64,000 nucleotides of DNA, taken from positions 1,116,001 through 1,180,000 of the forward strand of contig NC_014829.1 of NCBI RefSeq assembly GCF_000177235.2. The letters run 5' to 3'. This DNA comes from Evansella cellulosilytica DSM 2522 (GTDB taxonomy: Bacteria; Bacillota; Bacilli; Bacillales; Salisediminibacteriaceae). A program made the position numbers and the translations under genes. Below, one piece after another: positions 1 to 64,000 of this stretch (position 1 is the stretch's first letter; each line of letters begins with the position of its first letter). The notes beneath the pieces were generated by a model. The model saw nothing but the letters and a program-made list of their open reading frames with translations, did not search any database and was not told where the DNA came from.

Positions 1-2
1 TA

Positions 3-182
3 AATGTTTTTGCAGAAATGGTTATGGAAGAGGTATATGATTTCTACGGTACGAGTGACATTGCGCTTTCACTCCATATTTATAATATAAATGTGAGGGA
101 TTGGAATGGTATGTATGATGAACCTTATACAGTGGTAAAATTTCCTGATGATGATGATTGGATGATTTACGAGGTGGAGTGA
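3..182 (+). CDS. C-terminal end of an unknown acidic protein (truncated by window edge)
   Basis: An open frame enters from the left edge and ends at a TGA at 180-182, giving the last 59 residues. The tail is rich in Asp and aromatic residues and finishes with a run of four Asp followed by WMIYEVE. No ribosome site or start lies inside the window, so this is the 3' end of a longer gene. I do not recognise the family. Codon use (A/T-ending codons) matches the neighbours, which supports real coding sequence. The following 285 bp up to the AraC gene hold no other gene that I can support. Confidence 0.55.
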   Translation, partial: NVFAEMVMEEVYDFYGTSDIALSLHIYNINVRDWNGMYDEPYTVVKFPDDDDWMIYEVE

Positions 183-467
183 GGTAGTTGTTTTAGAAAC
201 AGTGAAGTAGGAAATTGAGTATGCTTCGTATATTCCTATAAATTAGGAATCATGAATATTGATTCAACTTTTCCGGATAGTAAATAAGTTGTTCAGTAGA
301 CTAATTGTAAAAGTAACATAACTAGGAATAGTGGTATTGGATTCTAACTGTGATATAGTTTTCTAGAAAAAAACGATAATTTCTCCCGATCCTGCAAAAG
401 TGTGCACCGATAGTCGGGTCACGACAATTCATCATTGTTATTCTATTAATGAAAGGGAGGTCATTAC

Positions 468-1313
468 ATGGATTCATTGGAAAAAATGAATGGCGCGATA
501 AACTATATAGAAGATAATTTATTGAACGAAATTGATTTTCGAGAGGTGGCGAGAATTGCGCAATGTTCCGAATACCATTTTAAGAGGATGTTTTCATTTC
601 TGGCAGGTGTATCACTTTCGGAATATATTAGACGAAGAAGATTGACACTTGCGGCCTTTGATTTGAAGGACAGGAATGAAAAGGTGATAGATGTAGCAAT
701 GAAATACAGCTACCATTCTCCGGATTCTTTTACTAGAGCATTTCAAAGTCTTCATGGCGTTACTCCGACAGAAGCACGTCACCATGGCCATTCACTCAAA
801 GCATATCCTAAAATGACCTTCCAACTGACAATTAAGGGAGGAACAGAAATGAATTACAGAATTGTACAAAAAGAGGCATTTCGAGTTGTAGGTTGGAAAA
901 AAAGGATTAATTTGATTCCTCAAGGGACGAATCCTGAAATATCAGAAATGTGGGATACGATTAGTGATGAGACATATACACAAATCGAAGCGTTATCTGA
1001 TTTAACTCCTAGAGGTATAATCAATGTATGTACAAATTTCTCTGATGAGCGAAGTCAAACAGGGGAACTGGATTACTACATTGCAGCAGCGACAACGAAG
1101 CCTTGTCCAAATAACTTGGAAGAACTTGAAATACCAGCTTATACATGGGCGGTATTTGAAGTCGAGGGAGAATGGGATCAAGTACAAGATGCTTGGGGAA
1201 GAATTTATTCAGAGTGGTTCCCGTCATCTGGGTATGAGCATGTGGAGGGGCCAGAGATTTTAGCAAGTAAAGAGAACAGAAGTGAGATTTGGATGACAGT
1301 AGTAAAAAAATAG
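468..1313 (+). CDS. AraC-family regulator with GyrI-like effector-binding domain
   Basis: This is a 281-residue transcription factor. Residues about 8-105 form the two helix-turn-helix motifs of the AraC/XylS family (for example [17 protein letters not shown] and the second helix pair ending VTPTEARHH). Residues about 127-280 resemble the GyrI-like/SOUL effector-binding domain found in Rob and BmrR-type regulators, which usually binds small hydrophobic or cationic drugs. The start ATG has a strong AAAGGGAGGT site upstream. It is a single-gene unit closed by a hairpin terminator. The N-terminal HTH plus C-terminal GyrI order is common in Bacillus. The ligand and targets cannot be read from the sequence. 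Confidence 0.9.
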
Positions 1314-1321
1314 AGTAATGA

Positions 1322-1373
1322 GAAACCCCGATATGAAACAGCCTGAGCTGTTGAGAATCGGGGTTATTTTTTA
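1322..1373 (+). terminator. Rho-independent terminator of the AraC-type gene
   Basis: The arms AACCCCGAT and ATCGGGGTT flank a loop containing a second small inverted repeat (CAGCCTGAGCTG), followed by ATTTTTTAT. It lies 9 bp after the stop codon. Confidence 0.85.
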
Positions 1374-1484
1374 TGGACGAAATATAGAAGTGATTACTTA
1401 GGAATTGAGTTTTTTTTATAATGTCCCCAGATTACACTATTTAGATAATTATTAAGCTCATATAAGGTCTAACAAGGGACTTCA

Positions 1485-2186
1485 TCATGAATAGGTGAAA
1501 GTCATCTCAACCGAGGCCATAATTTCAAGGGAACCTGGCTGGAGTGGGTCCCCTTCTGCTGCAGTCAGATTCATTGTACGGAAAGGGATAATATCTGGTT
1601 GAATAATTTCCTCTATTTTTTCAGGAGCCGCATGGAGGTTTACATGGAGACTAGATGCGATTGACGCCGCCTTTGTTTTTCCATCTTCCACTGCACGAAT
1701 TAATGCTTCCTCGTATAGTGATGAAGCATTTTGAATGGAAAAATCAATGCTTCTAATCGTATTGGCACCTGCAGCAACAGCATCGTCGGTAATTCTTCCT
1801 GCCATCGTAACGTCCTTCAGTATAATGTTAAGCAGATGACCAACCTGATAGCCTCGAAAAGTTTGCTTTCCATCAATAAAATCATATTGTGGATTCACCC
1901 GATACTCAATGGTTTGAATGTCACTCTCGGAAATACCTAAATTTATTAATAACTCTATAACTGCAGAAACGCGATTTGAATTCTCTAGCTGTGCCTCCCG
2001 TAAAGAAGGGGATTCAGTAACAGCTCCGAGGGTGATTGTTACAGTATCAGGAGGACTGGTAACCTTTCCTTCTCCATGCACCTTTATTTTTCCACCTTTA
2101 TTGGAATGTGCGAATGTACTCGACTGTGGGTTTGTGACCATGCTTTTTGAAGAAGAGCTTTGTTGGTAATAAGGATTAGTGTACAT
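1485..2186 (-). CDS. SIMPL-domain (DUF541/YggE-like) protein
   Basis: A 233-residue protein. After a Ser/Gln-rich N-terminal 35 residues, the sequence from about residue 36 (VHGEGKVTSPPDTVTITLG) to the end matches the SIMPL/DUF541 pattern: the GxGxV..xPDxa..t.gv start, a RVNPQYDF..G.....GY central strand and a closing ASVEMTFTY strand. Family members are mostly uncharacterised envelope or stress-associated oligomeric proteins. No signal peptide is visible, so the location is uncertain. The ATG is preceded by AAGGTAGG. It stands alone on the minus strand, convergent with the AraC-type gene. Confidence 0.85.
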   Translation of the reverse strand: MYTNPYYQQSSSSKSMVTNPQSSTFAHSNKGGKIKVHGEGKVTSPPDTVTITLGAVTESPSLREAQLENSNRVSAVIELLINLGISESDIQTIEYRVNPQYDFIDGKQTFRGYQVGHLLNIILKDVTMAGRITDDAVAAGANTIRSIDFSIQNASSLYEEALIRAVEDGKTKAASIASSLHVNLHAAPEKIEEIIQPDIIPFRTMNLTAAEGDPLQPGSLEIMASVEMTFTYS

Positions 2187-2360
2187 ATAGAAACCTACCT
2201 TCTAAAGATTTATACGATATGTATATGCCTAGTTTAGTATTTGGTTCTGTTTTGAGTATGGTAACGAGTATTTGGGTGCATTTGTGGGAGTGGTAAAACA
2301 GTGGAGCTACGTCAAAACAATGAGAATGGGATTATAGTAAAATCAGATAACTAACTCATT

Positions 2361-2389
2361 TTAGTGTTGTAAGTCTATTGTGATATAAT
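2361..2389 (+). promoter_or_regulatory. Candidate extended -10 promoter for the CxxC membrane protein
   Basis: TGATATAAT (extended -10, 2381-2389) lies 17 bp after a weak -35 (TTAGTG, 2361-2366). Transcription from here would run through the 2411-2460 hairpin before reaching the gene at 2528. Confidence 0.35.
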
Positions 2390-2410
2390 TAAACGGCACG
2401 GCACATTGAT

Positions 2411-2460
2411 TAAAGGTTGGCTTAAAAGGTAAAAATCAACCCTTTGAGTCAACCTTTTTC
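2411..2460. repeat. GGTTGACT-type palindromic repeat, terminator-like
   Basis: An imperfect hairpin with arms AAAGGTTG and CAACCTTT, an internal AGGTAAAAATCAACC, then a T-run. It belongs to a family with copies near 2926, 23169, 35612 and 39590. Here it sits between a possible promoter and the next gene. Confidence 0.6.
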
Positions 2461-2527
2461 TATTAGAACGTCATCAAAAAAATACTTAGCGTAAAATATT
2501 CGTAGAATAGAAATGGAGGAAAATCCT

Positions 2528-2827
2528 TTGAAACTTCCAATTTGTTGGTCTTGTAAACATCGATATAAATATATAGAAGCACTTCGTTTTTTATGGTCAA
2601 AAGAATGTCCTACATGTAATAAAAGACAGTATCTCACTGCCACTAGTAATTGGAAGACAATGCTTCCGACAGCTTTTATCTTACTTTTACCCGGATACTT
2701 CATTAGACATTATTTAGAACTACCGTTCATTATTTATGTATATGTCGGTATTGGTCTATTCACCCTGGCTATGTTAATAACACCATTTTTCTTACAGTTC
2801 ACAAACAGAACAGACCCATTAAATTAA
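2528..2827 (+). CDS. CxxC-20-CxxC small membrane protein (TIGR04104-like)
   Basis: A 99-residue protein when started at TTG 2528. The upstream in-frame ATG (2513) lies directly at the GGAGGA ribosome site (2515-2520) and so cannot be the start, whereas TTG 2528 has ideal 7-bp spacing. The N-terminus has CWSC and, 16 residues on, CPTC, a zinc-ribbon-like double CxxC pattern. Two membrane helices follow (about residues 45-60 and 67-87). This arrangement matches the Bacillus cxxc_20_cxxc family, whose function is unknown. Confidence 0.8.
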   Translation: MKLPICWSCKHRYKYIEALRFLWSKECPTCNKRQYLTATSNWKTMLPTAFILLLPGYFIRHYLELPFIIYVYVGIGLFTLAMLITPFFLQFTNRTDPLN

Positions 2828-2865
2828 TCTAGGATAATAATAGGGACTACTATGTAGTACTAATA

Positions 2866-2907
2866 GGGACGGTTCTTATTTGCCAAACGGCAAATAAGAA
2901 CCGTCCC
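2866..2907. repeat. Inverted-pair GGGACGGTTCT repeat
   Basis: Perfect 19-bp arms (GGGACGGTTCTTATTTGCC and its complement) around an AAAC loop. This is an inverted pair of the dispersed GAGAACCGTCCC unit; it could act as a terminator for the gene ending at 2827. Confidence 0.85.
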
Positions 2908-2925
2908 TACTCACTTACATTGTAT

Positions 2926-2975
2926 AGAGGGAGGCTCATCAGGTAAAAATCAACCTTTTGAGTCTCCCTCTTTTC
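2926..2975. repeat. GGTTGACT-type palindromic repeat
   Basis: AGAGGGAG..CTCA paired with TGAG.CTCCCTCT around AGGTAAAAATCAACC, followed by TTTTC. The same family as 2411-2460. The next 385 bp up to the small YjcZ-like gene hold no gene I can support. Confidence 0.6.
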
Positions 2976-3360
2976 AAAAAGGAGGAGATGAATGAGCCAC
3001 TTACGCAGCCGAGGATACTGCTTGCTATACATCAAAACTATTTGTATAGCTAATGTAATGTATTTCAATTAACAATGATTTGCTTGTACATATACATATG
3101 TTTTTAAGAAAAGGGTAAATTAGTAGTTTCTCCTATAAACATTTATCATTTTCCAATAATAGATAAGAAACTATATATGGGTGGTTTACACTACTATTTA
3201 TCTATTTGAGTGAGAACTAGGTTGCATGATAAAACTTTAGTTAATAAACTATTTTGTCTAAAATTAGGGGTCGTCCTATACGATTACTTCCTTTCTTTCA
3301 TAAAGTATTAGTGAGGTTGGGAGAGAACTTCCTCAAATTTGTATGAAGGAGGTTTTTATT

Positions 3361-3465
3361 TTGACACACAAACATCATACTGGAACAGGCGCTTTTGCCT
3401 TTGTCATTGTAGTTTTCGTACTGTTAGTCATTATTGGCGCAGTAGTGTCTACACCTTATTACTAA
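3361..3465 (+). CDS. YjcZ-family sporulation peptide
   Basis: A 34-residue peptide, short enough to be missed by many gene callers. TTG at 3361 is preceded by a perfect AAGGAGGT site (3346-3352) with 8-bp spacing. The sequence has a polar His-rich head (MTHKHHTGTG) and one hydrophobic helix, AFAFVIVVFVLLVIIGAVV, the pattern of YjcZ-type sporulation proteins in Bacillus. The nearly identical helix in the next gene (LVLFILLVIIGAVI) supports the call. It probably inserts as a single-pass membrane peptide during sporulation. Confidence 0.8.
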   Translation: MTHKHHTGTGAFAFVIVVFVLLVIIGAVVSTPYY

Positions 3466-3547
3466 TAAAAGGTTAGTGAAAAGGGGCTCCCCCCTCCCCT
3501 TTTCTACTTCTTTTAGTAAAGCAACTATGATGAAAGGAGTGAATAAT

Positions 3548-3670
3548 ATGTCTTACTATCATGGCTATCAATATGGTGGTTACCAGCACGGAGGATATCG
3601 AACAGGCTTTGCTCTAGTATTAGTGCTGTTTATCCTTTTAGTTATCATTGGAGCAGTAATCGCATTTTAA
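3548..3670 (+). CDS. YjcZ-family sporulation peptide
   Basis: A 40-residue peptide beginning MSYYHGYQYGGYQHGGYR, a Tyr/Gly/His-rich head typical of YjcZ, followed by one hydrophobic helix LVLVLFILLVIIGAVIAF. The start is ATG 3548 because AAAGGAGTG lies just upstream; longer readings from 3476 have no ribosome site and pass through a C-rich stretch. It follows a similar 34-residue gene by 82 bp, so the two look like a tandem duplication that has diverged in the head. Confidence 0.85.
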   Translation: MSYYHGYQYGGYQHGGYRTGFALVLVLFILLVIIGAVIAF

Positions 3671-3678
3671 GGTAAGAA

Positions 3679-3720
3679 GGGACGGTTCTCATTGGCCATT
3701 TGGCCAATGAGAACCGTCCC
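3679..3720. repeat. Inverted-pair GGGACGGTTCTC repeat
   Basis: Perfect palindrome with arms GGGACGGTTCTCATTGGCC and its complement around ATTT. It begins 8 bp after the YjcZ stop and may double as a terminator. Confidence 0.85.
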
Positions 3721-3760
3721 TATTATTATTAGTCAAACTATTCATAATCTTGTTTCTCTA

Positions 3761-3811
3761 TTTACAAAAAACTTACAAAAGTTGAACGCTCATTTATATA
3801 GAGTTAATAAT
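3761..3811 (+). promoter_or_regulatory. Possible PhoP box and -10 of the ugp operon
   Basis: TTTACA (3761) and CTTACA (3772) recur at an 11-bp step, with a weaker TGAACG at 3783, resembling Bacillus PhoP boxes (TTAACA-like hexamers spaced by about 5 bp). TAATAAT at 3805-3811 could be the -10. Placement upstream of a glycerol-3-phosphate importer fits Pho control, but only two of the repeats are good. Confidence 0.4.
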
Positions 3812-3958
3812 CATGGAGTATTCTTGAATGTGTAAAAGAGAGATAGATGCTTAAACTTTTTAAAAGAATGATGAATAGGCTTCTAAACATGTCTTACTTT
3901 TATTAGCCGCCTTGAAAGTAGTCTAGCTCTACGCGCTTTTCTTAAAAGGAGGGATTCC

Positions 3959-5095
3959 ATGAGTCATATACAACTTCATCAACTGTGTAAAACCTATGAT
4001 CAAAGTACTTTTGCTGTAGAAGATGCCACGGTTTCAATTGAAAAAGGAGAATTTTTTATTCTTGTAGGTCCGTCAGGGTGTGGAAAGAGTACGATTCTAC
4101 GGATGATTGCAGGTTTAGAGGGAATTAGTGCAGGTGAGCTATACATAGATAACCAACGAGCTAATCATTTACTGCCGAGTCAACGAAATTTATCGATGGT
4201 TTTTCAAAATTATGCCCTGTACCCTCATTTAACAGTGGAAGAAAATATTTTGTTTGGATTAAAAGTAAAAAAAGTGAAAAAGTTAGAAAGAAAAAAACGG
4301 TGTGAGGAAGCGGCTAAACTATTAGGGTTAACAAACTACTTAAAGCGTAAGCCAAGGGAGTTGTCTGGTGGACAAAGACAACGAGTTGCATTAGCACGAG
4401 CCGTAGTTAGTGATGCACCAATGTGCTTGATGGATGAACCGCTATCTAATCTTGATGCCAAACTGCGAGGGCATATGCGAACGGAAATTCGTCAGCTACA
4501 AAGAAAATTAGGTATTACGATGATATACGTAACGCATGACCAAGTAGAGGCGATGACGATGGGTGATAGAATCATGGTTTTAAAGGATGGAAAGGTTCAG
4601 CAAGTAGGAACGCCATTAGAAATCTATAATAAACCGAAGAATCTATTTGTTGCTACTTTTATTGGAGCGCCACCGATGAATATTTCAAAAGCAACGGTAG
4701 ATAGAATGAATAGCCAGTTACTATTGAAAAATGACCTTATTATACCTATAAGTAATGAGGAAGTCAGACAAATAAAGAGTGATACTGTTTATATAGGCAT
4801 TAGACCAGAGCAAATTAGTCGCGGGAAAGGTGAATCTAGAGACGTAGATTTTTCTGTACAGCTTTCGAATGTCGAAGTACTAGGTAATGAGACGTTACTA
4901 TCGTTTTATATCGGTGAGGATATATGGAAGGCTAAATGGTTAGGACAGTGGCCCTTGGATTTAAATAGGCAAACTAACATCTCCTTTTCTATAGAAAAAT
5001 TATATCTTTTTGATGGAGATACAGAAAAAACGGTTATTTCACCTGCGTGGAATGAAACGGTGTTAAAGGAGGTTCTGTCTGTTGAATCTCGTTGA
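3959..5095 (+). CDS. ugpC: ABC transporter ATP-binding protein, UgpC/MsmX type
   Basis: A 378-residue ATPase of the sugar importer (CUT1) class. It has Walker A GPSGCGKST (37-45), the signature LSGGQRQRVALARA, Walker B CLMDEP, the switch THDQVEAMTM, and a C-terminal TOBE-type regulatory domain (about 240-370). It would power the two permeases encoded next, which it overlaps by 14 bp. AAAGGAGGG precedes the ATG. Homologues such as MsmX serve several importers; since the sugar importer at 37.6-41 kb has no ATPase, this protein or a distant MsmX could serve both. Confidence 0.93.
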   Translation: MSHIQLHQLCKTYDQSTFAVEDATVSIEKGEFFILVGPSGCGKSTILRMIAGLEGISAGELYIDNQRANHLLPSQRNLSMVFQNYALYPHLTVEENILFGLKVKKVKKLERKKRCEEAAKLLGLTNYLKRKPRELSGGQRQRVALARAVVSDAPMCLMDEPLSNLDAKLRGHMRTEIRQLQRKLGITMIYVTHDQVEAMTMGDRIMVLKDGKVQQVGTPLEIYNKPKNLFVATFIGAPPMNISKATVDRMNSQLLLKNDLIIPISNEEVRQIKSDTVYIGIRPEQISRGKGESRDVDFSVQLSNVEVLGNETLLSFYIGEDIWKAKWLGQWPLDLNRQTNISFSIEKLYLFDGDTEKTVISPAWNETVLKEVLSVESR

Positions 5096-6029
5096 AGCGG
5101 AACGCGTTCGAATGAAACTAGCTGAAAATCAATTGATTGATCATCAATCGTTGTGGAGAAAAACAGCAAATATTAGAATTGCTATGTTGTATTTGCTTCC
5201 TTCCATCTTGTTATTTTCGATATTTCTTTTTTACCCAATGATCAAAACAGTATATTTAAGCTTTTTCTTAACGGATGCTAAAGGAGCGGCAGCAGTGTTT
5301 GTAGGATTGGAAAACTATATATATTTACTACAATCTGCTAAATTTCAAAAAAGCATGCTCTCTACAGGCCTCTTTGTACTTTACACCGTTCCGACTAGTG
5401 TAATTATTGCACTATTTTTAGCCTTACTGTCCAATGAGAAGCTAAGAGGAATCGGTTTTTTCAGAACAATTTTCTCATCAACGATGGGAATGTCTGTGGC
5501 AGCATCAGCAGTCATTTGGTTGTTCTTATTTCATCCGACAGTAGGTACCATCAATAGCTTTTTAGGGATGTTTGGAATTCCTGCAATTAGATGGCTATTA
5601 GATCCAACATGGGCTCTTATATCCATTGCTATCACAACAATATGGATGAATATTGGATTTTCTTTTTTGATTATTTTAGGTGGTTTGCAGAATATAGACC
5701 AGCATTTATACGAAAGTGCCAATATTGACGGAGCAGGGTATTTTTATCAATTACGGAGAATTACTGTGCCAATGCTGTCACCTACACTATTTTTTATCAT
5801 TACAATTACTTTCATTAATTCGTTTCAATCCTTTGGGCAAGTGGATATCTTAACAAGAGGTGGACCGGCAGAGTCGACGAATTTAATCGTGTACTCCATT
5901 TATCAGGACGCATTTATTAACTATCAATTTGGTACGGCTAGTGCCCAGGCTATTATGCTTTTTATCATCGTTTTTGTTTTAACATTGCTGCAATTTAAGT
6001 TTGGTGAAAGGAAGGTGCATTATCAGTGA
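5082..6029 (+). CDS. ugpA: ABC permease, UgpA-like (glycerol-3-phosphate importer)
   Basis: A 315-residue inner membrane subunit with six predicted helices. The cytoplasmic coupling loop reads ESANIDGAGYFYQLRRITVP, the MalF-family EAA motif that docks on the ATPase. It starts at TTG 5082 inside the end of ugpC, with AAAGGAGGT (5065-5073) as ribosome site, so the two are translationally coupled. Its GTG-starting partner overlaps its stop codon by 4 bp. The assignment to glycerol-3-phosphate rests on the binding protein downstream. Confidence 0.9.
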   Translation: MNLVEAERVRMKLAENQLIDHQSLWRKTANIRIAMLYLLPSILLFSIFLFYPMIKTVYLSFFLTDAKGAAAVFVGLENYIYLLQSAKFQKSMLSTGLFVLYTVPTSVIIALFLALLSNEKLRGIGFFRTIFSSTMGMSVAASAVIWLFLFHPTVGTINSFLGMFGIPAIRWLLDPTWALISIAITTIWMNIGFSFLIILGGLQNIDQHLYESANIDGAGYFYQLRRITVPMLSPTLFFIITITFINSFQSFGQVDILTRGGPAESTNLIVYSIYQDAFINYQFGTASAQAIMLFIIVFVLTLLQFKFGERKVHYQ

Positions 6030-6844
6030 GAGGTGGAAAAATACGTTCGATTGTCTTTTACGTATTATTGCTTGTATCTGCATTACTCCTTTTTTTTCCT
6101 ATAATCTATTCGGTACTCGTAAGCTTCATGAATGGTGCGGAAGTACTAGGACGTGCATTCCTACCTTCATCAATAAATGTTGATAACTATGTAAAGGTTT
6201 TTGGAACAGTACCTTTACTGCATTACTTGAAAAATAGTTTTATAGTTTCATGTATTGTCATGATTGGTCAATTAATTGTATGTTCTTTAGCAGCCTTTGT
6301 GTTCGCCTTTATTCCATTTAAAGGACGGAATTTTATCTTTCTATTGTTTATATCAACGCTAATGATTCCATGGGAAGCAGCGATGATACCTAACTTTTTA
6401 ACCATTCAAAGCTTAGGCTGGATGAATTCCTATTTGAGCATGACGGTACCTTTTTTTGCCTTAGCGTTTGGAACTTTTCTATTACGTCAGCATTTTAAAA
6501 CAATTCCTCATGAATTATATGAGGCTTCACAAATAGAAGGATTATCTCGGTTTCAATTTTTTTATAAGGTTGTCATTCCTTATGCAAAAACAAGCTTAGT
6601 AACACTAGGTATTTATGGCTTTTTAACCACGTGGAATATGTATTTATGGCCATTGTTAGTGACTACAAATGACATGAAACGAACAGTGCAGATTGGCTTG
6701 AAACAGCTACAAACAGTAGAGGTTTCTACGGAGTGGGGGGTAGTAATGGCTGGTGTTGTCATTGTGATCTTACCAACGCTATTACTTCTATTTATAGGAC
6801 AAAAACAGCTTCAAAAGGGTTTGACACAGGGTGCATTAAAATAA
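6026..6844 (+). CDS. ugpE: ABC permease, UgpE-like (glycerol-3-phosphate importer)
   Basis: A 272-residue MalG-family permease with six predicted helices and the coupling-loop motif ELYEASQIEGLSRFQFFYKVVIP. The start GTG at 6026 overlaps the stop of ugpA (GTGA), with GAAAGGAAGG upstream. The binding-protein gene follows 15 bp after its stop. It forms the heterodimeric pore with the upstream permease. Confidence 0.9.
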   Translation: MRGGKIRSIVFYVLLLVSALLLFFPIIYSVLVSFMNGAEVLGRAFLPSSINVDNYVKVFGTVPLLHYLKNSFIVSCIVMIGQLIVCSLAAFVFAFIPFKGRNFIFLLFISTLMIPWEAAMIPNFLTIQSLGWMNSYLSMTVPFFALAFGTFLLRQHFKTIPHELYEASQIEGLSRFQFFYKVVIPYAKTSLVTLGIYGFLTTWNMYLWPLLVTTNDMKRTVQIGLKQLQTVEVSTEWGVVMAGVVIVILPTLLLLFIGQKQLQKGLTQGALK

Positions 6845-6859
6845 AAGGAGAGATTAGTT

Positions 6860-8263
6860 ATGTTAAGAAAATTATCTTGGATTTTTCTTGTCATCATGCT
6901 TTTAGGGGTAATTGCTGCTTGTTCTACAGAAGAAAGTGAGGCTTCACCAGAAACATTAGACACAGAAACTACGGATAACAACGATGATAGTGCTGAGGAA
7001 GAAGAATCTCCAGTGGAGGATGATGCAACTGGGGATGATAAAGTATCTGTGGAGTTTTGGCACGGAATGGGTGGAGGTCTAGGTGAGGCGTTAGATGAAC
7101 TAGTAGACCAATATAATGCTTCTCAAGACGCGGTAGAGGTTGTATCGGAATACCAAGGTTCTTATGAAGAGTTATTAACTAAGTTTAGAAGTGTAGGGGG
7201 TACGAGTGAGGCTCCTGCATTAGTGCAAGTCTTCGAGGTAGGAACGAAATATATGATTGACTCAGGCTACATAACTCCAGTTCAAGAGTGGATAGATAAA
7301 GATAATTATGATGTTAATCAGCTTGAAGGAAACATATTAAGCTACTACACTGTAGATGGTTCGTTATATTCTATGCCATTTAACTCTTCTACACCTGCAC
7401 TTCTTTACAATAAGGATGCCTTTGAGGAGGTAGGATTAGATCCAGAAAATCCACCAACAACCTTCTCAGAAATAATGGAGGCAGCAGAAATGTTAACGAC
7501 AGATGACCGTTATGGGTTTTCAATCTTAGGCCATGGGTGGTTCTTTGAACAGCTACTTTCTACTCAAGGGGCAGATTATGTCAATAACGATAATGGTAGA
7601 TCGGATATCGCAACAGAAGCGATTTTTAATGGAGAAGAAGGACTTCGTGCATTTGAATGGATTAATGAAATGAACAAAGCTGGTACATTCGGATATTTTG
7701 GATCAAGCTGGGATGACGTTCGTGCTGCATTCCAAGCAGAACAAGTAGCGATGTATTTAGATTCCTCAGCAGGAACGAAAGGAACGGTCGATAATGCGCC
7801 ATTCGCAGTAGGGTCAGGATTTGTTCCTTATGCGGACGAAGTAGAAAGAAATGGTGTAATTATCGGAGGTGGATCTATTTGGATGGCAAATGGAATTTCT
7901 GAAGAAGAGCAGGCAGCAGCCTTCGATTTCATGAAATTTTTGCAAACACCTGAGGTGCAAGCAGAATGGCATCTAGCAACTGGCTATTTTGCAATAAATC
8001 CGTCTGCTTATGACGAGCCAATTGTGTCTGAAGTTCATGAAGAGTATCCGCAATTAAGAGTTCCTATCGAACAATTACAAGCTACTTTACCAGGAACGGC
8101 TACTCAAGGCGCATTAATATCGGTATTTCCTGAATCGCGTCAGCTTGTCGTGACGGCTCTAGAAAATATGCTACAAGGCATGGAACCGAAGGAAGCGTTG
8201 GATCAAGCAGTAGAAGGTACTAACCGAGCAATTGAAATTGCAAATAGAACATCAGGAGAGTAA
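6860..8263 (+). CDS. ugpB: sn-glycerol-3-phosphate-binding lipoprotein, UgpB-like
   Basis: A 467-residue lipoprotein. The signal peptide ends in a lipobox (GVIAAC) and is followed by an acidic Glu/Asp/Thr linker to about residue 60. The mature part has hallmarks of E. coli UgpB: FWHGM near the start, VQVFEVGTKYM, PFNSSTPALLYNKDAF, IIGGGSIWM and EWHLATGYFAI. It captures glycerol-3-phosphate or its diesters outside the membrane for the upstream permeases. Gene order ATPase-permease-permease-binding protein is that of several Bacillus ugp operons. Confidence 0.9.
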   Translation: MLRKLSWIFLVIMLLGVIAACSTEESEASPETLDTETTDNNDDSAEEEESPVEDDATGDDKVSVEFWHGMGGGLGEALDELVDQYNASQDAVEVVSEYQGSYEELLTKFRSVGGTSEAPALVQVFEVGTKYMIDSGYITPVQEWIDKDNYDVNQLEGNILSYYTVDGSLYSMPFNSSTPALLYNKDAFEEVGLDPENPPTTFSEIMEAAEMLTTDDRYGFSILGHGWFFEQLLSTQGADYVNNDNGRSDIATEAIFNGEEGLRAFEWINEMNKAGTFGYFGSSWDDVRAAFQAEQVAMYLDSSAGTKGTVDNAPFAVGSGFVPYADEVERNGVIIGGGSIWMANGISEEEQAAAFDFMKFLQTPEVQAEWHLATGYFAINPSAYDEPIVSEVHEEYPQLRVPIEQLQATLPGTATQGALISVFPESRQLVVTALENMLQGMEPKEALDQAVEGTNRAIEIANRTSGE

Positions 8264-8284
8264 AAAGATTTGTAAAGGTAAGGA

Positions 8285-8326
8285 GGGACGGTTCTCATTA
8301 GCCATTTGGCTAATGAGAACCGTCCC
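8285..8326. repeat. Inverted-pair GGGACGGTTCTC repeat, likely ugp terminator
   Basis: Arms GGGACGGTTCTCATTAGCC and its complement around ATTT, followed by TTTTAGCCTTTT. It starts 22 bp after the ugpB stop. Confidence 0.85.
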
Positions 8327-8477
8327 TTTTAGCCTTTTGACTTCGCTTGCTTTATTAACTTAGTTCTTTTAGTAAAAGGATAAATTAGTTAGATAAAATA
8401 GTCTAATTTAAGTATAATAAGACTATATAATCAAACTATTAAATGGAATACAAATACTAATGGGGGAGACAGATTAC

Positions 8478-9266
8478 ATGCACAATCCTGTTTCAATTTT
8501 CATTATGGATGTTTCAAATTCTACAAAAAATAATAATTGGGATGATATTTCCGCGTATTTAGATGAGTGGGAGAATTGGATAAAGGTTTGGATTGCTCCA
8601 ATTGGTAAAGGAATTGTGAAACACCGAAGAGGAGATGAAATCATATTCATTGCTCAACATTATGTCACCGCATATACGATCGCTACCTTAGTTAAGCAAT
8701 TCTGGAAGTATCCAGACCAACCACCTTATTTTGGAATTTCCTTTGGCAATGTCGATAGGGAAATAGATATAATAGATGTGGAGACTTGGAATCATCCTCT
8801 CATTAAAAGGGCTAGGGAAGCGAATGAGAAGATAAAACAATCGAAAAAACACACTAGTATTCTATTTAAATTAGATTGGGATTTTTTATATAATAGTAGT
8901 GATTCTATTTTTGGTGAAAGTAATAAAGAAACTGAGAATCTCATGAATTTAATGATCGAAATGGAAGATAACTTATTGAAAAACCAATCGAAATTACAAA
9001 AACTTATATACGATCTCTATTTTATATATGGCCAGCAAAAACGTGTAGCAGCTTTGCTAAATAAATCTGCGGCTACCATTTCTAGTCATTATAAAAAAGG
9101 AAACGGAGAGCTTATCTTTAAAGCGCATAAGCAAATTCATCAGAACATCAATGCCTTTGAAGTAGTTACGAGTAAAGATCACCTAGAGCAATACACAAAA
9201 AATATGTCTGATTCGATAAAAAGTATTATTAGTGAGCGTTTATATGAATTTAAAATAATTCCTTAA
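8478..9266 (+). CDS. SatD-like, cyclase-fold-like protein with C-terminal helix-turn-helix
   Basis: A 262-residue protein started at ATG 8478; the upstream ATG 8460 lies inside the GGGGGAG ribosome site. The first 150 residues carry three spaced motifs recalling class III nucleotidyl cyclases: FIMDVSNST, IVKHRRGDEIIFIA and GISFGNVDR....HPLIKRAREANE. The two acidic residues of the first two motifs sit where cyclase metal ligands would be. The C-terminus (QQKRVAALLNKSAATISSHYKKG) reads as a helix-turn-helix. A DUF3307 membrane gene follows by 25 bp; SatD-like and DUF3307 genes are often paired. Function is unproven. Confidence 0.6.
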   Translation: MHNPVSIFIMDVSNSTKNNNWDDISAYLDEWENWIKVWIAPIGKGIVKHRRGDEIIFIAQHYVTAYTIATLVKQFWKYPDQPPYFGISFGNVDREIDIIDVETWNHPLIKRAREANEKIKQSKKHTSILFKLDWDFLYNSSDSIFGESNKETENLMNLMIEMEDNLLKNQSKLQKLIYDLYFIYGQQKRVAALLNKSAATISSHYKKGNGELIFKAHKQIHQNINAFEVVTSKDHLEQYTKNMSDSIKSIISERLYEFKIIP

Positions 9267-9291
9267 GAAAGTTTGGAGAAAGGATACTAGC

Positions 9292-10179
9292 ATGGCGTTA
9301 CTAAGTTTAGTTCTTGCTCATTTAATCGGTGATTTTTTCTTGCAGACGGAAAAAATGGTGAAAAACAAGAAATTATATCTTAAAAGGCACCTATTACACC
9401 AGTTTGTAGTAGGATTTATTGCCCTTTTTATTATCTTTGTCATTTCGGGAGAAGACAGTTTTTTGGTTTATGTTGCTATACCCTCTATCCTTTTCGTTTT
9501 CTTTCATTGGATTATTGATATAGGCAAAATAAATGGGCAATCATTACTAGAGAAGAAATATGGTCAACGAAGCGGATGGGAGTTGGCCCTGTTTGTCATT
9601 GATCAGCTGTTTCACTTCGTCACGATTGTAGTCATTTCCGTAATATTTTTTAACATAGATGTTTATAACCTGAGCAATCAATTCCTTATATCGATTGGAC
9701 TTATAGAAGGAATAACTCCTAGTTTTTCCCCTGGACAGAAAGTAGTCTTTGTCGTCATTATGCTTATTATTGCCACAAGTGTTAGTGGTCACCTTATTCG
9801 AATTTTTCTTGGTTCATTTACAAATTACCTATCTCTTTTTGAAGGGAAGTATACACTTAAAGATAAGCGTAATGGTCAATACGATAGTAGTAAAGGTAAC
9901 TATCAAAACACAAATATAGTAGAAGAATATACGTATATGGTATTAAAGGATCAAGATTTATCACGTGGAAAAATTATCGGTTATTTAGAAAGGCTTCTTG
10001 TCATTGTTCTTGTCATGAACGATTCCATTAGTTCCATAGCGTTTATTATCGCAGCAAAGTCTATTACAAGATTTAAACAGCTGGATGACCGTGATTGGGC
10101 AGAGTACTTTTTATTAGGCACCCTCGCTTCCATATTTTTGGCAATCGTCTATGGCATAATCATTAAATTCATAGTGTAG
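9292..10179 (+). CDS. DUF3307 multi-pass membrane protein
   Basis: A 295-residue integral membrane protein with about seven hydrophobic segments. The N-terminal AHLIGDFFLQTEKMVKNK and following H..HQF motif are diagnostic of DUF3307. The start ATG has GGAGAAAGGA upstream. It lies 25 bp downstream of the cyclase-like/HTH gene and is probably co-transcribed. The cytosolic partner may sense or regulate this membrane protein, but no reaction is known for the family. Confidence 0.85.
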   Translation: MALLSLVLAHLIGDFFLQTEKMVKNKKLYLKRHLLHQFVVGFIALFIIFVISGEDSFLVYVAIPSILFVFFHWIIDIGKINGQSLLEKKYGQRSGWELALFVIDQLFHFVTIVVISVIFFNIDVYNLSNQFLISIGLIEGITPSFSPGQKVVFVVIMLIIATSVSGHLIRIFLGSFTNYLSLFEGKYTLKDKRNGQYDSSKGNYQNTNIVEEYTYMVLKDQDLSRGKIIGYLERLLVIVLVMNDSISSIAFIIAAKSITRFKQLDDRDWAEYFLLGTLASIFLAIVYGIIIKFIV

Positions 10180-10186
10180 GTGAAAA

Positions 10187-10228
10187 GGGACGGTTCTCAT
10201 TGGCCAAATGGCTAATGAGAACCGTCCC
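10187..10228. repeat. Inverted-pair GGGACGGTTCTC repeat
   Basis: Arms GGGACGGTTCTCATTGGCC and GGCTAATGAGAACCGTCCC with one G-T change, loop AAAT, then TTTT. It begins 8 bp after the DUF3307 stop and could terminate that operon. Confidence 0.85.
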
Positions 10229-10454
10229 TTTTCGCCATTTTTTTAAAATAAACTCTTTAAATAAATGGATTAAAAAGGTAAACTATGGTTATGTTTGTTT
10301 TTTCTTAATTTTCTAAAAAAACATATTAATAATGGTACCTTTGTCCTTTGTTAGGTGCCAATTCACATTGTCGCGGATCAGTTATCAATTGTAATGAAGT
10401 TTGAGATTACCTTGTTGAAAGTATGATGAATGAATAAATGTAAGGAGATTCGCT

Positions 10455-12965
10455 ATGCATAGCATAAAAGTGAAAAAGAGTGTGGAAGACTACGGTGTGA
10501 TTGCATCTCAATATGAGAGTGAAGGGCAAGGGAGGCGTGCGTTAGCCTACCGTTTATTAGAAGCAAAGAAATGTTATAGAGAAGGCTTATTTTCTGATGC
10601 ACAACTAAGCATAGGAAAGGCACTTGATCTGTATAAAAAATATGTGAATGAGGAGCCACCAGTGTGTGTACAACTCCTATATGGACATATTTTAGAGAAG
10701 AACGGAAATCTAAAACAAGCTTTAACAACATTTTATGAGATATACACTAAGCATAATAAGATAATTGCCTTTATTAGAACAGGGTACATTAGTATCAACC
10801 TTCGTGATTTGTCGCTCCTAAAGAAATATGAAAGTACCTGCATAGAAAGAATCCACTCTTCATCCGTTTCTTTACAAGACAAGCTACACTTACAAGTGAT
10901 ATTAGGTTATTTTTACTCCTATACAAGAAGAGATACGTCAATTGTAAATGATATGATTCAATATCATAAAAACAATAACACGAAACTTAGAGAAAAATTA
11001 AAGAAAATAGAATATATTCGTTGGATATATAATCTACATATTCTTCAGCTCCTAAATAACTTCCCTTGGAATGAAAGGTGTCATCTCATTTTTGAAGCGG
11101 AATCGTTAGCGGAGCAATACGAAGAAACAACGATGTTGATGAATATTTATAACTTGATAGGCATCGGATTGCTAGAAGAGAACGTGATTAAGGCGAAGGA
11201 TTACATGATAAAATCAAAGGATTTGGCGATAAAGCTAGCAAACAAACATCATGAGATGAACGCCAATACAAACTTATTTATGTTTTATCAGTATTTAGGA
11301 GAAACAAGTCATGCTATTAAGTTGGCTGATAGAGCAAAAGCGATTGGAGAAAAGATCAATTCAAACTTTAATGAAATAAATTTGGTCAAACTATACTATC
11401 TCATTGAAGATTATGATAAAGCATTGAAACTGATTAATGAGATAAAGCCTAAGGTAAGGCGTATTCACTTAACTATGACAAGAGTCGACGCTCTAGTTTT
11501 CCAGTATAAAATTATGTTGAAGCAGCATGATGTGAAAAAAGCGAAGCGACTTTGGCCATTTATTGAGAAAATGAGTAAAAAACATAAAAATAAAGCAGAA
11601 CATTTATTACTCCAATGCCAATACTACACTTTATTCAATAGATATGATAAATCGATTTATATTGCAAAAAGCTGTCTAGAGGAAGGGAATCTAAGTGTGG
11701 AAGAAAGACTCGAGTTTTCCATAATGCTCCTAGAGGCATTAATGAAATTAAATAAAGATGAAGCTTTCACAGAATATATTCAGTCCTTTGAAGAATTGGT
11801 ATATAACAAGGGATACTTTGGTTATTTAGGGTATGTGTATTATTTAAAGGGATTATTTTATGAGAAAAACGAATCGTATATCCAAGCAAGGGTACATTTT
11901 ATTAGAGCGAGAAGCTATTTTACTAAAGTGAATAATCAGCTTAAGCAAAAGGAAATGTGTCATCATATTGAATCTGTTGATAGTGCATTATTGCATTCGC
12001 CATCGAACAGGCAGGTAGAGATGATGAATCTCTTAACAAAAAATGAAATCATATTTGATAGCATGAGGCTAGTTCACTCTGCGAAGACTTTAGAGGATGT
12101 GTGTAAAAATATAGTGAAGGTTCTTCATGAGAATATCGTTTTCGATCACACGTATTTTCATTTTAGAATGGGAAGATTGAGAACGAAAACATTACATGTA
12201 AGTGATAAGCTACAAAGCAAAGAGATTTCCAATGAAAAAGTGGATATAGCGATGAAGAAAGTAATGGAAGAAAAGAAAGTATGTCATATTCAATCTGATA
12301 GTTCGCATTTATATGGATTTCCGATTATTTCTGATGAGAATGAGGTTGTATGTGTCGTCTTAATCGACAATCAAAATGTTCTATTTGGAGAATACGTCTA
12401 CTCTGTAGAACAATTTTTACAAATGATTACGCCAAAAATCGAAAAGGTTATTATGCAAGAGCTCGTTCATGTTGATCATTTAACAAAACTATATAACCGA
12501 AATTATTTCACAAAAAGACTAGAAGAAGAGTTTCAAAAGTGCGTGGATTATGATTCGGATCTTTCTTTTATCATGATTGATATTGATAATTTTAGCTACG
12601 TGAATAATCAGTATGGGCATGCTGAAGGAGATCGTATATTAGAGCAAGTTGCAAAAGGTATTCAACAATCTGTACGCAGCGGTGATATTGTGGGGCGATA
12701 CGGTGGAGAGGAATTGATAGTGATTTTACCTAATACGAATGCAAATATTGCAAAAGGAGTAGCGAACCGTATTTTAAGCGATATATGTAATATTCATATT
12801 AATGACATGTATCAAATTACAGCAAGCATCGGTGTATCAACTGTCGATAAAGATTCCCCAATGACCGTGCAAGAGCTTATAGACAAAGCCGATATCGCAG
12901 AAAGATACGCAAAAGAACATGGTAAAAATCAAGTATCCTGCTATTGGGAAATAGCAGGCGAATAG
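10455..12965 (+). CDS. TPR-repeat diguanylate cyclase (GGDEF)
   Basis: An 836-residue cytosolic protein. Residues about 15-510 are helical TPR-like repeats, about 530-670 a GAF-like region (VKVLHENIVFDHTYFHF ... YGFPIISDENEVVCVVLID), and about 675-835 a GGDEF domain. The active-site signature is GGEEL at 750-754, a permitted variant, and the product-inhibition site RSGD (741-744) sits five residues upstream, so it should be an active, feedback-inhibited c-di-GMP synthase. AAGGAG precedes the ATG. It is monocistronic and ends at a repeat hairpin. Confidence 0.9.
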   Translation: MHSIKVKKSVEDYGVIASQYESEGQGRRALAYRLLEAKKCYREGLFSDAQLSIGKALDLYKKYVNEEPPVCVQLLYGHILEKNGNLKQALTTFYEIYTKHNKIIAFIRTGYISINLRDLSLLKKYESTCIERIHSSSVSLQDKLHLQVILGYFYSYTRRDTSIVNDMIQYHKNNNTKLREKLKKIEYIRWIYNLHILQLLNNFPWNERCHLIFEAESLAEQYEETTMLMNIYNLIGIGLLEENVIKAKDYMIKSKDLAIKLANKHHEMNANTNLFMFYQYLGETSHAIKLADRAKAIGEKINSNFNEINLVKLYYLIEDYDKALKLINEIKPKVRRIHLTMTRVDALVFQYKIMLKQHDVKKAKRLWPFIEKMSKKHKNKAEHLLLQCQYYTLFNRYDKSIYIAKSCLEEGNLSVEERLEFSIMLLEALMKLNKDEAFTEYIQSFEELVYNKGYFGYLGYVYYLKGLFYEKNESYIQARVHFIRARSYFTKVNNQLKQKEMCHHIESVDSALLHSPSNRQVEMMNLLTKNEIIFDSMRLVHSAKTLEDVCKNIVKVLHENIVFDHTYFHFRMGRLRTKTLHVSDKLQSKEISNEKVDIAMKKVMEEKKVCHIQSDSSHLYGFPIISDENEVVCVVLIDNQNVLFGEYVYSVEQFLQMITPKIEKVIMQELVHVDHLTKLYNRNYFTKRLEEEFQKCVDYDSDLSFIMIDIDNFSYVNNQYGHAEGDRILEQVAKGIQQSVRSGDIVGRYGGEELIVILPNTNANIAKGVANRILSDICNIHINDMYQITASIGVSTVDKDSPMTVQELIDKADIAERYAKEHGKNQVSCYWEIAGE

Positions 12966-12981
12966 GCTAATAAGGCTAATA

Positions 12982-13025
12982 GGGACGGTTCTCCTTTGCC
13001 AAACGACGGCAAAGGAGAACCGTCC
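12982..13025. repeat. Inverted-pair GGGACGGTTCTC repeat interrupted on its right by a MITE-like element
   Basis: GGGACGGTTCTCCTTTGCC pairs with GGCAAAGGAGAACCGTCC around AAACGAC. Its last nine bases, GAACCGTCC (13017-13025), are repeated at 13376-13384 on the other side of the element that follows. Confidence 0.8.
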
Positions 13026-13375
13026 GAGACCGCTGAAAAAGTGTAAAAAATAATATATTGTTGCATTATTATTCAAAGTACCTAATTTATAGAAAGAGTT
13101 GATGAGACCGGAGCAAGCGAGGTAACTGTCTCTTCCTCTACGAGCATATGCTTTGAAGCGTATCCATCGAGACAACTCGTAGCATTAGCAACGAAGCAAC
13201 GCTCGTTCCTGCGGGAGAAAAGGCAGGGGTGAGACTACGTAGATGCAAAGCATCAAGGAGGCTCACCAGCCGCCCGTTGAAAGCGAGTTTGCACTGGTCT
13301 CAGCAACTTCTATATTCAAATACCTTTATATTTATTAGTCTATACTTAAAGGGTAAGTACTTTTTCACTGGTTTC
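13026..13375. mobile_element. MITE-like element, copy 1 (350 bp)
   Basis: A non-coding element with imperfect terminal inverted repeats (GAGACCGCTGAAAAAGT at the left; GAAACCAGTGAAAAAGT as complement of the right) and an inner inverted repeat GTTGATGAGACC/GGTCTCAGCAAC. It is flanked by a 9-bp direct repeat GAACCGTCC. Related copies are at 22225-22490 and 47365-47713. It carries an 84-bp inner module that copy 2 lacks. No transposase is encoded, so it would have to be mobilised in trans. Confidence 0.7.
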
Positions 13376-13410
13376 GAACCGTCCCTATTAACGGAGCAAG
13401 CGTTCATGCT

Positions 13411-13635
13411 CTATTTTAGTTTGGCAAACACCTTTCCAGTACTTAACTCACACCAATCATCTAATTCTTCATATTCATCCTTTTCCCCGTACTTTTTTAT
13501 AAAATCCTCCTTATTTTCATATATCTCCATCAAACCACTTTCAAGAAGCTTTACCGTTTGAAAAGTGTTTAATTGGAATACTTTAGAAACGACTATTACT
13601 TCACCTAAGTCGACTTTGCTGGCGATATTTTTCAT
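13411..13635 (-). CDS. Small protein of unknown function
   Basis: A 74-residue protein with a good AAAGGAGAA site 7 bp before its ATG. The sequence is acidic in its second half (EDFIKKYGEKDEYEELDDW) and ends VFAKLK. I do not recognise a family. It lies between a MITE-like copy and a run of repeat half-units, an island of accessory DNA. The strong ribosome site and ordinary amino-acid composition favour a real gene. Confidence 0.55.
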   Translation of the reverse strand: MKNIASKVDLGEVIVVSKVFQLNTFQTVKLLESGLMEIYENKEDFIKKYGEKDEYEELDDWCELSTGKVFAKLK

Positions 13636-13797
13636 TATTTCTTCTCCTTTTATAAATAGGGTTTTATACTGAATCGCTTCACATACTTAAGTTCTTATAG
13701 TGTGCTCGAAAGGCTGCAATAATATGGGGAAAGTTAGTAAAAGTATAGGATTTCTTTCGTATTGAGCAAAAAAGTAATCGGACTGTAGATAGAATCT

Positions 13798-13863
13798 GGC
13801 TAGTGAGAACCGTCCCTGTTAACTTCCTGACATTTTGGCAAGTGAGAACCGTCCCCATTAGCC
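13798..13863. repeat. Two single GAGAACCGTCCC repeat units
   Basis: GGCTAGTGAGAACCGTCCC (from 13798) and GGCAAGTGAGAACCGTCCCC ending ATTAGCC (13835-13863), both in the same orientation. Confidence 0.75.
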
Positions 13864-13939
13864 GTCGAAATGCTACTTTAGGACCTTGTTGCTTATCTTA
13901 TATACAATTACAATTTGAGCAAAATGGGGGTGGGGCTTC

Positions 13940-14920
13940 TTGCTAATTTATGAGAATAGTTTAAGTAGTATGGAAGGAATTCGATTTTGTGGCGATGAGT
14001 GTTCTATTGTTGAATGGCAAGAAAAGAAGTGTTTAAAAATGAATGGACTAGTTTTCTTTCCGGATGTTCAGCTTCGTAATGGGATGATTGAAGTGTTAAT
14101 AGGTGCTGATGATGTGACATATTGCGGAGTTGTGTTTCGAATGAGAGATCGTGCTAATTACGAGCTTGTTTATGTTCAACCTCATACGAGTGGTCGATGG
14201 GATGCATTACAGTATGACCCTGTTTTTCACGGAAGTAATACATGGCAGTTGTATCACGGAAAAGGGGCTCAGCAAGAAGCATCAATTTCTATGCATCGTT
14301 GGCATAAACTTCGTATAACCTTTCAAGAAAACACGGCTTTACTTCAACTTGATGACCAAACTCCTCTTGAAATCAAACCACTTGCGCATCGCAGTGATAA
14401 CGGAGAAATCGTCGGATTGTGGTGTTATAAACCTGCTTATTTTCGAGAGCTACGAGTTTGGAATAGTAGCAATTTAAGGGGAGAAAAGAGAGTGATAGGG
14501 CCAAAAGATACTTCCATTATCGATGAGTGGTTCCTTGAAGACTATGGTCGTGTTTGCGGTGAGTCGAGTCATCCTATTGTAAACTTGAATCGCTACCTGC
14601 CAGTTTCGATGACCGACGCATATTTAACAAGACGCTTTTGTCTAGAGGAAGATGGGGATGTGACATTGGATTTTGGATTTAGCGATGAAATTACTATTTT
14701 TATGAATGACACATTTATTTTTTCTGGAGAAAATATATTTAAAAACTCACCTCATTGGGGAGACCAAGGATACGTTCGTTTTTCTGAAACGGTGACAGTT
14801 CCTTTAAAGGCAGGAGAGCAGCAGTTGCGCATACACTTGAAACGAACTGAATATTTTGGATGGGGATTTCAATTAGCTCTACGTGGGAAAAACGTAAAGC
14901 TGATACAAGTCGATTATTAA
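13940..14920 (+). CDS. LamG/DUF1080-like beta-sandwich protein
   Basis: A 326-residue protein with no signal peptide. Residues about 20-175 look like the concanavalin-type DUF1080/3-keto-disaccharide-hydrolase fold (CGVVFRMRDRANYELVYVQP, HRWHKLRITFQENTALLQLD, GLWCYKPAYFRELRVW). Residues about 195-325 form a second beta domain (DVTLDFGFSDEITIFMNDTFIFSG..., LKAGEQQLRIHLKRTEYFGWGF) like sugar-binding jelly rolls. The ligand may be a carbohydrate but no catalytic residues can be named. The TTG start at 13940 has only a loose GGGGTGGGG site, so the exact N-terminus is uncertain. Confidence 0.65.
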   Translation: MLIYENSLSSMEGIRFCGDECSIVEWQEKKCLKMNGLVFFPDVQLRNGMIEVLIGADDVTYCGVVFRMRDRANYELVYVQPHTSGRWDALQYDPVFHGSNTWQLYHGKGAQQEASISMHRWHKLRITFQENTALLQLDDQTPLEIKPLAHRSDNGEIVGLWCYKPAYFRELRVWNSSNLRGEKRVIGPKDTSIIDEWFLEDYGRVCGESSHPIVNLNRYLPVSMTDAYLTRRFCLEEDGDVTLDFGFSDEITIFMNDTFIFSGENIFKNSPHWGDQGYVRFSETVTVPLKAGEQQLRIHLKRTEYFGWGFQLALRGKNVKLIQVDY

Positions 14921-15066
14921 AATATGAAGGGCATTTTACAGTTTCGACATTATTTTGTTATTAACGAAAACAATGAACAACCAGCGACAGTTAATCACTG
15001 TAGTCATATATTTTCATATTTAAATTATGTTATAACTATTAAATATACATTTGGGAGATAGAAAAC

Positions 15067-15840
15067 ATGAAATCATTTAAAACTACAAAAGAGAATTGGG
15101 ATGCAAACTTATATGATGAGAAGCATTCTTTTGTCTCGAAATATGGAGATAGCTTGATTGCATTGCTTGCACCAGAGAAAGGAGAAAAAATACTTGACCT
15201 CGGTTGTGGAACAGGAGACATAGCGAATACATTATACGAGTCTGGTGTTGATATTATTGGAGTAGACAAATCAGAAAATATGGTAAAACAAGCCATTGAT
15301 AAATACCCCCAGATACAGTTTATGGTTCAGGATGCGACAACTTTAGATTTTCGTTACGAATTTGATGCGGTATTCTCTAACGCTACGCTTCATTGGGTGA
15401 AATCCCCTATACAAGCATTACATTGTATTCATGAAAGCTTAAAACAAGGTGGGAGATTTGTTGCCGAATTTGGAGGAAAAGGGAATGTCCAAACAATAAC
15501 AAATGAAATTATTAAACAAATAGAAGAAGCTGGACATAAATTTAAAAAGGAACAATTCCCGTGGTTTTACCCAAGCATTGCAGAGTATTCTAGCTTAATG
15601 GAAGAAGTGGGTTTTAGAGTGACCTTTGCTCAGCATTTTGATAGACCAACTCAATTGGCTGGGGAAAATGGATTAAAGAATTGGATTGATATGTTCTGCA
15701 AACAGTTGTTTGACGGTATATCAGAGCGTTCAATAAATGAAATAATAACAGACGTCGAAAAAAATCTAAAGGGGTCACTATATAAAGAAGGTAATTGGAT
15801 TGCTGATTATAAACGGATTCGTATTATTGGTGTAAAATAG
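15067..15840 (+). CDS. Class I SAM-dependent methyltransferase
   Basis: A 257-residue enzyme with the Rossmann motif I ILDLGCGTGDIA (about residues 42-53), motif II IIGVDKSENMV and the later motif FDAVFSNATLHWVKSP. The overall pattern (LHWV, a C-terminal domain with GLKNWIDMF) resembles the trans-aconitate 2-methyltransferase and malonyl-ACP methyltransferase-like groups, but the substrate cannot be assigned. GGGAGA lies upstream of the ATG. It is a single gene closed by an A/T-rich hairpin. Confidence 0.9.
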   Translation: MKSFKTTKENWDANLYDEKHSFVSKYGDSLIALLAPEKGEKILDLGCGTGDIANTLYESGVDIIGVDKSENMVKQAIDKYPQIQFMVQDATTLDFRYEFDAVFSNATLHWVKSPIQALHCIHESLKQGGRFVAEFGGKGNVQTITNEIIKQIEEAGHKFKKEQFPWFYPSIAEYSSLMEEVGFRVTFAQHFDRPTQLAGENGLKNWIDMFCKQLFDGISERSINEIITDVEKNLKGSLYKEGNWIADYKRIRIIGVK

Positions 15841-15880
15841 CATTGTAAAGGGAGGGTGAGTTGCTTTTTTCCTTTTACAT

Positions 15881-15914
15881 AAAAAAACTCTCAACAAAAA
15901 TGGGAGTTTTTTTT
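15881..15914 (+). terminator. Terminator of the methyltransferase gene
   Basis: AAAAAAACTC pairs with GAGTTTTTTT around TCAACAAAAATGG. The symmetry would let it work in both directions. Confidence 0.75.
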
Positions 15915-16015
15915 ATACACAAAGCTAAGGAGAAGCTTGGAAAACTTTAAACAAAGTCAATGTAAATACATATATGAATCTATTTTTCTTTAAAATCAGA
16001 TAGCAAAAAATATGA

Positions 16016-16021
16016 TATAAT
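16016..16021 (+). promoter_or_regulatory. Candidate extended -10 of the split gene
   Basis: TGATATAAT (16013-16021) is an extended -10 about 35 bp before the TTG start at 16056. The -35 region is weak. Confidence 0.35.
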
Positions 16022-16055
16022 TGGTAGGAAACTGGAAAAGAGGGCTGTATACAGA

Positions 16056-16713
16056 TTGGTTAATAAGAAAAAAATTAGTTTAATTTTTATATTAATACTA
16101 GCTATTGTGACCGCAATGGAAACTTTTACTTTAATGACAGATAGTGATCAAATGGATATGGCAAATGAAGAAGTCTTAATTTCATTTAGGGATACATCCA
16201 TTACTAATTTTGATGCGATGGATTATCAACCGGTAGAAGAAATTGATATGTATGTTCGTGCTGAGGATTTATTATTTTTGGAGCTGGTCATTGTTGAGGC
16301 TGAATCTGATGGGTTTAAAGTAGATGAAACAGAAGTAAGCGAAGCAATCGCGCATTATGAGTATGAAAACCTAGTAACCAATCAAGAAGCCTACAACTTC
16401 ATAGAAGAAAAGGCTGTAAGAAGAAGGGCACTGAAAAAGTGATGTTCTTTCACTTTTCAGTGTCCTCGTAAGAAGAGGTATGTCAGTTGAAGATTTCTTA
16501 GATGAGATTTGGTTCCCTATATTAAAAAAGGCATTTATTCATTCACAGTATATTGCTTCAATGGTTGAGATAGAAGATGAAGGTGTAGATGTAGATAATT
16601 ACCGAGAGGCAATGGAGATAACTGATAAAGAATTAAGAAAAGAACTGTATGAAAAGTACAAACATGAAATAACTTTCCACTTTGATTCAAAATTTCCTAA
16701 TACGGCTGGATAG
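16056..16713 (+). pseudogene. Secreted or membrane-tethered protein split by a 43-bp palindromic insertion
   Basis: Two open frames, 16056-16442 (128 residues, N-terminal membrane anchor LIFILILAIVTAMETF) and 16480-16713 (77 residues), are the halves of one gene. Removing the 43-bp insert (16425-16467) and one copy of its 9-bp duplication GTAAGAAGA restores a single 201-residue frame reading ...EEKAVRRGMSVEDFLDEIW.... Both GTAAGAAGA copies are in the coding frame of their half. The restored protein resembles the N-terminal helical region of SurA-like chaperones (VSEAIAHYEYENLVT), with low certainty. Confidence 0.8.
16425..16467. mobile_element. 43-bp palindromic mini-element with 9-bp target duplication
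   Basis: The arms GGCACTGAAAAAGTG and CACTTTTCAGTGTCC flank a 10-bp loop. It is bounded by GTAAGAAGA at 16416-16424 and 16468-16476. Its reverse complement is nearly identical to 22134-22175, including the loop (GAAAGAACAY). The terminal CACTGAAAAAGT is shared with the 266-350-bp MITE-like elements, suggesting a minimal derivative of the same family. Confidence 0.75.
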
Positions 16714-16758
16714 AGAATGATTGGTGTAGATTAGTAAACAATTGAAAGGAAGATCTGC

Positions 16759-17280
16759 TTGGAAATATGGGATGTTTATGACAAAAACAGAAATATAACC
16801 GGGAAAACGATGAAGCGTGGAGAGCCTTTTGAAAAAGAGGCGTATCATCTCGTTGTGCATGTGTGCTTGTTTAACGAAAATGATGAAATGTTAATTCAAC
16901 AGCGACATCCCTTCAAAAAAGGTTGGCCGAATATGTGGGACATCTCTGTGGGAGGCAGTGCTGTTGCTGGAGATACAAGTCAACAAGCAGCGGAGCGAGA
17001 AGTGTTAGAGGAACTAGGCTATAAAATAAACTTACGAAATGTAAGACCCTCTTTAACGATAAACTTTGAATTCGGTTTCGATGATTATTTTCTTGTAGAT
17101 GTAAATCTTCCTATTAGTGAATTGACGTTGCAGCCTGAGGAAGTACAACGAGTGAAGTGGGCAACAAAGGAAGAAATCATGTCGATGATAGAGGAAGGAA
17201 TATTCATCCCATACCATAATAGTTTAATAGAGCTTTTATTTGATATGAGGAAACATATGGGTGGCCATAGACGGAAGTAA
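16759..17280 (+). CDS. Nudix hydrolase (Idi/YfcD-like)
   Basis: A 173-residue Nudix-family protein. The Nudix box reads GSAVAGDTSQQAAEREVLEELG, with Asp in place of the first Glu. The N-terminus (WDVYDKNRNITGKTMKRGE, then HLVVHVCLFNENDEMLIQQRHPFKKGWPNMWDIS) matches the subgroup that includes isopentenyl-diphosphate isomerase-like and YfcD proteins, which hydrolyse nucleoside diphosphate derivatives. It starts at TTG 16759 with AAAGGAAGA upstream. The substrate is unknown. Confidence 0.9.
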   Translation: MEIWDVYDKNRNITGKTMKRGEPFEKEAYHLVVHVCLFNENDEMLIQQRHPFKKGWPNMWDISVGGSAVAGDTSQQAAEREVLEELGYKINLRNVRPSLTINFEFGFDDYFLVDVNLPISELTLQPEEVQRVKWATKEEIMSMIEEGIFIPYHNSLIELLFDMRKHMGGHRRK

Positions 17281-17496
17281 AAGTATTAGGTGAGCTTTGT
17301 GAGAGGGGAAAGGAAGATAAACCTTACTTTTGAACTAATTGTTAGAAAAATGGTTGGATGTACTTCGGTAATGATTTCTGCCTTAAGTGTTAGGAAGTGG
17401 AATGCTACAAATAAGCGGGGCATCCATTATGAGGATAGGCAAGTGAGAAACGTCACTTCTAGTCTATCGATGAATTCCGGTGAATGAGACCCTCCT

Positions 17497-17582
17497 ATAT
17501 TAGTATTATTTAAATATAAAGCAAATGAGAACTTCCTATTAGTATTATTTAAATATAGGCAAATAAGAACCGTCCCTGTTAG
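17497..17582. repeat. Degenerate tandem repeat ending in a GAACCGTCCC unit
   Basis: Two copies of about 41 bp, each TTAGTATTATTTAAATATA followed by GGCAAATGAGAAC or a decayed version. The second ends AAGAACCGTCCCTGTTAGC. Confidence 0.6.
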
Positions 17583-17614
17583 CATATAGATTAAAGAAGT
17601 GAAGGAGGGATTTT

Positions 17615-18076
17615 ATGAGGATTTTATCTAGGGAAAATAAAGAAGAAGTAAGGAAGTTTATTGAGGAAAGTAAAGAAAGAGAATACGATGAGGGGAGAGA
17701 GCTTCAGAAAAATACGCAGCAAGCGATTAGGAATTTAAAAGAAGCACTCATCAGAAGTCAAAATAGCCCTGCTAATCAAAAAGAAGCATCAAGAAAAGAG
17801 ACTGTTCTTGAAATTGCCTATAAAATGGTGTCGGCGGGGGAGGAAGAAGCGAAGATTTATTCATACACTGGTGCAACAAAAGAAGAAATAAACTTTCTTT
17901 CTCGTTTGGCAAAGTCATTGAGATCTGCTAAAGGAAGCTTTGAAGCAGAAGGGAATAAAATTCAATCGCCTAATGTGGTTTTCAGTTGCCAAGAAGGAAA
18001 TGGTGTGAAAGCTTTTGTTAAAGATTCATTCGTTGCCGAGATGCAGGAGGACGGAAGCATTAAAACAAGCAATTAG
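17615..18076 (+). CDS. Unknown protein with charged helical N-terminus; possible Rpn/transposase-nuclease C-terminal relic
   Basis: A 153-residue protein with a perfect GAAGGAGGG ribosome site. Residues 1-60 are highly charged and helical. The middle (ETVLEIAYKMVSAGEEEAKIYSYTGATKEEINFL) recalls the C-terminal helices of Rpn-type PD-(D/E)XK recombination-promoting nucleases, where a [E..IAKKML..G....I...TGLS.EEI] pattern is frequent, but the nuclease core is absent. It may be a remnant or an independent small protein. Its terminator follows at 18166. Confidence 0.55.
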   Translation: MRILSRENKEEVRKFIEESKEREYDEGRELQKNTQQAIRNLKEALIRSQNSPANQKEASRKETVLEIAYKMVSAGEEEAKIYSYTGATKEEINFLSRLAKSLRSAKGSFEAEGNKIQSPNVVFSCQEGNGVKAFVKDSFVAEMQEDGSIKTSN

Positions 18077-18165
18077 TTAATCTGAAGCCCCACTGTTCTT
18101 TGTTTAGAGAGGTTGCATACTACATTTTGCATGGTTTACGAGTATTATTTCTCCTCAAATTCAGA

Positions 18166-18200
18166 GCATCTACTCCACATTAGTTGGATAGATGCTTTTT
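18166..18200 (+). terminator. Rho-independent terminator
   Basis: GCATCTA pairs with TAGATGC (with additional CCA/TGG pairing inside) followed by TTTTTCG, 90 bp after the preceding stop. Confidence 0.75.
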
Positions 18201-18233
18201 CGTTTCATTCATAACAACTGGCTCGGAATAGAT

Positions 18234-18260
18234 GGCAAATGAGAACCGTCCCTATTAGCC
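18234..18260 (+). repeat. Single GAGAACCGTCCC repeat unit
   Basis: GGCAAATGAGAACCGTCCC followed by TATTAGCC. Confidence 0.75.
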
Positions 18261-18369
18261 GGAATGTGAAACTTTGTTGTCATAGTTTTCGTATGTTTAT
18301 ATGAAAGAATTTAGTTAAGGTGGCAGGAGCTTTTTTGTAATAAAAAATAGAAAGAAGTGTTTTGATAAA

Positions 18370-19716
18370 ATGCTGGAAAAACGTAGTTGGGTTATTGTGA
18401 TATGGTTATGTACTTTTACATTGGTGCTAGGGTGTTCTACTGATGAACATAACGTTGAGGAGACTAGTCGTACTATTATTGGGTTGATGGTTAACGGTGA
18501 CCTAGAAGAAGTGGTTCACGACTTTTTTTCTGACGAATTAAAAAGCTCATTATCGCTCTCTGAATTTGAACAGACGTGGCATGGACGGATTGATGCTAGT
18601 GGGGAATACGTCGGAATAGATTCGTTACACGTTTCAAAAAGGGGAGAAGCATACGAGGTAGCGGAAATTGAATTAGAATATACAAATTTCATTTTACCTA
18701 TACGAATGATTTTTAACGAGAATAATCAACTAGTCAGTTTCCATCAAGGGGAGCCCGTCGTTAACGCCACTATTCCAGAAACGGTATTTGAAGAAGAGGT
18801 TGTTATCGGAGAAGGAACAGCGTATGAGCTAGGTGGAACATTAACATTACCTACTGAAATTGATGAAGCCACTCCTGCTGTCATTCTTGTTCATGGTTCA
18901 GGCCCACATGATAGAGACTCTACGATTTTTTCAAATAAGCCTTTTAAAGATATTGCGTGGAACGTTGCCCAAAATGGAATTGCCGTGTTGCGTTATGATA
19001 AACGAACGTATACACATGGTGAAAACATGTCGCAAGAGGAGATCAACGAGCTTACAGTCCATGAAGAAACAGTAGAGGATGCAATTTTGGCTGCGGAGCT
19101 TTTAAAGGATGACGGAAGAATTGATAAAAGCAATGTTTATGTGATAGGACATAGCTTAGGAGGCATGCTAGCACCAAGAATTGATGCAGCAGGTGGTGAC
19201 TTTGCAGGCATAATTATCATGGCAGGCTCTCCAAGGCCGCTTTGGGAAATTATTTATGACCAAAACATGGCTAGTATCCAGTCAGTAGACGAGTCTGAAC
19301 AACAGGAATTAATAAAGATGATCGAAGAGGAATACGAAAAAGCAACATCGTTAGGAGATGCACCTGTAGAAAGCATCATCGATGATACGATATTCGGATT
19401 ACCGGCAATTTATTTTAAAGATATGGAAATGCACGATACAAAACAGTTGCTAGCTGAGTTGGATAAGCCTGTGCTTGTTCTGCAAGGGGAAGATGACTTT
19501 CAAGTTTCTATGGAAAACGATTTTGCAATGTACAAAGATATTTTGAATGATCGAAAAAACGCTACTTTGATTAGTTATCCTCATTTAAATCATTTATTTA
19601 TGCACTTTGAAGGAGAAGGACAGGGGACAATCGCGGAATACCAGCATCCAGGTGTTGTTGATGACAAGGTGCTGAATGATATCGTTAATTGGCTGCTAGA
19701 GCAAGTGGGAAATTAG
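18370..19716 (+). CDS. Lipoprotein with DUF3887 and alpha/beta-hydrolase domains
   Basis: A 448-residue exported protein. The signal peptide ends with lipobox VLGC. Residues about 30-130 form a DUF3887/NTF2-like domain (EETSRTIIGLMVNGDLEEVVHDFFSDELKS). From about 150 to the end is an alpha/beta-hydrolase: VILVHGSGPHDRDS holds the oxyanion-hole strand, GHSLGG places the nucleophile at Ser262, GEDDFQV the acid and PHLNHLF the histidine. Such proteins are esterases or peptidases of unknown substrate at the membrane surface. No strong ribosome site is seen (AGAAAGAAGTG region), so the start is moderately certain. Confidence 0.88.
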   Translation: MLEKRSWVIVIWLCTFTLVLGCSTDEHNVEETSRTIIGLMVNGDLEEVVHDFFSDELKSSLSLSEFEQTWHGRIDASGEYVGIDSLHVSKRGEAYEVAEIELEYTNFILPIRMIFNENNQLVSFHQGEPVVNATIPETVFEEEVVIGEGTAYELGGTLTLPTEIDEATPAVILVHGSGPHDRDSTIFSNKPFKDIAWNVAQNGIAVLRYDKRTYTHGENMSQEEINELTVHEETVEDAILAAELLKDDGRIDKSNVYVIGHSLGGMLAPRIDAAGGDFAGIIIMAGSPRPLWEIIYDQNMASIQSVDESEQQELIKMIEEEYEKATSLGDAPVESIIDDTIFGLPAIYFKDMEMHDTKQLLAELDKPVLVLQGEDDFQVSMENDFAMYKDILNDRKNATLISYPHLNHLFMHFEGEGQGTIAEYQHPGVVDDKVLNDIVNWLLEQVGN

Positions 19717-19762
19717 ATCGAAACATAAAACATAACAATAGTTTTAACTAGGAGGAATTGAA

Positions 19763-20215
19763 ATGAAGAAATATATTATTATGATGATTATTACAGGACT
19801 GCTCATATTAACTGGCTGCAACAGTAACGGTGGTGAGGAGCAAGAAGCTAATGGTATGAATGGCACAGAGGAAAATGTGAATGGAGAAATAGAGGATGAT
19901 AACGGTATTGACCATGAGCAGGCAGTTGCCATTGCTGAAGAATATATCTCCCATTTATCACAAGGCGATTTTGAAATAGCGTATGATTTTTTTAATGAAG
20001 TGATGAAAGCCGAAATAGAAGTGAGCGAATTAGGCGATATATGGGAAACACTAGAGAGTCAGGTAGGTACATACATCGACCAAGATTTTAATTCCACTCA
20101 AGAAGTGGAGAATTATAAGGTCGTGTTAATAAACGGACTGTTTGATGGAGCGGACGTTGTTTTCACAGTCACAATTGATACAAACTATGAAATCGCAGGC
20201 TTCTTTGTTCAGTAA
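19763..20215 (+). CDS. DUF3887-like lipoprotein
   Basis: A 150-residue lipoprotein: signal peptide with lipobox LTGC, an acidic Gly/Asn/Glu-rich linker to about residue 50, then a DUF3887-like domain (EQAVAIAEEYISHLSQGDFEIAYDFFNEVMKAEIEVSELGDIWETLESQVG). It lies 46 bp after the hydrolase gene, which carries the same domain at its N-terminus, and has AGGAGG upstream. It may be a free-standing partner or competitor of the neighbour's DUF3887 domain. No enzymatic residues are evident. Confidence 0.8.
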   Translation: MKKYIIMMIITGLLILTGCNSNGGEEQEANGMNGTEENVNGEIEDDNGIDHEQAVAIAEEYISHLSQGDFEIAYDFFNEVMKAEIEVSELGDIWETLESQVGTYIDQDFNSTQEVENYKVVLINGLFDGADVVFTVTIDTNYEIAGFFVQ

Positions 20216-20237
20216 GGCTAACAGGGACGGTTCTCGT
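20216..20237 (-). repeat. Single repeat unit, reversed
   Basis: GGCTAACAGGGACGGTTCTC directly after the lipoprotein stop; the inverted partner arm is missing. Confidence 0.65.
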
Positions 20238-20402
20238 CATCCTTTTTTACAAGTGCGCTATTTAACTAAACGTACATGAAGGTTTTCAAGAAATAAAAAT
20301 CGCCAAATCCAAAATATTGTTCTAGTGTTCCTAATGTTGACGCCCTCCTTGAGAGAAAGTATGATTATTTTGATTGTATATAATTGGAAAGAAGGCTGAG
20401 CT

Positions 20403-20840
20403 ATGGTTATGAGATTAGTAGATATTGATGAGTCTAATTGGCTTGAGTGTATTCGAAAAAAGGTTACAGAAAAACAGGTAGAATATATCGCGAGTAATGC
20501 AGTTTCACTGGCTCAATCTAAGTATCAACCAAAATGGATAACGAAGGGAATTTATGACGGTAATACGATGGTAGGTTTTACTATGTATGCGCATCATCCA
20601 GCCGAGGAGGAGGGCTACTTGTGCCGCTTCATGATTGATCATAGATACCAAGAAAAGGGCTATGGAAAAGCTGCAATGAATATGGTCCTTGATGTCTTTA
20701 AAAATGAGTTCAAAGCAAAAAAGGGAAAATTAAGTGTTGTTCCGGAGAATGATGTTGCAATAAAATTGTATGAATCAACTGGATTTGAGCGAACAGGGAT
20801 AATAGAGGAAGACGAAGAGGTAATGGTCGTTTCTCTTTAA
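20403..20840 (+). CDS. GNAT N-acetyltransferase, spermine/spermidine-type
   Basis: A 145-residue acetyltransferase. Motif A is RFMIDHRYQEKGYGKAAM (acetyl-CoA pyrophosphate loop QEKGYG) and motif B includes NDVAIKLYESTGFERTG. The N-terminal TEKQVEYIASNAVSLAQSKYQPKWITKGIYDGNTMVGFTMYA pattern matches the BltD/PaiA-like polyamine acetyltransferases of Bacillus, which acetylate spermidine and spermine. It is alone between terminators. Substrate choice is inferred from similarity only. Confidence 0.85.
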   Translation: MVMRLVDIDESNWLECIRKKVTEKQVEYIASNAVSLAQSKYQPKWITKGIYDGNTMVGFTMYAHHPAEEEGYLCRFMIDHRYQEKGYGKAAMNMVLDVFKNEFKAKKGKLSVVPENDVAIKLYESTGFERTGIIEEDEEVMVVSL

Positions 20841-20864
20841 CAGTATAATATTCTAAATTTCAAA

Positions 20865-20914
20865 TAAAAAAGATGGCAGATCTCCGGTTATTAAACTGTT
20901 TTGTCATCTTTTTT
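20865..20914 (+). terminator. Terminator of the acetyltransferase gene
   Basis: AAAAAAGATGGCA pairs with TGTCATCTTTTTT (one G-T pair) 24 bp after the stop. Confidence 0.8.
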
Positions 20915-21014
20915 AGTATGTGTGACTTTCTTCGTTTTTTGCTTATTTATCATAGGGGGGCGCGGCATTTCAGAAGTACCTTTATTGGACAGTTAAGTGC
21001 TGTTAATATTGTCA

Positions 21015-21043
21015 TTTTGGCAAGTAAGGACCGTCCCTCTTAG
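21015..21043 (+). repeat. Single GAACCGTCCC-type repeat unit (degenerate)
   Basis: TTTTGGCAAGTAAGGACCGT followed by CCCTCTTAG. Confidence 0.6.
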
Positions 21044-21054
21044 AAAAATATAGA

Positions 21055-21091
21055 AACATTCCCACACAGAAATTAGTGACGTGGGAATGTT
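21055..21091. terminator. Hairpin, probable terminator of the heptad-repeat gene
   Basis: AACATTCCCAC pairs with GTGGGAATGTT. It lies about 120 bp beyond the stop of the minus-strand gene at 21209. Confidence 0.55.
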
Positions 21092-21208
21092 GATTATTAG
21101 AGTAATATATCCCCTAAAAAGGATGATCGGGGCCCTCCGAATTTGTGTAAACATGTTCAAATATAGGTAAGCGTTTTTTGAGGGGGAATATAATAGTAGT
21201 AATTGAAG

Positions 21209-21859
21209 TTATTGCTTTTCGTTGATTATTTCTAACGCACTTTGATGTTGTTTTTGGACATCGGCTAAATGATTAATTTCGCTCTTTAGTTCGGACTTTA
21301 CTTCATCTAGTTTTTTCATCATACTACCATAGTAAAAGGCCACTTCATTTCTCATTTCATCTTGCGTACTTTTAAAACCATGTTGTGCATTTCTCATTTC
21401 TTCTTGAGAAGTTTTCATTTCAAATTGCGCGCTTATGATGTCATCTTGTGAAATTTTAAACTCATCCTGTGCGCTTCTCATTTCGCCTAGTGATGATCTC
21501 ATTTCATCCTGAGCAGTTTTCATGTCAATTTGAGAAGTTTTCATTTCAATTTGCGCGCTTATGATGTCATCTTGTGAAATTTTAAACCCATCCTGTGCGC
21601 TTCTCACTTCGCCTAGTGCCGATCTCATTTCATCCTGAGCAGTTTTCATGTCAATTTGAGAAGTTTTCATTTCAATATGCGCGCTTATGATGTCATCTTG
21701 TGAAATTTTAAACTCATCCTGTGCGCTTCTTACTTCGCCTAGTGCCGATCTCATTTCATCCTGAGCAGTTTTCATTTCACTTTGCACATTTATCATCTCG
21801 GCCTGTCCTTCTGTTAGAGAATCGAGTCGAAGCATAATTTGAGATAATAGTTCATTCAT
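21209..21859 (-). CDS. Heptad-repeat coiled-coil protein with 126-bp internal tandem repeats
   Basis: A 216-residue protein started at ATG 21859; a GTG three codons upstream lies in the GGGAGGTG ribosome site. Residues about 31-160 are three near-identical 42-residue blocks, each of six heptads beginning with Met, Val, Phe or Ile and with Ala/Ser in the fourth position (MKTAQDE-MRSALGE-VRSAQDE-FKISQDD-IISAxIE-MKTSQID). This predicts a long parallel coiled coil. The tail (LDEVKSELKSEINHLADVQKQHQ) continues it. The DNA repeat is 126 bp, so length variation between strains is likely. No enzymatic domain is seen. Confidence 0.8.
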   Translation of the reverse strand: MNELLSQIMLRLDSLTEGQAEMINVQSEMKTAQDEMRSALGEVRSAQDEFKISQDDIISAHIEMKTSQIDMKTAQDEMRSALGEVRSAQDGFKISQDDIISAQIEMKTSQIDMKTAQDEMRSSLGEMRSAQDEFKISQDDIISAQFEMKTSQEEMRNAQHGFKSTQDEMRNEVAFYYGSMMKKLDEVKSELKSEINHLADVQKQHQSALEIINEKQ

Positions 21860-22013
21860 TTTTCTCACCTCCCTATTCCTCTATTATATTGCAACTTCTC
21901 TTTTTATAATAGGACTTCATGATTAAGTTACATAAAAACTATTGAAACTAAAGGCAGTGAAAAATAATTCTGAAAAGGTTTACTTGATTGCTGAAAAGAG
22001 CAGTAAATTAGGA

Positions 22014-22175
22014 GGTCACTGAAAAAGATCACTTTTTCAGTGCCTTTTATTTGTATTGCAGTCGCTCGCTTGATAGGAAAACCCCACTCCTATCAGGCTT
22101 TTTAACGATTGCGACGGCTCTGCACATTGCTTAGGACCACTGGAAAAGTGAAAGAACACCACTTTTTCAGTGACC
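22014..22175. repeat. Composite of two CACTGAAAAAGTG mini-palindromes
   Basis: The first palindrome (22014-22044) is GGTCACTGAAAAAG...CTTTTTCAGTGCC; the second (22134-22175) matches the gene-breaking 43-bp element in reverse. The outermost ends, GGTCACTGAAAAAG and CTTTTTCAGTGACC, are perfect inverted repeats, so the whole 162 bp could be one element. No target duplication was found. The 100 bp between them holds no gene. Confidence 0.55.
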
Positions 22176-22224
22176 TTGTGAATTAGCATATTTAAGTTTA
22201 TCAATAGGCAAACGAGGACCGTCC

Positions 22225-22490
22225 GAGACTGCTGAAAAAGTAGAAAACTTGATATTTTATTGTATTAATATTCAATATATCTAATTATAGAAAAGGTTGA
22301 TGAGACCGGAGCAAGCGAGACTCCTGCGGGAGAAAAGGCAGGGGTGAGACTACGTAGATGCAAAGCATCAAGGAGGCTCACCAGCCGCCCGCGGAAAGCG
22401 AGTTTGCACAGGTCTCATCAACTTCTATATTCAAATAACCTTATATTTATTAGTCTATACTTAAAGGGTAAGTACTTTTTCACTGGTTCC
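22225..22490. mobile_element. MITE-like element, copy 2 (266 bp, lacking the inner module)
   Basis: Ends GAGACTGCTGAAAAAGT and (complement of right) GGAACCAGTGAAAAAGT, inner inverted repeat GTTGATGAGACC/GGTCTCATCAAC. Flanks are GGACCGTCC (22216-22224) and GAACCGTCC (22491-22499), an 8/9 match, set between GGCAAACGA and CTATTTGCC of a dispersed repeat unit. Confidence 0.7.
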
Positions 22491-22624
22491 GAACCGTCCC
22501 TATTTGCCCTATTTACCGATTTTCCTCCCTCCAATGAGACAAGGCTTTGTCATTATTTTTCGAACAATGTTAGTAATGTTGAATACATTAGTATTGAAAA
22601 ATTAATTACTGAAAGGAGTAGATT

Positions 22625-23065
22625 GTGGTGGATAAGAAAATAGAAACAACCCTTAGAGAACTATTAAATATCCGCGAATTAAAGTCTGATGTTAAATTGC
22701 GTGGCTTAATTGAATCACTATTAAAAGAACTAAAAAGACCAGATATAGTTAGTCCAGCACTAGTAGATCATCTTGATCTAAAATCACACTTAAAACGTGG
22801 AAAAGAGCCTATCTTACCAGACTTACACGATTTAGATTTTTTAAAGCGAATTTTGAAGCGAATTGAAGGAAGAATTGACGATCTATTAGATAAACTCGTA
22901 TGTCTATTAAAAGACTTACGAAACAAAAGCAAAAGTAAGAAACAAGATCCTTCAATTAAAAAGCAGATTTTGAAACTACTTCTCCAATTAATCAATCTTC
23001 TAAATATCAAGAGTCTAATTGAAAAGTTGCATAAAGTAGAAGAGAAAATTGCTGAAGCAGATTAA
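22625..23065 (+). CDS. Leu/Lys-rich helical protein of unknown function
   Basis: A 146-residue protein with AAAGGAG (22612-22618) before GTG 22625 (GTG 22628 is equally possible). It is almost wholly alpha-helical and rich in Leu, Lys, Ile and Asp (for example RILKRIEGRIDDLLDKLVCLLKDLRNKSK and KKQILKLLLQLINLLNIKSLIEKLHKVEEK), suggesting a coiled or bundled cytosolic protein. I do not recognise the family. It sits between a MITE-like copy and an IS element in accessory DNA. Confidence 0.6.
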   Translation: MVDKKIETTLRELLNIRELKSDVKLRGLIESLLKELKRPDIVSPALVDHLDLKSHLKRGKEPILPDLHDLDFLKRILKRIEGRIDDLLDKLVCLLKDLRNKSKSKKQDPSIKKQILKLLLQLINLLNIKSLIEKLHKVEEKIAEAD

Positions 23066-23168
23066 TCTTCTTAAACTAGTAAGACAATTCGCTTTTAACC
23101 GAAATTGGACAACCACCTATGTAAAGTTTAAAAATACAATTCACGTTTTATAGTCGTCTTATTAGAAG

Positions 23169-23210
23169 AGGTTGACTTAAAAGGTCGATTTTTACCTTTT
23201 AAGTCAACCT
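23169..23210. repeat. GGTTGACT-type palindromic repeat (perfect)
   Basis: AGGTTGACTTAAAAGGT and its exact complement around CGATTTTT, followed by TTTAAGCAATGTGCGGAG. The trailing GCAATG.GCGGA also follows the copy at 39590. Confidence 0.75.
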
Positions 23211-23382
23211 TTTAAGCAATGTGCGGAGTCGCGGCGATTGGGAGCCATTGCCTGAACTTTTCATATCTTTTGGGACAGCCCACTCAATTCTGTACTAAAT
23301 AAAATCGTTGGAAAACTAAGAGTTAGGATAGCCTAATTCGGCAAATGAGAATGTTGTGACCCCTTAAAGTTAGAGTTTTATA

Positions 23383-24192
23383 TTAAGCTACTAATTGGCT
23401 GGTGTGGAGGCGGTATTGAACCGGACTCTTCCCAGCTAATTTCTTTTTAATGCGCTTGTGATTATAGTAATCTATATAATCTTCGATTTTTCCTTTTAAT
23501 TCTTCGTAAGTACACAAAGCCTCTCCGTGATATATTTCTTGCTTTAGTAGACCAAAAAAGTTCTCCATTGGCGAATTATCCAAACAATTACCTTTTCTAG
23601 ACATACTCTGAAAAACGTTATTTTCTTTAAGGAGTCCCACCCAATTTTTATGTTGATAATGCCAACCTTGATCTGAGTGAAGGGTTGTTCTATACTTTGC
23701 ATCCTTTATGATTTCAAGGGTTTCTACTAAAGGTTCTAACACAAGTTGAAGATTTGGACGCGTGCTGATTCCAAACGAAAGTATTTCACTATTAAACAAG
23801 TCCATAATTGGATTTAAATATAATTTCGCCCCACCTAAACATTTTAATTCTGTGATATCTGTAGTTAGTTTCTGATGGGATACAGTCGTATGAAAACGGC
23901 GATTTATACGGTTTGGGGCTACTTTGCCCACAGGACCTTTATAAGAACTATACTTGCGTGATTTTCTACAGAACTTAGTTACTTTAAGTCCTAATTTTTG
24001 CATGATGCGTTGAACCTTCTTGTGATTAATTTGGTAACCTTGGTTTCTCAATTCTAGATGAATGCGACGATAACCATAATTCCCGTTGTGCTCATCGAAG
24101 ATGGATTGGATTAACTCTTCAAGTGCCTGATCTGGGTTGTCTTTCTTCATCACTTTTATATGATAATGGTAAGAGGATTCTGGTATTCCCAC
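23383..24192 (-). CDS. IS150-like transposase OrfB (DDE integrase core)
   Basis: A 269-residue frame from the first ATG, carrying HTH_21 and the rve integrase core. The catalytic triad is visible: TTDITEL (Asp), LHSDQGWHY (Asp), SPMENFFGLLK (Glu), with the closing YYNHKRIKKKLAGKSPVQYR typical of IS150. The frame is open upstream of the ATG through the end of orfA, so the working protein is most likely an OrfAB fusion made by -1 frameshifting at A_AAA_AAG (24303-24297) rather than a free OrfB. Confidence 0.9.
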   Translation of the reverse strand: MGIPESSYHYHIKVMKKDNPDQALEELIQSIFDEHNGNYGYRRIHLELRNQGYQINHKKVQRIMQKLGLKVTKFCRKSRKYSSYKGPVGKVAPNRINRRFHTTVSHQKLTTDITELKCLGGAKLYLNPIMDLFNSEILSFGISTRPNLQLVLEPLVETLEIIKDAKYRTTLHSDQGWHYQHKNWVGLLKENNVFQSMSRKGNCLDNSPMENFFGLLKQEIYHGEALCTYEELKGKIEDYIDYYNHKRIKKKLAGKSPVQYRLHTSQLVA

Positions 24193-24209
24193 TACTTGTA
24201 AAACATCTT

Positions 24210-24773
24210 TTAATTTGAACTCTTCTTTGAGTTCGAATGATAACGCTGCTTGTGCTTTTCGAGATAATCCTCCGGGTTTGCCCGAAAAGCTTGCAACTTT
24301 TTTAAATACTCTACCTCCAAACGAAGAAGCTCATTTTCCCTCTCTAACCGTTGCTCGTTTGTAAGTTCTTTTTCATTTATATTTTTCTTGTTTTTGTTCT
24401 TAGGTCTATCAGACATGGTACCTCGTCCTCTCGTTCGATCCAGGGCTTCAGCCTTATCTTCACGAAAAGATTTTTTCCATGAAGCAATTAAAGTGGGACT
24501 ATCTAACCCAAAATGGAGGGCTGTTTGGGTTTCTGAAGTTCCTGTTCTTTTAATAAAGCTTAATACATCTAGCTTAAATTGAACAGAATAAGTTCCCTTA
24601 TGCCCATTACTTTTTATTCCTTCTTCTCCGAACTTCTCATATATCTTCACCCATCTTTCAACCAATGATTTTGATTTAATATGATGCTTTTTGGCTAGAC
24701 GCCTGAAGCCTAGAATTCCTTCTTGATATTCTTTAACGACTTTAATCTTTAATTCATCATTATATTTAGGCAT
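24210..24773 (-). CDS. IS150-like transposase OrfA (helix-turn-helix)
   Basis: A 187-residue protein from ATG 24773 (GGGGTG upstream). Two helix-turn-helix segments (RRLAKKHHIKSKSLVERWVKIYEKFG and TQTALHFGLDSPTLIASWKKSF) bind the IS ends, and a leucine-zipper-like stretch (ERENELLRLEVEYLKKL) precedes the slippery AAAAAAG in frame A_AAA_AAG. A -1 shift there joins KVASFSGKPGGLSRKAQAAL... to OrfB without stops. Confidence 0.88.
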   Translation of the reverse strand: MPKYNDELKIKVVKEYQEGILGFRRLAKKHHIKSKSLVERWVKIYEKFGEEGIKSNGHKGTYSVQFKLDVLSFIKRTGTSETQTALHFGLDSPTLIASWKKSFREDKAEALDRTRGRGTMSDRPKNKNKKNINEKELTNEQRLERENELLRLEVEYLKKLQAFRANPEDYLEKHKQRYHSNSKKSSN

Positions 24774-24839
24774 AAATAAACACCCCAAAAGTTAGATTTT
24801 TCACTCTAACTTTTGGGGTGCACTACAGAACCGTCCCTA

Positions 24840-26063
24840 TTAGCCGCTTTTAGACGGTCTATTTTGTAAGTATAAGGGGAGTTGTTTGCTTTCTCCTTGA
24901 ACAATTTCTTCTACAATTAACTTTGAGAGTATTTGGCTGTAAACTGTTCCGTTATCTCCATAGCCGAAAAGGAAGTAGCTATTTGGTATATCTTCATATT
25001 TTCCGATAATTGGTAGACCATCTACTGTACCTCCATAATACGCAGCTACGGAATAGTCAGCTTCTACTTTAATATCTGGAAAAAGTTTATTGAATTCTTG
25101 GAGGAGTTTATCTTTTTTATTCATCAGCTTGCTGTCTCGTACCTCAGGATAAATCGTCGTTTCATCTAATCCACCGATGATGATTCTGTTGTCTTCTGTT
25201 GTACGCATAAAAACATAAGGTCTTGCGGTTTCCCAAATGAGTGTCCGGTTATACCATTGTGACAAGTCACTTACCGGTTTTGTAGTGACTGTGTACGTGC
25301 TCACGAAAGAAGCTTGCTTCTCTTTTTTTATGTCCATTCCTTCATAACCAGCACAAAAAATAACTTTTTTTGCATGAATAATGTTTCCGGTTTTCGTTCT
25401 TATAACGACCTTGTCCCGCGTTTTATCGTATGTATAACCGTTCATTTCTGTTTTTTCAAACGCCTTAACGCCTTTTTTAACACTATAATCAAGTAAGGAG
25501 TGAGTAAATTTAAAAGGGTTGATCACAGCATCATTGAGTGAATAAAGGGCGCCAGCCTTCTTGAATCCATATTTACTTTCAATATCACTGCTTGTGAAAA
25601 ATGTCATTTCAAACTGCTGCTTTGTTAAAAAATCCATTTCCTTTTTTAACTTTGCTACGTCTTCAGGGTAGCTAGCATAATAAAGTGAATCCTTACGAGC
25701 AAATTCAAAGTCTATTTCCACTGTAGTCGAAGCCTCTTCCATATCATTAATAGCCCCGCGACACAATTCCAAATGGTTTCTTATGTACTCTTCCCCAAAG
25801 GTGTGGACTAAGTCTGTGAAAAGCTTTTCTCCTGAATACTGTATAAATGCTGTGTTAGAGCTTGTGCTTCCAGAACCTATCGTGTTTTTTTCAATAAGGA
25901 CAACATCTAATCTTGTATCTGAAAGGTAATATGCACATTGGGCCCCAGAACTACCGCCACCAACAATAAGAACATCACAATTTAGGTCTTCGTTTAGAGG
26001 AGAGTAGGTAGGCGGATCTGTCATAGTAGTCGGCCAATAGTACGTTCCAGATTGAATATTCAT
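24840..26063 (-). CDS. FAD-dependent oxidoreductase, DAO family
   Basis: A 407-residue flavoprotein when started at ATG 26063, which has AAAGGAGAA upstream; the 40-residue extension above it has no ribosome site. The N-terminal dinucleotide fold DVLIVGGGSSGAQCAYYLS is followed by EKNTIGSGSTSSNTAFIQY, typical of D-amino-acid/glycine/sarcosine oxidases, and the C-terminus has GLPIIGKYEDIPNSYFLFGYGDNG. It probably oxidises an amine or amino acid with FAD. Upstream at 26064-26623 I see no gene, only A/T-rich DNA. Its 3' end abuts the IS-interrupted repeat. Confidence 0.88.
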   Translation of the reverse strand: MNIQSGTYYWPTTMTDPPTYSPLNEDLNCDVLIVGGGSSGAQCAYYLSDTRLDVVLIEKNTIGSGSTSSNTAFIQYSGEKLFTDLVHTFGEEYIRNHLELCRGAINDMEEASTTVEIDFEFARKDSLYYASYPEDVAKLKKEMDFLTKQQFEMTFFTSSDIESKYGFKKAGALYSLNDAVINPFKFTHSLLDYSVKKGVKAFEKTEMNGYTYDKTRDKVVIRTKTGNIIHAKKVIFCAGYEGMDIKKEKQASFVSTYTVTTKPVSDLSQWYNRTLIWETARPYVFMRTTEDNRIIIGGLDETTIYPEVRDSKLMNKKDKLLQEFNKLFPDIKVEADYSVAAYYGGTVDGLPIIGKYEDIPNSYFLFGYGDNGTVYSQILSKLIVEEIVQGESKQLPLYLQNRPSKSG

Positions 26064-26459
26064 TTCATTTCTCCTTTTCATAATTCTTTTGTTAGTAGTA
26101 TGACCTTGGGAGAGGGAGTCATTCAGAATCATCAACCACAATTCGAAATCCATGTGAAAAATAGTTTGATAGCAATCGTTCATCCATTACGTAGTCAGTT
26201 ATAGAATTTTTTTTTTAATAGTATGGGGAGGCTGGAAAGTGTATTCTACGAGTAGTTTCATTCTCTCGCAGCCTTTACAATCAAAATCCATTAATACTTT
26301 TGCTTGAATAAAAATAAAACGGATTTTCAAGCAATTTGGGCCCACCACTCGTAAAAAATAATGCTCTTGTTTTTTTGACATTAGATGTAAAATAAAGATA
26401 GATATTAATGTAAAGATAAAGAGCATCTAATAACATTAAAACTAATGTCATGAATCTCT

Positions 26460-26484
26460 GGCGAACGAGAACCGTCCCCATTAG
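26460..26484 (+). repeat. Single GAGAACCGTCCC repeat unit
   Basis: GGCGAACGAGAACCGTCCCC then ATTAG. Confidence 0.75.
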
Positions 26485-26623
26485 TATAAAATTAAATTTA
26501 TTTTAAGAAGGGTTTACATAAATAATTAGAGAATAATACAAACATTGAATACCAGAATATGATAATTTTCAACAATTTGTGCTGATTGAATTGCGTAGAT
26601 GGTTGTGAAAAGGAGTGGGGAAA

Positions 26624-27337
26624 TTGAAACGGCTAGTGGTTGCATATGAGGTAATTATGTTTTCACTAGCATTAATATCAGTCATATTCATCTGGTCCAA
26701 TCATCAGACAGTGTTAATGCTAGATTGGGGAGTCTGGTTTATATTTGTCGTGGACGTTACAGTGAGGTTTTTTTCAGCTGAAAGTAAGAAGCAGTTCATA
26801 AAGAAAAACCCATTTGACTTTATCGCTATTATTCCATTCGATTCTATTTTTCGTTTGGCTAGAATTGTTCGATTAATCAGGGTGATTAGAATTCTCTTAA
26901 TTGGTGTTCATTATATTAAACCGGTCGTTGCTGTATTAAAAACAAATGGTTTAGATAAGGTACTTGGTTTTACTGCAATATTAATTATTATCACTGCTAT
27001 TCCAATTTATTTAATAGAGCCAGAGATTGGAACATATCAAGATGCACTCTGGTGGTCTATTGTAACAGCGACTACTGTTGGATATGGAGACATATCTCCG
27101 CAAACTGGTGCCGGTCGATTGATTGCTGTCCTCCTTATGGTTGTTGGCATCGGCTTAATAGGAATGGTTACTAGCTCAATCGCTACTTATTTTATAAAGG
27201 AAAACCCGAGCTCAAGTAATGAATCTACCACGCAATTGATCAAATCCGAAATGAGCAGGATAAATGAACTTTCAACGAAAGAGATAGATAATTTAATTAC
27301 CCTCCTCCATAAGTTTAAAGAAGAGAAGATGAAATGA
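26624..27337 (+). CDS. Voltage-gated-type potassium channel
   Basis: A 237-residue channel. It starts at TTG 26624; the GTG at 26615 touches the AAAGGAG site. Predicted helices S1-S4 occupy about residues 5-100, with an arginine-rich S4 (RLARIVRLIRVIRILL). The pore loop has the K+ selectivity filter TVGYGD at 151-156, followed by S6 (LIAVLLMVVGIGLIGMVTSSIATYF) and a short charged tail. This is the KvAP-like single-subunit layout. It would pass K+ across the cell membrane, gated by voltage. It is monocistronic. Confidence 0.92.
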   Translation: MKRLVVAYEVIMFSLALISVIFIWSNHQTVLMLDWGVWFIFVVDVTVRFFSAESKKQFIKKNPFDFIAIIPFDSIFRLARIVRLIRVIRILLIGVHYIKPVVAVLKTNGLDKVLGFTAILIIITAIPIYLIEPEIGTYQDALWWSIVTATTVGYGDISPQTGAGRLIAVLLMVVGIGLIGMVTSSIATYFIKENPSSSNESTTQLIKSEMSRINELSTKEIDNLITLLHKFKEEKMK

Positions 27338-27383
27338 AGCATGATGAATAGGGGGGGCTATATCATTTATAAGTAAATTAAAT

Positions 27384-27409
27384 GGCGAACGAGAACCGTC
27401 CCCATTAGT
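27384..27409 (+). repeat. Single GAGAACCGTCCC repeat unit
   Basis: GGCGAACGAGAACCGTCCCC then ATTAGT, within the 87-bp gap between the channel and the next gene. Confidence 0.75.
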
Positions 27410-27424
27410 AGAGGAGTAGAAAAT

Positions 27425-28864
27425 GTGAGTAAATTAGCGAGCAAGTTAAGAGCATATTTAAGAGGTAATCCAGAAATTATGATTGAAAAAGGGGAGTATG
27501 AATCTTCCATTGTTGATGCGAAGACAGGAGACCTGTATGGAAATGTTTATTATGCTGAAAACGGAAGTTTTACTGGTTTCGAGGTTGATCTTTTTTTTGA
27601 TGAAGAAGAAAACGAGGGGGCTTTGGAAGCAACTGAGCCTATACCTTTATCTGATAACGAAATTCAATCCTTTATTGAAAAAGGAGATCAGTTTGTAGCG
27701 GACTTTGTAAGCGCTCAGGTAGAGTTTGGCATGCTTTCGGAATGGGCAGAGAATAGTTACATAATGATTTACGAAGAGATTGATGGAAAACTAGGAATCC
27801 CTATCCCACACACAGGCTGTACACTGTATTTTAACCGAGACGGGGACATCACCTCTGCTCACCTTGGTCATGAAACGTACACGCTTGAATACCCAGACAT
27901 TTCAATCACGAAGGAGGAAGCAAAAGCTATTTTCAGAAATGCCTCGGTCATAGAGTTAGTCATTCAAGCAGAAGAACATAAAAACGTAGAATTGATTTAT
28001 CGAATGCACCCCGCTTATATCGGTGTAAAAGTAGATGGGAAAATTGACAATGTGATGGAGTTCATGGGAGCCGAAGAGCTTCCTGTTTATCGACTAGAGA
28101 AGGTGGATGAGAAGGGTAGTAAAGAGACAATGCTAGGAATAACGTCTGAATTTATCATGTTTAAGGATGACGGACAATCAAAGCTTTGGATTGAAAAAGA
28201 GGTTTTGGATGCTGCTGAAGATGAGGAAGAAATAGAACACAAAGTTTCTATTTATGAAGATGATACAGGATTTTTTATCGCTTCTGAAGTAAGGTGGGAA
28301 AAATCAGAATCATCCCTCTCACTTGATGACTTACAACAACGGGCTATTCATTTTCTAGAAAGTATTATTGGAGATGTACATATCAAATATTGGCTAGAGG
28401 AGCCTGAGAATAATCCTGATGAAATAGAGGATATGGAAATAATCATGGATGAAGAACACATCGATCTGGAACAAGAGGATGAATTTTTCCCGAGTGAACC
28501 TTCACAAATGTTTACCTTTCAACGACATCATAAAGGAATGAAGATTGAAGGATATGAGGTTCGAATCCATGTAGGATTATATACGGGAATTATTCGGGAG
28601 TGTAGTGGTTCGAAACTAAATGAGCTACAACTGCAACAATTAGAAATTAAACCAACCATTACACTTGAAAAAGCAGAGGAACGTTACTTTGAAGAAATGG
28701 AATTAAAGCTATCGAGATCTGTGAAAAACATAGATGATACCTCGATTTATGATTTGACGTATATCCTAGACTATCCTGGTGAAAAGGGAGCTATTGAAAA
28801 AATTAATGCCCAAACAGGTGACGTGACCTACGTGGATACAGGGATTATTCGGGAATCCAACTAA
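27425..28864 (+). CDS. YcdB/YcdC-repeat-like protein
   Basis: A 479-residue soluble acidic protein. The C-terminal part (PTITLEKAEERYFEEMELKLSRS...YDLTYILDYPGEKGAIEKINAQTGDVTYVD) and an earlier copy (ISITKEEAKAIFRNASVIELVIQ) match the YcdB/YcdC/PepSY-like repeat, in which a helix is followed by a strand pair ending in an [I.A.TG.v] turn. Such repeats are found in Bacillus envelope and sporulation proteins and may act as inhibitory or binding modules. No signal peptide is visible. GAGGAG lies upstream of the GTG start. Biochemical role unknown. Confidence 0.65.
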   Translation: MSKLASKLRAYLRGNPEIMIEKGEYESSIVDAKTGDLYGNVYYAENGSFTGFEVDLFFDEEENEGALEATEPIPLSDNEIQSFIEKGDQFVADFVSAQVEFGMLSEWAENSYIMIYEEIDGKLGIPIPHTGCTLYFNRDGDITSAHLGHETYTLEYPDISITKEEAKAIFRNASVIELVIQAEEHKNVELIYRMHPAYIGVKVDGKIDNVMEFMGAEELPVYRLEKVDEKGSKETMLGITSEFIMFKDDGQSKLWIEKEVLDAAEDEEEIEHKVSIYEDDTGFFIASEVRWEKSESSLSLDDLQQRAIHFLESIIGDVHIKYWLEEPENNPDEIEDMEIIMDEEHIDLEQEDEFFPSEPSQMFTFQRHHKGMKIEGYEVRIHVGLYTGIIRECSGSKLNELQLQQLEIKPTITLEKAEERYFEEMELKLSRSVKNIDDTSIYDLTYILDYPGEKGAIEKINAQTGDVTYVDTGIIRESN

Positions 28865-28880
28865 AAAATATACAGAACAA

Positions 28881-28980
28881 GGCAAGCGGGGACGGTTCAA
28901 ATGCATGATATTTTCCATTACGATTAATATTGGTCATCAAGGCAAATGAGAACCGTCCCCATTTGCCGTCCCCATTTGCC
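28881..28980. repeat. Cluster of GACGGTTC/GAACCGTCC repeat units
   Basis: A reversed unit (GGCAAGCGGGGACGGTTC, 28881-28898), then GGCAAATGAGAACCGTCCCC with ATTTGCC (28941-28967, ends pair as GGCAAAT/ATTTGCC) and a duplicated tail CGTCCCCATTTGCC. Confidence 0.75.
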
Positions 28981-29009
28981 CTTGCAGATTGAGGGGATTT
29001 TGTGATACG

Positions 29010-29030
29010 CTATATTGTAATACAAGATAG
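29010..29030. promoter_or_regulatory. Probable operator of the PadR-type regulator
   Basis: A 21-bp near-perfect palindrome: CTAT-N-TTGTA-N-TACAA-N-ATAG. It lies about 80 bp before the padR-like start, the usual autoregulatory position. Confidence 0.55.
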
Positions 29031-29110
29031 AGTGGTGAGAAAAGGACGTAAATTTGAAGGGGACAAATTTTTTTATTTAACTATATTGCATTGCAAGGTA
29101 GGTGCTGAAG

Positions 29111-29470
29111 GTGTCGTTAAGAAGTCAATTATTAAAAGGAATATTGGAAGGGTGTATACTTGCGATTATCTCAAAACATCACGTGTATGGTTATGAATTA
29201 TCTATGAAACTGCAACAGTTTGGGCTTCAAGTAAGTGAGGGCTCAATTTACCCAGTCCTCCTAAGGCTTCAGAAAGAGAAATTAATTAGTGGGGAAATGC
29301 AAAAATCTCCAAGTGGGCCAAATAGAAAATATTATTTTTTAACAAACGAAGGAAAAGAAGCATTGCAAGATTTTCGAGAACATTGGGAATTGGTGAAAAA
29401 GCCAGTTGATCTATTAATAGGGGAGGAGATTGATCATGCTGAAGGCAAAAACTTTAATAGAGGAGAATAA
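29111..29470 (+). CDS. PadR-family transcriptional regulator
   Basis: A 119-residue winged-helix repressor. GTG 29111 is preferred because AAGGTAGG lies 8 bp upstream and the family normally begins MSLRSQLLKGILEGCILAI, exactly as here. The winged helix (YGYELSMKLQQFGLQVSEGSIYPVLLRLQKEKLISGEMQ...GPNRKYYFLTNEG) is complete. The gene overlaps the next by 35 bp, forming the common pair of PadR regulator plus membrane protein. The palindrome at 29010-29030 is the likely operator. Confidence 0.9.
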   Translation: MSLRSQLLKGILEGCILAIISKHHVYGYELSMKLQQFGLQVSEGSIYPVLLRLQKEKLISGEMQKSPSGPNRKYYFLTNEGKEALQDFREHWELVKKPVDLLIGEEIDHAEGKNFNRGE

Positions 29471-30116
29471 CCATAAGAGGAAGCAACTAAACAAAGAAAA
29501 TAAGAAGTATTATGAAGAAATGCTAGTGTATATTAGGTTGTCTTATGATAAGTCTGAGCAGGAAACCGAAGAAATTTTAACAGAAATGCTAGACCATCTA
29601 TTAGAAGCACAACAGGGGGGAAGGTCAGCAGAGGATGTCTTTGGAAATGACCCTAAAAAGTATGCTGATGATATTATCGGTGAACTCCCAAAGATGATAA
29701 CAAAGGATAGGTTACTACTAGGAGCCATGGCACTACTTTATTTTGGCGCATATAGTACAATTTTTCTTGGTTTGTTTTCTGTTATTGCCCATTATGTCTT
29801 CGGACTAGACTCCCTTTATCGGGAATTTTATTTAGGGTCTGTTGCAATTAGAGCGCTTTTATCAATCCCAATTGCATTTTTGTTTATGTACTTTATTCTT
29901 TTATATTTACGCTGGGCTTCCTTTAAAAATGTAAATAAAGTGGCTGAGTTCTTCCTGTTTTGGTTATGGGGAGTAGCTTCGGTGGGAGTTTTTATGTTAG
30001 CCATTTATTTTACTCCTGAAATTGGACCGACAATGGAGGTCTCCGCCTTTTATATTATTCTATTAGGTATGCTACTACTTCTTGCAGGAAGATGGACGAA
30101 AAACAAAGGGCAGTAA
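29436..30116 (+). CDS. DUF1129-like membrane protein, PadR partner
   Basis: A 226-residue protein started at ATG 29436, with GGGGAGGA 8 bp upstream (TTG 29430 is too close). Residues 1-85 are a charged helical head with the ILTEMLDHLLEAQQGGRSAEDVFGNDPKKYADDIIGELP pattern of DUF1129/HAAS-type domains. Residues about 90-220 contain four membrane helices. Genes of this type next to PadR regulators are thought to respond to membrane stress. Translation is coupled to the PadR gene. Confidence 0.75.
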   Translation: MLKAKTLIEENNHKRKQLNKENKKYYEEMLVYIRLSYDKSEQETEEILTEMLDHLLEAQQGGRSAEDVFGNDPKKYADDIIGELPKMITKDRLLLGAMALLYFGAYSTIFLGLFSVIAHYVFGLDSLYREFYLGSVAIRALLSIPIAFLFMYFILLYLRWASFKNVNKVAEFFLFWLWGVASVGVFMLAIYFTPEIGPTMEVSAFYIILLGMLLLLAGRWTKNKGQ

Positions 30117-30122
30117 TTGGCT

Positions 30123-30170
30123 AAGAGGGACGGTTCTTGTTAGTAATATACTAACAAGAACCGTCCTCTT
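30123..30170. repeat. Inverted-pair GGACGGTTCT repeat
   Basis: AAGAGGGACGGTTCTTGTTAG pairs with CTAACAAGAACCGTCCTCTT around TAATATA; it starts 7 bp after the membrane-protein stop. The outer AAGAGG/CCTCTT shows compensating change. Confidence 0.8.
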
Positions 30171-30194
30171 AACCGTTGCAAGATAAGGGAACTT

Positions 30195-30247
30195 GGCAAA
30201 TGAGAACCGTCCCCATTAGCCGTCCACTACATAGCCGTCCCCATTAG
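30195..30247. repeat. Repeat units overlapping the 3' end of a ROK gene
   Basis: GGCAAATGAGAACCGTCCCC with ATTAGCC, followed by two further partial units (CCGTCC...ATAGCCGTCCCCATTAG). The minus-strand ROK gene reads into this DNA and takes its stop codon from it. Confidence 0.7.
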
Positions 30248-31475
30248 TCAAGACTTTTCCGGTGGTGTATAGTTCTTTTAAGACGAGGGTGAATGCGCCG
30301 ATTACCATGCCTTTTTTTCCAAGGTCTGATGTAACGATCGAGACATCATCTGAATAACTACGTAAAGATGATTTTTTTATGATTTCCTTTAAAGGGGAGA
30401 GAAGAGTGTTGCCTCCTGCTTCAAAGATTCTCCCTTCTAGGATTACTTTGCTCGGCGTTAATATATTGATTAAATTTGCTACGGCAATCCCAAGGAAACG
30501 TCCTGTCTCTTCAAGAACCTCTAATACGAAAGCATCTCCTTTTTCTGCTGCGTCAAATACCATTTCAATCGTGAGCTGGCTGTCAGTTTCTTTGATCCAA
30601 TCATTAATGATAGTACTACGTCCTAGTCGGAGACCCTTTTTAACTCTACTAATAATAGCAAGCTCTGAGGCATAGGCCTCCAAGCAACCGTAGTTACCGC
30701 ATTGACAGCGCGGCCCATTTATATCAACAACGGTGTGCCCAATTTCTCCAGCTGAATGATATTGTCCAGTATAGATTTCCCCATTCAACATAATGCCTGA
30801 ACCGATCCCTAAACCAACACTTAAACAAACGAAGTTGGAAATGTCCTTCCCTTCACCGTACCAGCTTTCCGCTAAGGCCAGTGTGCGAACATCATTGTCT
30901 ACTAAAACTGGTATATCGAATGCTGATTCAAGTTCCTGTTTGATTGGTATATTTTCAATGTGTAAGTGAGGTGAAAAGATAGAAATTCCTTTTTGTGGGT
31001 CAACCAAGCCGTGCATCCCTACACCGATACCTAACACTTTATTTTGTTTGATCCGCTTCTGTTGTAAAACCTTTTCGACCCCATTTTTCAGCAAATCAAT
31101 ATACTCGTCTTTAGTAGGAGGTGTACTAAGTTTTTCTTCATTGCTATATGAAATTTTACCGTCTAGCGTCGCAATGACGGTATGAATAATCTCCCGTGCT
31201 CCATATATACCTATTACATAATAACTCGAAGCGTTTATTGTGAGCATAATAGGCTTTCTGCCGCCATGTGATTTACTTTCACCAGTTTCCTCAATAACCA
31301 TTTTACTGTCTATTAATTCTCCTACAATACTGCCAACAGTTGGGGGCGTTAATTTTGTCATTTTAGCAATCTCAGCTCTAGAAATAGGCCCTTTTAGGCG
31401 TATGATATTTAAAATGGCTGTTTTATTTAAGGATTTCATGCCTTCAAAGCTGCCAGTCTGTGGTATGAACGTCAT
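30216..31475 (-). CDS. ROK-family transcriptional repressor (XylR/NagC type), 1
   Basis: A 419-residue regulator. Residues about 15-75 hold the winged helix (LKGPISRAEIAKMTKLTPPTVGSIVGELI); the rest is a ROK sugar-kinase fold with VLVDNDVRTLALAESWYG, GLGIGSGIMLNGE, the zinc cluster CQCGNYGCLE and GEIGHT. It is a paralogue of the regulator at 35688 (same MxFIPQTGSFEGMKSLNKxAILN start), with which it flanks the large GH43 gene. It probably represses that gene through the operator at 31961. Its last residues (TNGDGYVVDG) are encoded by dispersed repeat DNA. Confidence 0.9.
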   Translation of the reverse strand: MTFIPQTGSFEGMKSLNKTAILNIIRLKGPISRAEIAKMTKLTPPTVGSIVGELIDSKMVIEETGESKSHGGRKPIMLTINASSYYVIGIYGAREIIHTVIATLDGKISYSNEEKLSTPPTKDEYIDLLKNGVEKVLQQKRIKQNKVLGIGVGMHGLVDPQKGISIFSPHLHIENIPIKQELESAFDIPVLVDNDVRTLALAESWYGEGKDISNFVCLSVGLGIGSGIMLNGEIYTGQYHSAGEIGHTVVDINGPRCQCGNYGCLEAYASELAIISRVKKGLRLGRSTIINDWIKETDSQLTIEMVFDAAEKGDAFVLEVLEETGRFLGIAVANLINILTPSKVILEGRIFEAGGNTLLSPLKEIIKKSSLRSYSDDVSIVTSDLGKKGMVIGAFTLVLKELYTTGKVLTNGDGYVVDG

Positions 31476-31922
31476 AAATTCAACCTCAATTCTTTATAAA
31501 AGTAATAGTGTCTAACACTAAAAATAATTTTACCTTGATACAAAAATCACCATTTAGTTTTCCTTCAATACTTAAATAGTAAAAAATAGACGTCATTGTT
31601 CACTTCATCACAATAGGGGTAATCTTTAATACGATTTTTCCCACCTGCATCTACGAACCGAAGAAAACTCCCTGAAAGCGTCAAATGTCGTAAATAAATA
31701 AATGGCTTAGCTCTCCAGGTACTTCAGCATGATAAATAAAATAATTTTATAAATTAACCTTATATTAACATATTTCAAATGATTCGACAATATTTTCCAA
31801 TAACGTAATTAGTAGATCGTTTCATAAGTTTTTATCGAGTATTAAGTAGTTGTTTGCATGAGAGGTGTGTAAATTACTAGAAAACAAAAATAGATAAAAA
31901 TAACTAAATATTTAGATAGTAA

Positions 31923-31985
31923 TTGAAAAAGTAGAAACTGTGTGATATATTTCAAATAATTAGTTAATTAAATTAATTTAATAAC
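31923..31985 (+). promoter_or_regulatory. Promoter and ROK-type operator of the wall-anchored GH43 gene
   Basis: TTGAAA (31923-31928), 17 bp, TATATT (31946-31951), then TAGTTAATTAAATTAATTTA (31961-31980) overlapping the start point. The TTAGTTAATTAA core recurs downstream of the -10 at three more promoters of this island. The rest of the 31476-31922 gap holds no gene I can support. Confidence 0.65.
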
Positions 31986-32076
31986 AAAAGAGAGGAGGAA
32001 AAACATAAGTTTTAATTACAACGTCTATTCTTTAACTTCTTTCTAAATCTTTAAGTAAAAAGGAGAGGACTTTGCT

Positions 32077-35000
32077 TTGAAAATTCTTAAATATTTCATG
32101 ATCGTCGTATTGTTGTTTGTTTTAAGTAATATTTCAGTATATAGCAGTAGCTCTCATAATCATGCAGAATGGGGACCTTCTACCTTTGGACAGTCTGAAA
32201 ATGGCCAATGGGAAATAGAAAACGAAACATTCACGAGTACAACGGGAAGTGGGTGGCACCGACTTTATAAAAATGCTTTATATAATGAGGATTATACAGT
32301 CGAAGTAGATATTCAATGGCTTGAGACAGGGGATTCAGAGGCATATCCTAAATACGGTATTTACGCAGTTTATTACGACGCTGGTAATTTTGTAACCGCT
32401 TTTATAGATAATGACCATGGACTTGCAACGTATGGCGAAGTAGATGGTGTGCCTCAGGACTGGGAAAATGGAAGTCTACCTGATGACTATAATCCTAGTG
32501 ATTGGAATTCATTGAAGGTGGAAAAAACAGGTCATCAATTTAGGTTTTATTTAAATGATGAGTTTATTATTGAACGTACTTTTGCTGTTGACAAAGGTCA
32601 GGTCGGTCTAGTGACAGAGGATACCGCTGCAATTTTTCAAAACATTTATGTAAATGATGAAAAGGTGAACCATGGCTGGGGGCCAGCTTGGAATGGTGAT
32701 ACGCATGGTAGCTGGGAGATAAGTGAAAATCTATTATCGACGACAGTAGGTGAAACATGGGACTGGCATCGCATCTTTCAAAATAGAATGTTAGATACGC
32801 ACTACTCAGTAGAAGCTGATATTAGATTGCTAGAACGTGGGGATGTATCTAATTATAATAAACACGGGCTTTATGCAGTCTATCAAGATGACGATAATTT
32901 CGTATCCGTATGGCTTGATAAAAATTATAATGCACTTGCAACATATGGTGTCGTAAATGGTGAGGTTGCAGGGTGGAGCAATGTGACATTGCCACATGAC
33001 TTTAACCATAACGAGTTTAATACACTTAGAGTAGAAAAGTCAGGTCATAACTTTAAGTTCTTCTTAAATGGCGAGCTTATGAAAGAGCGTGGTTTTGCCG
33101 TTGACAGCGGACAAATAGGGTTAGTTTCCGAAGACACAGCGGTAGAGTTTAAAAATATTCATGTAGTAAAAGATACGACAACTGTAGATGCTAGCTTGAT
33201 AGATTTGAGAGTAAATGGAAAAACAATAGAAGGATTCGATTCCGATGTGTTTGAATACACTGTCACACTTCCATTCGATTTTCCAAGGGTACCAAGCATC
33301 AATGTACAAACCGGTTCTCATTATACTATCAGCGATACTGATGAATTGCCGGGGACATCAGAAATACAAGTGACATCACTTGATGGAGAGATAACGAATA
33401 CGTATAAAGTACATTTTGAGCTAGATGCGGCAGTTGAAGTCACGGATGCTGACTTCCGTTTAGATAGGACAACATTTACTCCAGGATTACAAATTAACGG
33501 CCTACTAGACATTCATAAAAGCAATGGGGATATCGTGAATCCATTTGAAGTGAAGCAATTTAAAAACCCAGTTTTTGAACCGGTTCTTGCAGACCCTTCT
33601 ATCATAAAAGGGGAAGATGGCTATTATTATGCATACGGTACAGAGGATGATTGGGGAGATGGAGAAGGATTACGTCCAGTTCCTATTGTGAGGTCCCTTG
33701 ATTTAATTAATTGGGAATTCATCGGACATGCTTTTGAGGAAAAACCGAATTGGAAATCAGAGGGATTCCTTTGGGCGCCAGATATCGTTCATTTTAACGA
33801 TAAATACTATTTGTATTATTCTGTCTCGATTTGGCACGATCCAAGCCCAGCGATCGGAGTAGCCATCGCCGATCACCCAGCAGGTCCATTTGAGGATCAA
33901 GGAATGCTGTTTGACAGTAATGAGATTGGTGTTAATAACTCCATTGATCCACAGCTTTTCGTGGATGATGACGGCACACCTTATTTATTCTGGGGTAGCT
34001 GGCATGGCATATGGGGGATTGAACTTAGTGAAGATGGATTAGACTACGTCGGAGAAAAATTTCAAATTGCTGGAACAACGTTTGAAGCACCATACATTGT
34101 CAAAAGAGATGGCTACTATTATTTCTTCGGTTCCATGGATTCCTGCTGTGACGGTGCAAACAGCAGATACCGAGTTGGAGTAGCACGTTCAGAATCTCTA
34201 AAAGGACCTTATTTAGACAAAGATGGCAATGATATTATTGGAAATGGCGAGCAAGGTACAATCATTCTCCGCGGATCAGGGGATACATTTGTTGGTCCAG
34301 GCCATAACGCATTGATCACAGATGAAGTAGGTCAAGACTGGATTGTCTATCATGCTATTGATAAAAATGATCCGTTATTGCCACCGGGTGCGACGCGCAG
34401 ACCGCTCATGATTGACCCACTAATTTGGGAAGACGGATGGCCTACTGTAAAGGATCAACAGCCTAGTGAAGGATGGCTAGATGCACCTGTTACATCGCCA
34501 AATACAATTAAATTCCAAACGAGCCACCCTGACATATTAACGTTTGATAGAGAAGGGAATATTTTCATCAGTGAGGATATCGGGAATGTTCAGGAAATAG
34601 ATGTTTGGGCAGAAGTGACTGGACTTTATGGTGAAAAAGTCGAGAGTGAAGTCACTACACTAGTATTGGAACGACAAAATAGCGTCATTGCAACACCAAT
34701 CAATTACGGTAATTATGTAGGTGTTTCCGATGTCGAGGTAAATACTGTTGCAGAGAATGGAACGTTAACAATTGCATTAAATAATGAGCTAGAAAATATA
34801 GAAGAAATACGCTTTACAAAGGAACAAATAAACTCATTAGTAGACAGAAATGTAACGATTCATTTATCAAAGTCTGATATTGAATTAAAGATTCCAGCAG
34901 TAAACTTCGAAAAGGAAGAAGCGTTAACGATTACAATAGCGTTAATTGAAAAAAATCAAGACGTACTGCCTTCATCTGATCTCGCAAGCAGCTCGATTTA

Positions 35001-35571
35001 TCTCATGACACTACAGCAAGGAGACGCTACGATATCTACATTTACTGAAAAAGTAACATTGTCTTTTGCGATCACGGAAATGACGGATAGCAACGAAGAT
35101 CTACTCGTTTATTATTGGAATGAAACAGAGGCTGAGTGGAAAGAGGTTGGTGGAAACTACGCTGATGGAAATGTCATAGCTTCTACAGACCACTTCTCTA
35201 TTTTTGCCGTATTCCATCCTAGCGTTTTTGAAACAGAAGATGAAGATGATTCCAAAGATGACAGTGATTCTGATAATGATCAAGACGAGGATAAAGATAA
35301 AGACAAAGACGATTCGAAAAATGATAGAGATAACGAAGAATCAAAAGTCGATGATTCAAAGAAAGAGAAAACAATTGATGGAGATGCTACAGATAGTGAC
35401 AGTGGAAAAGACGAGAATACAACAAACCATTCTGAGGGTGTAGAAGGGGAGGAACTTCCGGATACCGCGACTTCTATATATAACTGGTTGTTTGTCGGCA
35501 TAAGTTTCATATTGTTAGGTTATCTATTGATAATAATCAAACGTAAAAGTAAAGGGTTATATATGAATTAA
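32077..35571 (+). CDS. Cell-wall-anchored GH43 arabinanase-like enzyme with LamG-type domains
   Basis: An 1164-residue secreted enzyme. In order: signal peptide (1-25), two LamG/DUF1080-like domains (about 30-195 and 200-370), a cadherin-like sandwich (375-455), the GH43 five-blade propeller (about 500-810), a beta-rich region (830-1045), an Asp/Lys/Ser-rich linker and the sorting signal LPDTA (1127-1131), membrane helix and KRK tail. GH43 catalytic residues are Asp506 (ADPS), Asp624 (IDPQ) and Glu670 (FEAP). Blade motifs GSMDSCCDGA...GPYLDKDG and FVGPGHNA resemble endo-1,5-alpha-arabinanases. LPDTA-type signals suit class D-like sortases. AAAGGAGAGG precedes the TTG start. Confidence 0.9.
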   Translation: MKILKYFMIVVLLFVLSNISVYSSSSHNHAEWGPSTFGQSENGQWEIENETFTSTTGSGWHRLYKNALYNEDYTVEVDIQWLETGDSEAYPKYGIYAVYYDAGNFVTAFIDNDHGLATYGEVDGVPQDWENGSLPDDYNPSDWNSLKVEKTGHQFRFYLNDEFIIERTFAVDKGQVGLVTEDTAAIFQNIYVNDEKVNHGWGPAWNGDTHGSWEISENLLSTTVGETWDWHRIFQNRMLDTHYSVEADIRLLERGDVSNYNKHGLYAVYQDDDNFVSVWLDKNYNALATYGVVNGEVAGWSNVTLPHDFNHNEFNTLRVEKSGHNFKFFLNGELMKERGFAVDSGQIGLVSEDTAVEFKNIHVVKDTTTVDASLIDLRVNGKTIEGFDSDVFEYTVTLPFDFPRVPSINVQTGSHYTISDTDELPGTSEIQVTSLDGEITNTYKVHFELDAAVEVTDADFRLDRTTFTPGLQINGLLDIHKSNGDIVNPFEVKQFKNPVFEPVLADPSIIKGEDGYYYAYGTEDDWGDGEGLRPVPIVRSLDLINWEFIGHAFEEKPNWKSEGFLWAPDIVHFNDKYYLYYSVSIWHDPSPAIGVAIADHPAGPFEDQGMLFDSNEIGVNNSIDPQLFVDDDGTPYLFWGSWHGIWGIELSEDGLDYVGEKFQIAGTTFEAPYIVKRDGYYYFFGSMDSCCDGANSRYRVGVARSESLKGPYLDKDGNDIIGNGEQGTIILRGSGDTFVGPGHNALITDEVGQDWIVYHAIDKNDPLLPPGATRRPLMIDPLIWEDGWPTVKDQQPSEGWLDAPVTSPNTIKFQTSHPDILTFDREGNIFISEDIGNVQEIDVWAEVTGLYGEKVESEVTTLVLERQNSVIATPINYGNYVGVSDVEVNTVAENGTLTIALNNELENIEEIRFTKEQINSLVDRNVTIHLSKSDIELKIPAVNFEKEEALTITIALIEKNQDVLPSSDLASSSIYLMTLQQGDATISTFTEKVTLSFAITEMTDSNEDLLVYYWNETEAEWKEVGGNYADGNVIASTDHFSIFAVFHPSVFETEDEDDSKDDSDSDNDQDEDKDKDKDDSKNDRDNEESKVDDSKKEKTIDGDATDSDSGKDENTTNHSEGVEGEELPDTATSIYNWLFVGISFILLGYLLIIIKRKSKGLYMN

Positions 35572-35611
35572 TCACGTGCTAGCAATAAGTATCATACGTT
35601 TTAAAATCAAA

Positions 35612-35660
35612 AAAGAGGTTGACTTAAAAGGTAAAAATGCACCTTCTGAGTCAACCTCTT
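35612..35660. terminator. Bidirectional terminator made of a GGTTGACT-type palindrome
   Basis: AAGAGGTTGACT pairs with AGTCAACCTCTT around TAAAAGGTAAAAATGCACCTTCTG, between the convergent GH43 and ROK genes. Confidence 0.7.
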
Positions 35661-35687
35661 CTATCATTCTAGTTAATACTTAATTCG

Positions 35688-36899
35688 TTAACCTACCCCA
35701 CCATTAATAAACATTTTTCGTAGTATTAATGTATATGCTCCCATGACCATGCCCTTTTTGCCAAGATCGGAAGTTACAATGGATACCTCGCCAGGCAAAT
35801 TTCTCAAGGTAGATCTTTGGACAATTTGTCTTAATGGTTCTATGATGACATCACCAATTTCAAAAATTCGACCTTCAAGAATGACCTTGGAGGGGGTAAG
35901 TATGTTGATAATATTTGCGATGGCAATACCGAGATAACGTCCAGTTTCTTCAAGCACTTCTAAAGCAAAAGGATCTTTGTCCTGAGCAGCTTGAATGACT
36001 GATTCGATCGTTAATTTATCGGCATCTCCATAATTCCAATTTCGTCCAAGGCGGATACCCTTTTTTAGCCGATTAAGAATAGCACCCTCAGACGCAAATG
36101 CCTCTAAGCATCCATAGTTTCCACAACTACACCTAGGACCGTTGACATCAACGAGCGTGTGACCAAGCTCTCCAGCAGAATGATATGGACCGTTATAAAT
36201 ATCTCCATTCAGCACGATGCTAGAGCCAATCCCTAAACCAACGCTAACACAGATGAAATTTTGATTATTTGCGCCTTGACCATACCAGCTTTCGGCTAAG
36301 GCAAGGGTACGTACATCGTTATCTACTAAAACAGGAATACTAAACTCTGCTTCAATTTCAGATTTTATTAAAATATTTTCAAGGTGCAAGTGAGGTGCAA
36401 ATATGGAAATCCCTTTTTCTGGATCGACAAGACCGTGCATACCGACACCAATCCCGATAATAGACTCACGCTTAATTCGTCTATGTTTCATTACTTGTTT
36501 AATACCATTGACTATCATTTTCAAAAACGCATCCTTAGAAGGGAGAACAGAAACCTTTTGTTCAAAGCTGTAGGTAATTTCCCCGTCTAAAGTAGCAATC
36601 ACTGTATGAATGACCTCGGCAGCTGCATAGACACCGATCGCGTAAAAAGCAGATGAATTAACACTGAGCATAATGGGCTTTCTGCCACCTTGTGATTTTC
36701 CTTCCCCAGCTTCTTCAACGAGCAAATTAGCTTGAAGTAATTCACTGACGATACTGCCTACAGTTGGTGGCGTTAGCTTTGTAGTTTTTGCTATATCAGC
36801 ACGTGAGATCGGACCTTGAAACCGAATTACATTTAAGATGGCAGATTTGTTAAGTGATTTCATCCCTTCAAAACTACCTGTCTGCGGAATAAACGACAT
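35688..36899 (-). CDS. ROK-family transcriptional repressor (XylR/NagC type), 2
   Basis: A 403-residue regulator with a winged helix (FQGPISRADIAKTTKLTPPTVGSIVSELL) and ROK fold (VLVDNDVRTLALAESWYG, GELGHT, zinc cluster CSCGNYGCLE). It is last in the minus-strand importer operon, after the YesL-like gene, and is a close paralogue of the ROK protein at 30216. It probably binds the TTAATTAAC-type operators of the island and is released by an oligosaccharide or pentose. AGAGGGAAGT lies upstream. Confidence 0.9.
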   Translation of the reverse strand: MSFIPQTGSFEGMKSLNKSAILNVIRFQGPISRADIAKTTKLTPPTVGSIVSELLQANLLVEEAGEGKSQGGRKPIMLSVNSSAFYAIGVYAAAEVIHTVIATLDGEITYSFEQKVSVLPSKDAFLKMIVNGIKQVMKHRRIKRESIIGIGVGMHGLVDPEKGISIFAPHLHLENILIKSEIEAEFSIPVLVDNDVRTLALAESWYGQGANNQNFICVSVGLGIGSSIVLNGDIYNGPYHSAGELGHTLVDVNGPRCSCGNYGCLEAFASEGAILNRLKKGIRLGRNWNYGDADKLTIESVIQAAQDKDPFALEVLEETGRYLGIAIANIINILTPSKVILEGRIFEIGDVIIEPLRQIVQRSTLRNLPGEVSIVTSDLGKKGMVMGAYTLILRKMFINGGVG

Positions 36900-36992
36900 G
36901 TTACTTCCCTCTATTCTAAAGTTTAACCATTATTTTGTATTAAGATTAATGAGACTATTTATTACTTTTCATTTGTTGTAGTTGAAATATAA

Positions 36993-37652
36993 CTACTTCC
37001 ATGGTCGTACCGTTCCACGCCAGTTCACTTCCTCGTCAAAACGGTATTCGTTCGGTTCGTATTTGTTTAGCAAGTAGAGCAGGGAATTGTAGGCAGTCAT
37101 CGCCATCCAACCTGCCCAAACGATAAGCATAATCGCTAAAATACTGCTTATTAACGTTACAAAGAACATATACAAAACGATGTTGACAGTAAAGAAATAG
37201 TTTTCAGTTACTAGCCTAAAAGAGCGTTTAAATAAAATAGATATTTTTGTTACCTCCTGCTCTACTAAGATTGGCATCATATAAAGCATGAATAAATGCC
37301 ACATAAGGATAAAGTAGAGAAGGATCATCGCAATAAAATAGGAGAAAAAGCTTTCCGTCCGTAATAATAGAAAGAAATAGCTAAGGCCAGGTACGACGAC
37401 AAACAGATGGAGAAGTGTCAAGCGCATACCTATAGAAAAATACTTTTTTACTCCTGTCCAATAATCCCTTGGACCAACAGTGACTTTAGTTTTTTTACAT
37501 TTTATTACATAAAAGAGCCCAGCGGTTGCTGGACCCAATGTGATAATTGGCAACACACTAATCCACCACAAAACAGTTGCCCATAGAATGACCCCTAGGT
37601 TTTGATAAGTATCAAATAATGATCGCTGAAATACAGTTAATGAATTTTTCAT
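36993..37652 (-). CDS. YesL-like (DUF624) membrane protein
   Basis: A 219-residue protein with five or six membrane helices and the DUF624 opening [F..F.......WiL.WWisvLPIiTlGPATAGLFYV]. B. subtilis YesL is encoded at the start of the rhamnogalacturonan gene cluster, and DUF624 proteins are regularly linked to sugar ABC importers. Here it follows the second permease by 7 bp and precedes ROK 2. Its molecular role is not established. Confidence 0.85.
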   Translation of the reverse strand: MKNSLTVFQRSLFDTYQNLGVILWATVLWWISVLPIITLGPATAGLFYVIKCKKTKVTVGPRDYWTGVKKYFSIGMRLTLLHLFVVVPGLSYFFLLLRTESFFSYFIAMILLYFILMWHLFMLYMMPILVEQEVTKISILFKRSFRLVTENYFFTVNIVLYMFFVTLISSILAIMLIVWAGWMAMTAYNSLLYLLNKYEPNEYRFDEEVNWRGTVRPWK

Positions 37653-37659
37653 AAGTGAA

Positions 37660-38493
37660 TTATCCTTTAATCCCGGTTAATGCAATCCCTTTAATAATAA
37701 ACTTTTGTGCAAACATAAACAAGATGATAACAGGGATTGCAGATAGTATAGTCGCGGCCATTAATTTAGCAAATTGGATATTAAATTGTCCCTGCATAAT
37801 GGCAAGGCCAACAGGTAATGTTCGCATATCAGCACTTGTAGTAACAATCAACGGCCATAAATAGTCGTTCCAGTTACCCATAAAAGTAAATAAGGCAAGT
37901 ACGATTAATGCTGGTTTTGCTAACGGTAAAATGATTCTCCAATAAATAAAGAAGGCAGAGGCTCCGTCAATTCTCGCTGCTTCCTCGAGCTCATGGGGAA
38001 TACCGATAAAGAACTGACGTAATAGGAAAATACCGAATACGCCACCTAATCCAGGGAAAATCATGGCAGAGTAGTTGTTTACCCAGCCGAAAGAGCTAAT
38101 TAAGCCATATAACGGAACTAAGTTCATGACTGGGGGTATCATCATCGTTGCCATTAACCCCCAAAATAGAACTTCACGTCCTCGAAATTTTAACCTAGCA
38201 AAAGCATAGGCTGACATAGAGTTAAACAGTAGCATGAGTCCTGTATGGACGGTTGCAATGAAAAAACTGTTCCAGAACCAACGGAGTACAGGGACGTCTT
38301 GACGCATCAATACGTCCACATAGTTTTGAAAGGTAATCGTTTCTGGTATCCAACGAATCGGCCAGGCGATCGCCTGACTTTCTGGTTTAAGTGATGTAGA
38401 TAAAACCCATAGCAAAGGTAAAATCCAAAATAAAGCCATTAAAGATAAAAATATTAAACTAATTCTTTTTGAAGATTTACCTTCGTTTGTCAT
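37660..38493 (-). CDS. Carbohydrate ABC permease (MalG-like)
   Basis: A 277-residue permease with six helices and the EAA coupling loop ELEEAARIDGASAFFIYWRIILP. It lies 26 bp downstream of its partner permease and 7 bp upstream of the YesL-like gene. It imports oligosaccharides delivered by the binding protein at 39755. No ATPase gene exists in the operon, so a shared MsmX/UgpC-type ATPase must power it. Confidence 0.92.
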   Translation of the reverse strand: MTNEGKSSKRISLIFLSLMALFWILPLLWVLSTSLKPESQAIAWPIRWIPETITFQNYVDVLMRQDVPVLRWFWNSFFIATVHTGLMLLFNSMSAYAFARLKFRGREVLFWGLMATMMIPPVMNLVPLYGLISSFGWVNNYSAMIFPGLGGVFGIFLLRQFFIGIPHELEEAARIDGASAFFIYWRIILPLAKPALIVLALFTFMGNWNDYLWPLIVTTSADMRTLPVGLAIMQGQFNIQFAKLMAATILSAIPVIILFMFAQKFIIKGIALTGIKG

Positions 38494-38519
38494 AAATTCC
38501 CCTCCAATCTATAAAAATA

Positions 38520-39470
38520 CTATTTTTCCCGTGTCATTAGCTTGAACTGAACAAGACTGATACAAAGAAGCATTAAGCCTAATACAACAGACATAGACGC
38601 TGCCATACCAGCTCTAGGGTTCCCACCTGTAAAGCCAACCTCGTAAATATAAAGGATCAATACTCTCGTTTCATAACCAGGTCCACCATTCGTCGCCAGC
38701 TGAGGCTGTGCCATGACGTTAAAGGAAGCGATGGTCGTCATAATCATGACGAATATAAACGGCCCCTTTAAGCCAGGGAGAGTTACATTGAAAAACTGCT
38801 GTATGCGGTTGGCACCATCAATTTTCGCTGCTTCATACAGGTGATCTGGAATTTCTCCTAAACCTGCCAAGAATAAAATCATATTTGTACCAATTGTCCA
38901 CCATATCGTCATGACGACTAAGGAGATCCATACCCAAGGCGTTCGCGTTAACCAAGGAATATTATCAAACCCTAACCAGCCTAAGTAAAAGTTTACTAAA
39001 CCAGCATTTGTATCAAGCATCCAAATCCAAATGAGTACGACAGTTACAACAGATAATAAGCTTGGCGCATAAAACAATGCACGAAAGAAGTTGTGTCCAA
39101 AAGGACGAGCATGAATCGCTATCGCAATAAACAAGGGAATAATGATTAAAAAGGGAACTGATAAAACAACAAAGGTTAAAGTTGCTCGAAAAGCAGCCCA
39201 GAAATAATCATAATAGATACTATCTGCGTTCCATAAAATATTTGCATAGTTTTCCAAACCAATGAACCGCATGTCGGTGAAGAAGTTCCAGCTATGGAAG
39301 CTAATAACAAGTCCGTATATCGTTGGATATGCTAAAAATATCGTAAAAAAGATTAAATGAGGTGAGATAAACAATAGTGGTGTTAGCTTTTTCTTCCAGT
39401 TACTCCTGCTTTTAATGCGAGGAGCGTTTGTCTTTACGTTTGTTTTTACATTGGATACGTTCATGTTCAT
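38520..39470 (-). CDS. Carbohydrate ABC permease (MalF-like)
   Basis: A 316-residue permease with a 25-residue polar Lys/Asn-rich N-terminus, six helices and the coupling loop HLYEAAKIDGANRIQQFFNVTLP. AGGGAGAGG precedes the ATG. It is separated from the upstream binding-protein gene by 284 bp containing a hairpin, which would lower permease expression relative to the binding protein. Confidence 0.92.
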   Translation of the reverse strand: MNMNVSNVKTNVKTNAPRIKSRSNWKKKLTPLLFISPHLIFFTIFLAYPTIYGLVISFHSWNFFTDMRFIGLENYANILWNADSIYYDYFWAAFRATLTFVVLSVPFLIIIPLFIAIAIHARPFGHNFFRALFYAPSLLSVVTVVLIWIWMLDTNAGLVNFYLGWLGFDNIPWLTRTPWVWISLVVMTIWWTIGTNMILFLAGLGEIPDHLYEAAKIDGANRIQQFFNVTLPGLKGPFIFVMIMTTIASFNVMAQPQLATNGGPGYETRVLILYIYEVGFTGGNPRAGMAASMSVVLGLMLLCISLVQFKLMTREK

Positions 39471-39589
39471 TCCTCTCCCTAATTAGATAATGAGGACTGC
39501 CCATCAATGACTTTGCACACTGCACGTAAGCAATGAAGAGATGATTCATTATTTACGTGCCGCGGCTATGCTATTGATGAAAGTTTCGA

Positions 39590-39629
39590 GGGTGACTCAA
39601 AAAGGTTGATTTTCACCTTTGAGTCACCC
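39590..39629. repeat. GGTTGACT-type palindromic repeat between binding-protein and permease genes
   Basis: GGGTGACTCAAA pairs with TTTGAGTCACCC around AAGGTTGATTTTCACC, followed on the plus strand by TATAAGCAATGAGCGGA as at 23210. On the minus strand it lies after the binding-protein gene and may act as a partial terminator. The remainder of 39471-39754 shows no gene. Confidence 0.65.
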
Positions 39630-39754
39630 TATAAGCAATGAGCGGAACAGCAGCGGTCACTTAAATGCCAACTTTAAGTGGCTTCTTAATATAAGAGACG
39701 TGCTAGTAGAGCCATTGCCAAAACTTCTAATCGTTTACTATGAAAAGGTGAGAT

Positions 39755-41086
39755 TTAGTTTTCTGCCGCATCGCGAGCGTTTTCTTCCCCTTCACGGGCA
39801 GCTCTTTCTAATGCTTCTTGAGGTGTTAATTGACCTAACATTGCTTCGTCAACCGCTGGTCCAGTTGGTCCCCAAGCATCTCCATAGAATGGAGTAGAAG
39901 GAGGGAAGACGAAGTTTTGCTGTGATGCATTGTATTGATGCTCTAGTGCTTTAAACTCATCGCTCTCTAAAACTGAGTAAGTAGCAGGCACTTGACCAGC
40001 CTTTGCCCATTGTAAGCTGTTTTCAGAAACGAATTGAATAAATTTCATTGATGCTTCTAATCTTTCTGGATCCTCGTCATTTTGCTTAGGTAATACAAAG
40101 TTATGAGAACCAGCCCAAACTGCTTCTTGGTCGCCAAAAGTAGGAACAGGAGCGGCTGCAAAGTTTAATCCATCTTGCTGCTCAAATCCTGCAATCATCC
40201 AAATTCCGTTAATATGGAATGCAGAGTTACCTTGACGGAATAAAGTTACTTCACCATCTGCTTGAACGTCAGAAGGAGATACTTCATGCTCATATACGAG
40301 ATCAACCATTTTTTGAAGTGCTTCATAACCAATTTCCGTGTTATAAAGTGGTGTTAGTCCATCTTCACTGACAGAATCTCCACCGTGCGACATTAAAGAA
40401 CTATAGAAGATCATGTTACTTGGCCAAAACACAGGCATTGCTATTCCCCAAGCATCGCCATCAGTCGCTTCTTGTACTGCTAATGACATTTCTACTAATT
40501 CATCGTAGGTTGTCGGTGGCTCTGAATAACCTGCCGCCTCCAATAAATCCACATTATAGAAGAGTGTTAATGGATGTACGTCCAATGGAATACCATAGCG
40601 ATGCCCTTCATATACACCTGCATCCCAAACCTCAGGTATGAAGTCATCATCTTCTAATCCAATATCAGCAGCTAGATCATCAAGTGGTGTTAATAGATCA
40701 TAGCGAGCATAACCAGCGATAGAATCTAAGTGCATGATAGCAATATCAGGAGCTTCGCCGGCAGTTACGACAGTACGATATTGATCGTAAAAGTTGTCCC
40801 AAGGCATTGTTTGCGTACGAATCGCAATTTCACCTTCATGTAGGTTGTTAAATTCAGCGATGATTTTTGCAATATCTTCTCCGTCTGGACCAGTAAAGCC
40901 GTTCCAGAATTCTAGCGTAATCTCCGCATCTCCGACATCCCCAGGAGTTTCAGTTACAACTTCATCTCCACCTCCATTGTCTGCATCTCCTTGGTCTTCG
41001 TTTGTAGGCTGGTCTCCACATCCAGCAGCTACGAGCATTGCTAGACTAATAACGGTAGCAGCAAATAACTTTTTAAACTTTTTCAC
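39755..41086 (-). CDS. Sugar-binding lipoprotein of the island ABC importer
   Basis: A 443-residue family-1 extracellular binding protein. The signal peptide ends with lipobox VAAGC, followed by an acidic Gly/Asp linker. Mature motifs (ITLEFWNGFTGPDGEDIAKIIAEFN, GIPLDVHPLTLFYNVDLLEAAGY, FHINGIWMIAGFE) are those of CUT1 oligosaccharide receptors. It starts at GTG 41086 with GGGGGAAG upstream and is first in the minus-strand operon. The probable ligand is an arabino- or galacto-oligosaccharide, inferred from neighbours. Confidence 0.92.
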   Translation of the reverse strand: MKKFKKLFAATVISLAMLVAAGCGDQPTNEDQGDADNGGGDEVVTETPGDVGDAEITLEFWNGFTGPDGEDIAKIIAEFNNLHEGEIAIRTQTMPWDNFYDQYRTVVTAGEAPDIAIMHLDSIAGYARYDLLTPLDDLAADIGLEDDDFIPEVWDAGVYEGHRYGIPLDVHPLTLFYNVDLLEAAGYSEPPTTYDELVEMSLAVQEATDGDAWGIAMPVFWPSNMIFYSSLMSHGGDSVSEDGLTPLYNTEIGYEALQKMVDLVYEHEVSPSDVQADGEVTLFRQGNSAFHINGIWMIAGFEQQDGLNFAAAPVPTFGDQEAVWAGSHNFVLPKQNDEDPERLEASMKFIQFVSENSLQWAKAGQVPATYSVLESDEFKALEHQYNASQQNFVFPPSTPFYGDAWGPTGPAVDEAMLGQLTPQEALERAAREGEENARDAAEN

Positions 41087-41156
41087 AGCTTCTTCCCCCT
41101 ATATTAAGAGTTTATTTATGGAAAGGATGGAGCGCCCATCCGTATTCCTAATGAAA

Positions 41157-41170
41157 TGTAAGCACTTTCA
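41157..41170 (-). promoter_or_regulatory. Candidate catabolite-responsive element (cre)
   Basis: TGTAAGCACTTTCA fits the CcpA consensus TGWAANCGNTNWCA with one mismatch. It lies in the leader of the binding-protein operon, downstream of its promoter, where CcpA binding would block elongation. Confidence 0.6.
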
Positions 41171-41210
41171 TGAAAAAATAAAAAAATAAGTTATTCATCT
41201 AGGAGGTAAG

Positions 41211-41269
41211 TTAGTTAATTAAATTTACTATCTGTTTCGATTATTACATGAAAGTAGGTAATCTATCAA
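41211..41269 (-). promoter_or_regulatory. Promoter and ROK-type operator of the importer operon
   Basis: On the minus strand: TTGATA (41269-41264), 17 bp, TAATAA (41246-41241), then the operator TAGTAAATTTAATTAACTAA (41230-41211). The operator sits just downstream of the -10, as at the other island promoters. Confidence 0.55.
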
Positions 41270-41375
41270 GAGTTTTTTGAAGGAAAAATTAAATTAATTT
41301 ATAAACTTGGTTGGTACTTTTGTAGTGAAAAAAGTATATATAATAAGGATATTAAGCGGGGCTTAAAAAAAATAC

Positions 41376-41447
41376 TTAACAAGTGGAATTATCCTTTGTT
41401 ATAATTCAGTTGAGAACATAAATTAATTAATTTTATTTACTAACTAA
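41376..41447 (+). promoter_or_regulatory. Promoter and ROK-type operator of the GH43 lipoprotein gene
   Basis: TTAACA (41376-41381), 18 bp, TATAAT (41400-41405), then AATTAATTAATTTTATTTAC followed by TAACTAA (41421-41447). On the opposite strand it reads AGTAAATAAAATTAATTAA, 19 bases identical to the site upstream of the M24-type gene. Confidence 0.65.
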
Positions 41448-41472
41448 AGATGGATGGATAGGAGTGAGACTT

Positions 41473-42534
41473 ATGAGAGATAGAATACTAGGTTTAGCAA
41501 TACTGATTATTTTATTAATACTAGGAAGCACAGCTTGTTCAAGTGAAACAGACTTAGAATTAGAAGGCGAGGCTGGACCAGAATATCAAAACCCTGTATT
41601 TGAACCTGTTATTGCAGACCCATCCATTATTAAAGCGGATGATGGCTTTTATTACGTATATGGAACAGAAGATAACTGGGGAGACGGTATGGGTTCACGT
41701 GTAGTTCCAATAGTAAGGTCCGAAAATCTCGTGGATTGGGAGTATGTAGGAGAAGCGTTTCATGAAAAGCCAAGCTGGAAAGAGGACGGAGGAATTTGGG
41801 CACCAGATATCGTTTACTTCAATGACAAATACTATTTATACTACTCTCAATCTACTTGGGGAGATGCTAATCCTGCAATTGGTGTAGCTACTTCTGATAC
41901 ACCGAAGGGACCATTTGAAGATCAAGGAAAAGTGTTCGATAGTAAAGAGATTGGGGTTAACAACTCAATTGATCCGCAGCTGTTTATTGATGACGATGGT
42001 ACTCCTTATTTATTCTGGGGTAGTTGGTACGGTATCTGGGGAATTGAAATGAGTGAGGATGGTTTTGATCACGTAGGAGAGAAGTTCCAAATTGCAGGGA
42101 CGGCCTTTGAGGCACCTTACATTATTAAGCGCGATGACTATTATTACTTCTTTGGATCAAAAGGTTCGTGCTGTGAAGGTCAGTGGAGTCAATATCGTGT
42201 AGCAATTGGTCGGTCAGATTCATTGAAGGGACCGTATGTCGACAAAAATGGAAGCGATATCATCCGTTCAACTGGAACGCTCATTCTTCAAGAGGGCGAG
42301 CAATTTGTTGGACCAGGACATAACGCAATAGTTACTGACGAGGCTGGTCAGGATTGGATGATTTACCATGCGATAGATAAAGATGAAGCCTGGATTGGGA
42401 GCGGTGTAACCCGTCGTCCGTTAATGCTAGATAAAGTCATCTGGGAAGATGGGTGGCCAACAATCGAAGGTGGTGTACCAGGTGAAGGGGTGCAGGAAGG
42501 TCCTATTACAGAGGCATTTCTTAGCGGTCAATAA
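41473..42534 (+). CDS. GH43 arabinanase-like lipoprotein
   Basis: A 353-residue lipoprotein: start ATG 41473 (the GTG at 41464 lies in the ribosome site), lipobox GSTAC, then a single GH43 propeller. Catalytic residues are Asp49 (ADPS), Asp167 (IDPQ) and Glu213 (FEAP). It is closely similar, block for block, to the propeller of the wall-anchored enzyme at 32077, with the same GSKGSCCEG...GPYVDKNG and FVGPGHNA motifs, so one probably arose by duplication of the other. Anchored on the membrane, it could further shorten oligosaccharides for the importer. Confidence 0.9.
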   Translation: MRDRILGLAILIILLILGSTACSSETDLELEGEAGPEYQNPVFEPVIADPSIIKADDGFYYVYGTEDNWGDGMGSRVVPIVRSENLVDWEYVGEAFHEKPSWKEDGGIWAPDIVYFNDKYYLYYSQSTWGDANPAIGVATSDTPKGPFEDQGKVFDSKEIGVNNSIDPQLFIDDDGTPYLFWGSWYGIWGIEMSEDGFDHVGEKFQIAGTAFEAPYIIKRDDYYYFFGSKGSCCEGQWSQYRVAIGRSDSLKGPYVDKNGSDIIRSTGTLILQEGEQFVGPGHNAIVTDEAGQDWMIYHAIDKDEAWIGSGVTRRPLMLDKVIWEDGWPTIEGGVPGEGVQEGPITEAFLSGQ

Positions 42535-42660
42535 GGAAAAGTCGGTAATATGTATAGAAATGGACAGTTGTTATATGCACGTAGTAGATTTCTCACGCTA
42601 GTATACTACTAATATTGGAGAAAGATAATAAAATTAATCAACAAATAAGTGCAATACGCC

Positions 42661-42722
42661 TTGAACCAGATCGTTTCATCATATAATATGGTAGTTATAG
42701 TAAATAAAATTAATTAACAAAC
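42661..42722 (+). promoter_or_regulatory. Promoter and ROK-type operator of the M24-GH2-GH43 operon
   Basis: TTGAAC (42661-42666), 15 bp, TATAAT (42682-42687), then TAGTAAATAAAATTAATTAA followed by CAAAC (42699-42723). The spacer is short, but operator placement matches the other three promoters. Confidence 0.55.
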
Positions 42723-42764
42723 TGTGTGGATGATTGATATTTTAATAGAAAAGTAGTTTTGGAT

Positions 42765-42862
42765 GAATTAAACGGTGCTTCGGATGATTTCAACGAAGCT
42801 AGACATGATTTTAACGGAGTTGGACATGATTCCATCGAAGTCACACATGATTTTTCATTTAA
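42765..42862 (+). repeat. 21-bp tandem repeats in the leader of the M24-type gene
   Basis: Three and a half copies of a GATTT.AACG.AG...GACAT-like 21-mer (for example GATTTTAACGGAGTTGGACA). They are in frame with the downstream gene but lie upstream of its ribosome site. Confidence 0.65.
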
Positions 42863-42905
42863 ATGGCACTTAACTATTTATCCTCTTCAGAAAGGAGGGA
42901 GTGTT

Positions 42906-44000
42906 TTGCAGCAAACTGCAGCTCCCGTAAAAAAACTAACAGATTGGTTAGAAAAAGAAGGCTATGACGGGATACTACTCAGAAAACGTCAAAACTTCTC
43001 GTGGATAACAGGAGGGAAGGTTAATCATATTGAAAATACAACTGAATATGGCGTAGCTGATTTATTGATTATCCCTAGGATTAACAAAAAGTATTGTTTT
43101 ACATCCAAAATGGAGTCGAGACGAATAATGGAAGAAGAGCTAAATGATTTTGACTTTGAATTAGTTGAATGCGAATGGTATGAGAGTATCATCCCTCTTA
43201 TTAGAAAGCATATAGAAGGAAAGATGATCGTCGGTGATTCGACTTTCCTCGGTCTAGAAGATGTTTCCTCAGAATTGGCGTATTTGCGAAGCCAACTATC
43301 GGAAACAGAAATTACTAACTATAAATGGCTCTGTCAAAAGGCTGCTGGGGCATTGGAAAATGTTTGCCATGAAATTAAACGTGGAATGACAGAGCACGAG
43401 ATTGCTGCACTTCTTGCACAAAAGGTAATGGAAGATGGTATTAATCCACAGGTCATTTTAGTTGCAACAGATGAAAGAATTTTTAATTACCGCCATCCGA
43501 TACCAACAGCAAAGAAACTTGAAAACTATGCAATGATCGTTATATGCGCAGAAAAGTTCGGCCTTGTTGCAAACTGTACGAGATTTGTCCACTTCGGAGA
43601 GTTGCCTGAAACGTTGAGAGAGAATACACAAAAGCTAGCGAAGATTGATATTACTATGAATATGGCAACGAAGCCTGGTGTTAGAATAAATGAAGTTTTT
43701 GAGAAAGGGCTACAAGCCTATGCGGAAGTAGGATTTCCAGAAGATTGGCGTTTTTTACATCAAGGAGGATTAACAGGGTTTGCACCGCGGGAGTTTTTAG
43801 CAAGCAGGGAGACAGATCATATTATCGTTAAAAACCAAGCGTTTGCTTGGAATCCAGCAATTCGCGGCATTAAATCAGAGGATACTATTTTTGTAGATGA
43901 AGAAGGTAATCAATTTCTGACGCATACAGGGAATTGGGTTTACATTGAAGTAGAGTACGATGGGAAAATCTATAAACGCCCAGATGTCCTTGTTCGTTAA
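42906..44000 (+). CDS. M24 (pita-bread fold) peptidase-like protein with altered metal site
   Basis: A 364-residue protein started at TTG 42906, with AAAGGAGGG 6 bp upstream; longer readings run through non-coding tandem repeats. Residues 1-130 form a creatinase/aminopeptidase-P N-terminal domain (LTDWLEKEGYDGILLRKRQNFSWITGG), and the rest is the M24 fold. Of the usual D-D-H-E-E ligands, the two Asp positions read ICAE (Cys214) and ANCTR (Asn223), and the first Glu region reads AWNP. His in RFLHQGG and Glu in SEDTIFVDEEG remain. Like creatinase, it may work without metals. It is first gene of an operon with GH2 and GH43. Confidence 0.75.
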   Translation: MQQTAAPVKKLTDWLEKEGYDGILLRKRQNFSWITGGKVNHIENTTEYGVADLLIIPRINKKYCFTSKMESRRIMEEELNDFDFELVECEWYESIIPLIRKHIEGKMIVGDSTFLGLEDVSSELAYLRSQLSETEITNYKWLCQKAAGALENVCHEIKRGMTEHEIAALLAQKVMEDGINPQVILVATDERIFNYRHPIPTAKKLENYAMIVICAEKFGLVANCTRFVHFGELPETLRENTQKLAKIDITMNMATKPGVRINEVFEKGLQAYAEVGFPEDWRFLHQGGLTGFAPREFLASRETDHIIVKNQAFAWNPAIRGIKSEDTIFVDEEGNQFLTHTGNWVYIEVEYDGKIYKRPDVLVR

Positions 44001-44054
44001 TAAAATTACTAGTTGAAATTATTAATCTATTAGTATAAAAAGGAGTGTTTCATA

Positions 44055-45833
44055 ATGTCTATACCACGTCCAGAATATCCACGCCCCCAGTTTGTTCGTG
44101 AGAAATGGATCAACTTAAACGGAGAGTGGCAGTTTGATTATGATGATGAAAACAAAGGGTTAGAAAACAAATGGTTTAAAAAAGAGCACAATCATTTTTC
44201 TAAAAAGATAAACGTACCTTTCAGCTATCAAAGTGAATTAAGTGGAATTGGAGAAACAGCCTTTCACGATTTAGTTTGGTATAAACGCAGCTTTACCGTA
44301 CCTGCTGATTGGGCAGGTCAGCGGATTCACCTACATTTTGGCGCTGTCGACTACCGTACATGGGTGTGGGTGAACGGGGAATTCGTTACATACCACGAAG
44401 GTGGTCACGTACCATTCCAAGCCGATATCACAGATGTACTTCTTGATGAAGAAAACGAAGTTGTCGTCCGTGTAGAAGATCCTTCCAAGGATTTAGATCA
44501 GCCTCGTGGTAAGCAGTATTGGGAAGAAAAATCAGAAGGGATATTTTATCTAAGAACAACAGGTATTTGGCAGACGGTATGGATAGAAGCAGTGCCAACG
44601 ACATTTTTAGAAAAAGTGAAAATGACGCCGGACATTGATAAAGATGAACTTACTGTAGAGTATGTTGTAAATGGAGGTAAGCCAGATTATCAACTTGAAA
44701 TCGAGATCATGTTTGATGGGAATCACGTGTCACATGATGTTATCCAGCTTACGACAAACAAGGGGACGCGCAGCATCCTACTCAACGACTTTAACGTTCA
44801 TGGTCCAGGTAGACTGTGGAGTCCGGAGAATCCTAACTTATATGATATTAACTTCCGTATCAAGGATGGATTGGACGTAGTAGATGAAGTGACTAGTTAT
44901 TTTGGGATGAGAAAGATCTCTATTGAAAATGGCATAGTCATGTTAAATAATCATCCGTACTATATGAAGCTCGTACTTGACCAAGGTTATTTTCCAACAG
45001 GAATGTTAACGCCTCCATCGGATGAAGATATAAAAAATGATATTAAGTTAACGAAAGAAATGGGATTCAATGGTGCGCGAAAGCACCAAAAAATTGAGGA
45101 TCCACGATACCTCTATTGGGCAGATAAACTTGGCATTCTCGTATGGGGAGAAATGGCCAACGCCTACACGTACACAAATGATGCTGTCCGTCGTATGACA
45201 GCAGAGTGGCAAGAAGCAGTAGAGCGTGACTACAATCATCCATCTATTGTTGCATGGGTACCAGTAAACGAAAGCTGGGGTGTGCCAAGGCTTCTAAGTG
45301 ACAAGCGCCAGCAAGACCATACTTTAGCAATGTATTATTTAACGAAATCATTAGACGCTACTCGCCTTGTTATTTCGAACGATGGCTGGGAGCATACGAA
45401 ATCGGATATGTGTACGATTCACGACTATGAAAGTGATAAAGAGGTACTCAAAGAGCGTTATAACACCGTTGAAAATATCATGAAGTCACTGCCAGGTAAC
45501 CGCCTTATTTATGTACCGGGCTATAAGTACGATGGGGAACCAATTCAAGTTACCGAATTTGGTGGTATTGCCTATAAGAAAAGTGACTGGGATGGGTGGG
45601 GTTATTCTGGTGCTACAAATGATAAAGACTTTGAAGAAAAATATTATAAAGTAGTATCGGCTATGCTCGAGTCTCCACTTGTTCAGGGCTTCTGTTATAC
45701 GCAATTAACCGATGTTGAACAAGAAATTAACGGGTTATTAACGTATGACCGTAAACCGAAAATCGACTTAGATATTATTAAGCAAATTAATGAAGGGCGT
45801 AAAATAAGACGATTCTCCACAGAGAAGGAGTGA
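44055..45833 (+). CDS. Glycoside hydrolase family 2 (beta-galactosidase-like)
   Basis: A 592-residue cytosolic enzyme. Residues 1-180 are the sugar-binding jelly roll (RPQFVREKWINLNGEWQF...HFGAVDYRTWVWVNGEF), 185-280 the immunoglobulin-like domain, and 285-590 the TIM barrel. The acid/base is Glu406 in VNESWG and the nucleophile Glu501 in TEFGG. The protein lacks a signal peptide and is shorter than LacZ, like many GH2 enzymes of pectin or arabinogalactan loci. A 6-bp gap to the following GH43 gene indicates one operon. Beta-galactosidase activity is suggested by nearby galKET but is not proven. Confidence 0.88.
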   Translation: MSIPRPEYPRPQFVREKWINLNGEWQFDYDDENKGLENKWFKKEHNHFSKKINVPFSYQSELSGIGETAFHDLVWYKRSFTVPADWAGQRIHLHFGAVDYRTWVWVNGEFVTYHEGGHVPFQADITDVLLDEENEVVVRVEDPSKDLDQPRGKQYWEEKSEGIFYLRTTGIWQTVWIEAVPTTFLEKVKMTPDIDKDELTVEYVVNGGKPDYQLEIEIMFDGNHVSHDVIQLTTNKGTRSILLNDFNVHGPGRLWSPENPNLYDINFRIKDGLDVVDEVTSYFGMRKISIENGIVMLNNHPYYMKLVLDQGYFPTGMLTPPSDEDIKNDIKLTKEMGFNGARKHQKIEDPRYLYWADKLGILVWGEMANAYTYTNDAVRRMTAEWQEAVERDYNHPSIVAWVPVNESWGVPRLLSDKRQQDHTLAMYYLTKSLDATRLVISNDGWEHTKSDMCTIHDYESDKEVLKERYNTVENIMKSLPGNRLIYVPGYKYDGEPIQVTEFGGIAYKKSDWDGWGYSGATNDKDFEEKYYKVVSAMLESPLVQGFCYTQLTDVEQEINGLLTYDRKPKIDLDIIKQINEGRKIRRFSTEKE

Positions 45834-45839
45834 GAGTGA

Positions 45840-47234
45840 ATGGGCTATAAAAATCCTGTCATTTCCATTCAAGGAATGGACCATGGTGATCCTGCGGTGT
45901 GCAAATATAACGGGAAGTATTACTTGTATCACACAGGACCTAGGGAAATTCGCGTGTATGAATCAGTAAATTTAATAGATTGGGAGCTGCAGGGGATAGC
46001 ACTACACGCTTCGGATGATCCAGATCATTGGGCACAAATCGGACTTTGGGCGCCAGAGATCATACACGAAAATGGCACCTTCTATATGTATGTAACTGCA
46101 GCACTTATGAATTCGGATGGTTCTGAAAACGATGACGTACGTCGCATCGGTGTTGCTACGAGTAAAAACCCATTGGGGCCATTCACGCTTGCACCCCAGC
46201 CGTTAACGGATGAGTGGTCTATTGACGCCCATCCTTTTAAAGACGAAGATGGCACTTATTATATGTTTTATAATGTTCGGAACGAGTATACGAGAGGACC
46301 GAATGGTGTGATAGGGACAGGAAATGTAGTAGACCGGATGGCGGATCTTACTAGTTTAAGTGGTAATCCTACGATGGTAGTCAAGCCAGAGCATCTTTGG
46401 GAAGGAAACAAGGACCATTCGTTTTTCTGGAATGAAGGTCCGTTTGTCCTGAAACGAAATGGAAAGTACTTTCAAATGTACAGTGCTGGTTTTTTCGGAG
46501 ATGATACGTATGGCGTCTACTATGCTACTTCTGATACGCCAAAAGGTGAGGGCGGCATGGAAGATACAAGCTGGTCGAAATGGGGGGATGGCGAGCCAAT
46601 TCTTAGAACGAATGAGGCTTGTCTTGGCCCCGGTCACCATGTCGTTGTAAAAGGCCCGGATGGAGTAGGTGATTACATTATTTATCATGGATACGAGCCT
46701 GGTGAGAATGTACGAGAACGGAGAGTTCGAGTAGGACGCTTTCGGTGGAATGGAGATAACATTTGGCTCGAGCCCCCTAGCTTAGACACACTCCCAACAC
46801 CTACGATGCCAACGTTCGATGGCAGGTTTTTACCTTCCATTTCTCAAATTAACGAACAGTTACTTAAGCACATGTACGAGAATTATTTTTTTGAAACGAA
46901 TGTGCGTACTGGTGGGAAAAGTGCTTCTGGCGATGCCTGCTATGTTGATGAAGCGAATGCGGTGCGCTGGATCATCGACCCTAAGGAGAAAACAGTGAAG
47001 ATTTACGCTGTAAAAGGTGGGGAGGAAATGGCTAATAATACAGTTGCTTTACAAGCGAATTTTAATGAAGAAGCCTACCATCTTTTCCAAGTAGAAAAAC
47101 GTGGAAGTGTGCTGAAAATCTTTTTGAATAAACTCCTTGTGGCAGAAGTGGACAGTGGTTTTTCTGAAGGAAAAGGAATCGTGAGGGTGAATGAAGGGAA
47201 AGTGGCCGGTACAATCCTGACCAAATTACCTTAA
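45840..47234 (+). CDS. Cytosolic GH43 glycosidase (arabinofuranosidase/galactosidase-type)
   Basis: A 464-residue enzyme without signal peptide. Residues about 10-310 form the GH43 propeller with GDPAVCKYNGKYYLY (Asp base), SIDAHPF (pKa-modulating Asp) and NEGPFVLK (Glu acid). Residues about 330-464 are a LamG-like sandwich (FFETNVRTG...YHLFQVEKRGSVLKIFLNKLLVAEVDSG). Only distantly similar to the two exported GH43 enzymes, it most likely removes single sugars from imported oligosaccharides. AGAAGGAGTG precedes the ATG. Confidence 0.88.
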   Translation: MGYKNPVISIQGMDHGDPAVCKYNGKYYLYHTGPREIRVYESVNLIDWELQGIALHASDDPDHWAQIGLWAPEIIHENGTFYMYVTAALMNSDGSENDDVRRIGVATSKNPLGPFTLAPQPLTDEWSIDAHPFKDEDGTYYMFYNVRNEYTRGPNGVIGTGNVVDRMADLTSLSGNPTMVVKPEHLWEGNKDHSFFWNEGPFVLKRNGKYFQMYSAGFFGDDTYGVYYATSDTPKGEGGMEDTSWSKWGDGEPILRTNEACLGPGHHVVVKGPDGVGDYIIYHGYEPGENVRERRVRVGRFRWNGDNIWLEPPSLDTLPTPTMPTFDGRFLPSISQINEQLLKHMYENYFFETNVRTGGKSASGDACYVDEANAVRWIIDPKEKTVKIYAVKGGEEMANNTVALQANFNEEAYHLFQVEKRGSVLKIFLNKLLVAEVDSGFSEGKGIVRVNEGKVAGTILTKLP

Positions 47235-47292
47235 TTAGTAAATATCCTAGGGCGAATAAGGCCTTGGACCTGTTAGAAAATGGATCATGAAA

Positions 47293-47326
47293 ACGGTTCT
47301 TGTTAGTAGATGGCTAATAAGGACCG
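47293..47326. repeat. Degenerate inverted-pair ACGGTTCTT repeat
   Basis: ACGGTTCTTGTTAG pairs with CTAATAAGGACCGT around TAGATGG, about 60 bp after the GH43 stop. It may help terminate the operon. Confidence 0.65.
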
Positions 47327-47364
47327 TCTCAATTAGCCTTTTGATTGGCTAACGAGAACCGTCC

Positions 47365-47713
47365 GGAACCGCTGAAAAAGTGTAAAAATTAATATATTGA
47401 TGCATTATTATTCAAAGTACCTAATTAGAGAAAGAGTTGATGAGACCTGAGCAAACGAGGTAACTGTCTCTTCCTCTACGAGCATATGCTTTGAAGCGTA
47501 TCCGTCGAGACAACTCGTAGCATTAGCGACGAAGCGACGCTCGTTCCTGCGGGAGAAAGGGCAGGGGTGAGACTACGTAGATGCAAAGCATCAAGGAGGC
47601 TCACCAGCCGCCCGCGGAAAGCGAGTTTGCATAGGTCTCTTCAACCCCTATATTCTAATAACCTTATATTTATTAGGGGGCTCTCTAAATGCAAGTACTT
47701 TTTCACTGGTTCC
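47365..47713. mobile_element. MITE-like element, copy 3 (349 bp)
   Basis: Ends GGAACCGCTGAAAAAGTG and (complement of right) GGAACCAGTGAAAAAGTA, with the same inner module as copy 1. It is flanked by GAACCGTCC at 47356-47364 and 47714-47722; outside these the host unit reads GGCTAACGA on the left and CCGTTAGC on the right. Confidence 0.75.
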
Positions 47714-47734
47714 GAACCGTCCCCGTTAGCTATG

Positions 47735-47788
47735 ACTTAATTAAATATATTAATTAAGTTTTACAGATTTTATATCGTGCTGTATAAT
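47735..47788 (+). promoter_or_regulatory. gal operon promoter with palindromic operator
   Basis: TTTACA (47760-47765), 17 bp, TATAAT (47783-47788). Immediately upstream is a perfect 25-bp palindrome with arms ACTTAATTAA and TTAATTAAGT around ATATA (47735-47759), a likely site for the ROK protein encoded at the operon end. Confidence 0.7.
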
Positions 47789-47853
47789 ATGTAGTAATAA
47801 TATGGTTAATTTATAGATACTTTATTAAATAATTTAATTTAGAGGTGTGGGAT

Positions 47854-49026
47854 ATGGAGAAAGTGTATTTAAGGAATTTATTCTTTAACGTATTTAAAGA
47901 AAATGAAGGGTTAAGATTTTTCTTTGCTCCTGGACGTGTGAACTTAATTGGTGAGCATACGGATTATAATGGTGGTTTAGTATTTCCGTGTGCGTTAAGT
48001 GTTGGAACGTATGCGGTTGTAAAGGAAAGAGACGATGATCTCGTCCGACTTTATTCAGAAAATTTTCCGGAAGTAGGTGTCGTTACCTTCAAGCTAAGTC
48101 AACTAGAAAAAAACAAGGAGCATGAGTGGGCTAATTATTGTAAAGGTGTGCTTGCGACGATGGAAAAGCATGGGTACAAGGGTTCTAACGGTTTTGATGC
48201 TGTTGTTTATGGCAACATTCCAAACGGGGCAGGATTATCGTCTTCTGCTTCTATTGAACTAGTGACAGCTGTCCTTTGGGATGCGCTTCAACAGTTCAAC
48301 GTGGATCGTGTGAAGCTTGTTCAATATGCGCAAGAGGCGGAGAACGATTATATCGGTGTGAATTGCGGTATTATGGACCAGTTTGCCATTAGTATGGGCA
48401 AGGAAGAGCATGCGATTTTACTAGATTGTAATACGTTAGATTACGAGTATGCACCTGCCAAGCTGAATGGGGTGAAGCTCGTCATAGCAAATACAATGAA
48501 GCAAAGAGGATTGGCAGATTCCAAATACAATGAAAGACGTGCACAGTGTGAACGTGCAGTAGCAGAACTGAATCAATCTGAGGAAGTGAGCATTGATCAT
48601 TTATGTAGCTTAACACCAGCGCAGTTCGAAGCGGTACAGCATCATATAGCAGATCCTGTTGTCTTAAAAAGAGCACGCCATGCTGTCTATGAAAATGCGA
48701 GAACGAAGCTGGCAGTAGAAAAACTAAATGAAGGAAATGTCTCCGGCTTCGGTCAGCTGATGAATGAATCCCACGTTTCTTTACGAGATGATTATGAAGT
48801 AACTGGGAAGCATCTAGATGCGCTAGTAGAAGCAGCTTGGGAAGAAGACGGTGTTTTAGGCTCAAGGATGACCGGAGCTGGGTTCGGCGGCTGTACAGTG
48901 AGCTTAATAAAAGAAGAAAACTTAGAAGAAATAGTGAAAAGAATAGAAGAACGTTATAAACAAAAAACGAATGTAACACCCGAGTTTTATATCGTTAATA
49001 TTGGAAGCGGGGCAGCAGAATTCTAG
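47854..49026 (+). CDS. galK: Galactokinase
   Basis: A 390-residue GHMP kinase that phosphorylates galactose to galactose-1-phosphate. The galactokinase signature GRVNLIGEHTDYNGG is near the N-terminus, the ATP loop is PNGAGLSSSAS and the third GHMP motif GSRMTGAGFGGC is near the C-terminus. ATG 47854 is chosen because AGAGGTG (47841-47847) overlaps the alternative GTG. It is first of galK-galE-galT-ROK and directly follows a regulated promoter. Confidence 0.95.
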   Translation: MEKVYLRNLFFNVFKENEGLRFFFAPGRVNLIGEHTDYNGGLVFPCALSVGTYAVVKERDDDLVRLYSENFPEVGVVTFKLSQLEKNKEHEWANYCKGVLATMEKHGYKGSNGFDAVVYGNIPNGAGLSSSASIELVTAVLWDALQQFNVDRVKLVQYAQEAENDYIGVNCGIMDQFAISMGKEEHAILLDCNTLDYEYAPAKLNGVKLVIANTMKQRGLADSKYNERRAQCERAVAELNQSEEVSIDHLCSLTPAQFEAVQHHIADPVVLKRARHAVYENARTKLAVEKLNEGNVSGFGQLMNESHVSLRDDYEVTGKHLDALVEAAWEEDGVLGSRMTGAGFGGCTVSLIKEENLEEIVKRIEERYKQKTNVTPEFYIVNIGSGAAEF

Positions 49027-49069
49027 ATAGTAGGAATTCAAACTAAAGAATATTGAAGGAGTGGGGAAA

Positions 49070-50059
49070 ATGGCAGTATTAGTATGCGGTGGTGCAGGTT
49101 ACATTGGCAGTCATGCCGTAGCTGACTTATTGGACCGTGGAGAACAAGTAGTCGTCCTCGATAATTTACAAACAGGCCATGAAAAAGGGGTGTTAGAGGC
49201 TGCAAGTTTTTATCATGGTGATTTGCGAAATGAAGCAGTGTTAGATCGTGTTTTTCAAGAAAACGAAGTCGATTCCGTTCTCCATTTTGCGGCAGACTCT
49301 CTTGTCGGTGTCAGTATGGAAAAACCACTTGAGTATTACGAAAACAATGTTTATGGAGCGATATGTCTACTGAAAAAAATGAAAGAGTACGGTGTGAAGC
49401 ATATTGTGTTTTCTTCGACAGCGGCAACGTATGGGGAACCAGAAAGTGTACCGATTCTAGAAACTGACAAAACAGCGCCAACGAACCCATATGGAGAAAC
49501 GAAGCTAGCGATTGAGAGGTTGCTGAAATGGTGCGATGAGGCTTATGGGATCAAACATGTTATTTTACGTTATTTTAACGTGGCTGGTGCCCATCCAACG
49601 TATGATATCGGTGAAGATCATCAACCAGAAACGCATCTCATACCAATTGTGCTACAGGTTGCGCTAGGACAACGAGATGCAATTAAAATATTCGGAGACG
49701 ATTATCCGACAGAGGACGGATCATGTATTCGCGACTATATTCATGTTTCCGATCTAATTCATGCCCATTTACTCGCTCTAGACCACCTCCGATGTGACAA
49801 GGACAGTGACATTTTTAATTTAGGGAATGGCAACGGATTTAGTGTAAAACAGGTGATTGACGCGGTGGAAACAGTGACCGGAAAGACAATTCAACGAGTA
49901 GTCGAAGGGAGAAGACCAGGTGATCCTGCTATTCTCATTGCTTCCTCCACAAAAGCAGCTGAAAAATTAGGATGGAAGCCTATTTACACAAGTTTAGAGG
50001 ACATCATTAGCACAGCTTGGAAATGGCAGCAAGCCCATCAAAATGGGTATGGAAAATAG
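49070..50059 (+). CDS. galE: UDP-glucose 4-epimerase
   Basis: A 329-residue short-chain dehydrogenase-type epimerase that interconverts UDP-galactose and UDP-glucose. NAD fold CGGAGYIGSHA at the N-terminus, SSTAATYG, and the catalytic Y-x-x-x-K in NPYGETKLAIE are all present, and RDYIHVSDL and LGNGNGFSV follow. The ATG at 49070 has AAGGAG upstream; the GTG at 49061 abuts that site. The following 213 bp before galT hold no gene I can support. Confidence 0.95.
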   Translation: MAVLVCGGAGYIGSHAVADLLDRGEQVVVLDNLQTGHEKGVLEAASFYHGDLRNEAVLDRVFQENEVDSVLHFAADSLVGVSMEKPLEYYENNVYGAICLLKKMKEYGVKHIVFSSTAATYGEPESVPILETDKTAPTNPYGETKLAIERLLKWCDEAYGIKHVILRYFNVAGAHPTYDIGEDHQPETHLIPIVLQVALGQRDAIKIFGDDYPTEDGSCIRDYIHVSDLIHAHLLALDHLRCDKDSDIFNLGNGNGFSVKQVIDAVETVTGKTIQRVVEGRRPGDPAILIASSTKAAEKLGWKPIYTSLEDIISTAWKWQQAHQNGYGK

Positions 50060-50272
50060 GCATAGCTTCGTGAAAGCAGCAGTTGCATCATTTTTTAAAA
50101 GGCGATGTTAATTATTGCAGTAAAAACAGAATGAGCTAATGCTCGCACAGCGTTTTTCCTGAAGAAGCTTAAGCAATGCCCGAGACAAGCGAGCTTCCAG
50201 CGCAGTGATCAACGACTAGTTTTAACATAGCTTTAAAAAAGCAGTTGTAAGATTATGAATGGAGGTTATAAG

Positions 50273-51805
50273 ATGTATGCATCGATCGATCAGCTTATTG
50301 AAAAACTGTTGGAATACGGCATTGATAAATCTCTGATTAGCCGTGAAGACAAGGATTATTGCCGGAACAATTTAATTGATAGCTTAGGGATACACGAAAT
50401 TAACCCTGTTCCTAATATGGAGAAAGCAGGGCTGGAGGATGTAAATTCTGCTCCTGAGATATTAAATGGGATACTAGATTGGGCAAATGAGAACGGACGA
50501 CTTGAGAACAATTCTGTGACAGAGCGCGATTTACTTGATACAAGGTTAATGGCGGCTTTGACGGGGCGTCCATCTGAAATTGTCGCTACTTTTAATGAAT
50601 TGGAAAAAATGCAAGGGCCAGAAAAGGCGACGGAGTGGTTTTATCAATTTTGTAAAGATGTGCACTATATTAGGCAAGACCGGATCAGCAAAAATGTGAT
50701 ATGGGAAGCGGACACTCTATACGGAGATATGCAAATGACGATCAACTTGTCGAAGCCGGAAAAGGACCCGAAAGAGATTGCTGCGGCAAAAGCTATTCAA
50801 AAGTCAAATTATCCACTGTGTGTGCTTTGTAAGGAAAACGTTGGCTATGCAGGACGACTAGATCATCCCGCGCGGCAAAATTTACGAACGATTCCTGTTC
50901 AATTGTGTGGAGAGGAATGGCGACTTCAGTTTTCCCCATATGTGTACTATCATGAGCACGCCATCGTGTTTTCTGAAAAACATGAGCCTATGAAAATCAG
51001 TGAAGCAACGTTTAAACGACTGCTCGATTTCGTAGAGCGATTTCCGCATTATTTTGTAGGATCGAATGCGGACTTGCCGATTGTTGGTGGCTCTATTTTA
51101 ACCCATGATCATTACCAAGGTGGAAATCACAAGTTTCCAATAGAGGTTGCAGCAGAAGAGGAAACATTTCGCCTTGCTTCGTTTGGTGACGATGTTCAGG
51201 TTGCAATCGTGAAATGGCCAATGAGTGTGCTGAGAATTACGAGTGAGGATAAGGAGAAGGTGAAACGAGTTGCCAGCCATATTCTTGAAAAATGGAAGGT
51301 GTATAACGACGAGTCTGTCGGGATTTATTCTCACACTGGCAATACTCCACATCATACAGTTACTCCAATTGCTCGTAGAAAGAGCGTGCAATTCCAAATG
51401 GACGTTGTTTTAAGAAATAACCGTACGAGTGAAGAGCATCCGATGGGAATTTTCCATCCACATCAAGAGGTTCATCACATTAAGAAGGAAAATATAGGAC
51501 TCATTGAAGTGATGGGACTTGCGGTTTTACCTGGGCGGTTAGTGCATGAAATGAACCTATTAGAGTCTGCTATACTTTCTGGTAGAATGGAAGAAGTGAT
51601 TAGCGAGACAGAGGAAATTTCGAAGCACGGAGAGTGGGCAAAGCAATTTGTCGAAAAATACGATACGATAAACGAAGAAAATTGTAAAGAAATATTACAA
51701 AACGAAATTGGCAAAGTGTTTGCTACTGTCCTTGAGCACGCAGGAGTTTTCAAGCGAGATGAACAGGGACAGAAGGCGTTCCGTAAGTTTGTTAAGAGCT
51801 TATAA
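50273..51805 (+). CDS. galT: UDP-glucose:hexose-1-phosphate uridylyltransferase (Gram-positive type)
   Basis: A 510-residue enzyme of the class II GalT group typical of Firmicutes, transferring UMP between glucose-1-phosphate and galactose-1-phosphate. The active-site region reads GGSILTHDHYQGGNHKFP. The start ATG 50273 follows GGAGGT; the ATG at 50255 is upstream of that site. With galK and galE it completes the Leloir pathway. The ROK regulator gene follows 62 bp later. Confidence 0.95.
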   Translation: MYASIDQLIEKLLEYGIDKSLISREDKDYCRNNLIDSLGIHEINPVPNMEKAGLEDVNSAPEILNGILDWANENGRLENNSVTERDLLDTRLMAALTGRPSEIVATFNELEKMQGPEKATEWFYQFCKDVHYIRQDRISKNVIWEADTLYGDMQMTINLSKPEKDPKEIAAAKAIQKSNYPLCVLCKENVGYAGRLDHPARQNLRTIPVQLCGEEWRLQFSPYVYYHEHAIVFSEKHEPMKISEATFKRLLDFVERFPHYFVGSNADLPIVGGSILTHDHYQGGNHKFPIEVAAEEETFRLASFGDDVQVAIVKWPMSVLRITSEDKEKVKRVASHILEKWKVYNDESVGIYSHTGNTPHHTVTPIARRKSVQFQMDVVLRNNRTSEEHPMGIFHPHQEVHHIKKENIGLIEVMGLAVLPGRLVHEMNLLESAILSGRMEEVISETEEISKHGEWAKQFVEKYDTINEENCKEILQNEIGKVFATVLEHAGVFKRDEQGQKAFRKFVKSL

Positions 51806-51867
51806 ACGACTATCGTTTGCCTAACAGAGTAGCAGTTTCCGATGTGTAATTTAAAGGAGTCAGAGAT

Positions 51868-53091
51868 ATGATGCATATTCCAGGTAGCTTTCAACTAATG
51901 AAATCATTAAATAGAACGTTAATATTGAACACGATTCGTACAAAGGGAGTGATTCCCCGTTCGGAAATCGCGAAGCTGACGAAGCTAACACCACCAACGG
52001 TGACAAACATCGTAAACGAACTCATTAGGGAAGACCTCGTTGTGGAAACAGAGCCTGGCACTTCCAGTGGGGGAAGGAAGCCGATTCTATTATCGATTAA
52101 TGGAAAGGCAAGATTCATTATCGGTGTCGATATAGGTGTTAGTGGAAAAATCCGATTCGGTGTTTCGGATTTAAATGGGCAGATTGTAAAAAGGGAGGTT
52201 AAACACCTCCCTAACGGATCAACGAGTGAAAAAGAATTTGTAAAGCTACTCGTCACATCGTTAAGAGCACTAATAGGTTCTTTAGGCTCTGATAAAGAGA
52301 AATTGATCGGTGTAGGAATTGCCATGCACGGCATGGTCGATAGTGAGCAAGGGATTGCTTTATGGGCACCATCGTTGAAATTTAAAGATCTTCCATTAAA
52401 GGAGGAGCTGGAACGAGCCTTAAATCTACCGATAAGAGTAGAAAATGATGCAAAAGCGTTGGCTATTGGTGAAGTCTGGTTCGGAAATGGTCAAGGGGAA
52501 GAGAGCCTCGTCTGTATTAATGTAGGAGAGGGTGTTGGCGCAGGGGTCATTCTCGATGGTAAGCTGCTACACGGAAATGACCATATCGCCGGAGAGGTAG
52601 GACACACGATCATCGATCTTAGCGGACCGAAGTGCTCCTGTGGTAATTACGGCTGTCTCCAAGCATTTGCCTCCGGTCAAGCGTTGAAGGAAAGAGCATT
52701 AAAGGAGCTTGCTTTAGGTAGAAGCTCCGTCTTACAGGAAAAATGCAAAGGAGATTTTGACCTAGTGGATGGTCGGCTTATTTATGAAGCTGCTCTTGAA
52801 GGAGACAGCTTGTCCATCGATGTGCTACACCAGACAGGAAGGTATCTTGCAGTAGGTATTCTCAACATTCTCCATTTCTATAATCCTGGACGAATTATTA
52901 TAGGTGGCGGCGTGTCTAAGGCAGAACGCTTTATCCTGGAGCCGATCCATGAGTTAGTGAAAAAGAGAGCGCTCACGCCAAGGTCAAAAAATACGAGAAT
53001 TACTGTTTCCGAGCTCGGAGAGGAAGGCTCATTAGTAGGAGCGATCACGCTTGTTCTTTCAGAGCTGTTTACGCAAAGTATTTCTAGGTGA
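51868..53091 (+). CDS. ROK-family repressor of the gal operon
   Basis: A 407-residue regulator with winged helix (TKGVIPRSEIAKLTKLTPPTVTNIVNELI) and ROK fold (RVENDAKALAIGEVWFG, GEGVGAGVILDG, GEVGHT, zinc cluster CSCGNYGCLQ). The N-terminus (MHIPGSFQLMKSLNRTLILNTIR) marks it as related to, but more distant than, the pair at 30216 and 35688. It ends the galKET operon and is the best candidate to bind the 47735-47759 palindrome. AAAGGAG precedes the start; ATG 51868 or 51871 may be used. Confidence 0.9.
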   Translation: MMHIPGSFQLMKSLNRTLILNTIRTKGVIPRSEIAKLTKLTPPTVTNIVNELIREDLVVETEPGTSSGGRKPILLSINGKARFIIGVDIGVSGKIRFGVSDLNGQIVKREVKHLPNGSTSEKEFVKLLVTSLRALIGSLGSDKEKLIGVGIAMHGMVDSEQGIALWAPSLKFKDLPLKEELERALNLPIRVENDAKALAIGEVWFGNGQGEESLVCINVGEGVGAGVILDGKLLHGNDHIAGEVGHTIIDLSGPKCSCGNYGCLQAFASGQALKERALKELALGRSSVLQEKCKGDFDLVDGRLIYEAALEGDSLSIDVLHQTGRYLAVGILNILHFYNPGRIIIGGGVSKAERFILEPIHELVKKRALTPRSKNTRITVSELGEEGSLVGAITLVLSELFTQSISR

Positions 53092-53201
53092 TGGGAATTT
53101 GGACGTAAATTTGCTTGGGTGATGGGGAAAGAAGGGTGAAGGTGTTAATGCGGTTCTCTCGATCGCGGTAGGTGAAGGGTTGCGGGAATTGTGGCAAGTT
53201 C

Positions 53202-53259
53202 GGCGAACGAGAACCGTCCCTGTTAGTATTTTGGCTAACAAGAACCGTCCCCATTTGCC
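53202..53259 (+). repeat. Two GAACCGTCCC units overlapping the 3' end of the ASCH gene
   Basis: GGCGAACGAGAACCGTCCC (53202) and GGCTAACAAGAACCGTCCCC ending ATTTGCC (53233-53259). The second encodes, on the minus strand, the last residues and stop codon of the ASCH gene. Confidence 0.75.
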
Positions 53260-53729
53260 TTGTATACTACTTCAAAATCTTCAAAAACGACTGGCATATC
53301 TTCGTTGAACTCATATCCAATTTGACTTCCTTCTTCCTTGTAGAAACGAATATGCCCAGCACGCCAAGATTCTAATGTGTCATCCTCACCTTCGCGCTTA
53401 CAAATATCATAAGTAATCTCTGAAAATGGAATAATAGTTACTGCAGTGGTTTTTATAACGCATCGTGGCGTACCTTCCCAATCGGTGACAATGCTTAAGT
53501 CACCAACCTCAGGTAGACGTTCACCTTCTATTTCGTAGCTCCATAAACTACTTGCTGTAGCTTTCTTTTGTCCAATCAACACTAATCGTAATAGTTCATT
53601 TGCCCATTTCTCAGTCAACTCAAAATGGAAAACATCTAAATACTCTATCGTGTCAGGTCTACCCGTTTTCATTAAAAACTCTTCCCAAAATCGTTCGATT
53701 TTTTCTTGTGAATGTGTCTCACTTCCCAC
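53235..53729 (-). CDS. ASCH-domain protein
   Basis: A 164-residue protein. The ASCH fold, a PUA-like RNA-binding or ribonuclease domain, is shown by ELLRLVLIGQKKATASSLWSYEIEGERLPEVGDLSIVTDWEGTPRCVIKTTAVTIIPFSEIT and DDTLESWRAGHIRFYKEEG. Family members may bind RNA or hydrolyse nucleotides or acylated cytidines. The C-terminal residues ANGDGSC come from repeat DNA, so the native end has probably been replaced. The upstream region has GGAGGAATTG before the start. Confidence 0.88.
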   Translation of the reverse strand: MGSETHSQEKIERFWEEFLMKTGRPDTIEYLDVFHFELTEKWANELLRLVLIGQKKATASSLWSYEIEGERLPEVGDLSIVTDWEGTPRCVIKTTAVTIIPFSEITYDICKREGEDDTLESWRAGHIRFYKEEGSQIGYEFNEDMPVVFEDFEVVYKANGDGSC

Positions 53730-53950
53730 TACAATTCCTCCTCAAGCCACAAATCGGATATTTGCATTAATCAGGCCCTATCTCTAGCCATCATTATACT
53801 ATATTAATGAGTAATTGATCCTCCTATTTGTTCTATAGAAGAGTTGTTAAAAGGAATGCGATAGAGCATGTCTAAGAGTAAATAGGGAAGAAAAAAGTTC
53901 GGAAAAGTGCGTATATATAATACTTATCTTCAATTAAGTGAGGAATTTTT

Positions 53951-53976
53951 GGCAAACGAGAACCGTCCCTGTTCGC
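53951..53976 (+). repeat. Single GAGAACCGTCCC repeat unit
   Basis: GGCAAACGAGAACCGTCCC then TGTTCGC. Confidence 0.75.
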
Positions 53977-53995
53977 ATTTTACCAGTGTACTTCC

Positions 53996-54085
53996 AAATC
54001 GCGCGTAACTTAGTAGAAATCGCACGTTACTTAGTAGAAATTGCGCGTAACTTAGCAGAAATCGCACGTAACTTTGAGAAAATCG
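53996..54085. repeat. 21-bp tandem repeat
   Basis: About four copies of AAATCGCRCGTAACTTAGYA followed by G, alternating CGCGCG and CGCACG forms, decaying at the right. It lies between two single GAACCGTCCC units. Confidence 0.75.
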
Positions 54086-54104
54086 TGCAAAACAAGCAAT
54101 ACGG

Positions 54105-54152
54105 CGGCAAACGAGAACCGTCCCCATTAGTATTGTCCCCATTTGTATTAGC
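54105..54152 (+). repeat. Single GAGAACCGTCCC unit with duplicated tail
   Basis: GGCAAACGAGAACCGTCCCC ATTAG, followed by TATTGTCCCCATTTGTATTAG. Confidence 0.65.
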
Positions 54153-54153
54153 A

Positions 54154-54387
54154 TTATGGGTAGTCGATGCAGCTGTCGTAGTTATCTGGGCGACAGCGCC
54201 ATAGTCGTTGTAGGAATTTGATTGTTCCTTTTCTCACACCATATTTTTCTAATGAAAGAATGGCGTATTGGGAGCAGGTCGGATGAAACCTGCATTTGAT
54301 ATGCTTCGGTTTAATTGGAGAGAGCTTTTTTTGATAAAAACGAATAAGCTTAATGAGGAAAAATAAGATGAATTTCCTAAACTTCAT
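54154..54387 (-). CDS. yidD: Membrane protein insertion efficiency factor YidD
   Basis: A 77-residue protein with the full YidD pattern: an amphipathic N-terminal helix ([19 protein letters not shown]), [18 protein letters not shown] and LWRCRP. YidD assists membrane-protein insertion beside YidC. The start ATG 54387 lies inside the end of the upstream zinc-ribbon gene, with AAGGAAAAGG before it, implying coupled translation. Its 3' end touches the repeat cluster at 54105-54152. Confidence 0.92.
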
Positions 54388-54661
54388 GTACAACCTTTTC
54401 CTTAATCACTGCTTTCGAGCCGCAGTTTGGACAGCTTTTTAAATCTTTCACTGCAGTTTTTTGTTTTTCTGGTATGAAAAGTGCAGGTAAACATCCGGAG
54501 CAGCACATCATACTTTTACCCGTATTACTCATGTCACTTCCTAAGTTTTGAAGTCTCTCTCCAAGATTTTCCCGCTCTTCGTCCTTTCCGTAAAACCAAA
54601 CCTTCCCGCACGCTTTGCATGTACATTTTGTTTCTGTTATCTTTTTTGTCAACGAAATCAC
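54377..54661 (-). CDS. Small zinc-ribbon protein
   Basis: A 94-residue protein with two CxxC pairs that can form a zinc ribbon: [13 protein letters not shown] near the start and [14 protein letters not shown] near the end. A middle stretch ([18 protein letters not shown]) adds a CC-x-x-C motif and is mildly hydrophobic. It is 11 bp overlapped with yidD. No specific function is known. The following 54662-55187 interval holds one repeat hairpin and no gene I can support. Confidence 0.75.
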
Positions 54662-55073
54662 CCTTCATTACTCGTAATAAGCATTATATTTTCCCGTTCA
54701 AATGAAAAATATTATAGTTGCTCCAAACTCAGGAGGCTTTTGAACAAAACCATTGCTTAATAGACCTCGACGAAGAAATAGATATTAGTGATTTCGGAGA
54801 AGGGGGTGTCTAGTATGGAGTATGGCCTAGGTTAGAATGAGTGCTGAAACCTTCTTATTAAAAAACACTGCTTTTGGGTCGTGGGCTTATTGAGATTGAA
54901 GTATAAAGCTAAAGTGGAAATGCCAATCCTACCATTGCTGAGTGATGGGAGGACTGGATAATAATGGAGAAAAGATCATTACCTCGACTGTGGGTGGTTC
55001 ATTTTCTTGTGGAGTTATTAAAACCAGGAGAGGTGATGTCATATTAATGAGATGGATAAAATTAGAAGTTGGA

Positions 55074-55108
55074 ATTTGGCTAATAAGAACCGTCCCCATT
55101 AGCCAAAT
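55074..55108. repeat. Single repeat unit forming its own hairpin
   Basis: ATTTGGCTAAT and ATTAGCCAAAT are perfect 11-bp arms around AAGAACCGTCCCC. This shows that a single unit, not only the inverted pair, is palindromic. Confidence 0.75.
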
Positions 55109-55205
55109 AGGACTAATGTTCTAGGAGGAAAATTGCGATTAGTGTCGAAATACATAGATAGATGTAGTTATTTTAAATATAGAAATAGTGAGGAGTTACT
55201 TTACT

Positions 55206-58200
55206 ATGACAAATTACTCGCGCATTAGTTTTTTGACGCCTTACCTGGATGGAAATTATTATGGGAGAATATTTGTTGAATTACTCAATGAGGCAAATAA
55301 GAAAAATGCAAACATCTTCACCATTCAAGCGAGAGCGAGGGCAAAAAAAGCGTCGCCCTTTAATTACAATGTTGGTACAAAGGTAACGGATGGATGGTTG
55401 TTAATGACTAATTCACACTCTATTTTACCGTTAGCCCCGGAGTTGCTTAAAGAAATCGAAATGAGTGGGAAACCTGTTGTAACAATTGGTTATAAGGAGG
55501 ACTCGATTAACTGTCACTCCATTGTGATTGATAATCGTCAATCTACTAAGGAGGCAGTTCTTCATTTAATAAGAGACCATGGACACCGAAGAATTGCGTT
55601 TATTGTGGGCAGTAATGAACACATAGATATGGTTGAAAGGTTTGAAGGTTATTTGGAAGCGCTTTCTGAGAGTGGGATTGAGTATGATGAAGAGCTTCTG
55701 TTTCGGGCAAGTGACACTCTACGGCAAGGTGGCTACCATGCAGGGGAAGCCATGATCGCTAGCGGCGTCAAGTTTACGGCTATATTTGCTTCGACAGATT
55801 TAAATGCCATGGGTGTAATTGAAAAGCTTAAAGAGGAGGGGTATCGAATACCAGAAGATATTGCAGTAGTTGGCTTCGATGACTTGGCACCTGCGGCAAC
55901 TTTCAATCCTCCTTTAACAACTGTTCGACAATCAATGACAGACTTAGCTCGAACTAGTTTTGATGTGCTATATCGACAGATGAATGGAGAAGTAATTGAA
56001 GACTCAGAGACGAAAATACAAACAGAACTCATATGTAGAGCCTCCTGTGGATGTGAATACGAACCTGATAGTGAGTCGACAGTCGATGTACAACAACAGT
56101 TAGTAGAGTCAAAAATGAATCTAGAAAATATTATTACTCTTTATGATCAATTTGTAGAGAAATGGGCTTCTGCTACAAGAGAGAAGACATTTGATTTTTC
56201 TAATATGTTTAAAGAGAAAAATCATTGGGGTTGTCTCGCATTATGGGATAAAAGAGACAATAACAAAAAAGATCTCATTATTTCCCAAACCTATAGCACA
56301 AAGGGAGATCCTGTTCCACCAATTGGATTAAGAGTCCCAATAGAAATGTTCCCACCAAAGGATTGGATTCCAAACATAGGGGAGAACGATTTTTTAAGAA
56401 TTCAGTCAATCAAAAATGAAAGAGGCGATTGGGGCTTTATTGCTATTGTTGGTCAAGTGGATGAACTCGTTCTTATATCGGCTGCTGATATTACACAGGT
56501 GAGCTTCACTGTCTCTGCTGCCTCATTAGAGCGCGATGAATTATTCCAACAAATCGAATCCATTGCTGAGCAGTTAGAGATTGTATCAAGCACAACGAAC
56601 GATGGAATCTGGGATTGGGACATAAATACCAACCAGATTCACTGGAATGTGAGAAGTCTCGATATCTTTCGTTCGGTAGATGAGTCTTTACCCACTGACT
56701 CAGAATCATTTTTAAATCTTGTTCATCCAGAGGATTGTGAAAACGTGATAGAAAGCTTTAAAAGGCACCAGTATGAAGGCAGTAGTTTAAAAATGGAATT
56801 TCGAATTCAAGGTGGAAAAGAGGAGGAAATGTGGGTTTATTTAACGGGAGATTCGATTCGTAACGAAAATGGTGAAGTCATTCGAATCATAGGGTCGATT
56901 ACTAATATTTCCGAGAAAAAGCAACAAGAAAAACAAATCATGCACTTGGCATTTCATGATGGGTTAACGGGGTTGCCTAATCGTCGATTATTGCGTGATC
57001 GTTTAGAAATAGCGATGGCTCAGGCCGATCGTTATCATTTTAAACTAGGAATCTTGATGATTGATTTGGATCGATTCAAAGTCATTAACGATACTCTTGG
57101 TCATCATGCAGGAGACGAGCTGATCCAAAAAGTAGCAGAAGTATTGGAGCTGACGATACGATCCTCTGACACTATTTCAAGAGGAAAACAGGAGAACGCC
57201 ACAGTAGCAAGATTGGGTGGGGATGAGTTTATTATATTATTGACGCACATTACTGAAGTTACCGAGCTGCAGACTGTCGCAAATCGCATCATTGAAAAAT
57301 TTAAGGAGCCATTTTTTATCCAAAACCATGATGTATTTACATCTGCTAGCATCGGAATTAGCGTCTATCCAGACAATGGACGAGATTTTGATTCACTAAC
57401 TGGGTGCGCTGATATAGCAATGTATAGAGCAAAAGAAAATGGTAAAAACCAAATGGAGATATATTCTTCAGAGATAAATACACTAACGATGGAACGGTTT
57501 ACGATGGAAAATCAATTGCGGAAAGCATTAGAACGAGAGGAATTTGTGTTACATTATCAGCCACAGTTTAATTTGAAGAATACTGAAGTGATCGGAATTG
57601 AGGCACTATTGCGTTGGAATTCTTCTGATCGTGGAATTGTATCACCGATGGAATTTATTCCTCTTGCCGAAGAAACAGGACTTATTATTCCAATTGGCCT
57701 CTGGGTATTAAAGGAAGCTTGCCGTCAAAACAAATACTGGATTGATCAAGGTCACCGACCGAAGATTGTTTCAGTTAATATCTCAGCTAGGCAATTGCAG
57801 CAAAAGGATTTCGTACAAACAGTCAAATCTATATTAGAAGTAACCCAATTACCTACGCAATATTTATGTCTAGAAATCACCGAGAGTACAGCAATAAAAA
57901 ATATAGATATTAGCATGAATATGCTGAAGGAACTAGGTGAGTTAGGGATTAAGATAGCGATTGATGATTTTGGGACAGGCTATTCTTCTTTAGCAATGTT
58001 GAAACAATTACCAATAAGTAATATTAAAATAGATAAATCATTCATACGAGACATGGATGTAGATAAGGATGATGCTGCGATCGTTAAAGCAATCATTGCC
58101 ATGGCTCATTCATTAGAATTAACGGTCACTGCAGAGGGTGTTGAAACGGAAGATCAAAAGAATATACTGCTTCAAGAAAAATGTAATTACCTACAAGGAT

Positions 58201-58256
58201 ATCTTTATAGCAAACCACTTCCTGCTGAAGAGTGCTTACGATTTGTACAGGGGTGA
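55206..58256 (+). CDS. LacI-type sensor/PAS/GGDEF/EAL c-di-GMP protein, copy 1
   Basis: A 1016-residue cytosolic protein from ATG 55206 (GAGGAG upstream). Residues about 5-275 are a LacI/GalR-type sugar-binding domain without DNA-binding head (DGWLLMTN, DLNAMGVIEKLKEEGYRIPEDIAVVGFDDLAPA, TTVRQSM). A linker domain ends near 455, a PAS/PAC pair spans about 460-580, GGDEF is at 671-675 and EAL at 799-801. EAL catalytic motifs EITES, DDFGTGYSSL, KIDKSF and AEGVET are intact, so both synthesis and hydrolysis of c-di-GMP are possible. A tandem near-duplicate follows at 58749. Confidence 0.92.
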   Translation: MTNYSRISFLTPYLDGNYYGRIFVELLNEANKKNANIFTIQARARAKKASPFNYNVGTKVTDGWLLMTNSHSILPLAPELLKEIEMSGKPVVTIGYKEDSINCHSIVIDNRQSTKEAVLHLIRDHGHRRIAFIVGSNEHIDMVERFEGYLEALSESGIEYDEELLFRASDTLRQGGYHAGEAMIASGVKFTAIFASTDLNAMGVIEKLKEEGYRIPEDIAVVGFDDLAPAATFNPPLTTVRQSMTDLARTSFDVLYRQMNGEVIEDSETKIQTELICRASCGCEYEPDSESTVDVQQQLVESKMNLENIITLYDQFVEKWASATREKTFDFSNMFKEKNHWGCLALWDKRDNNKKDLIISQTYSTKGDPVPPIGLRVPIEMFPPKDWIPNIGENDFLRIQSIKNERGDWGFIAIVGQVDELVLISAADITQVSFTVSAASLERDELFQQIESIAEQLEIVSSTTNDGIWDWDINTNQIHWNVRSLDIFRSVDESLPTDSESFLNLVHPEDCENVIESFKRHQYEGSSLKMEFRIQGGKEEEMWVYLTGDSIRNENGEVIRIIGSITNISEKKQQEKQIMHLAFHDGLTGLPNRRLLRDRLEIAMAQADRYHFKLGILMIDLDRFKVINDTLGHHAGDELIQKVAEVLELTIRSSDTISRGKQENATVARLGGDEFIILLTHITEVTELQTVANRIIEKFKEPFFIQNHDVFTSASIGISVYPDNGRDFDSLTGCADIAMYRAKENGKNQMEIYSSEINTLTMERFTMENQLRKALEREEFVLHYQPQFNLKNTEVIGIEALLRWNSSDRGIVSPMEFIPLAEETGLIIPIGLWVLKEACRQNKYWIDQGHRPKIVSVNISARQLQQKDFVQTVKSILEVTQLPTQYLCLEITESTAIKNIDISMNMLKELGELGIKIAIDDFGTGYSSLAMLKQLPISNIKIDKSFIRDMDVDKDDAAIVKAIIAMAHSLELTVTAEGVETEDQKNILLQEKCNYLQGYLYSKPLPAEECLRFVQG

Positions 58257-58302
58257 TTAAAAGCTGTAAGGCAAGGGGAAATTCCATATTGCCATGACTA
58301 TG

Positions 58303-58342
58303 ACCTGTGCTCCTATCTATCGAAAGTGGTAGGAGCACAGGT
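58303..58342 (+). terminator. Terminator of c-di-GMP gene copy 1
   Basis: Perfect 13-bp arms ACCTGTGCTCCTA/TAGGAGCACAGGT, then TTAAAA. Three further hairpins of this CCTGTCCTCC type occur at 58569, 61840 and 62487. Confidence 0.7.
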
Positions 58343-58358
58343 TTAAAATGCTAGCTTT

Positions 58359-58384
58359 GGCTAATGAGAACCGTCCCTGTTAGT
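58359..58384 (+). repeat. Single GAGAACCGTCCC repeat unit
   Basis: GGCTAATGAGAACCGTCCC then TGTTAG. Confidence 0.75.
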
Positions 58385-58400
58385 CTCTAATTGTTTGCCT

Positions 58401-58566
58401 TTTTCACTGACTGGTAGCATTGCGCATGTATGATTACCTTTAGATGTAGTGTGATCGTTTTTCGGGTAGCATAGCTTCTTTATGCTGACCGTGATTGTTT
58501 AATTGTTTCACTGACGGTCAGCATTGCGCATGTATGATTACCTTTAGTAGTAGTGTGATCGTTCAT
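58401..58566. repeat. 104-bp satellite array, 1.6 copies
   Basis: CACTGAC recurs at 58405 and 58509, an exact 104-bp step. The unit contains ATGCTGACCGT...ACGGTCAGCAT and AGCATAG...CTATGCT inverted repeats. The same unit forms the larger array at 61925. Confidence 0.8.
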
Positions 58567-58568
58567 GG

Positions 58569-58602
58569 CCTGTCCTCTCATCAAAAGTGATAGGAGGACA
58601 GG
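58569..58602. terminator. CCTGTCCTC-type hairpin after satellite array 1
   Basis: CCTGTCCTC and GAGGACAGG arms around TCATCAAAAGTGATAG, then ACAAAAA. Confidence 0.55.
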
Positions 58603-58621
58603 ACAAAAATGCTGTTGATTT

Positions 58622-58647
58622 GGCTAATGAGAACCGTCCCTGTTAGC
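58622..58647 (+). repeat. Single GAGAACCGTCCC repeat unit
   Basis: GGCTAATGAGAACCGTCCC TGTTAGCC, in the leader of c-di-GMP gene copy 2. Confidence 0.75.
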
Positions 58648-58748
58648 CCTGTTAGCCTATTAGTCCTAGGAGGAGAATTGCAATTTGTGTCGAAATACAT
58701 AGATAGATGAAGTTCGTAAAACAGAAAATTAAGAGGAGTTACTATCCT

Positions 58749-61700
58749 ATGACAAATTACTCACGCATCAGTTTATTGAGCCCCTATTTGGAAGGTGATT
58801 ATTACGGGAGAATATTTGTTGATTTAATGAACGAAGCAAAAAAGAATAATTCAAGAATCTTCACTATTCAAGCTAGGGCGGGTGCAAAAACACCGTTCCC
58901 TTTTAATTACAATGTGGGGACAAAGGTAACGGACGGATGGTTGTTATTGACTAATCCATACTCTATATTTCCATTAGCCCCAGAGTTGTTGAAGGAAATA
59001 GAAATGACAGGGAAACCAATTGTAACAATTGGTTATAAAGAAAATGCCATTAAGTGTCACTCTACTGTTATTAACAATCGCCGAGCAGCCAAGGAAGCAG
59101 TTCTTCATTTGATACGGGAACATGGGCATCGAAGAATTGCGTTTATAATTGAAAGCTACGAGCACATAGATATGAAGGAACGATTTGAAGGTTATCTGGA
59201 AGCGCTTTCGGAAAGCGGGATTGAGTATGATGAAGATCTCCTGTTTCGGACAAAAGGCACTTTAAGGCATGGTGGATACCATGCAGCGGAAGAGATGATA
59301 GCTAGAGGGATTACATTTACCGCTATATTTGCTTCCACAGATTTAAATGCCATGGGTGCAATTGAGAGACTTAAAGAAGAGGGTTACAGAATCCCTCAAG
59401 ATATTGCAGTGATTGGATTCGATGATATGGCTCCTACTGCAACTTTCAATCCTCCAATAACAACTGTACGTCAATCAATGACTGACATAGCTCGAATTAG
59501 CTTCGATGTTTTATATCGACAAATGAATGGAGAGGTTATTACTAACTCGGAAACGGAAATACATACCCAACTTATTTGTCGTGAATCCTGTGGATGTAAT
59601 CATGTGCCTGTTGTTGAACCAACAGTTAATATACAACATCAATTAATAAAGTCAAATATGAATTTTGAAAGCATAATGATTCGCTATGAGCAGTTTGTAG
59701 AAAAATGGGCTTCTGCTACAAGAGAGAAAAAATTCAATTTTTCTAATATGTTTAAAGAAAAAAATCATTGGGGTTGTATCGCATTATGGGATAAAAGCGA
59801 CAGTAACAATAAGAATCTCATTGTTTCGCAGGCATTCAGCACCAAGGGGGATCCAGTACCACCAATTGGTTTAAAGGTTCCGGTTGAACAGTTCCCACCA
59901 ACCGAATGGATTCCTTCAATGGAAGATGACGATTTTGTACGTATTCAATCAATCACAAATGAGAGGGGGGACTGGGGCTTTATCGCTATTGTAGGACCAA
60001 TAGATGATCTTGTGCTGATCTCGGCTGCTGATATTACACAGGTGGGCTTTACAATTTCTGCAGCATTACTAGAACGTGATGAATTGTTCCTACAAATACA
60101 AACAATAGCAGAGCAGTTAGAGATTGTATCAAGCACAACAAACGATGGAATTTGGGATTGGGATATCATTACTAATCAAGTAACCTGGAATGTTCGAAGT
60201 CTTGATATCTTCAGTTCGGTAGGTGAGCCTTTACCGACTGACTCTGAATCTTTTTTAAACCTCGTTCATCCAGAAGACTACTATAATGTGATTGAGAGCT
60301 TTAAAATGCACCAGTATGAAGGCAGTAGTTTAAAAATGGAATTCCGAATTCAAGGTGAAAAAGAGGGAGAAATGTGGGTTTATTTGACTGGGGATTCGAT
60401 TCGTGACGAGAATGGTCAAGCCATTCGAATAATAGGGTCGATCACTAACATTTCAGAGAAGAAGCAACAAGAAAAACAAATCATGCATTTGGCTTTTCAT
60501 GATGGATTAACGGGATTGCCTAATCGTCGGTTATTACGTAGTCGTTTAGAATTAGCGATGACTGATGCTGATCGTTATAATTATAAACTAGGGCTCCTTT
60601 TGATTGATTTAGACCGGTTTAAAGTCATAAACGATACACTCGGTCATCAAGCAGGAGACGAATTGATACAAAAGGTAGCAGATGTTTTGGAGCTGACAAT
60701 GCGATCCCCTGACACTCATTCACGAGCAAAACAGGAACACACTACGGTAGCCAGGTTGGGCGGGGATGAGTTTATTATATTATTAACCCATATTACTGAT
60801 GTTTCTGACCTGCAAGCTTCCGCAAACCTTATCATTGAAAAATTTAAGGAGCCATTTTTTATCCAAAACCAAGATGTATTTACATCTGCTAGTATTGGTA
60901 TTAGTGTATATCCAGATCATGGACGAGACTATGATTCATTAACTGGTAATGCTGATATAGCAATGTACAGAGCAAAAGAAAATGGTAAAAACCAAATGGA
61001 GATGTATTCTTCAGAGATAAATACATTAACGATGGAAAGGTTTCAGATGGAAAATCAATTGCGGAAAGCATTAGAGCGAGAGGAGTTTGTGTTACATTAT
61101 CAGCCGCAATTTCATTTGGAGAATAATGAAGTGCTCGGAATTGAGGCATTATTAAGGTGGAATTCTTCTGATCGTGGAATTGTATCACCGATGGAATTTA
61201 TTCCTCTTGCCGAAGAAACAGGACTTATTATTCCAATAGGTTATTGGGTTTTAAAAGAAGCATGTCGACAAAACAAACGCTGGATGGATCAAGGTCACCG
61301 ACCGAAGATTGTTTCTGTAAATATTTCAGCAAGACAATTACAGGAAAAAGATTTTGTACAAGCGGTCAAATCTATACTAGAAGATACGCAGTTACCTACG
61401 CAATATTTATGTCTAGAAATCACCGAGAGTACAGCAATAAAAAATATAGATATTAGCATGAATATGCTGAAAGAGCTTGGTGAGTTAGGCATTAAGATAG
61501 CGATCGATGATTTTGGTACAGGCTATTCCTCTTTAGCAATGTTGAAGCAATTACCAATAAGTAATATTAAAATAGATAAATCATTCATAAGAGATATGGA
61601 TGTAGATAAGGATGATGGTGCGATCGTTAGAGCAATCATTGCCATGGCTCATTCATTAGAATTAACGGTCACTGCAGAGGGTGTTGAAACGGAAGATCAA

Positions 61701-61799
61701 AAGAATATACTGCTTCAAGAAAAATGTAATTACCTACAAGGATATCTTTATAGCAAACCACTTCCTGCTGAAGAGTGCTTACGATTTGTGCAGGAGTAA
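58749..61799 (+). CDS. LacI-type sensor/PAS/GGDEF/EAL c-di-GMP protein, copy 2
   Basis: A 1016-residue tandem paralogue of the protein at 55206, from ATG 58749 (AGAGGAG upstream). The domain order and catalytic motifs are identical in position (GGDEF 671-675, EAL 799-801). The C-terminal EAL domain is almost unchanged, whereas the sensor and linker have diverged more (for example IIESYEHIDMKERFEGY versus IVGSNEHIDMVERFEGY), which suggests different ligands. Leader and trailer DNA are also duplicated, including the hairpin, repeat unit and satellite. Confidence 0.92.
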   Translation: MTNYSRISLLSPYLEGDYYGRIFVDLMNEAKKNNSRIFTIQARAGAKTPFPFNYNVGTKVTDGWLLLTNPYSIFPLAPELLKEIEMTGKPIVTIGYKENAIKCHSTVINNRRAAKEAVLHLIREHGHRRIAFIIESYEHIDMKERFEGYLEALSESGIEYDEDLLFRTKGTLRHGGYHAAEEMIARGITFTAIFASTDLNAMGAIERLKEEGYRIPQDIAVIGFDDMAPTATFNPPITTVRQSMTDIARISFDVLYRQMNGEVITNSETEIHTQLICRESCGCNHVPVVEPTVNIQHQLIKSNMNFESIMIRYEQFVEKWASATREKKFNFSNMFKEKNHWGCIALWDKSDSNNKNLIVSQAFSTKGDPVPPIGLKVPVEQFPPTEWIPSMEDDDFVRIQSITNERGDWGFIAIVGPIDDLVLISAADITQVGFTISAALLERDELFLQIQTIAEQLEIVSSTTNDGIWDWDIITNQVTWNVRSLDIFSSVGEPLPTDSESFLNLVHPEDYYNVIESFKMHQYEGSSLKMEFRIQGEKEGEMWVYLTGDSIRDENGQAIRIIGSITNISEKKQQEKQIMHLAFHDGLTGLPNRRLLRSRLELAMTDADRYNYKLGLLLIDLDRFKVINDTLGHQAGDELIQKVADVLELTMRSPDTHSRAKQEHTTVARLGGDEFIILLTHITDVSDLQASANLIIEKFKEPFFIQNQDVFTSASIGISVYPDHGRDYDSLTGNADIAMYRAKENGKNQMEMYSSEINTLTMERFQMENQLRKALEREEFVLHYQPQFHLENNEVLGIEALLRWNSSDRGIVSPMEFIPLAEETGLIIPIGYWVLKEACRQNKRWMDQGHRPKIVSVNISARQLQEKDFVQAVKSILEDTQLPTQYLCLEITESTAIKNIDISMNMLKELGELGIKIAIDDFGTGYSSLAMLKQLPISNIKIDKSFIRDMDVDKDDGAIVRAIIAMAHSLELTVTAEGVETEDQKNILLQEKCNYLQGYLYSKPLPAEECLRFVQE

Positions 61800-61839
61800 A
61801 TAAAAGCAGTAAGGGAAAAATAAATGGATATTGTTATGG

Positions 61840-61877
61840 CCTGTGCTCCTCTCTATCCAAAGTGGTAGGAGGACAGG
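61840..61877 (+). terminator. Terminator of c-di-GMP gene copy 2
   Basis: CCTGTGCTCCT and AGGAGGACAGG arms (one mismatch) around CTCTATCCAAAGTGGT, followed by TCAAAAA. Confidence 0.65.
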
Positions 61878-61896
61878 TCAAAAATGCTGTTAATTT

Positions 61897-61921
61897 GGCT
61901 AATGAGAACCGTCCCTGTTAG
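61897..61921 (+). repeat. Single GAGAACCGTCCC repeat unit
   Basis: GGCTAATGAGAACCGTCCC TGTTAG, at the same place as at 58359 after copy 1. Confidence 0.75.
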
Positions 61922-61924
61922 TCT

Positions 61925-62486
61925 AGCTTCAGTATGCTGACCGTGATTGTTTAATTGTTTCACTGACGGTCAGCATAGCGCCTGTATGATTACCTTTAGA
62001 TGTAGTGTGATCGATTTTCGGGTAGCATAGCTTCTCTATGCTGACCGTGATTGTTTAATTGTTTCACTGACGAGTAGCATAGCGCTTGTATGATAACCTT
62101 TAGAAATAGTGTGATCGATTTTCGGGTAGCATAGCTTCTCTATGCTGACCGTGATTGTTTAATTGTTTCACTGACGGTCAGCATTGCGCTTGTATGATTA
62201 CCTTTAGAAATAGTGTGATCGTTTTTGGGGTAGCATAGCTTCAGTATGATGACCGTGATTGTTTAATTGTTTCACTGACGAGTAGCATAGCGCTTGTATG
62301 ATAACCTTTAGAAATAGTGTGATCGTTTTTCGGGTAGCATAGCTTCTCTATGCTGACCGTGATTGTTTAATTGTTTCACTGACGGTCAGCATAGCGCTTG
62401 TATGATTACCGTGATTGTTTAATTGTTTCACTGACGAGTAGCATAGCGCTTGTATGATAACCTTTAGAAATAGTGTGATCGTTCAT
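61925..62486. repeat. 104-bp satellite array with alternating unit types
   Basis: CACTGACG occurs at 61961, 62065, 62169, 62273 and 62377 (exact 104-bp steps) and at 62429 (52 bp). Units alternate strictly between CGGTCAGCAT...TGATTACC and CGAGTAGCAT...TGATAACC types, giving a 208-bp higher-order repeat. No open frame or spacer-like unique sequence is present, so this is not a CRISPR array. Confidence 0.85.
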
Positions 62487-62524
62487 GTCCTGTCCTCCCA
62501 TCAAAAGTGATAGGAGGACAGGAC
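62487..62524. terminator. CCTGTCCTCC-type hairpin after satellite array 2
   Basis: Perfect 12-bp arms GTCCTGTCCTCC/GGAGGACAGGAC around CATCAAAAGTGATA, then AAAAA. Confidence 0.6.
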
Positions 62525-62541
62525 AAAAATGCTGTTAATTT

Positions 62542-62566
62542 GGCTAATGAGAACCGTCCCTGTTAG
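62542..62566 (+). repeat. Single GAGAACCGTCCC repeat unit
   Basis: GGCTAATGAGAACCGTCCC TGTTAG, about 30 bp before the DUF2200 gene. Confidence 0.75.
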
Positions 62567-62593
62567 TCTAGAAGATACAGAAAGGAAGGGTGT

Positions 62594-62947
62594 ATGATGA
62601 CTAAACACAAGATATATACAATGAGCTTCGCAAGCGTTTATCCCCATTATGTTAATAAGGCCGAGAAAAAAGGACGTACGAAAACGGAAGTGGATGAAAT
62701 CATTCGTTGGTTGACTGGCTATAGCCAGGAAGAATTAGAAACGCAAATAGAAAAGCAGACAGACTTTGAGACATTCTTTGCAGAAGCTCCCAAACTGAAT
62801 CCTTCACGAAAGTTGATTAAAGGTGTAGTCTGCGGTGTTCGAGTGGAAAACATTGAAGAACCAACTATGCAAGAAATTCGCTATTTGGATAAGCTAATAG
62901 ATGAGTTAGCAAAAGGAAAAGCGATGGAGAAAATATTGCGTAAATAA
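62594..62947 (+). CDS. DUF2200 family protein
   Basis: A 117-residue (116 if ATG 62597 is used) cytosolic protein that matches DUF2200 throughout: [45 protein letters not shown] and a middle [37 protein letters not shown] lies upstream. The function of the family is unknown. The gene directly follows the second satellite array, so its promoter must lie in repeat DNA or upstream of it. Confidence 0.9.
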
Positions 62948-63037
62948 AATAATTCGTCAAAAAAAGCCCTCTGAAATTATCGGGGGCGCTTATTTATGTT
63001 AGCCTATTTTCGTGAAATTTGTTGCTTTTTTCAGCTT

Positions 63038-63067
63038 TGAGACAGAGGGACAGGTCCCTCTGTCTCA
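63038..63067. repeat. TGAGACAGAGGGAC palindrome
   Basis: Perfect 14-bp arms TGAGACAGAGGGAC/GTCCCTCTGTCTCA with an AG centre. A related broken arm follows at 63082-63110 (GACAAGGAACCTGTCCCCGT GTCTCA). This is a different repeat family from the GAACCGTCCC units. Confidence 0.75.
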
Positions 63068-63190
63068 CTACTTGTTGGCTGATAAGACAAGGAACCTGTC
63101 CCCGTGTCTCATGAAAGTAAGTGTATTTTTTGTTAATATCTACTAATGATATAATGAACTGAACTATTAAATTAGAATTATGGAGGAACT

Positions 63191-63685
63191 ATGCTTACAT
63201 TTGATCAAAAACTTGCAATTATCGAGTCTTTCCCAGAATTAGAACGCCACGATGTATCGCTAAATCGTGTTAATTTTCATTATGTGGGAGGAGACAGTGA
63301 TAAAAAAAATATCGTATACCATTTGCATCCAAACGGAAATGGGTTTGTTTATGCTGCAAAACTTAAAGTGCCGAAAAAAGATCCTAAAGGGATGGTTAAT
63401 ATCCGTGATTTTTCAGAAGAGGAATTACGTTCGATCATTGAACGCTCAATAGAGTCTCTGCAATCAAATGCAGTTAGTGAAGTAGAGGAAAAGCTTCAAA
63501 ATATTGATGCAATATGGATGGATAAAGAAGGGCATAAGCTTACTATTATTCTTGAAGATGATATGTGGAACGTCTATGCAGGAGAACAACTAGACGGAAC
63601 GTTTCTATCGTATAATGAAGCGAAGCAATATTTACTTGAAGAAGGATTTAAGCCGAAGCGAAAATTTGATAAACAAATGAAATAA
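63191..63685 (+). CDS. Conserved protein of unknown function
   Basis: A 164-residue soluble protein with ATGGAGGAAC just before its ATG. The N-terminal half (LTFDQKLAIIESFPELERHDVSLNRVNFHYVGGDSDKKNIVYHLHPNGNGFVYAAKL) and C-terminal half (WMDKEGHKLTIILEDDMWNVYAGEQLDGTFLSYNEAKQYLLEEGF) read as two small alpha/beta units. I have the impression of a Bacillaceae-wide hypothetical family but cannot name it. It is monocistronic. Confidence 0.75.
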   Translation: MLTFDQKLAIIESFPELERHDVSLNRVNFHYVGGDSDKKNIVYHLHPNGNGFVYAAKLKVPKKDPKGMVNIRDFSEEELRSIIERSIESLQSNAVSEVEEKLQNIDAIWMDKEGHKLTIILEDDMWNVYAGEQLDGTFLSYNEAKQYLLEEGFKPKRKFDKQMK

Positions 63686-63697
63686 TAATATTAACAA

Positions 63698-63721
63698 GGA
63701 AGAGAGCTCATCATCTCTTCC
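63698..63721 (+). terminator. Hairpin after the last gene
   Basis: GGAAGAGA pairs with TCTCTTCC around GCTCATCA, 13 bp after the stop. There is no strong T-run, so termination is only likely. The interval 63722-63970 holds no gene I can support. Confidence 0.5.
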
Positions 63722-63971
63722 ATCCTTACTTATTCTTTCGTGTAAGAATTTTTTATTTCTACTAAATCACTACATTAATTACGAGCACAATAGCTGAATA
63801 AGATTTTCGCTTTGTCCTTGTGCATCAAGCGTCGTCACTTTCATATGACTTTATGAATGATTACACATAAAATAACGAGCAGTTAGTGGAATAAGTAATT
63901 TGCATAATTCTATCTCCCAACCAAATAAGAAAAATATAACAATAGAAATGGACTATATTAATAAAGCCTAA

Positions 63972-64000
63972 AAAAGACCACTTCAATTTAAAGTGGTCTT
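63972..64000. terminator. Hairpin at the right edge
   Basis: AAGACCACTT and AAGTGGTCTT pair around CAATTTA at the very end of the window. It probably terminates a minus-strand gene beyond the edge or a plus-strand transcript from within. Confidence 0.55.

Follow-up and report, generated by a model that had tools for sequence, protein, structure and literature searches.

The window, i.e., the whole stretch of 64,000 nucleotides of Evansella cellulosilytica DSM 2522 that was analysed (contig NC_014829.1, positions 1,116,001 to 1,180,000), contains three copies of a short repeated element. As the first-pass annotation had proposed, each copy lies between direct repeats of the 9-mer GAACCGTCC, with one base changed at copy 2; this was confirmed from the sequence. 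The features are the following (positions in the window).

12983..13025, unstranded: REP pair, i.e., two inverted REP cores with a 7-nt spacer; copy 1 entered the right core
13017..13025, + strand: GAACCGTCC, target duplication left of copy 1, also one arm of the REP pair 12983-13025
13026..13375, + strand: MITE copy 1, A-type ends, 350 bp
13376..13384, + strand: GAACCGTCC, target duplication right of copy 1
22207..22215, + strand: left arm of the REP split by copy 2 (GGCAAACGA)
22216..22224, + strand: GGACCGTCC, target duplication (one base changed) left of copy 2
22225..22490, + strand: MITE copy 2, A-type ends, 266-bp form without an internal stretch of ~85 bp
22491..22499, + strand: GAACCGTCC, target duplication right of copy 2
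22500..22508, + strand: right arm of the REP split by copy 2 (CTATTTGCC)
47347..47355, + strand: left arm of the REP split by copy 3 (GGCTAACGA)
47356..47364, + strand: GAACCGTCC, target duplication left of copy 3
47365..47713, + strand: MITE copy 3, A-type ends, 349 bp
47365..47381, + strand: left terminal inverted repeat of copy 3 (GGAACCGCTGAAAAAGT)
47697..47713, + strand: right terminal inverted repeat of copy 3 (ACTTTTTCACTGGTTCC)
47714..47722, + strand: GAACCGTCC, target duplication right of copy 3
47723..47730, + strand: right arm of the REP split by copy 3 (CCGTTAGC)

The left ends of copies 1, 2 and 3 are GAGACCGC, GAGACTGC and GGAACCGC, respectively, followed by TGAAAAAGT, and the right ends of all three are ACTTTTTCACTGGTTYC. 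With a length of 266-357 bp, terminal inverted repeats of 17 bp and no coding capacity (the longest ORF overlapping copy 3 has 57 aa), the element is a MITE. As single-stranded DNA, the 266-bp form gives a good fold (z = -6.2), which is attributed to an internal inverted repeat. An Rfam scan of the window gave nothing at the gathering threshold; in a relaxed scan the sole match in 47300-47780, RAGATH-1-hammerhead, reaches 22.7 bits vs. a gathering threshold of 56.3 (E = 0.18) and is considered as a chance match. The window had also been described as devoid of transposase. This holds for the two families covered, since none of the nine DUF772 or three Y1_Tnp matches of the genome is located inside.

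The repeat split by the MITE

REP sequences rank among the frequent repeats of bacteria, and it is debated whether they benefit anything but themselves. The repeat split by the MITE is a 27-bp unit, GGCTAATGA-GAACCGTCC-CCATTAGCC. Its core is found 138 + 127 times in the 4.68-Mb genome, vs. 5 + 6 for the reversed control pattern, thus the excess is not due to chance. The unit is a short palindrome, extragenic and present in high copy number (265 exact cores genome-wide). The REP pair at 12983-13025 is a perfect 18-bp inverted repeat. The window holds 36 cores, 31 of which are unoccupied by the element, with arms that pair at 4.6 of 9 positions (2.4 for random). Only one of the 36 overlaps an ORF of 150 aa or more, though such ORFs cover 75% of the window (their list left out one antisense ORF). 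The idea of a gene-free landing site fits these values.

Most REPs bear a GTAG or CGTC tag at one end, according to the passages on REPs in PMC3733652. By eye, neither tag is found at the ends of the 27-bp unit, in which CGTC is internal, within the centre; the unit is therefore named REP-like. The genome has three RAYT-like genes, whose proteins match PF01797 above its cut-off; their best match is NF047646, with 69.5, 75.5 and 49.1 bits, i.e., below the cut-off of 80. Core-like sites flank a RAYT-like gene on both sides at one locus only (L043), and a REP split by the MITE lies directly downstream of one of these genes (L043/L102). As in the REP/RAYT systems described in passages of PMC2817692 and PMC3733652, the repeat is short, extragenic and palindromic, has more than 100 copies, occurs as singles and inverted pairs and is found in a genome with RAYT-like genes. 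It differs from those of PMC3733652 by its ends without GTAG or CGTC and by RAYT-like proteins that stay below the NCBIfam cut-off. The 53 sites of a longer REP pattern show opposite strand bias in two REP blocks.

Insertion sites across the genome

The MITE exists in tens of copies genome-wide (50 BLAST matches, several of which are pieces of one copy). The right-end pattern occurs at 38 places. Three were dropped, i.e., 396149 (B-type end), 4133665 (left end of L003) and 4016459 (19 similar bases only, no element); the 35 used and L015 (1-base indel) make up the 36 A-type copies, including L104, whose data come from a separate junction search. The flanking 9-mers of these copies were tabulated, a check advised by the first-pass annotation, and most copies lie inside GAACCGTCC: at a tolerance of 2 mismatches, 35/36 copies have the core on one side or both, and 30/34 have it at both ends (exact at both in 22). 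The two flanking 9-mers are identical in 24 of the 34 copies with both ends tabulated. Variant cores are duplicated as well, GATCCGTCC being found twice at L009 and GGACGGACC twice at L035; at L012 a 10-bp variant core, GGACCCGTTC, is present twice. This faithful duplication of variant cores indicates true 9-bp target duplications. The A-type copy L016 occupies a site that is not a REP (GGAAGTAT); L046, which combines an A-like left end with a B-type right end, is outside REPs as well.

The core is found in both orientations relative to the element (18:16 for 34 A-type copies). On the right, the outer flanks of 30 copies show no relation to each other (mean pairwise identity 0.28), i.e., the long-distance identity that would mean a composite is absent. 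Together with the core in 35/36 copies and the matched variant cores, these results strongly support the view, already held in the first-pass annotation, that separate pre-existing GAACCGTCC units each received an independent insertion. One argument initially given for it does not stand. The outer flanks match across the element at copies 2 and 3, but at copy 1 the right side (CTATTAACG) is a poor match to the left-side REP arm. Moreover, in 30 copies of this genome the arms pair at 5.40 of 11 positions vs. 5.68 when shuffled (9729/10000 permutations at least as good), so that pairing within sites is no better than between sites and matching flanks are not a general proof of independent insertion. 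The arms of the 31 unoccupied cores in the window also pair no better within than between sites (9558/10000 permutations).

A sister form, the B-type MITE, has its interior in common with the A-type, while ends and targets differ. None of the 20 B-type loci fetched is in a REP core, although REPs are plentiful. Ten loci with a clear 8-10-bp duplication were tested, the duplication finder picking the best of many offsets; 9 others have no clear duplication or end, and L052, which scored 9/10, was left out because its ends are nested and ambiguous. Five of these 10 copies pair at least 9 of 14 arm positions (null 0.009 each), i.e., a subset is located at the centres of other palindromes.

Autonomous elements of the IS1182 family

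The ends of the MITE match those of autonomous IS1182-family ISs of congeners (Litchfieldia alkalitelluris, Evansella sp.), other Bacilli and Clostridia. These partner ISs are mostly 1.7-1.8 kb long, with a single transposase gene and GRRACCNNTGAAAAAG-like ends on both sides. The transposase of Litchfieldia alkalitelluris (P0001) contains PF05598, PF13751 and PF01609; with 368 bits for NF033551 (cut-off 270) it is an IS1182-family transposase, as are those of L078 (376 bits) and L087 (351 bits). The core is duplicated on both sides of the ~1.8-kb congeneric ISs L078 (G004), L079 (G006) and L093 (G001), and is present at the one readable end of L080.

The sample of relatives comprises 59 loci, 57 with a readable end and 28 with both, which are not independent: one Rossellomorea and one Aquibacillus genome contribute 8 loci each, Litchfieldia 5 and Gracilibacillus 4, and the 4 of Pontibacillus seemingly stem from two assemblies of one strain. 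The exact core is found in 36/57 loci, and 52/57 have at least one end that differs from it by no more than 2 mismatches; a random 9-mer would come this close with a chance of ~0.0015. The 9-mers are identical in 19 of the 28 loci with both ends readable. Five of the 57 loci are outside the core at the 2-mismatch tolerance, L177 and L209 have inverted and not direct cores, and two congeneric IS copies have variant sites with 8-bp direct repeats (GACAGTCC at L086, GAACTTTC at L098 (L198)). Among 23 control loci of other IS1182 groups, taken from this genome and congeners, the exact core is found in 2, i.e., L068, where it is at least 57 bp outside the element, and L095, whose ends are unmapped. 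Transposase-bearing relatives thus hit the same core across many Bacillota, which argues for a real targeting habit and not a coincidence.

In 15 of 16 host genomes GAACCGTCC outnumbers the reversed control, by ~2-fold (G022, G024) to ~20-fold; Peribacillus acanthi (G014) has no core excess (13 vs. 18 for the control). The REP arms vary between genera although the core is shared. Within the 28 loci, 19 distinct IS sites have both flanks near the core and at most 1 base apart (duplicates removed). Their arms pair at 6.63 of 10 positions vs. 5.25 when shuffled between sites, and 0/10000 shuffles are as good. These sites were thus already palindromic when the insertions took place.

A transposase with matching element ends, which the first-pass annotation had recommended to look for, is found in other Bacillota, congeners included. 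A search of the window's own genome for a REP-clade IS1182 transposase was negative (best tblastn match: 24% identity, 17.8 bits). The other IS1182-type IS of this genome (six copies with a 491-aa frame, one of 362 aa, two fragments) was rejected as a partner, its ends being TGAATCAATTTCAT and its protein ~19-24% identical to the REP clade. The enzyme and the MITE are consequently paired through the ends and the target duplication, which the MITE shares with the autonomous IS1182 elements. A REP-clade IS1182 transposase presumably mobilised the MITE; a point against this is that the matches listed between the MITE and 30 IS loci do not extend beyond the terminal ~17 bp.

Mechanism, target choice and known systems

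The junctions, as read from the sequence, display a 9-bp duplication, a REP-core target, both orientations, and ends and target in common with autonomous IS1182 elements. It is very probable that the MITE is a non-autonomous IS1182-family derivative, moved in trans and inserted at the REP-core 9-mer with a 9-bp duplication. An IS1182-family DDE transposase supplied in trans would bind the terminal repeats (GRRACCNNTGAAAAAGT) and excise or copy the MITE, which would then be joined across a 9-bp staggered cut at GAACCGTCC. Since GAACCGTCC is the fixed centre of intergenic REP-like palindromes, gap repair would leave one core per side and split the palindrome at its axis. The transposase itself presumably chooses the target, aided by the palindromic form of the site.

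Shape and not sequence could also guide the enzyme, i.e., it would enter the loop of any palindrome (cruciform) and hit REPs as the commonest ones. Such a route has been proposed for IS1272, of the IS1182 family. It targets inverted repeats without sequence homology, according to the passages on its targets in PMC5678879. The B-type copies at the centres of other palindromes (5/10) and the few A-type insertions outside REP cores (L016, L198, L212) are also consistent with recognition of shape. However, the exact 9-mer is too frequent (36/57 IS loci, despite arms that differ between genera), no B-type copy of the 20 is in a REP core though REPs are plentiful, and the 31 unoccupied cores of the window are poor cruciforms; recognition of shape is thus rather unlikely. 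That the REP machinery (RAYT tyrosine transposase) or homologous recombination between REPs spread the MITE, instead of a DDE transposase, is very improbable. The genome does contain three RAYT-like genes, with a MITE-split REP directly downstream of one, but perfect 9-bp duplications, both orientations and IS1182-type terminal repeats are a DDE signature, the same junctions are found at autonomous IS1182 copies, and recombination cannot create the second copy of a private variant core. Least tenable is a REP-MITE composite moving as a unit, with GAACCGTCC as part of the element: the core is indeed at both ends of most copies, but the flanking cores are repeated directly and not inverted, they point either way at random with respect to the element, variant cores match within a copy and differ between copies, flanks further out are dissimilar and many cores have no element, so that for the copies examined this reading is refuted.

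Insertion by an IS1182 transposase at the REP core has partial precedents. The targeting of one dispersed repeat by another had been considered unusual in the first-pass annotation; the passages of PMC1525189 on REP-recognising ISs already list ISPsy8, ISPa11, ISPpu9, ISPpu10, ISRm22, ISRm19, IS1397, ISKpn1 and IS621, with IS3, IS110, IS4, IS256 and IS5 as families, Proteobacteria as hosts and, in the cases given, a duplication that is absent or of 2-6 bp. There, (nearly) every copy breaks the REP at one fixed position, and ISPsy8 and ISRm22 enter it at its axis of symmetry; the element is flanked by what is left of the broken REP. Nearly all MITE and IS1182 copies also break the REP at one fixed position; they differ by the IS family, by the existence of a MITE, by their hosts (Bacillota) and by the 9-bp duplication. 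In type 1 of the same passages 100% of copies are at the same REP position, vs. 35/36 MITE copies and 52/57 IS loci here (2 mismatches).

The passages on IS1272 in PMC5678879 describe deletion of the target inverted repeat without duplication and targets without common sequence; duplication of the loop is named only as an alternative route of the model. Here the target is likewise an inverted repeat, as seen from arm pairing at the 19 IS sites; in contrast to IS1272, insertion duplicates the 9-bp centre, preserves the arms and takes place at a fixed sequence. The ISMac2-derived MITEs of Methanosarcina acetivorans (160 and 169 bp, 14 and 7 copies) are also short non-autonomous derivatives of the IS1182 family. 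They differ from the A-type MITE in being archaeal and of other sizes, and the passages on them in PMC3852290 mention no REP target. Thus (i) REP-targeting ISs of five other families, (ii) targeting of inverted repeats by IS1272 and (iii) IS1182 MITEs are known already. Among the matches listed for PMC open-licence full text there is no report of IS1182 elements in REPs; in the passages concerned, PMC10433421, PMC7911792 and PMC3852290 mention IS1182 and REP in unrelated places.

The finding extends the five REP-recogniser families of PMC1525189 (2006) by one transposase family and joins two published strands, i.e., REP targeting and IS1182 targeting of inverted repeats. An unrelated transposon family would use the fixed core of REPs as an address across Bacillota, so that tens of copies can be reached without gene breakage. 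It would also represent a DDE transposase with a 9-bp sequence-specific target, the basis of which is testable by core and arm swaps, and the A/B MITE pair (interior common, ends and targets different) is a natural experiment on target determinants. A broader proposal, put forward tentatively and held to be somewhat short of probable, is that an IS1182 clade of Bacilli and Clostridia has specialised on the REP core GAACCGTCC, constant between genera, as a phylum-wide gene-free landing pad, and that in the lineage of the window the two end types of the MITE have split the targets, A going to REP cores and B to the 9-bp centres of other palindromes. If true, a small change in the transposase and the ends could switch target choice.

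Window copies and their REP-like target

The three MITEs reported in the first-pass annotation are present in the window sequence as described there:
window 13026-13375, copy 1
window 22225-22490, copy 2 (266-bp form)
window 47365-47713, copy 3

Each copy has imperfect terminal inverted repeats of 17 bp and, outside these, a direct repeat of 9 bp, GAACCGTCC (the core), which reads GGACCGTCC on the left side of copy 2. The longest ORF overlapping copy 3 has 57 aa. In copy 2, positions ~94-177 of the 266-bp form are a GC-rich interior (CCTGCGGGAG...AGGCTCACCAGCCGCCCGCGGAAAGCGAG), itself a dispersed repeat: it has matches in 7 of the 9 genus genomes, counting the own genome, and three congeners contain more than 40 element matches. 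Three plasmids of Priestia megaterium match it too. As cargo, the MITE apparently carries a repeat common in Bacillaceae.

The core occupies the centre of a short palindrome, typically GGCTAATGA-GAACCGTCC-CCATTAGCC, which the window contains both as single units and as inverted pairs. The 9-mer occurs 265 times in the genome (vs. 11 for the reversed control); the window holds 36 exact cores, 28 on the + strand and 8 on the − strand. Only one of these 36 overlaps an ORF of 150 aa or longer, whereas such ORFs cover 75% of the window, in agreement with the proposal of a gene-free landing site. The unit matches REP sequences in its size and copy number, its partial palindromy and its location outside genes. 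Neither a GTAG nor a CGTC tag was seen at its ends; it is thus named «REP-like». The genome has three RAYT-like genes (PF01797 above cut-off; the best model for the proteins is NF047646, with a score below its cut-off), one of which is flanked on both sides by core-like sites. At window ~24783-24836, a hairpin (CCCCAAAAGTTAGA...TCTAACTTTTGGGGTGCACTACA) that looks like the end-to-end palindrome of another IS precedes a REP core, and the identical junction adjoins a RAYT-like gene at locus L043.

A longer REP pattern, ATGAGAACCGTCC, occurs 53 times, always within one of two chromosomal blocks, 1.12-1.45 Mb (21 +, 3 −) and 4.13-4.60 Mb (9 +, 20 −). The bare core is found additionally at 0.54, 0.67 and 0.95 Mb.

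End types and targets across the genome

A BLAST of the genome with copy 3 gave 50 matches. The MITE has two end types, A and B. The search for the right-end pattern gave 38 places, 35 of which were retained as A-type; 396149 (a B-type end), 4133665 (the left end of L003) and 4016459 (no element) were dropped. L015, which has a 1-base indel in its end, brings the A-type total to 36. Both ends were tabulated for 34 copies (33 by script, plus L003). The core is present on both sides, exactly in 22 of these 34 and with at most 2 mismatches in 30; the flanking 9-mers are identical in 24. L012 has a 10-bp version, GGACCCGTTC, at both sides. L002, L054 and L028 have the core (at most 2 mismatches) at one side only, and L104, which has lost its left end, has it at the right. 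The site of L016 is not a REP; the repeat there has 8 bp, GGAAGTAT. In total, 35 of 36 A-type copies are tied to the REP core, and the claim that most copies lie within it holds genome-wide.

Private variants of the core are duplicated within single copies (GATCCGTCC at L009, GGACGGACC at L035, the 10-bp form at L012), thus the repeat was made at insertion. Relative to the element, the core is oriented one way in 18 copies and the other way in 16. The outer right flanks of 30 A-type copies are unrelated (mean identity 0.28), against the movement of one composite. A-type MITEs track the two REP blocks, the copies at 951011 and 3288416 being the exceptions; B-type copies are dispersed over the whole chromosome.

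B-type copies share the interior of A-type copies and have ends like GAGGCCACTGAAAAAGT. None of the 20 B-type loci fetched has the REP core at its ends, the sole near-match (1 mismatch) being L019, with junctions reading CGATGAAAG. L046, also among the 20, is A-like at its left end (GAGACCGC) and B-type at its right end, and it does not lie in a REP. L028 is a chimera (B left end, A right end) with the REP core only at its A side. In nearly all copies, the type of end thus corresponds to the type of target. A clear duplication of 8-10 bp is seen at 10 of the 20 B-type loci, and 5 of these 10 are at the centre of another palindrome with arms paired at 9 or more of 14 positions (null ~0.009 each): L024, L026, L033 and L233 pair at 12-14, L031 at 9, the remaining five at 5-8. 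Some of these palindromes are composed of a CACTGAAAAAGTG sequence almost identical to that of the B ends. In a short palindrome at window 22134-22175, two IS-like ends flank a centre of 9 nt (GGACCACTGGAAAAGTG-AAAGAACAC-CACTTTTTCAGTGACC); the genome has further units similar to it, and B-type MITEs have split some of them at the centre.

IS1182 elements with MITE-like ends

A transposase with matching ends, evoked in the first-pass annotation, is found in congeners and not in the own genome, where nothing close to the partner was detected. The DUF772 transposases of the own genome, seven copies (of which six have a 491-aa frame) and two fragments, belong to another IS1182 type with ends unrelated to the MITE. 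The DUF772 search of nine genus genomes, own included, gave IS elements of ~1.8 kb with ends like GGAACCAGTGAAAAAGT and a transposase of the IS1182 family according to NCBIfam.

Insertion sites of IS elements with MITE-like ends
L078, genome G004: IS between two core copies
L079, Evansella-like genome G006: IS between two core copies
L093, Litchfieldia alkalitelluris (G001): IS between two core copies
L080, G001: IS with the core at its one readable end
L086: IS in a GACAGTCC variant site, 8-bp repeat
L098: IS in a GAACTTTC site, 8-bp repeat

Among the matches listed, the MITE and 30 IS loci resemble each other in DNA only over the terminal ~17 bp. L087 (genome G008), an IS with B-type ends and a transposase 29% identical, is a candidate partner of the B set. 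In G006, a 99-bp piece (L149) shares 78% identity with the right-hand third of the MITE; the right end of this piece, GGAATCAGTGAAGAAG, adjoins GGAACCTTC and a REP-like arm (ggctaaca). It is possibly an old MITE relic.

The transposase scan, with one genome per species, gave 59 loci in Litchfieldia, Evansella, Rossellomorea, Peribacillus, Gracilibacillus, Pontibacillus, Oceanobacillus, Aquibacillus, Pseudalkalibacillus, Anaerovirgula, Syntrophomonas, Alkaliphilus and others. Some taxa contribute several of these loci (Rossellomorea 8, Aquibacillus rhizosphaerae 8, Litchfieldia 5, Gracilibacillus 4, Pontibacillus 4), which do not count as independent. Among the 57 relatives' loci with a readable end, the core is exact in 36 and present with at most 2 mismatches at one end or more in 52. 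The five exceptions are L182 (GGACGTACC twice), L212, L216, L219 and L223. Identical 9-mers are found at 19 of 28 loci with both ends. The core exceeds the reversed control in 15 of 16 host genomes, the exception being Peribacillus acanthi. As a control, the exact core is found anywhere in only 2 of 23 loci of other IS1182 groups (own genome and congeners), i.e., L068, at least 57 bp outside the element, and L095, whose ends are not mapped; for several of these groups, whose ends are not mapped, the control rests on how rarely the core occurs at all within the locus.

At 19 distinct sites, the arms pair better within a site (6.63/10) than between sites (5.25/10; 0 of 10000 shuffles as good), thus insertions split pre-existing palindromes. 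At L177 and L209, both full-length IS1182, the flanking cores are inverted, not direct, and REP arms lie outward of both; an inversion between copies or a different integration outcome is possible. At L217 and L227, the IS1182 ends directly abut GAACCGTCC plus another IS end, which looks like one core shared by two elements.

Mode of insertion

ISs targeting REPs are published for the IS3, IS110, IS4, IS256 and IS5 families (passages of PMC1525189), and IS1182-family MITEs are listed in Methanosarcina acetivorans (passages of PMC3852290). No report of IS1182 elements or their MITEs in REPs was found among the best-ranked matches in open-licence PMC text.

The best reading is DDE transposition with a 9-bp stagger at the REP axis. 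The 9-bp duplication, its position and the ends common with the IS are established; the DDE transposase would proceed by cut-and-paste or copy-out, with the stagger centred on that axis. According to passages of PMC5678879, IS1272 targets inverted repeats and replaces them without duplication; a purely shape-driven targeting of this kind may be behind part of the preference. The REP arms vary by genus (Rossellomorea, GAAGCATG; Gracilibacillus, GAAACA; Syntrophomonas, GGACAAGG; own genome, GGCTAATGA) while the core is constant. Because of this constancy over changing arms, the sequences suggest that the enzyme of the DDE transposition reads the core as sequence, the palindrome assisting.
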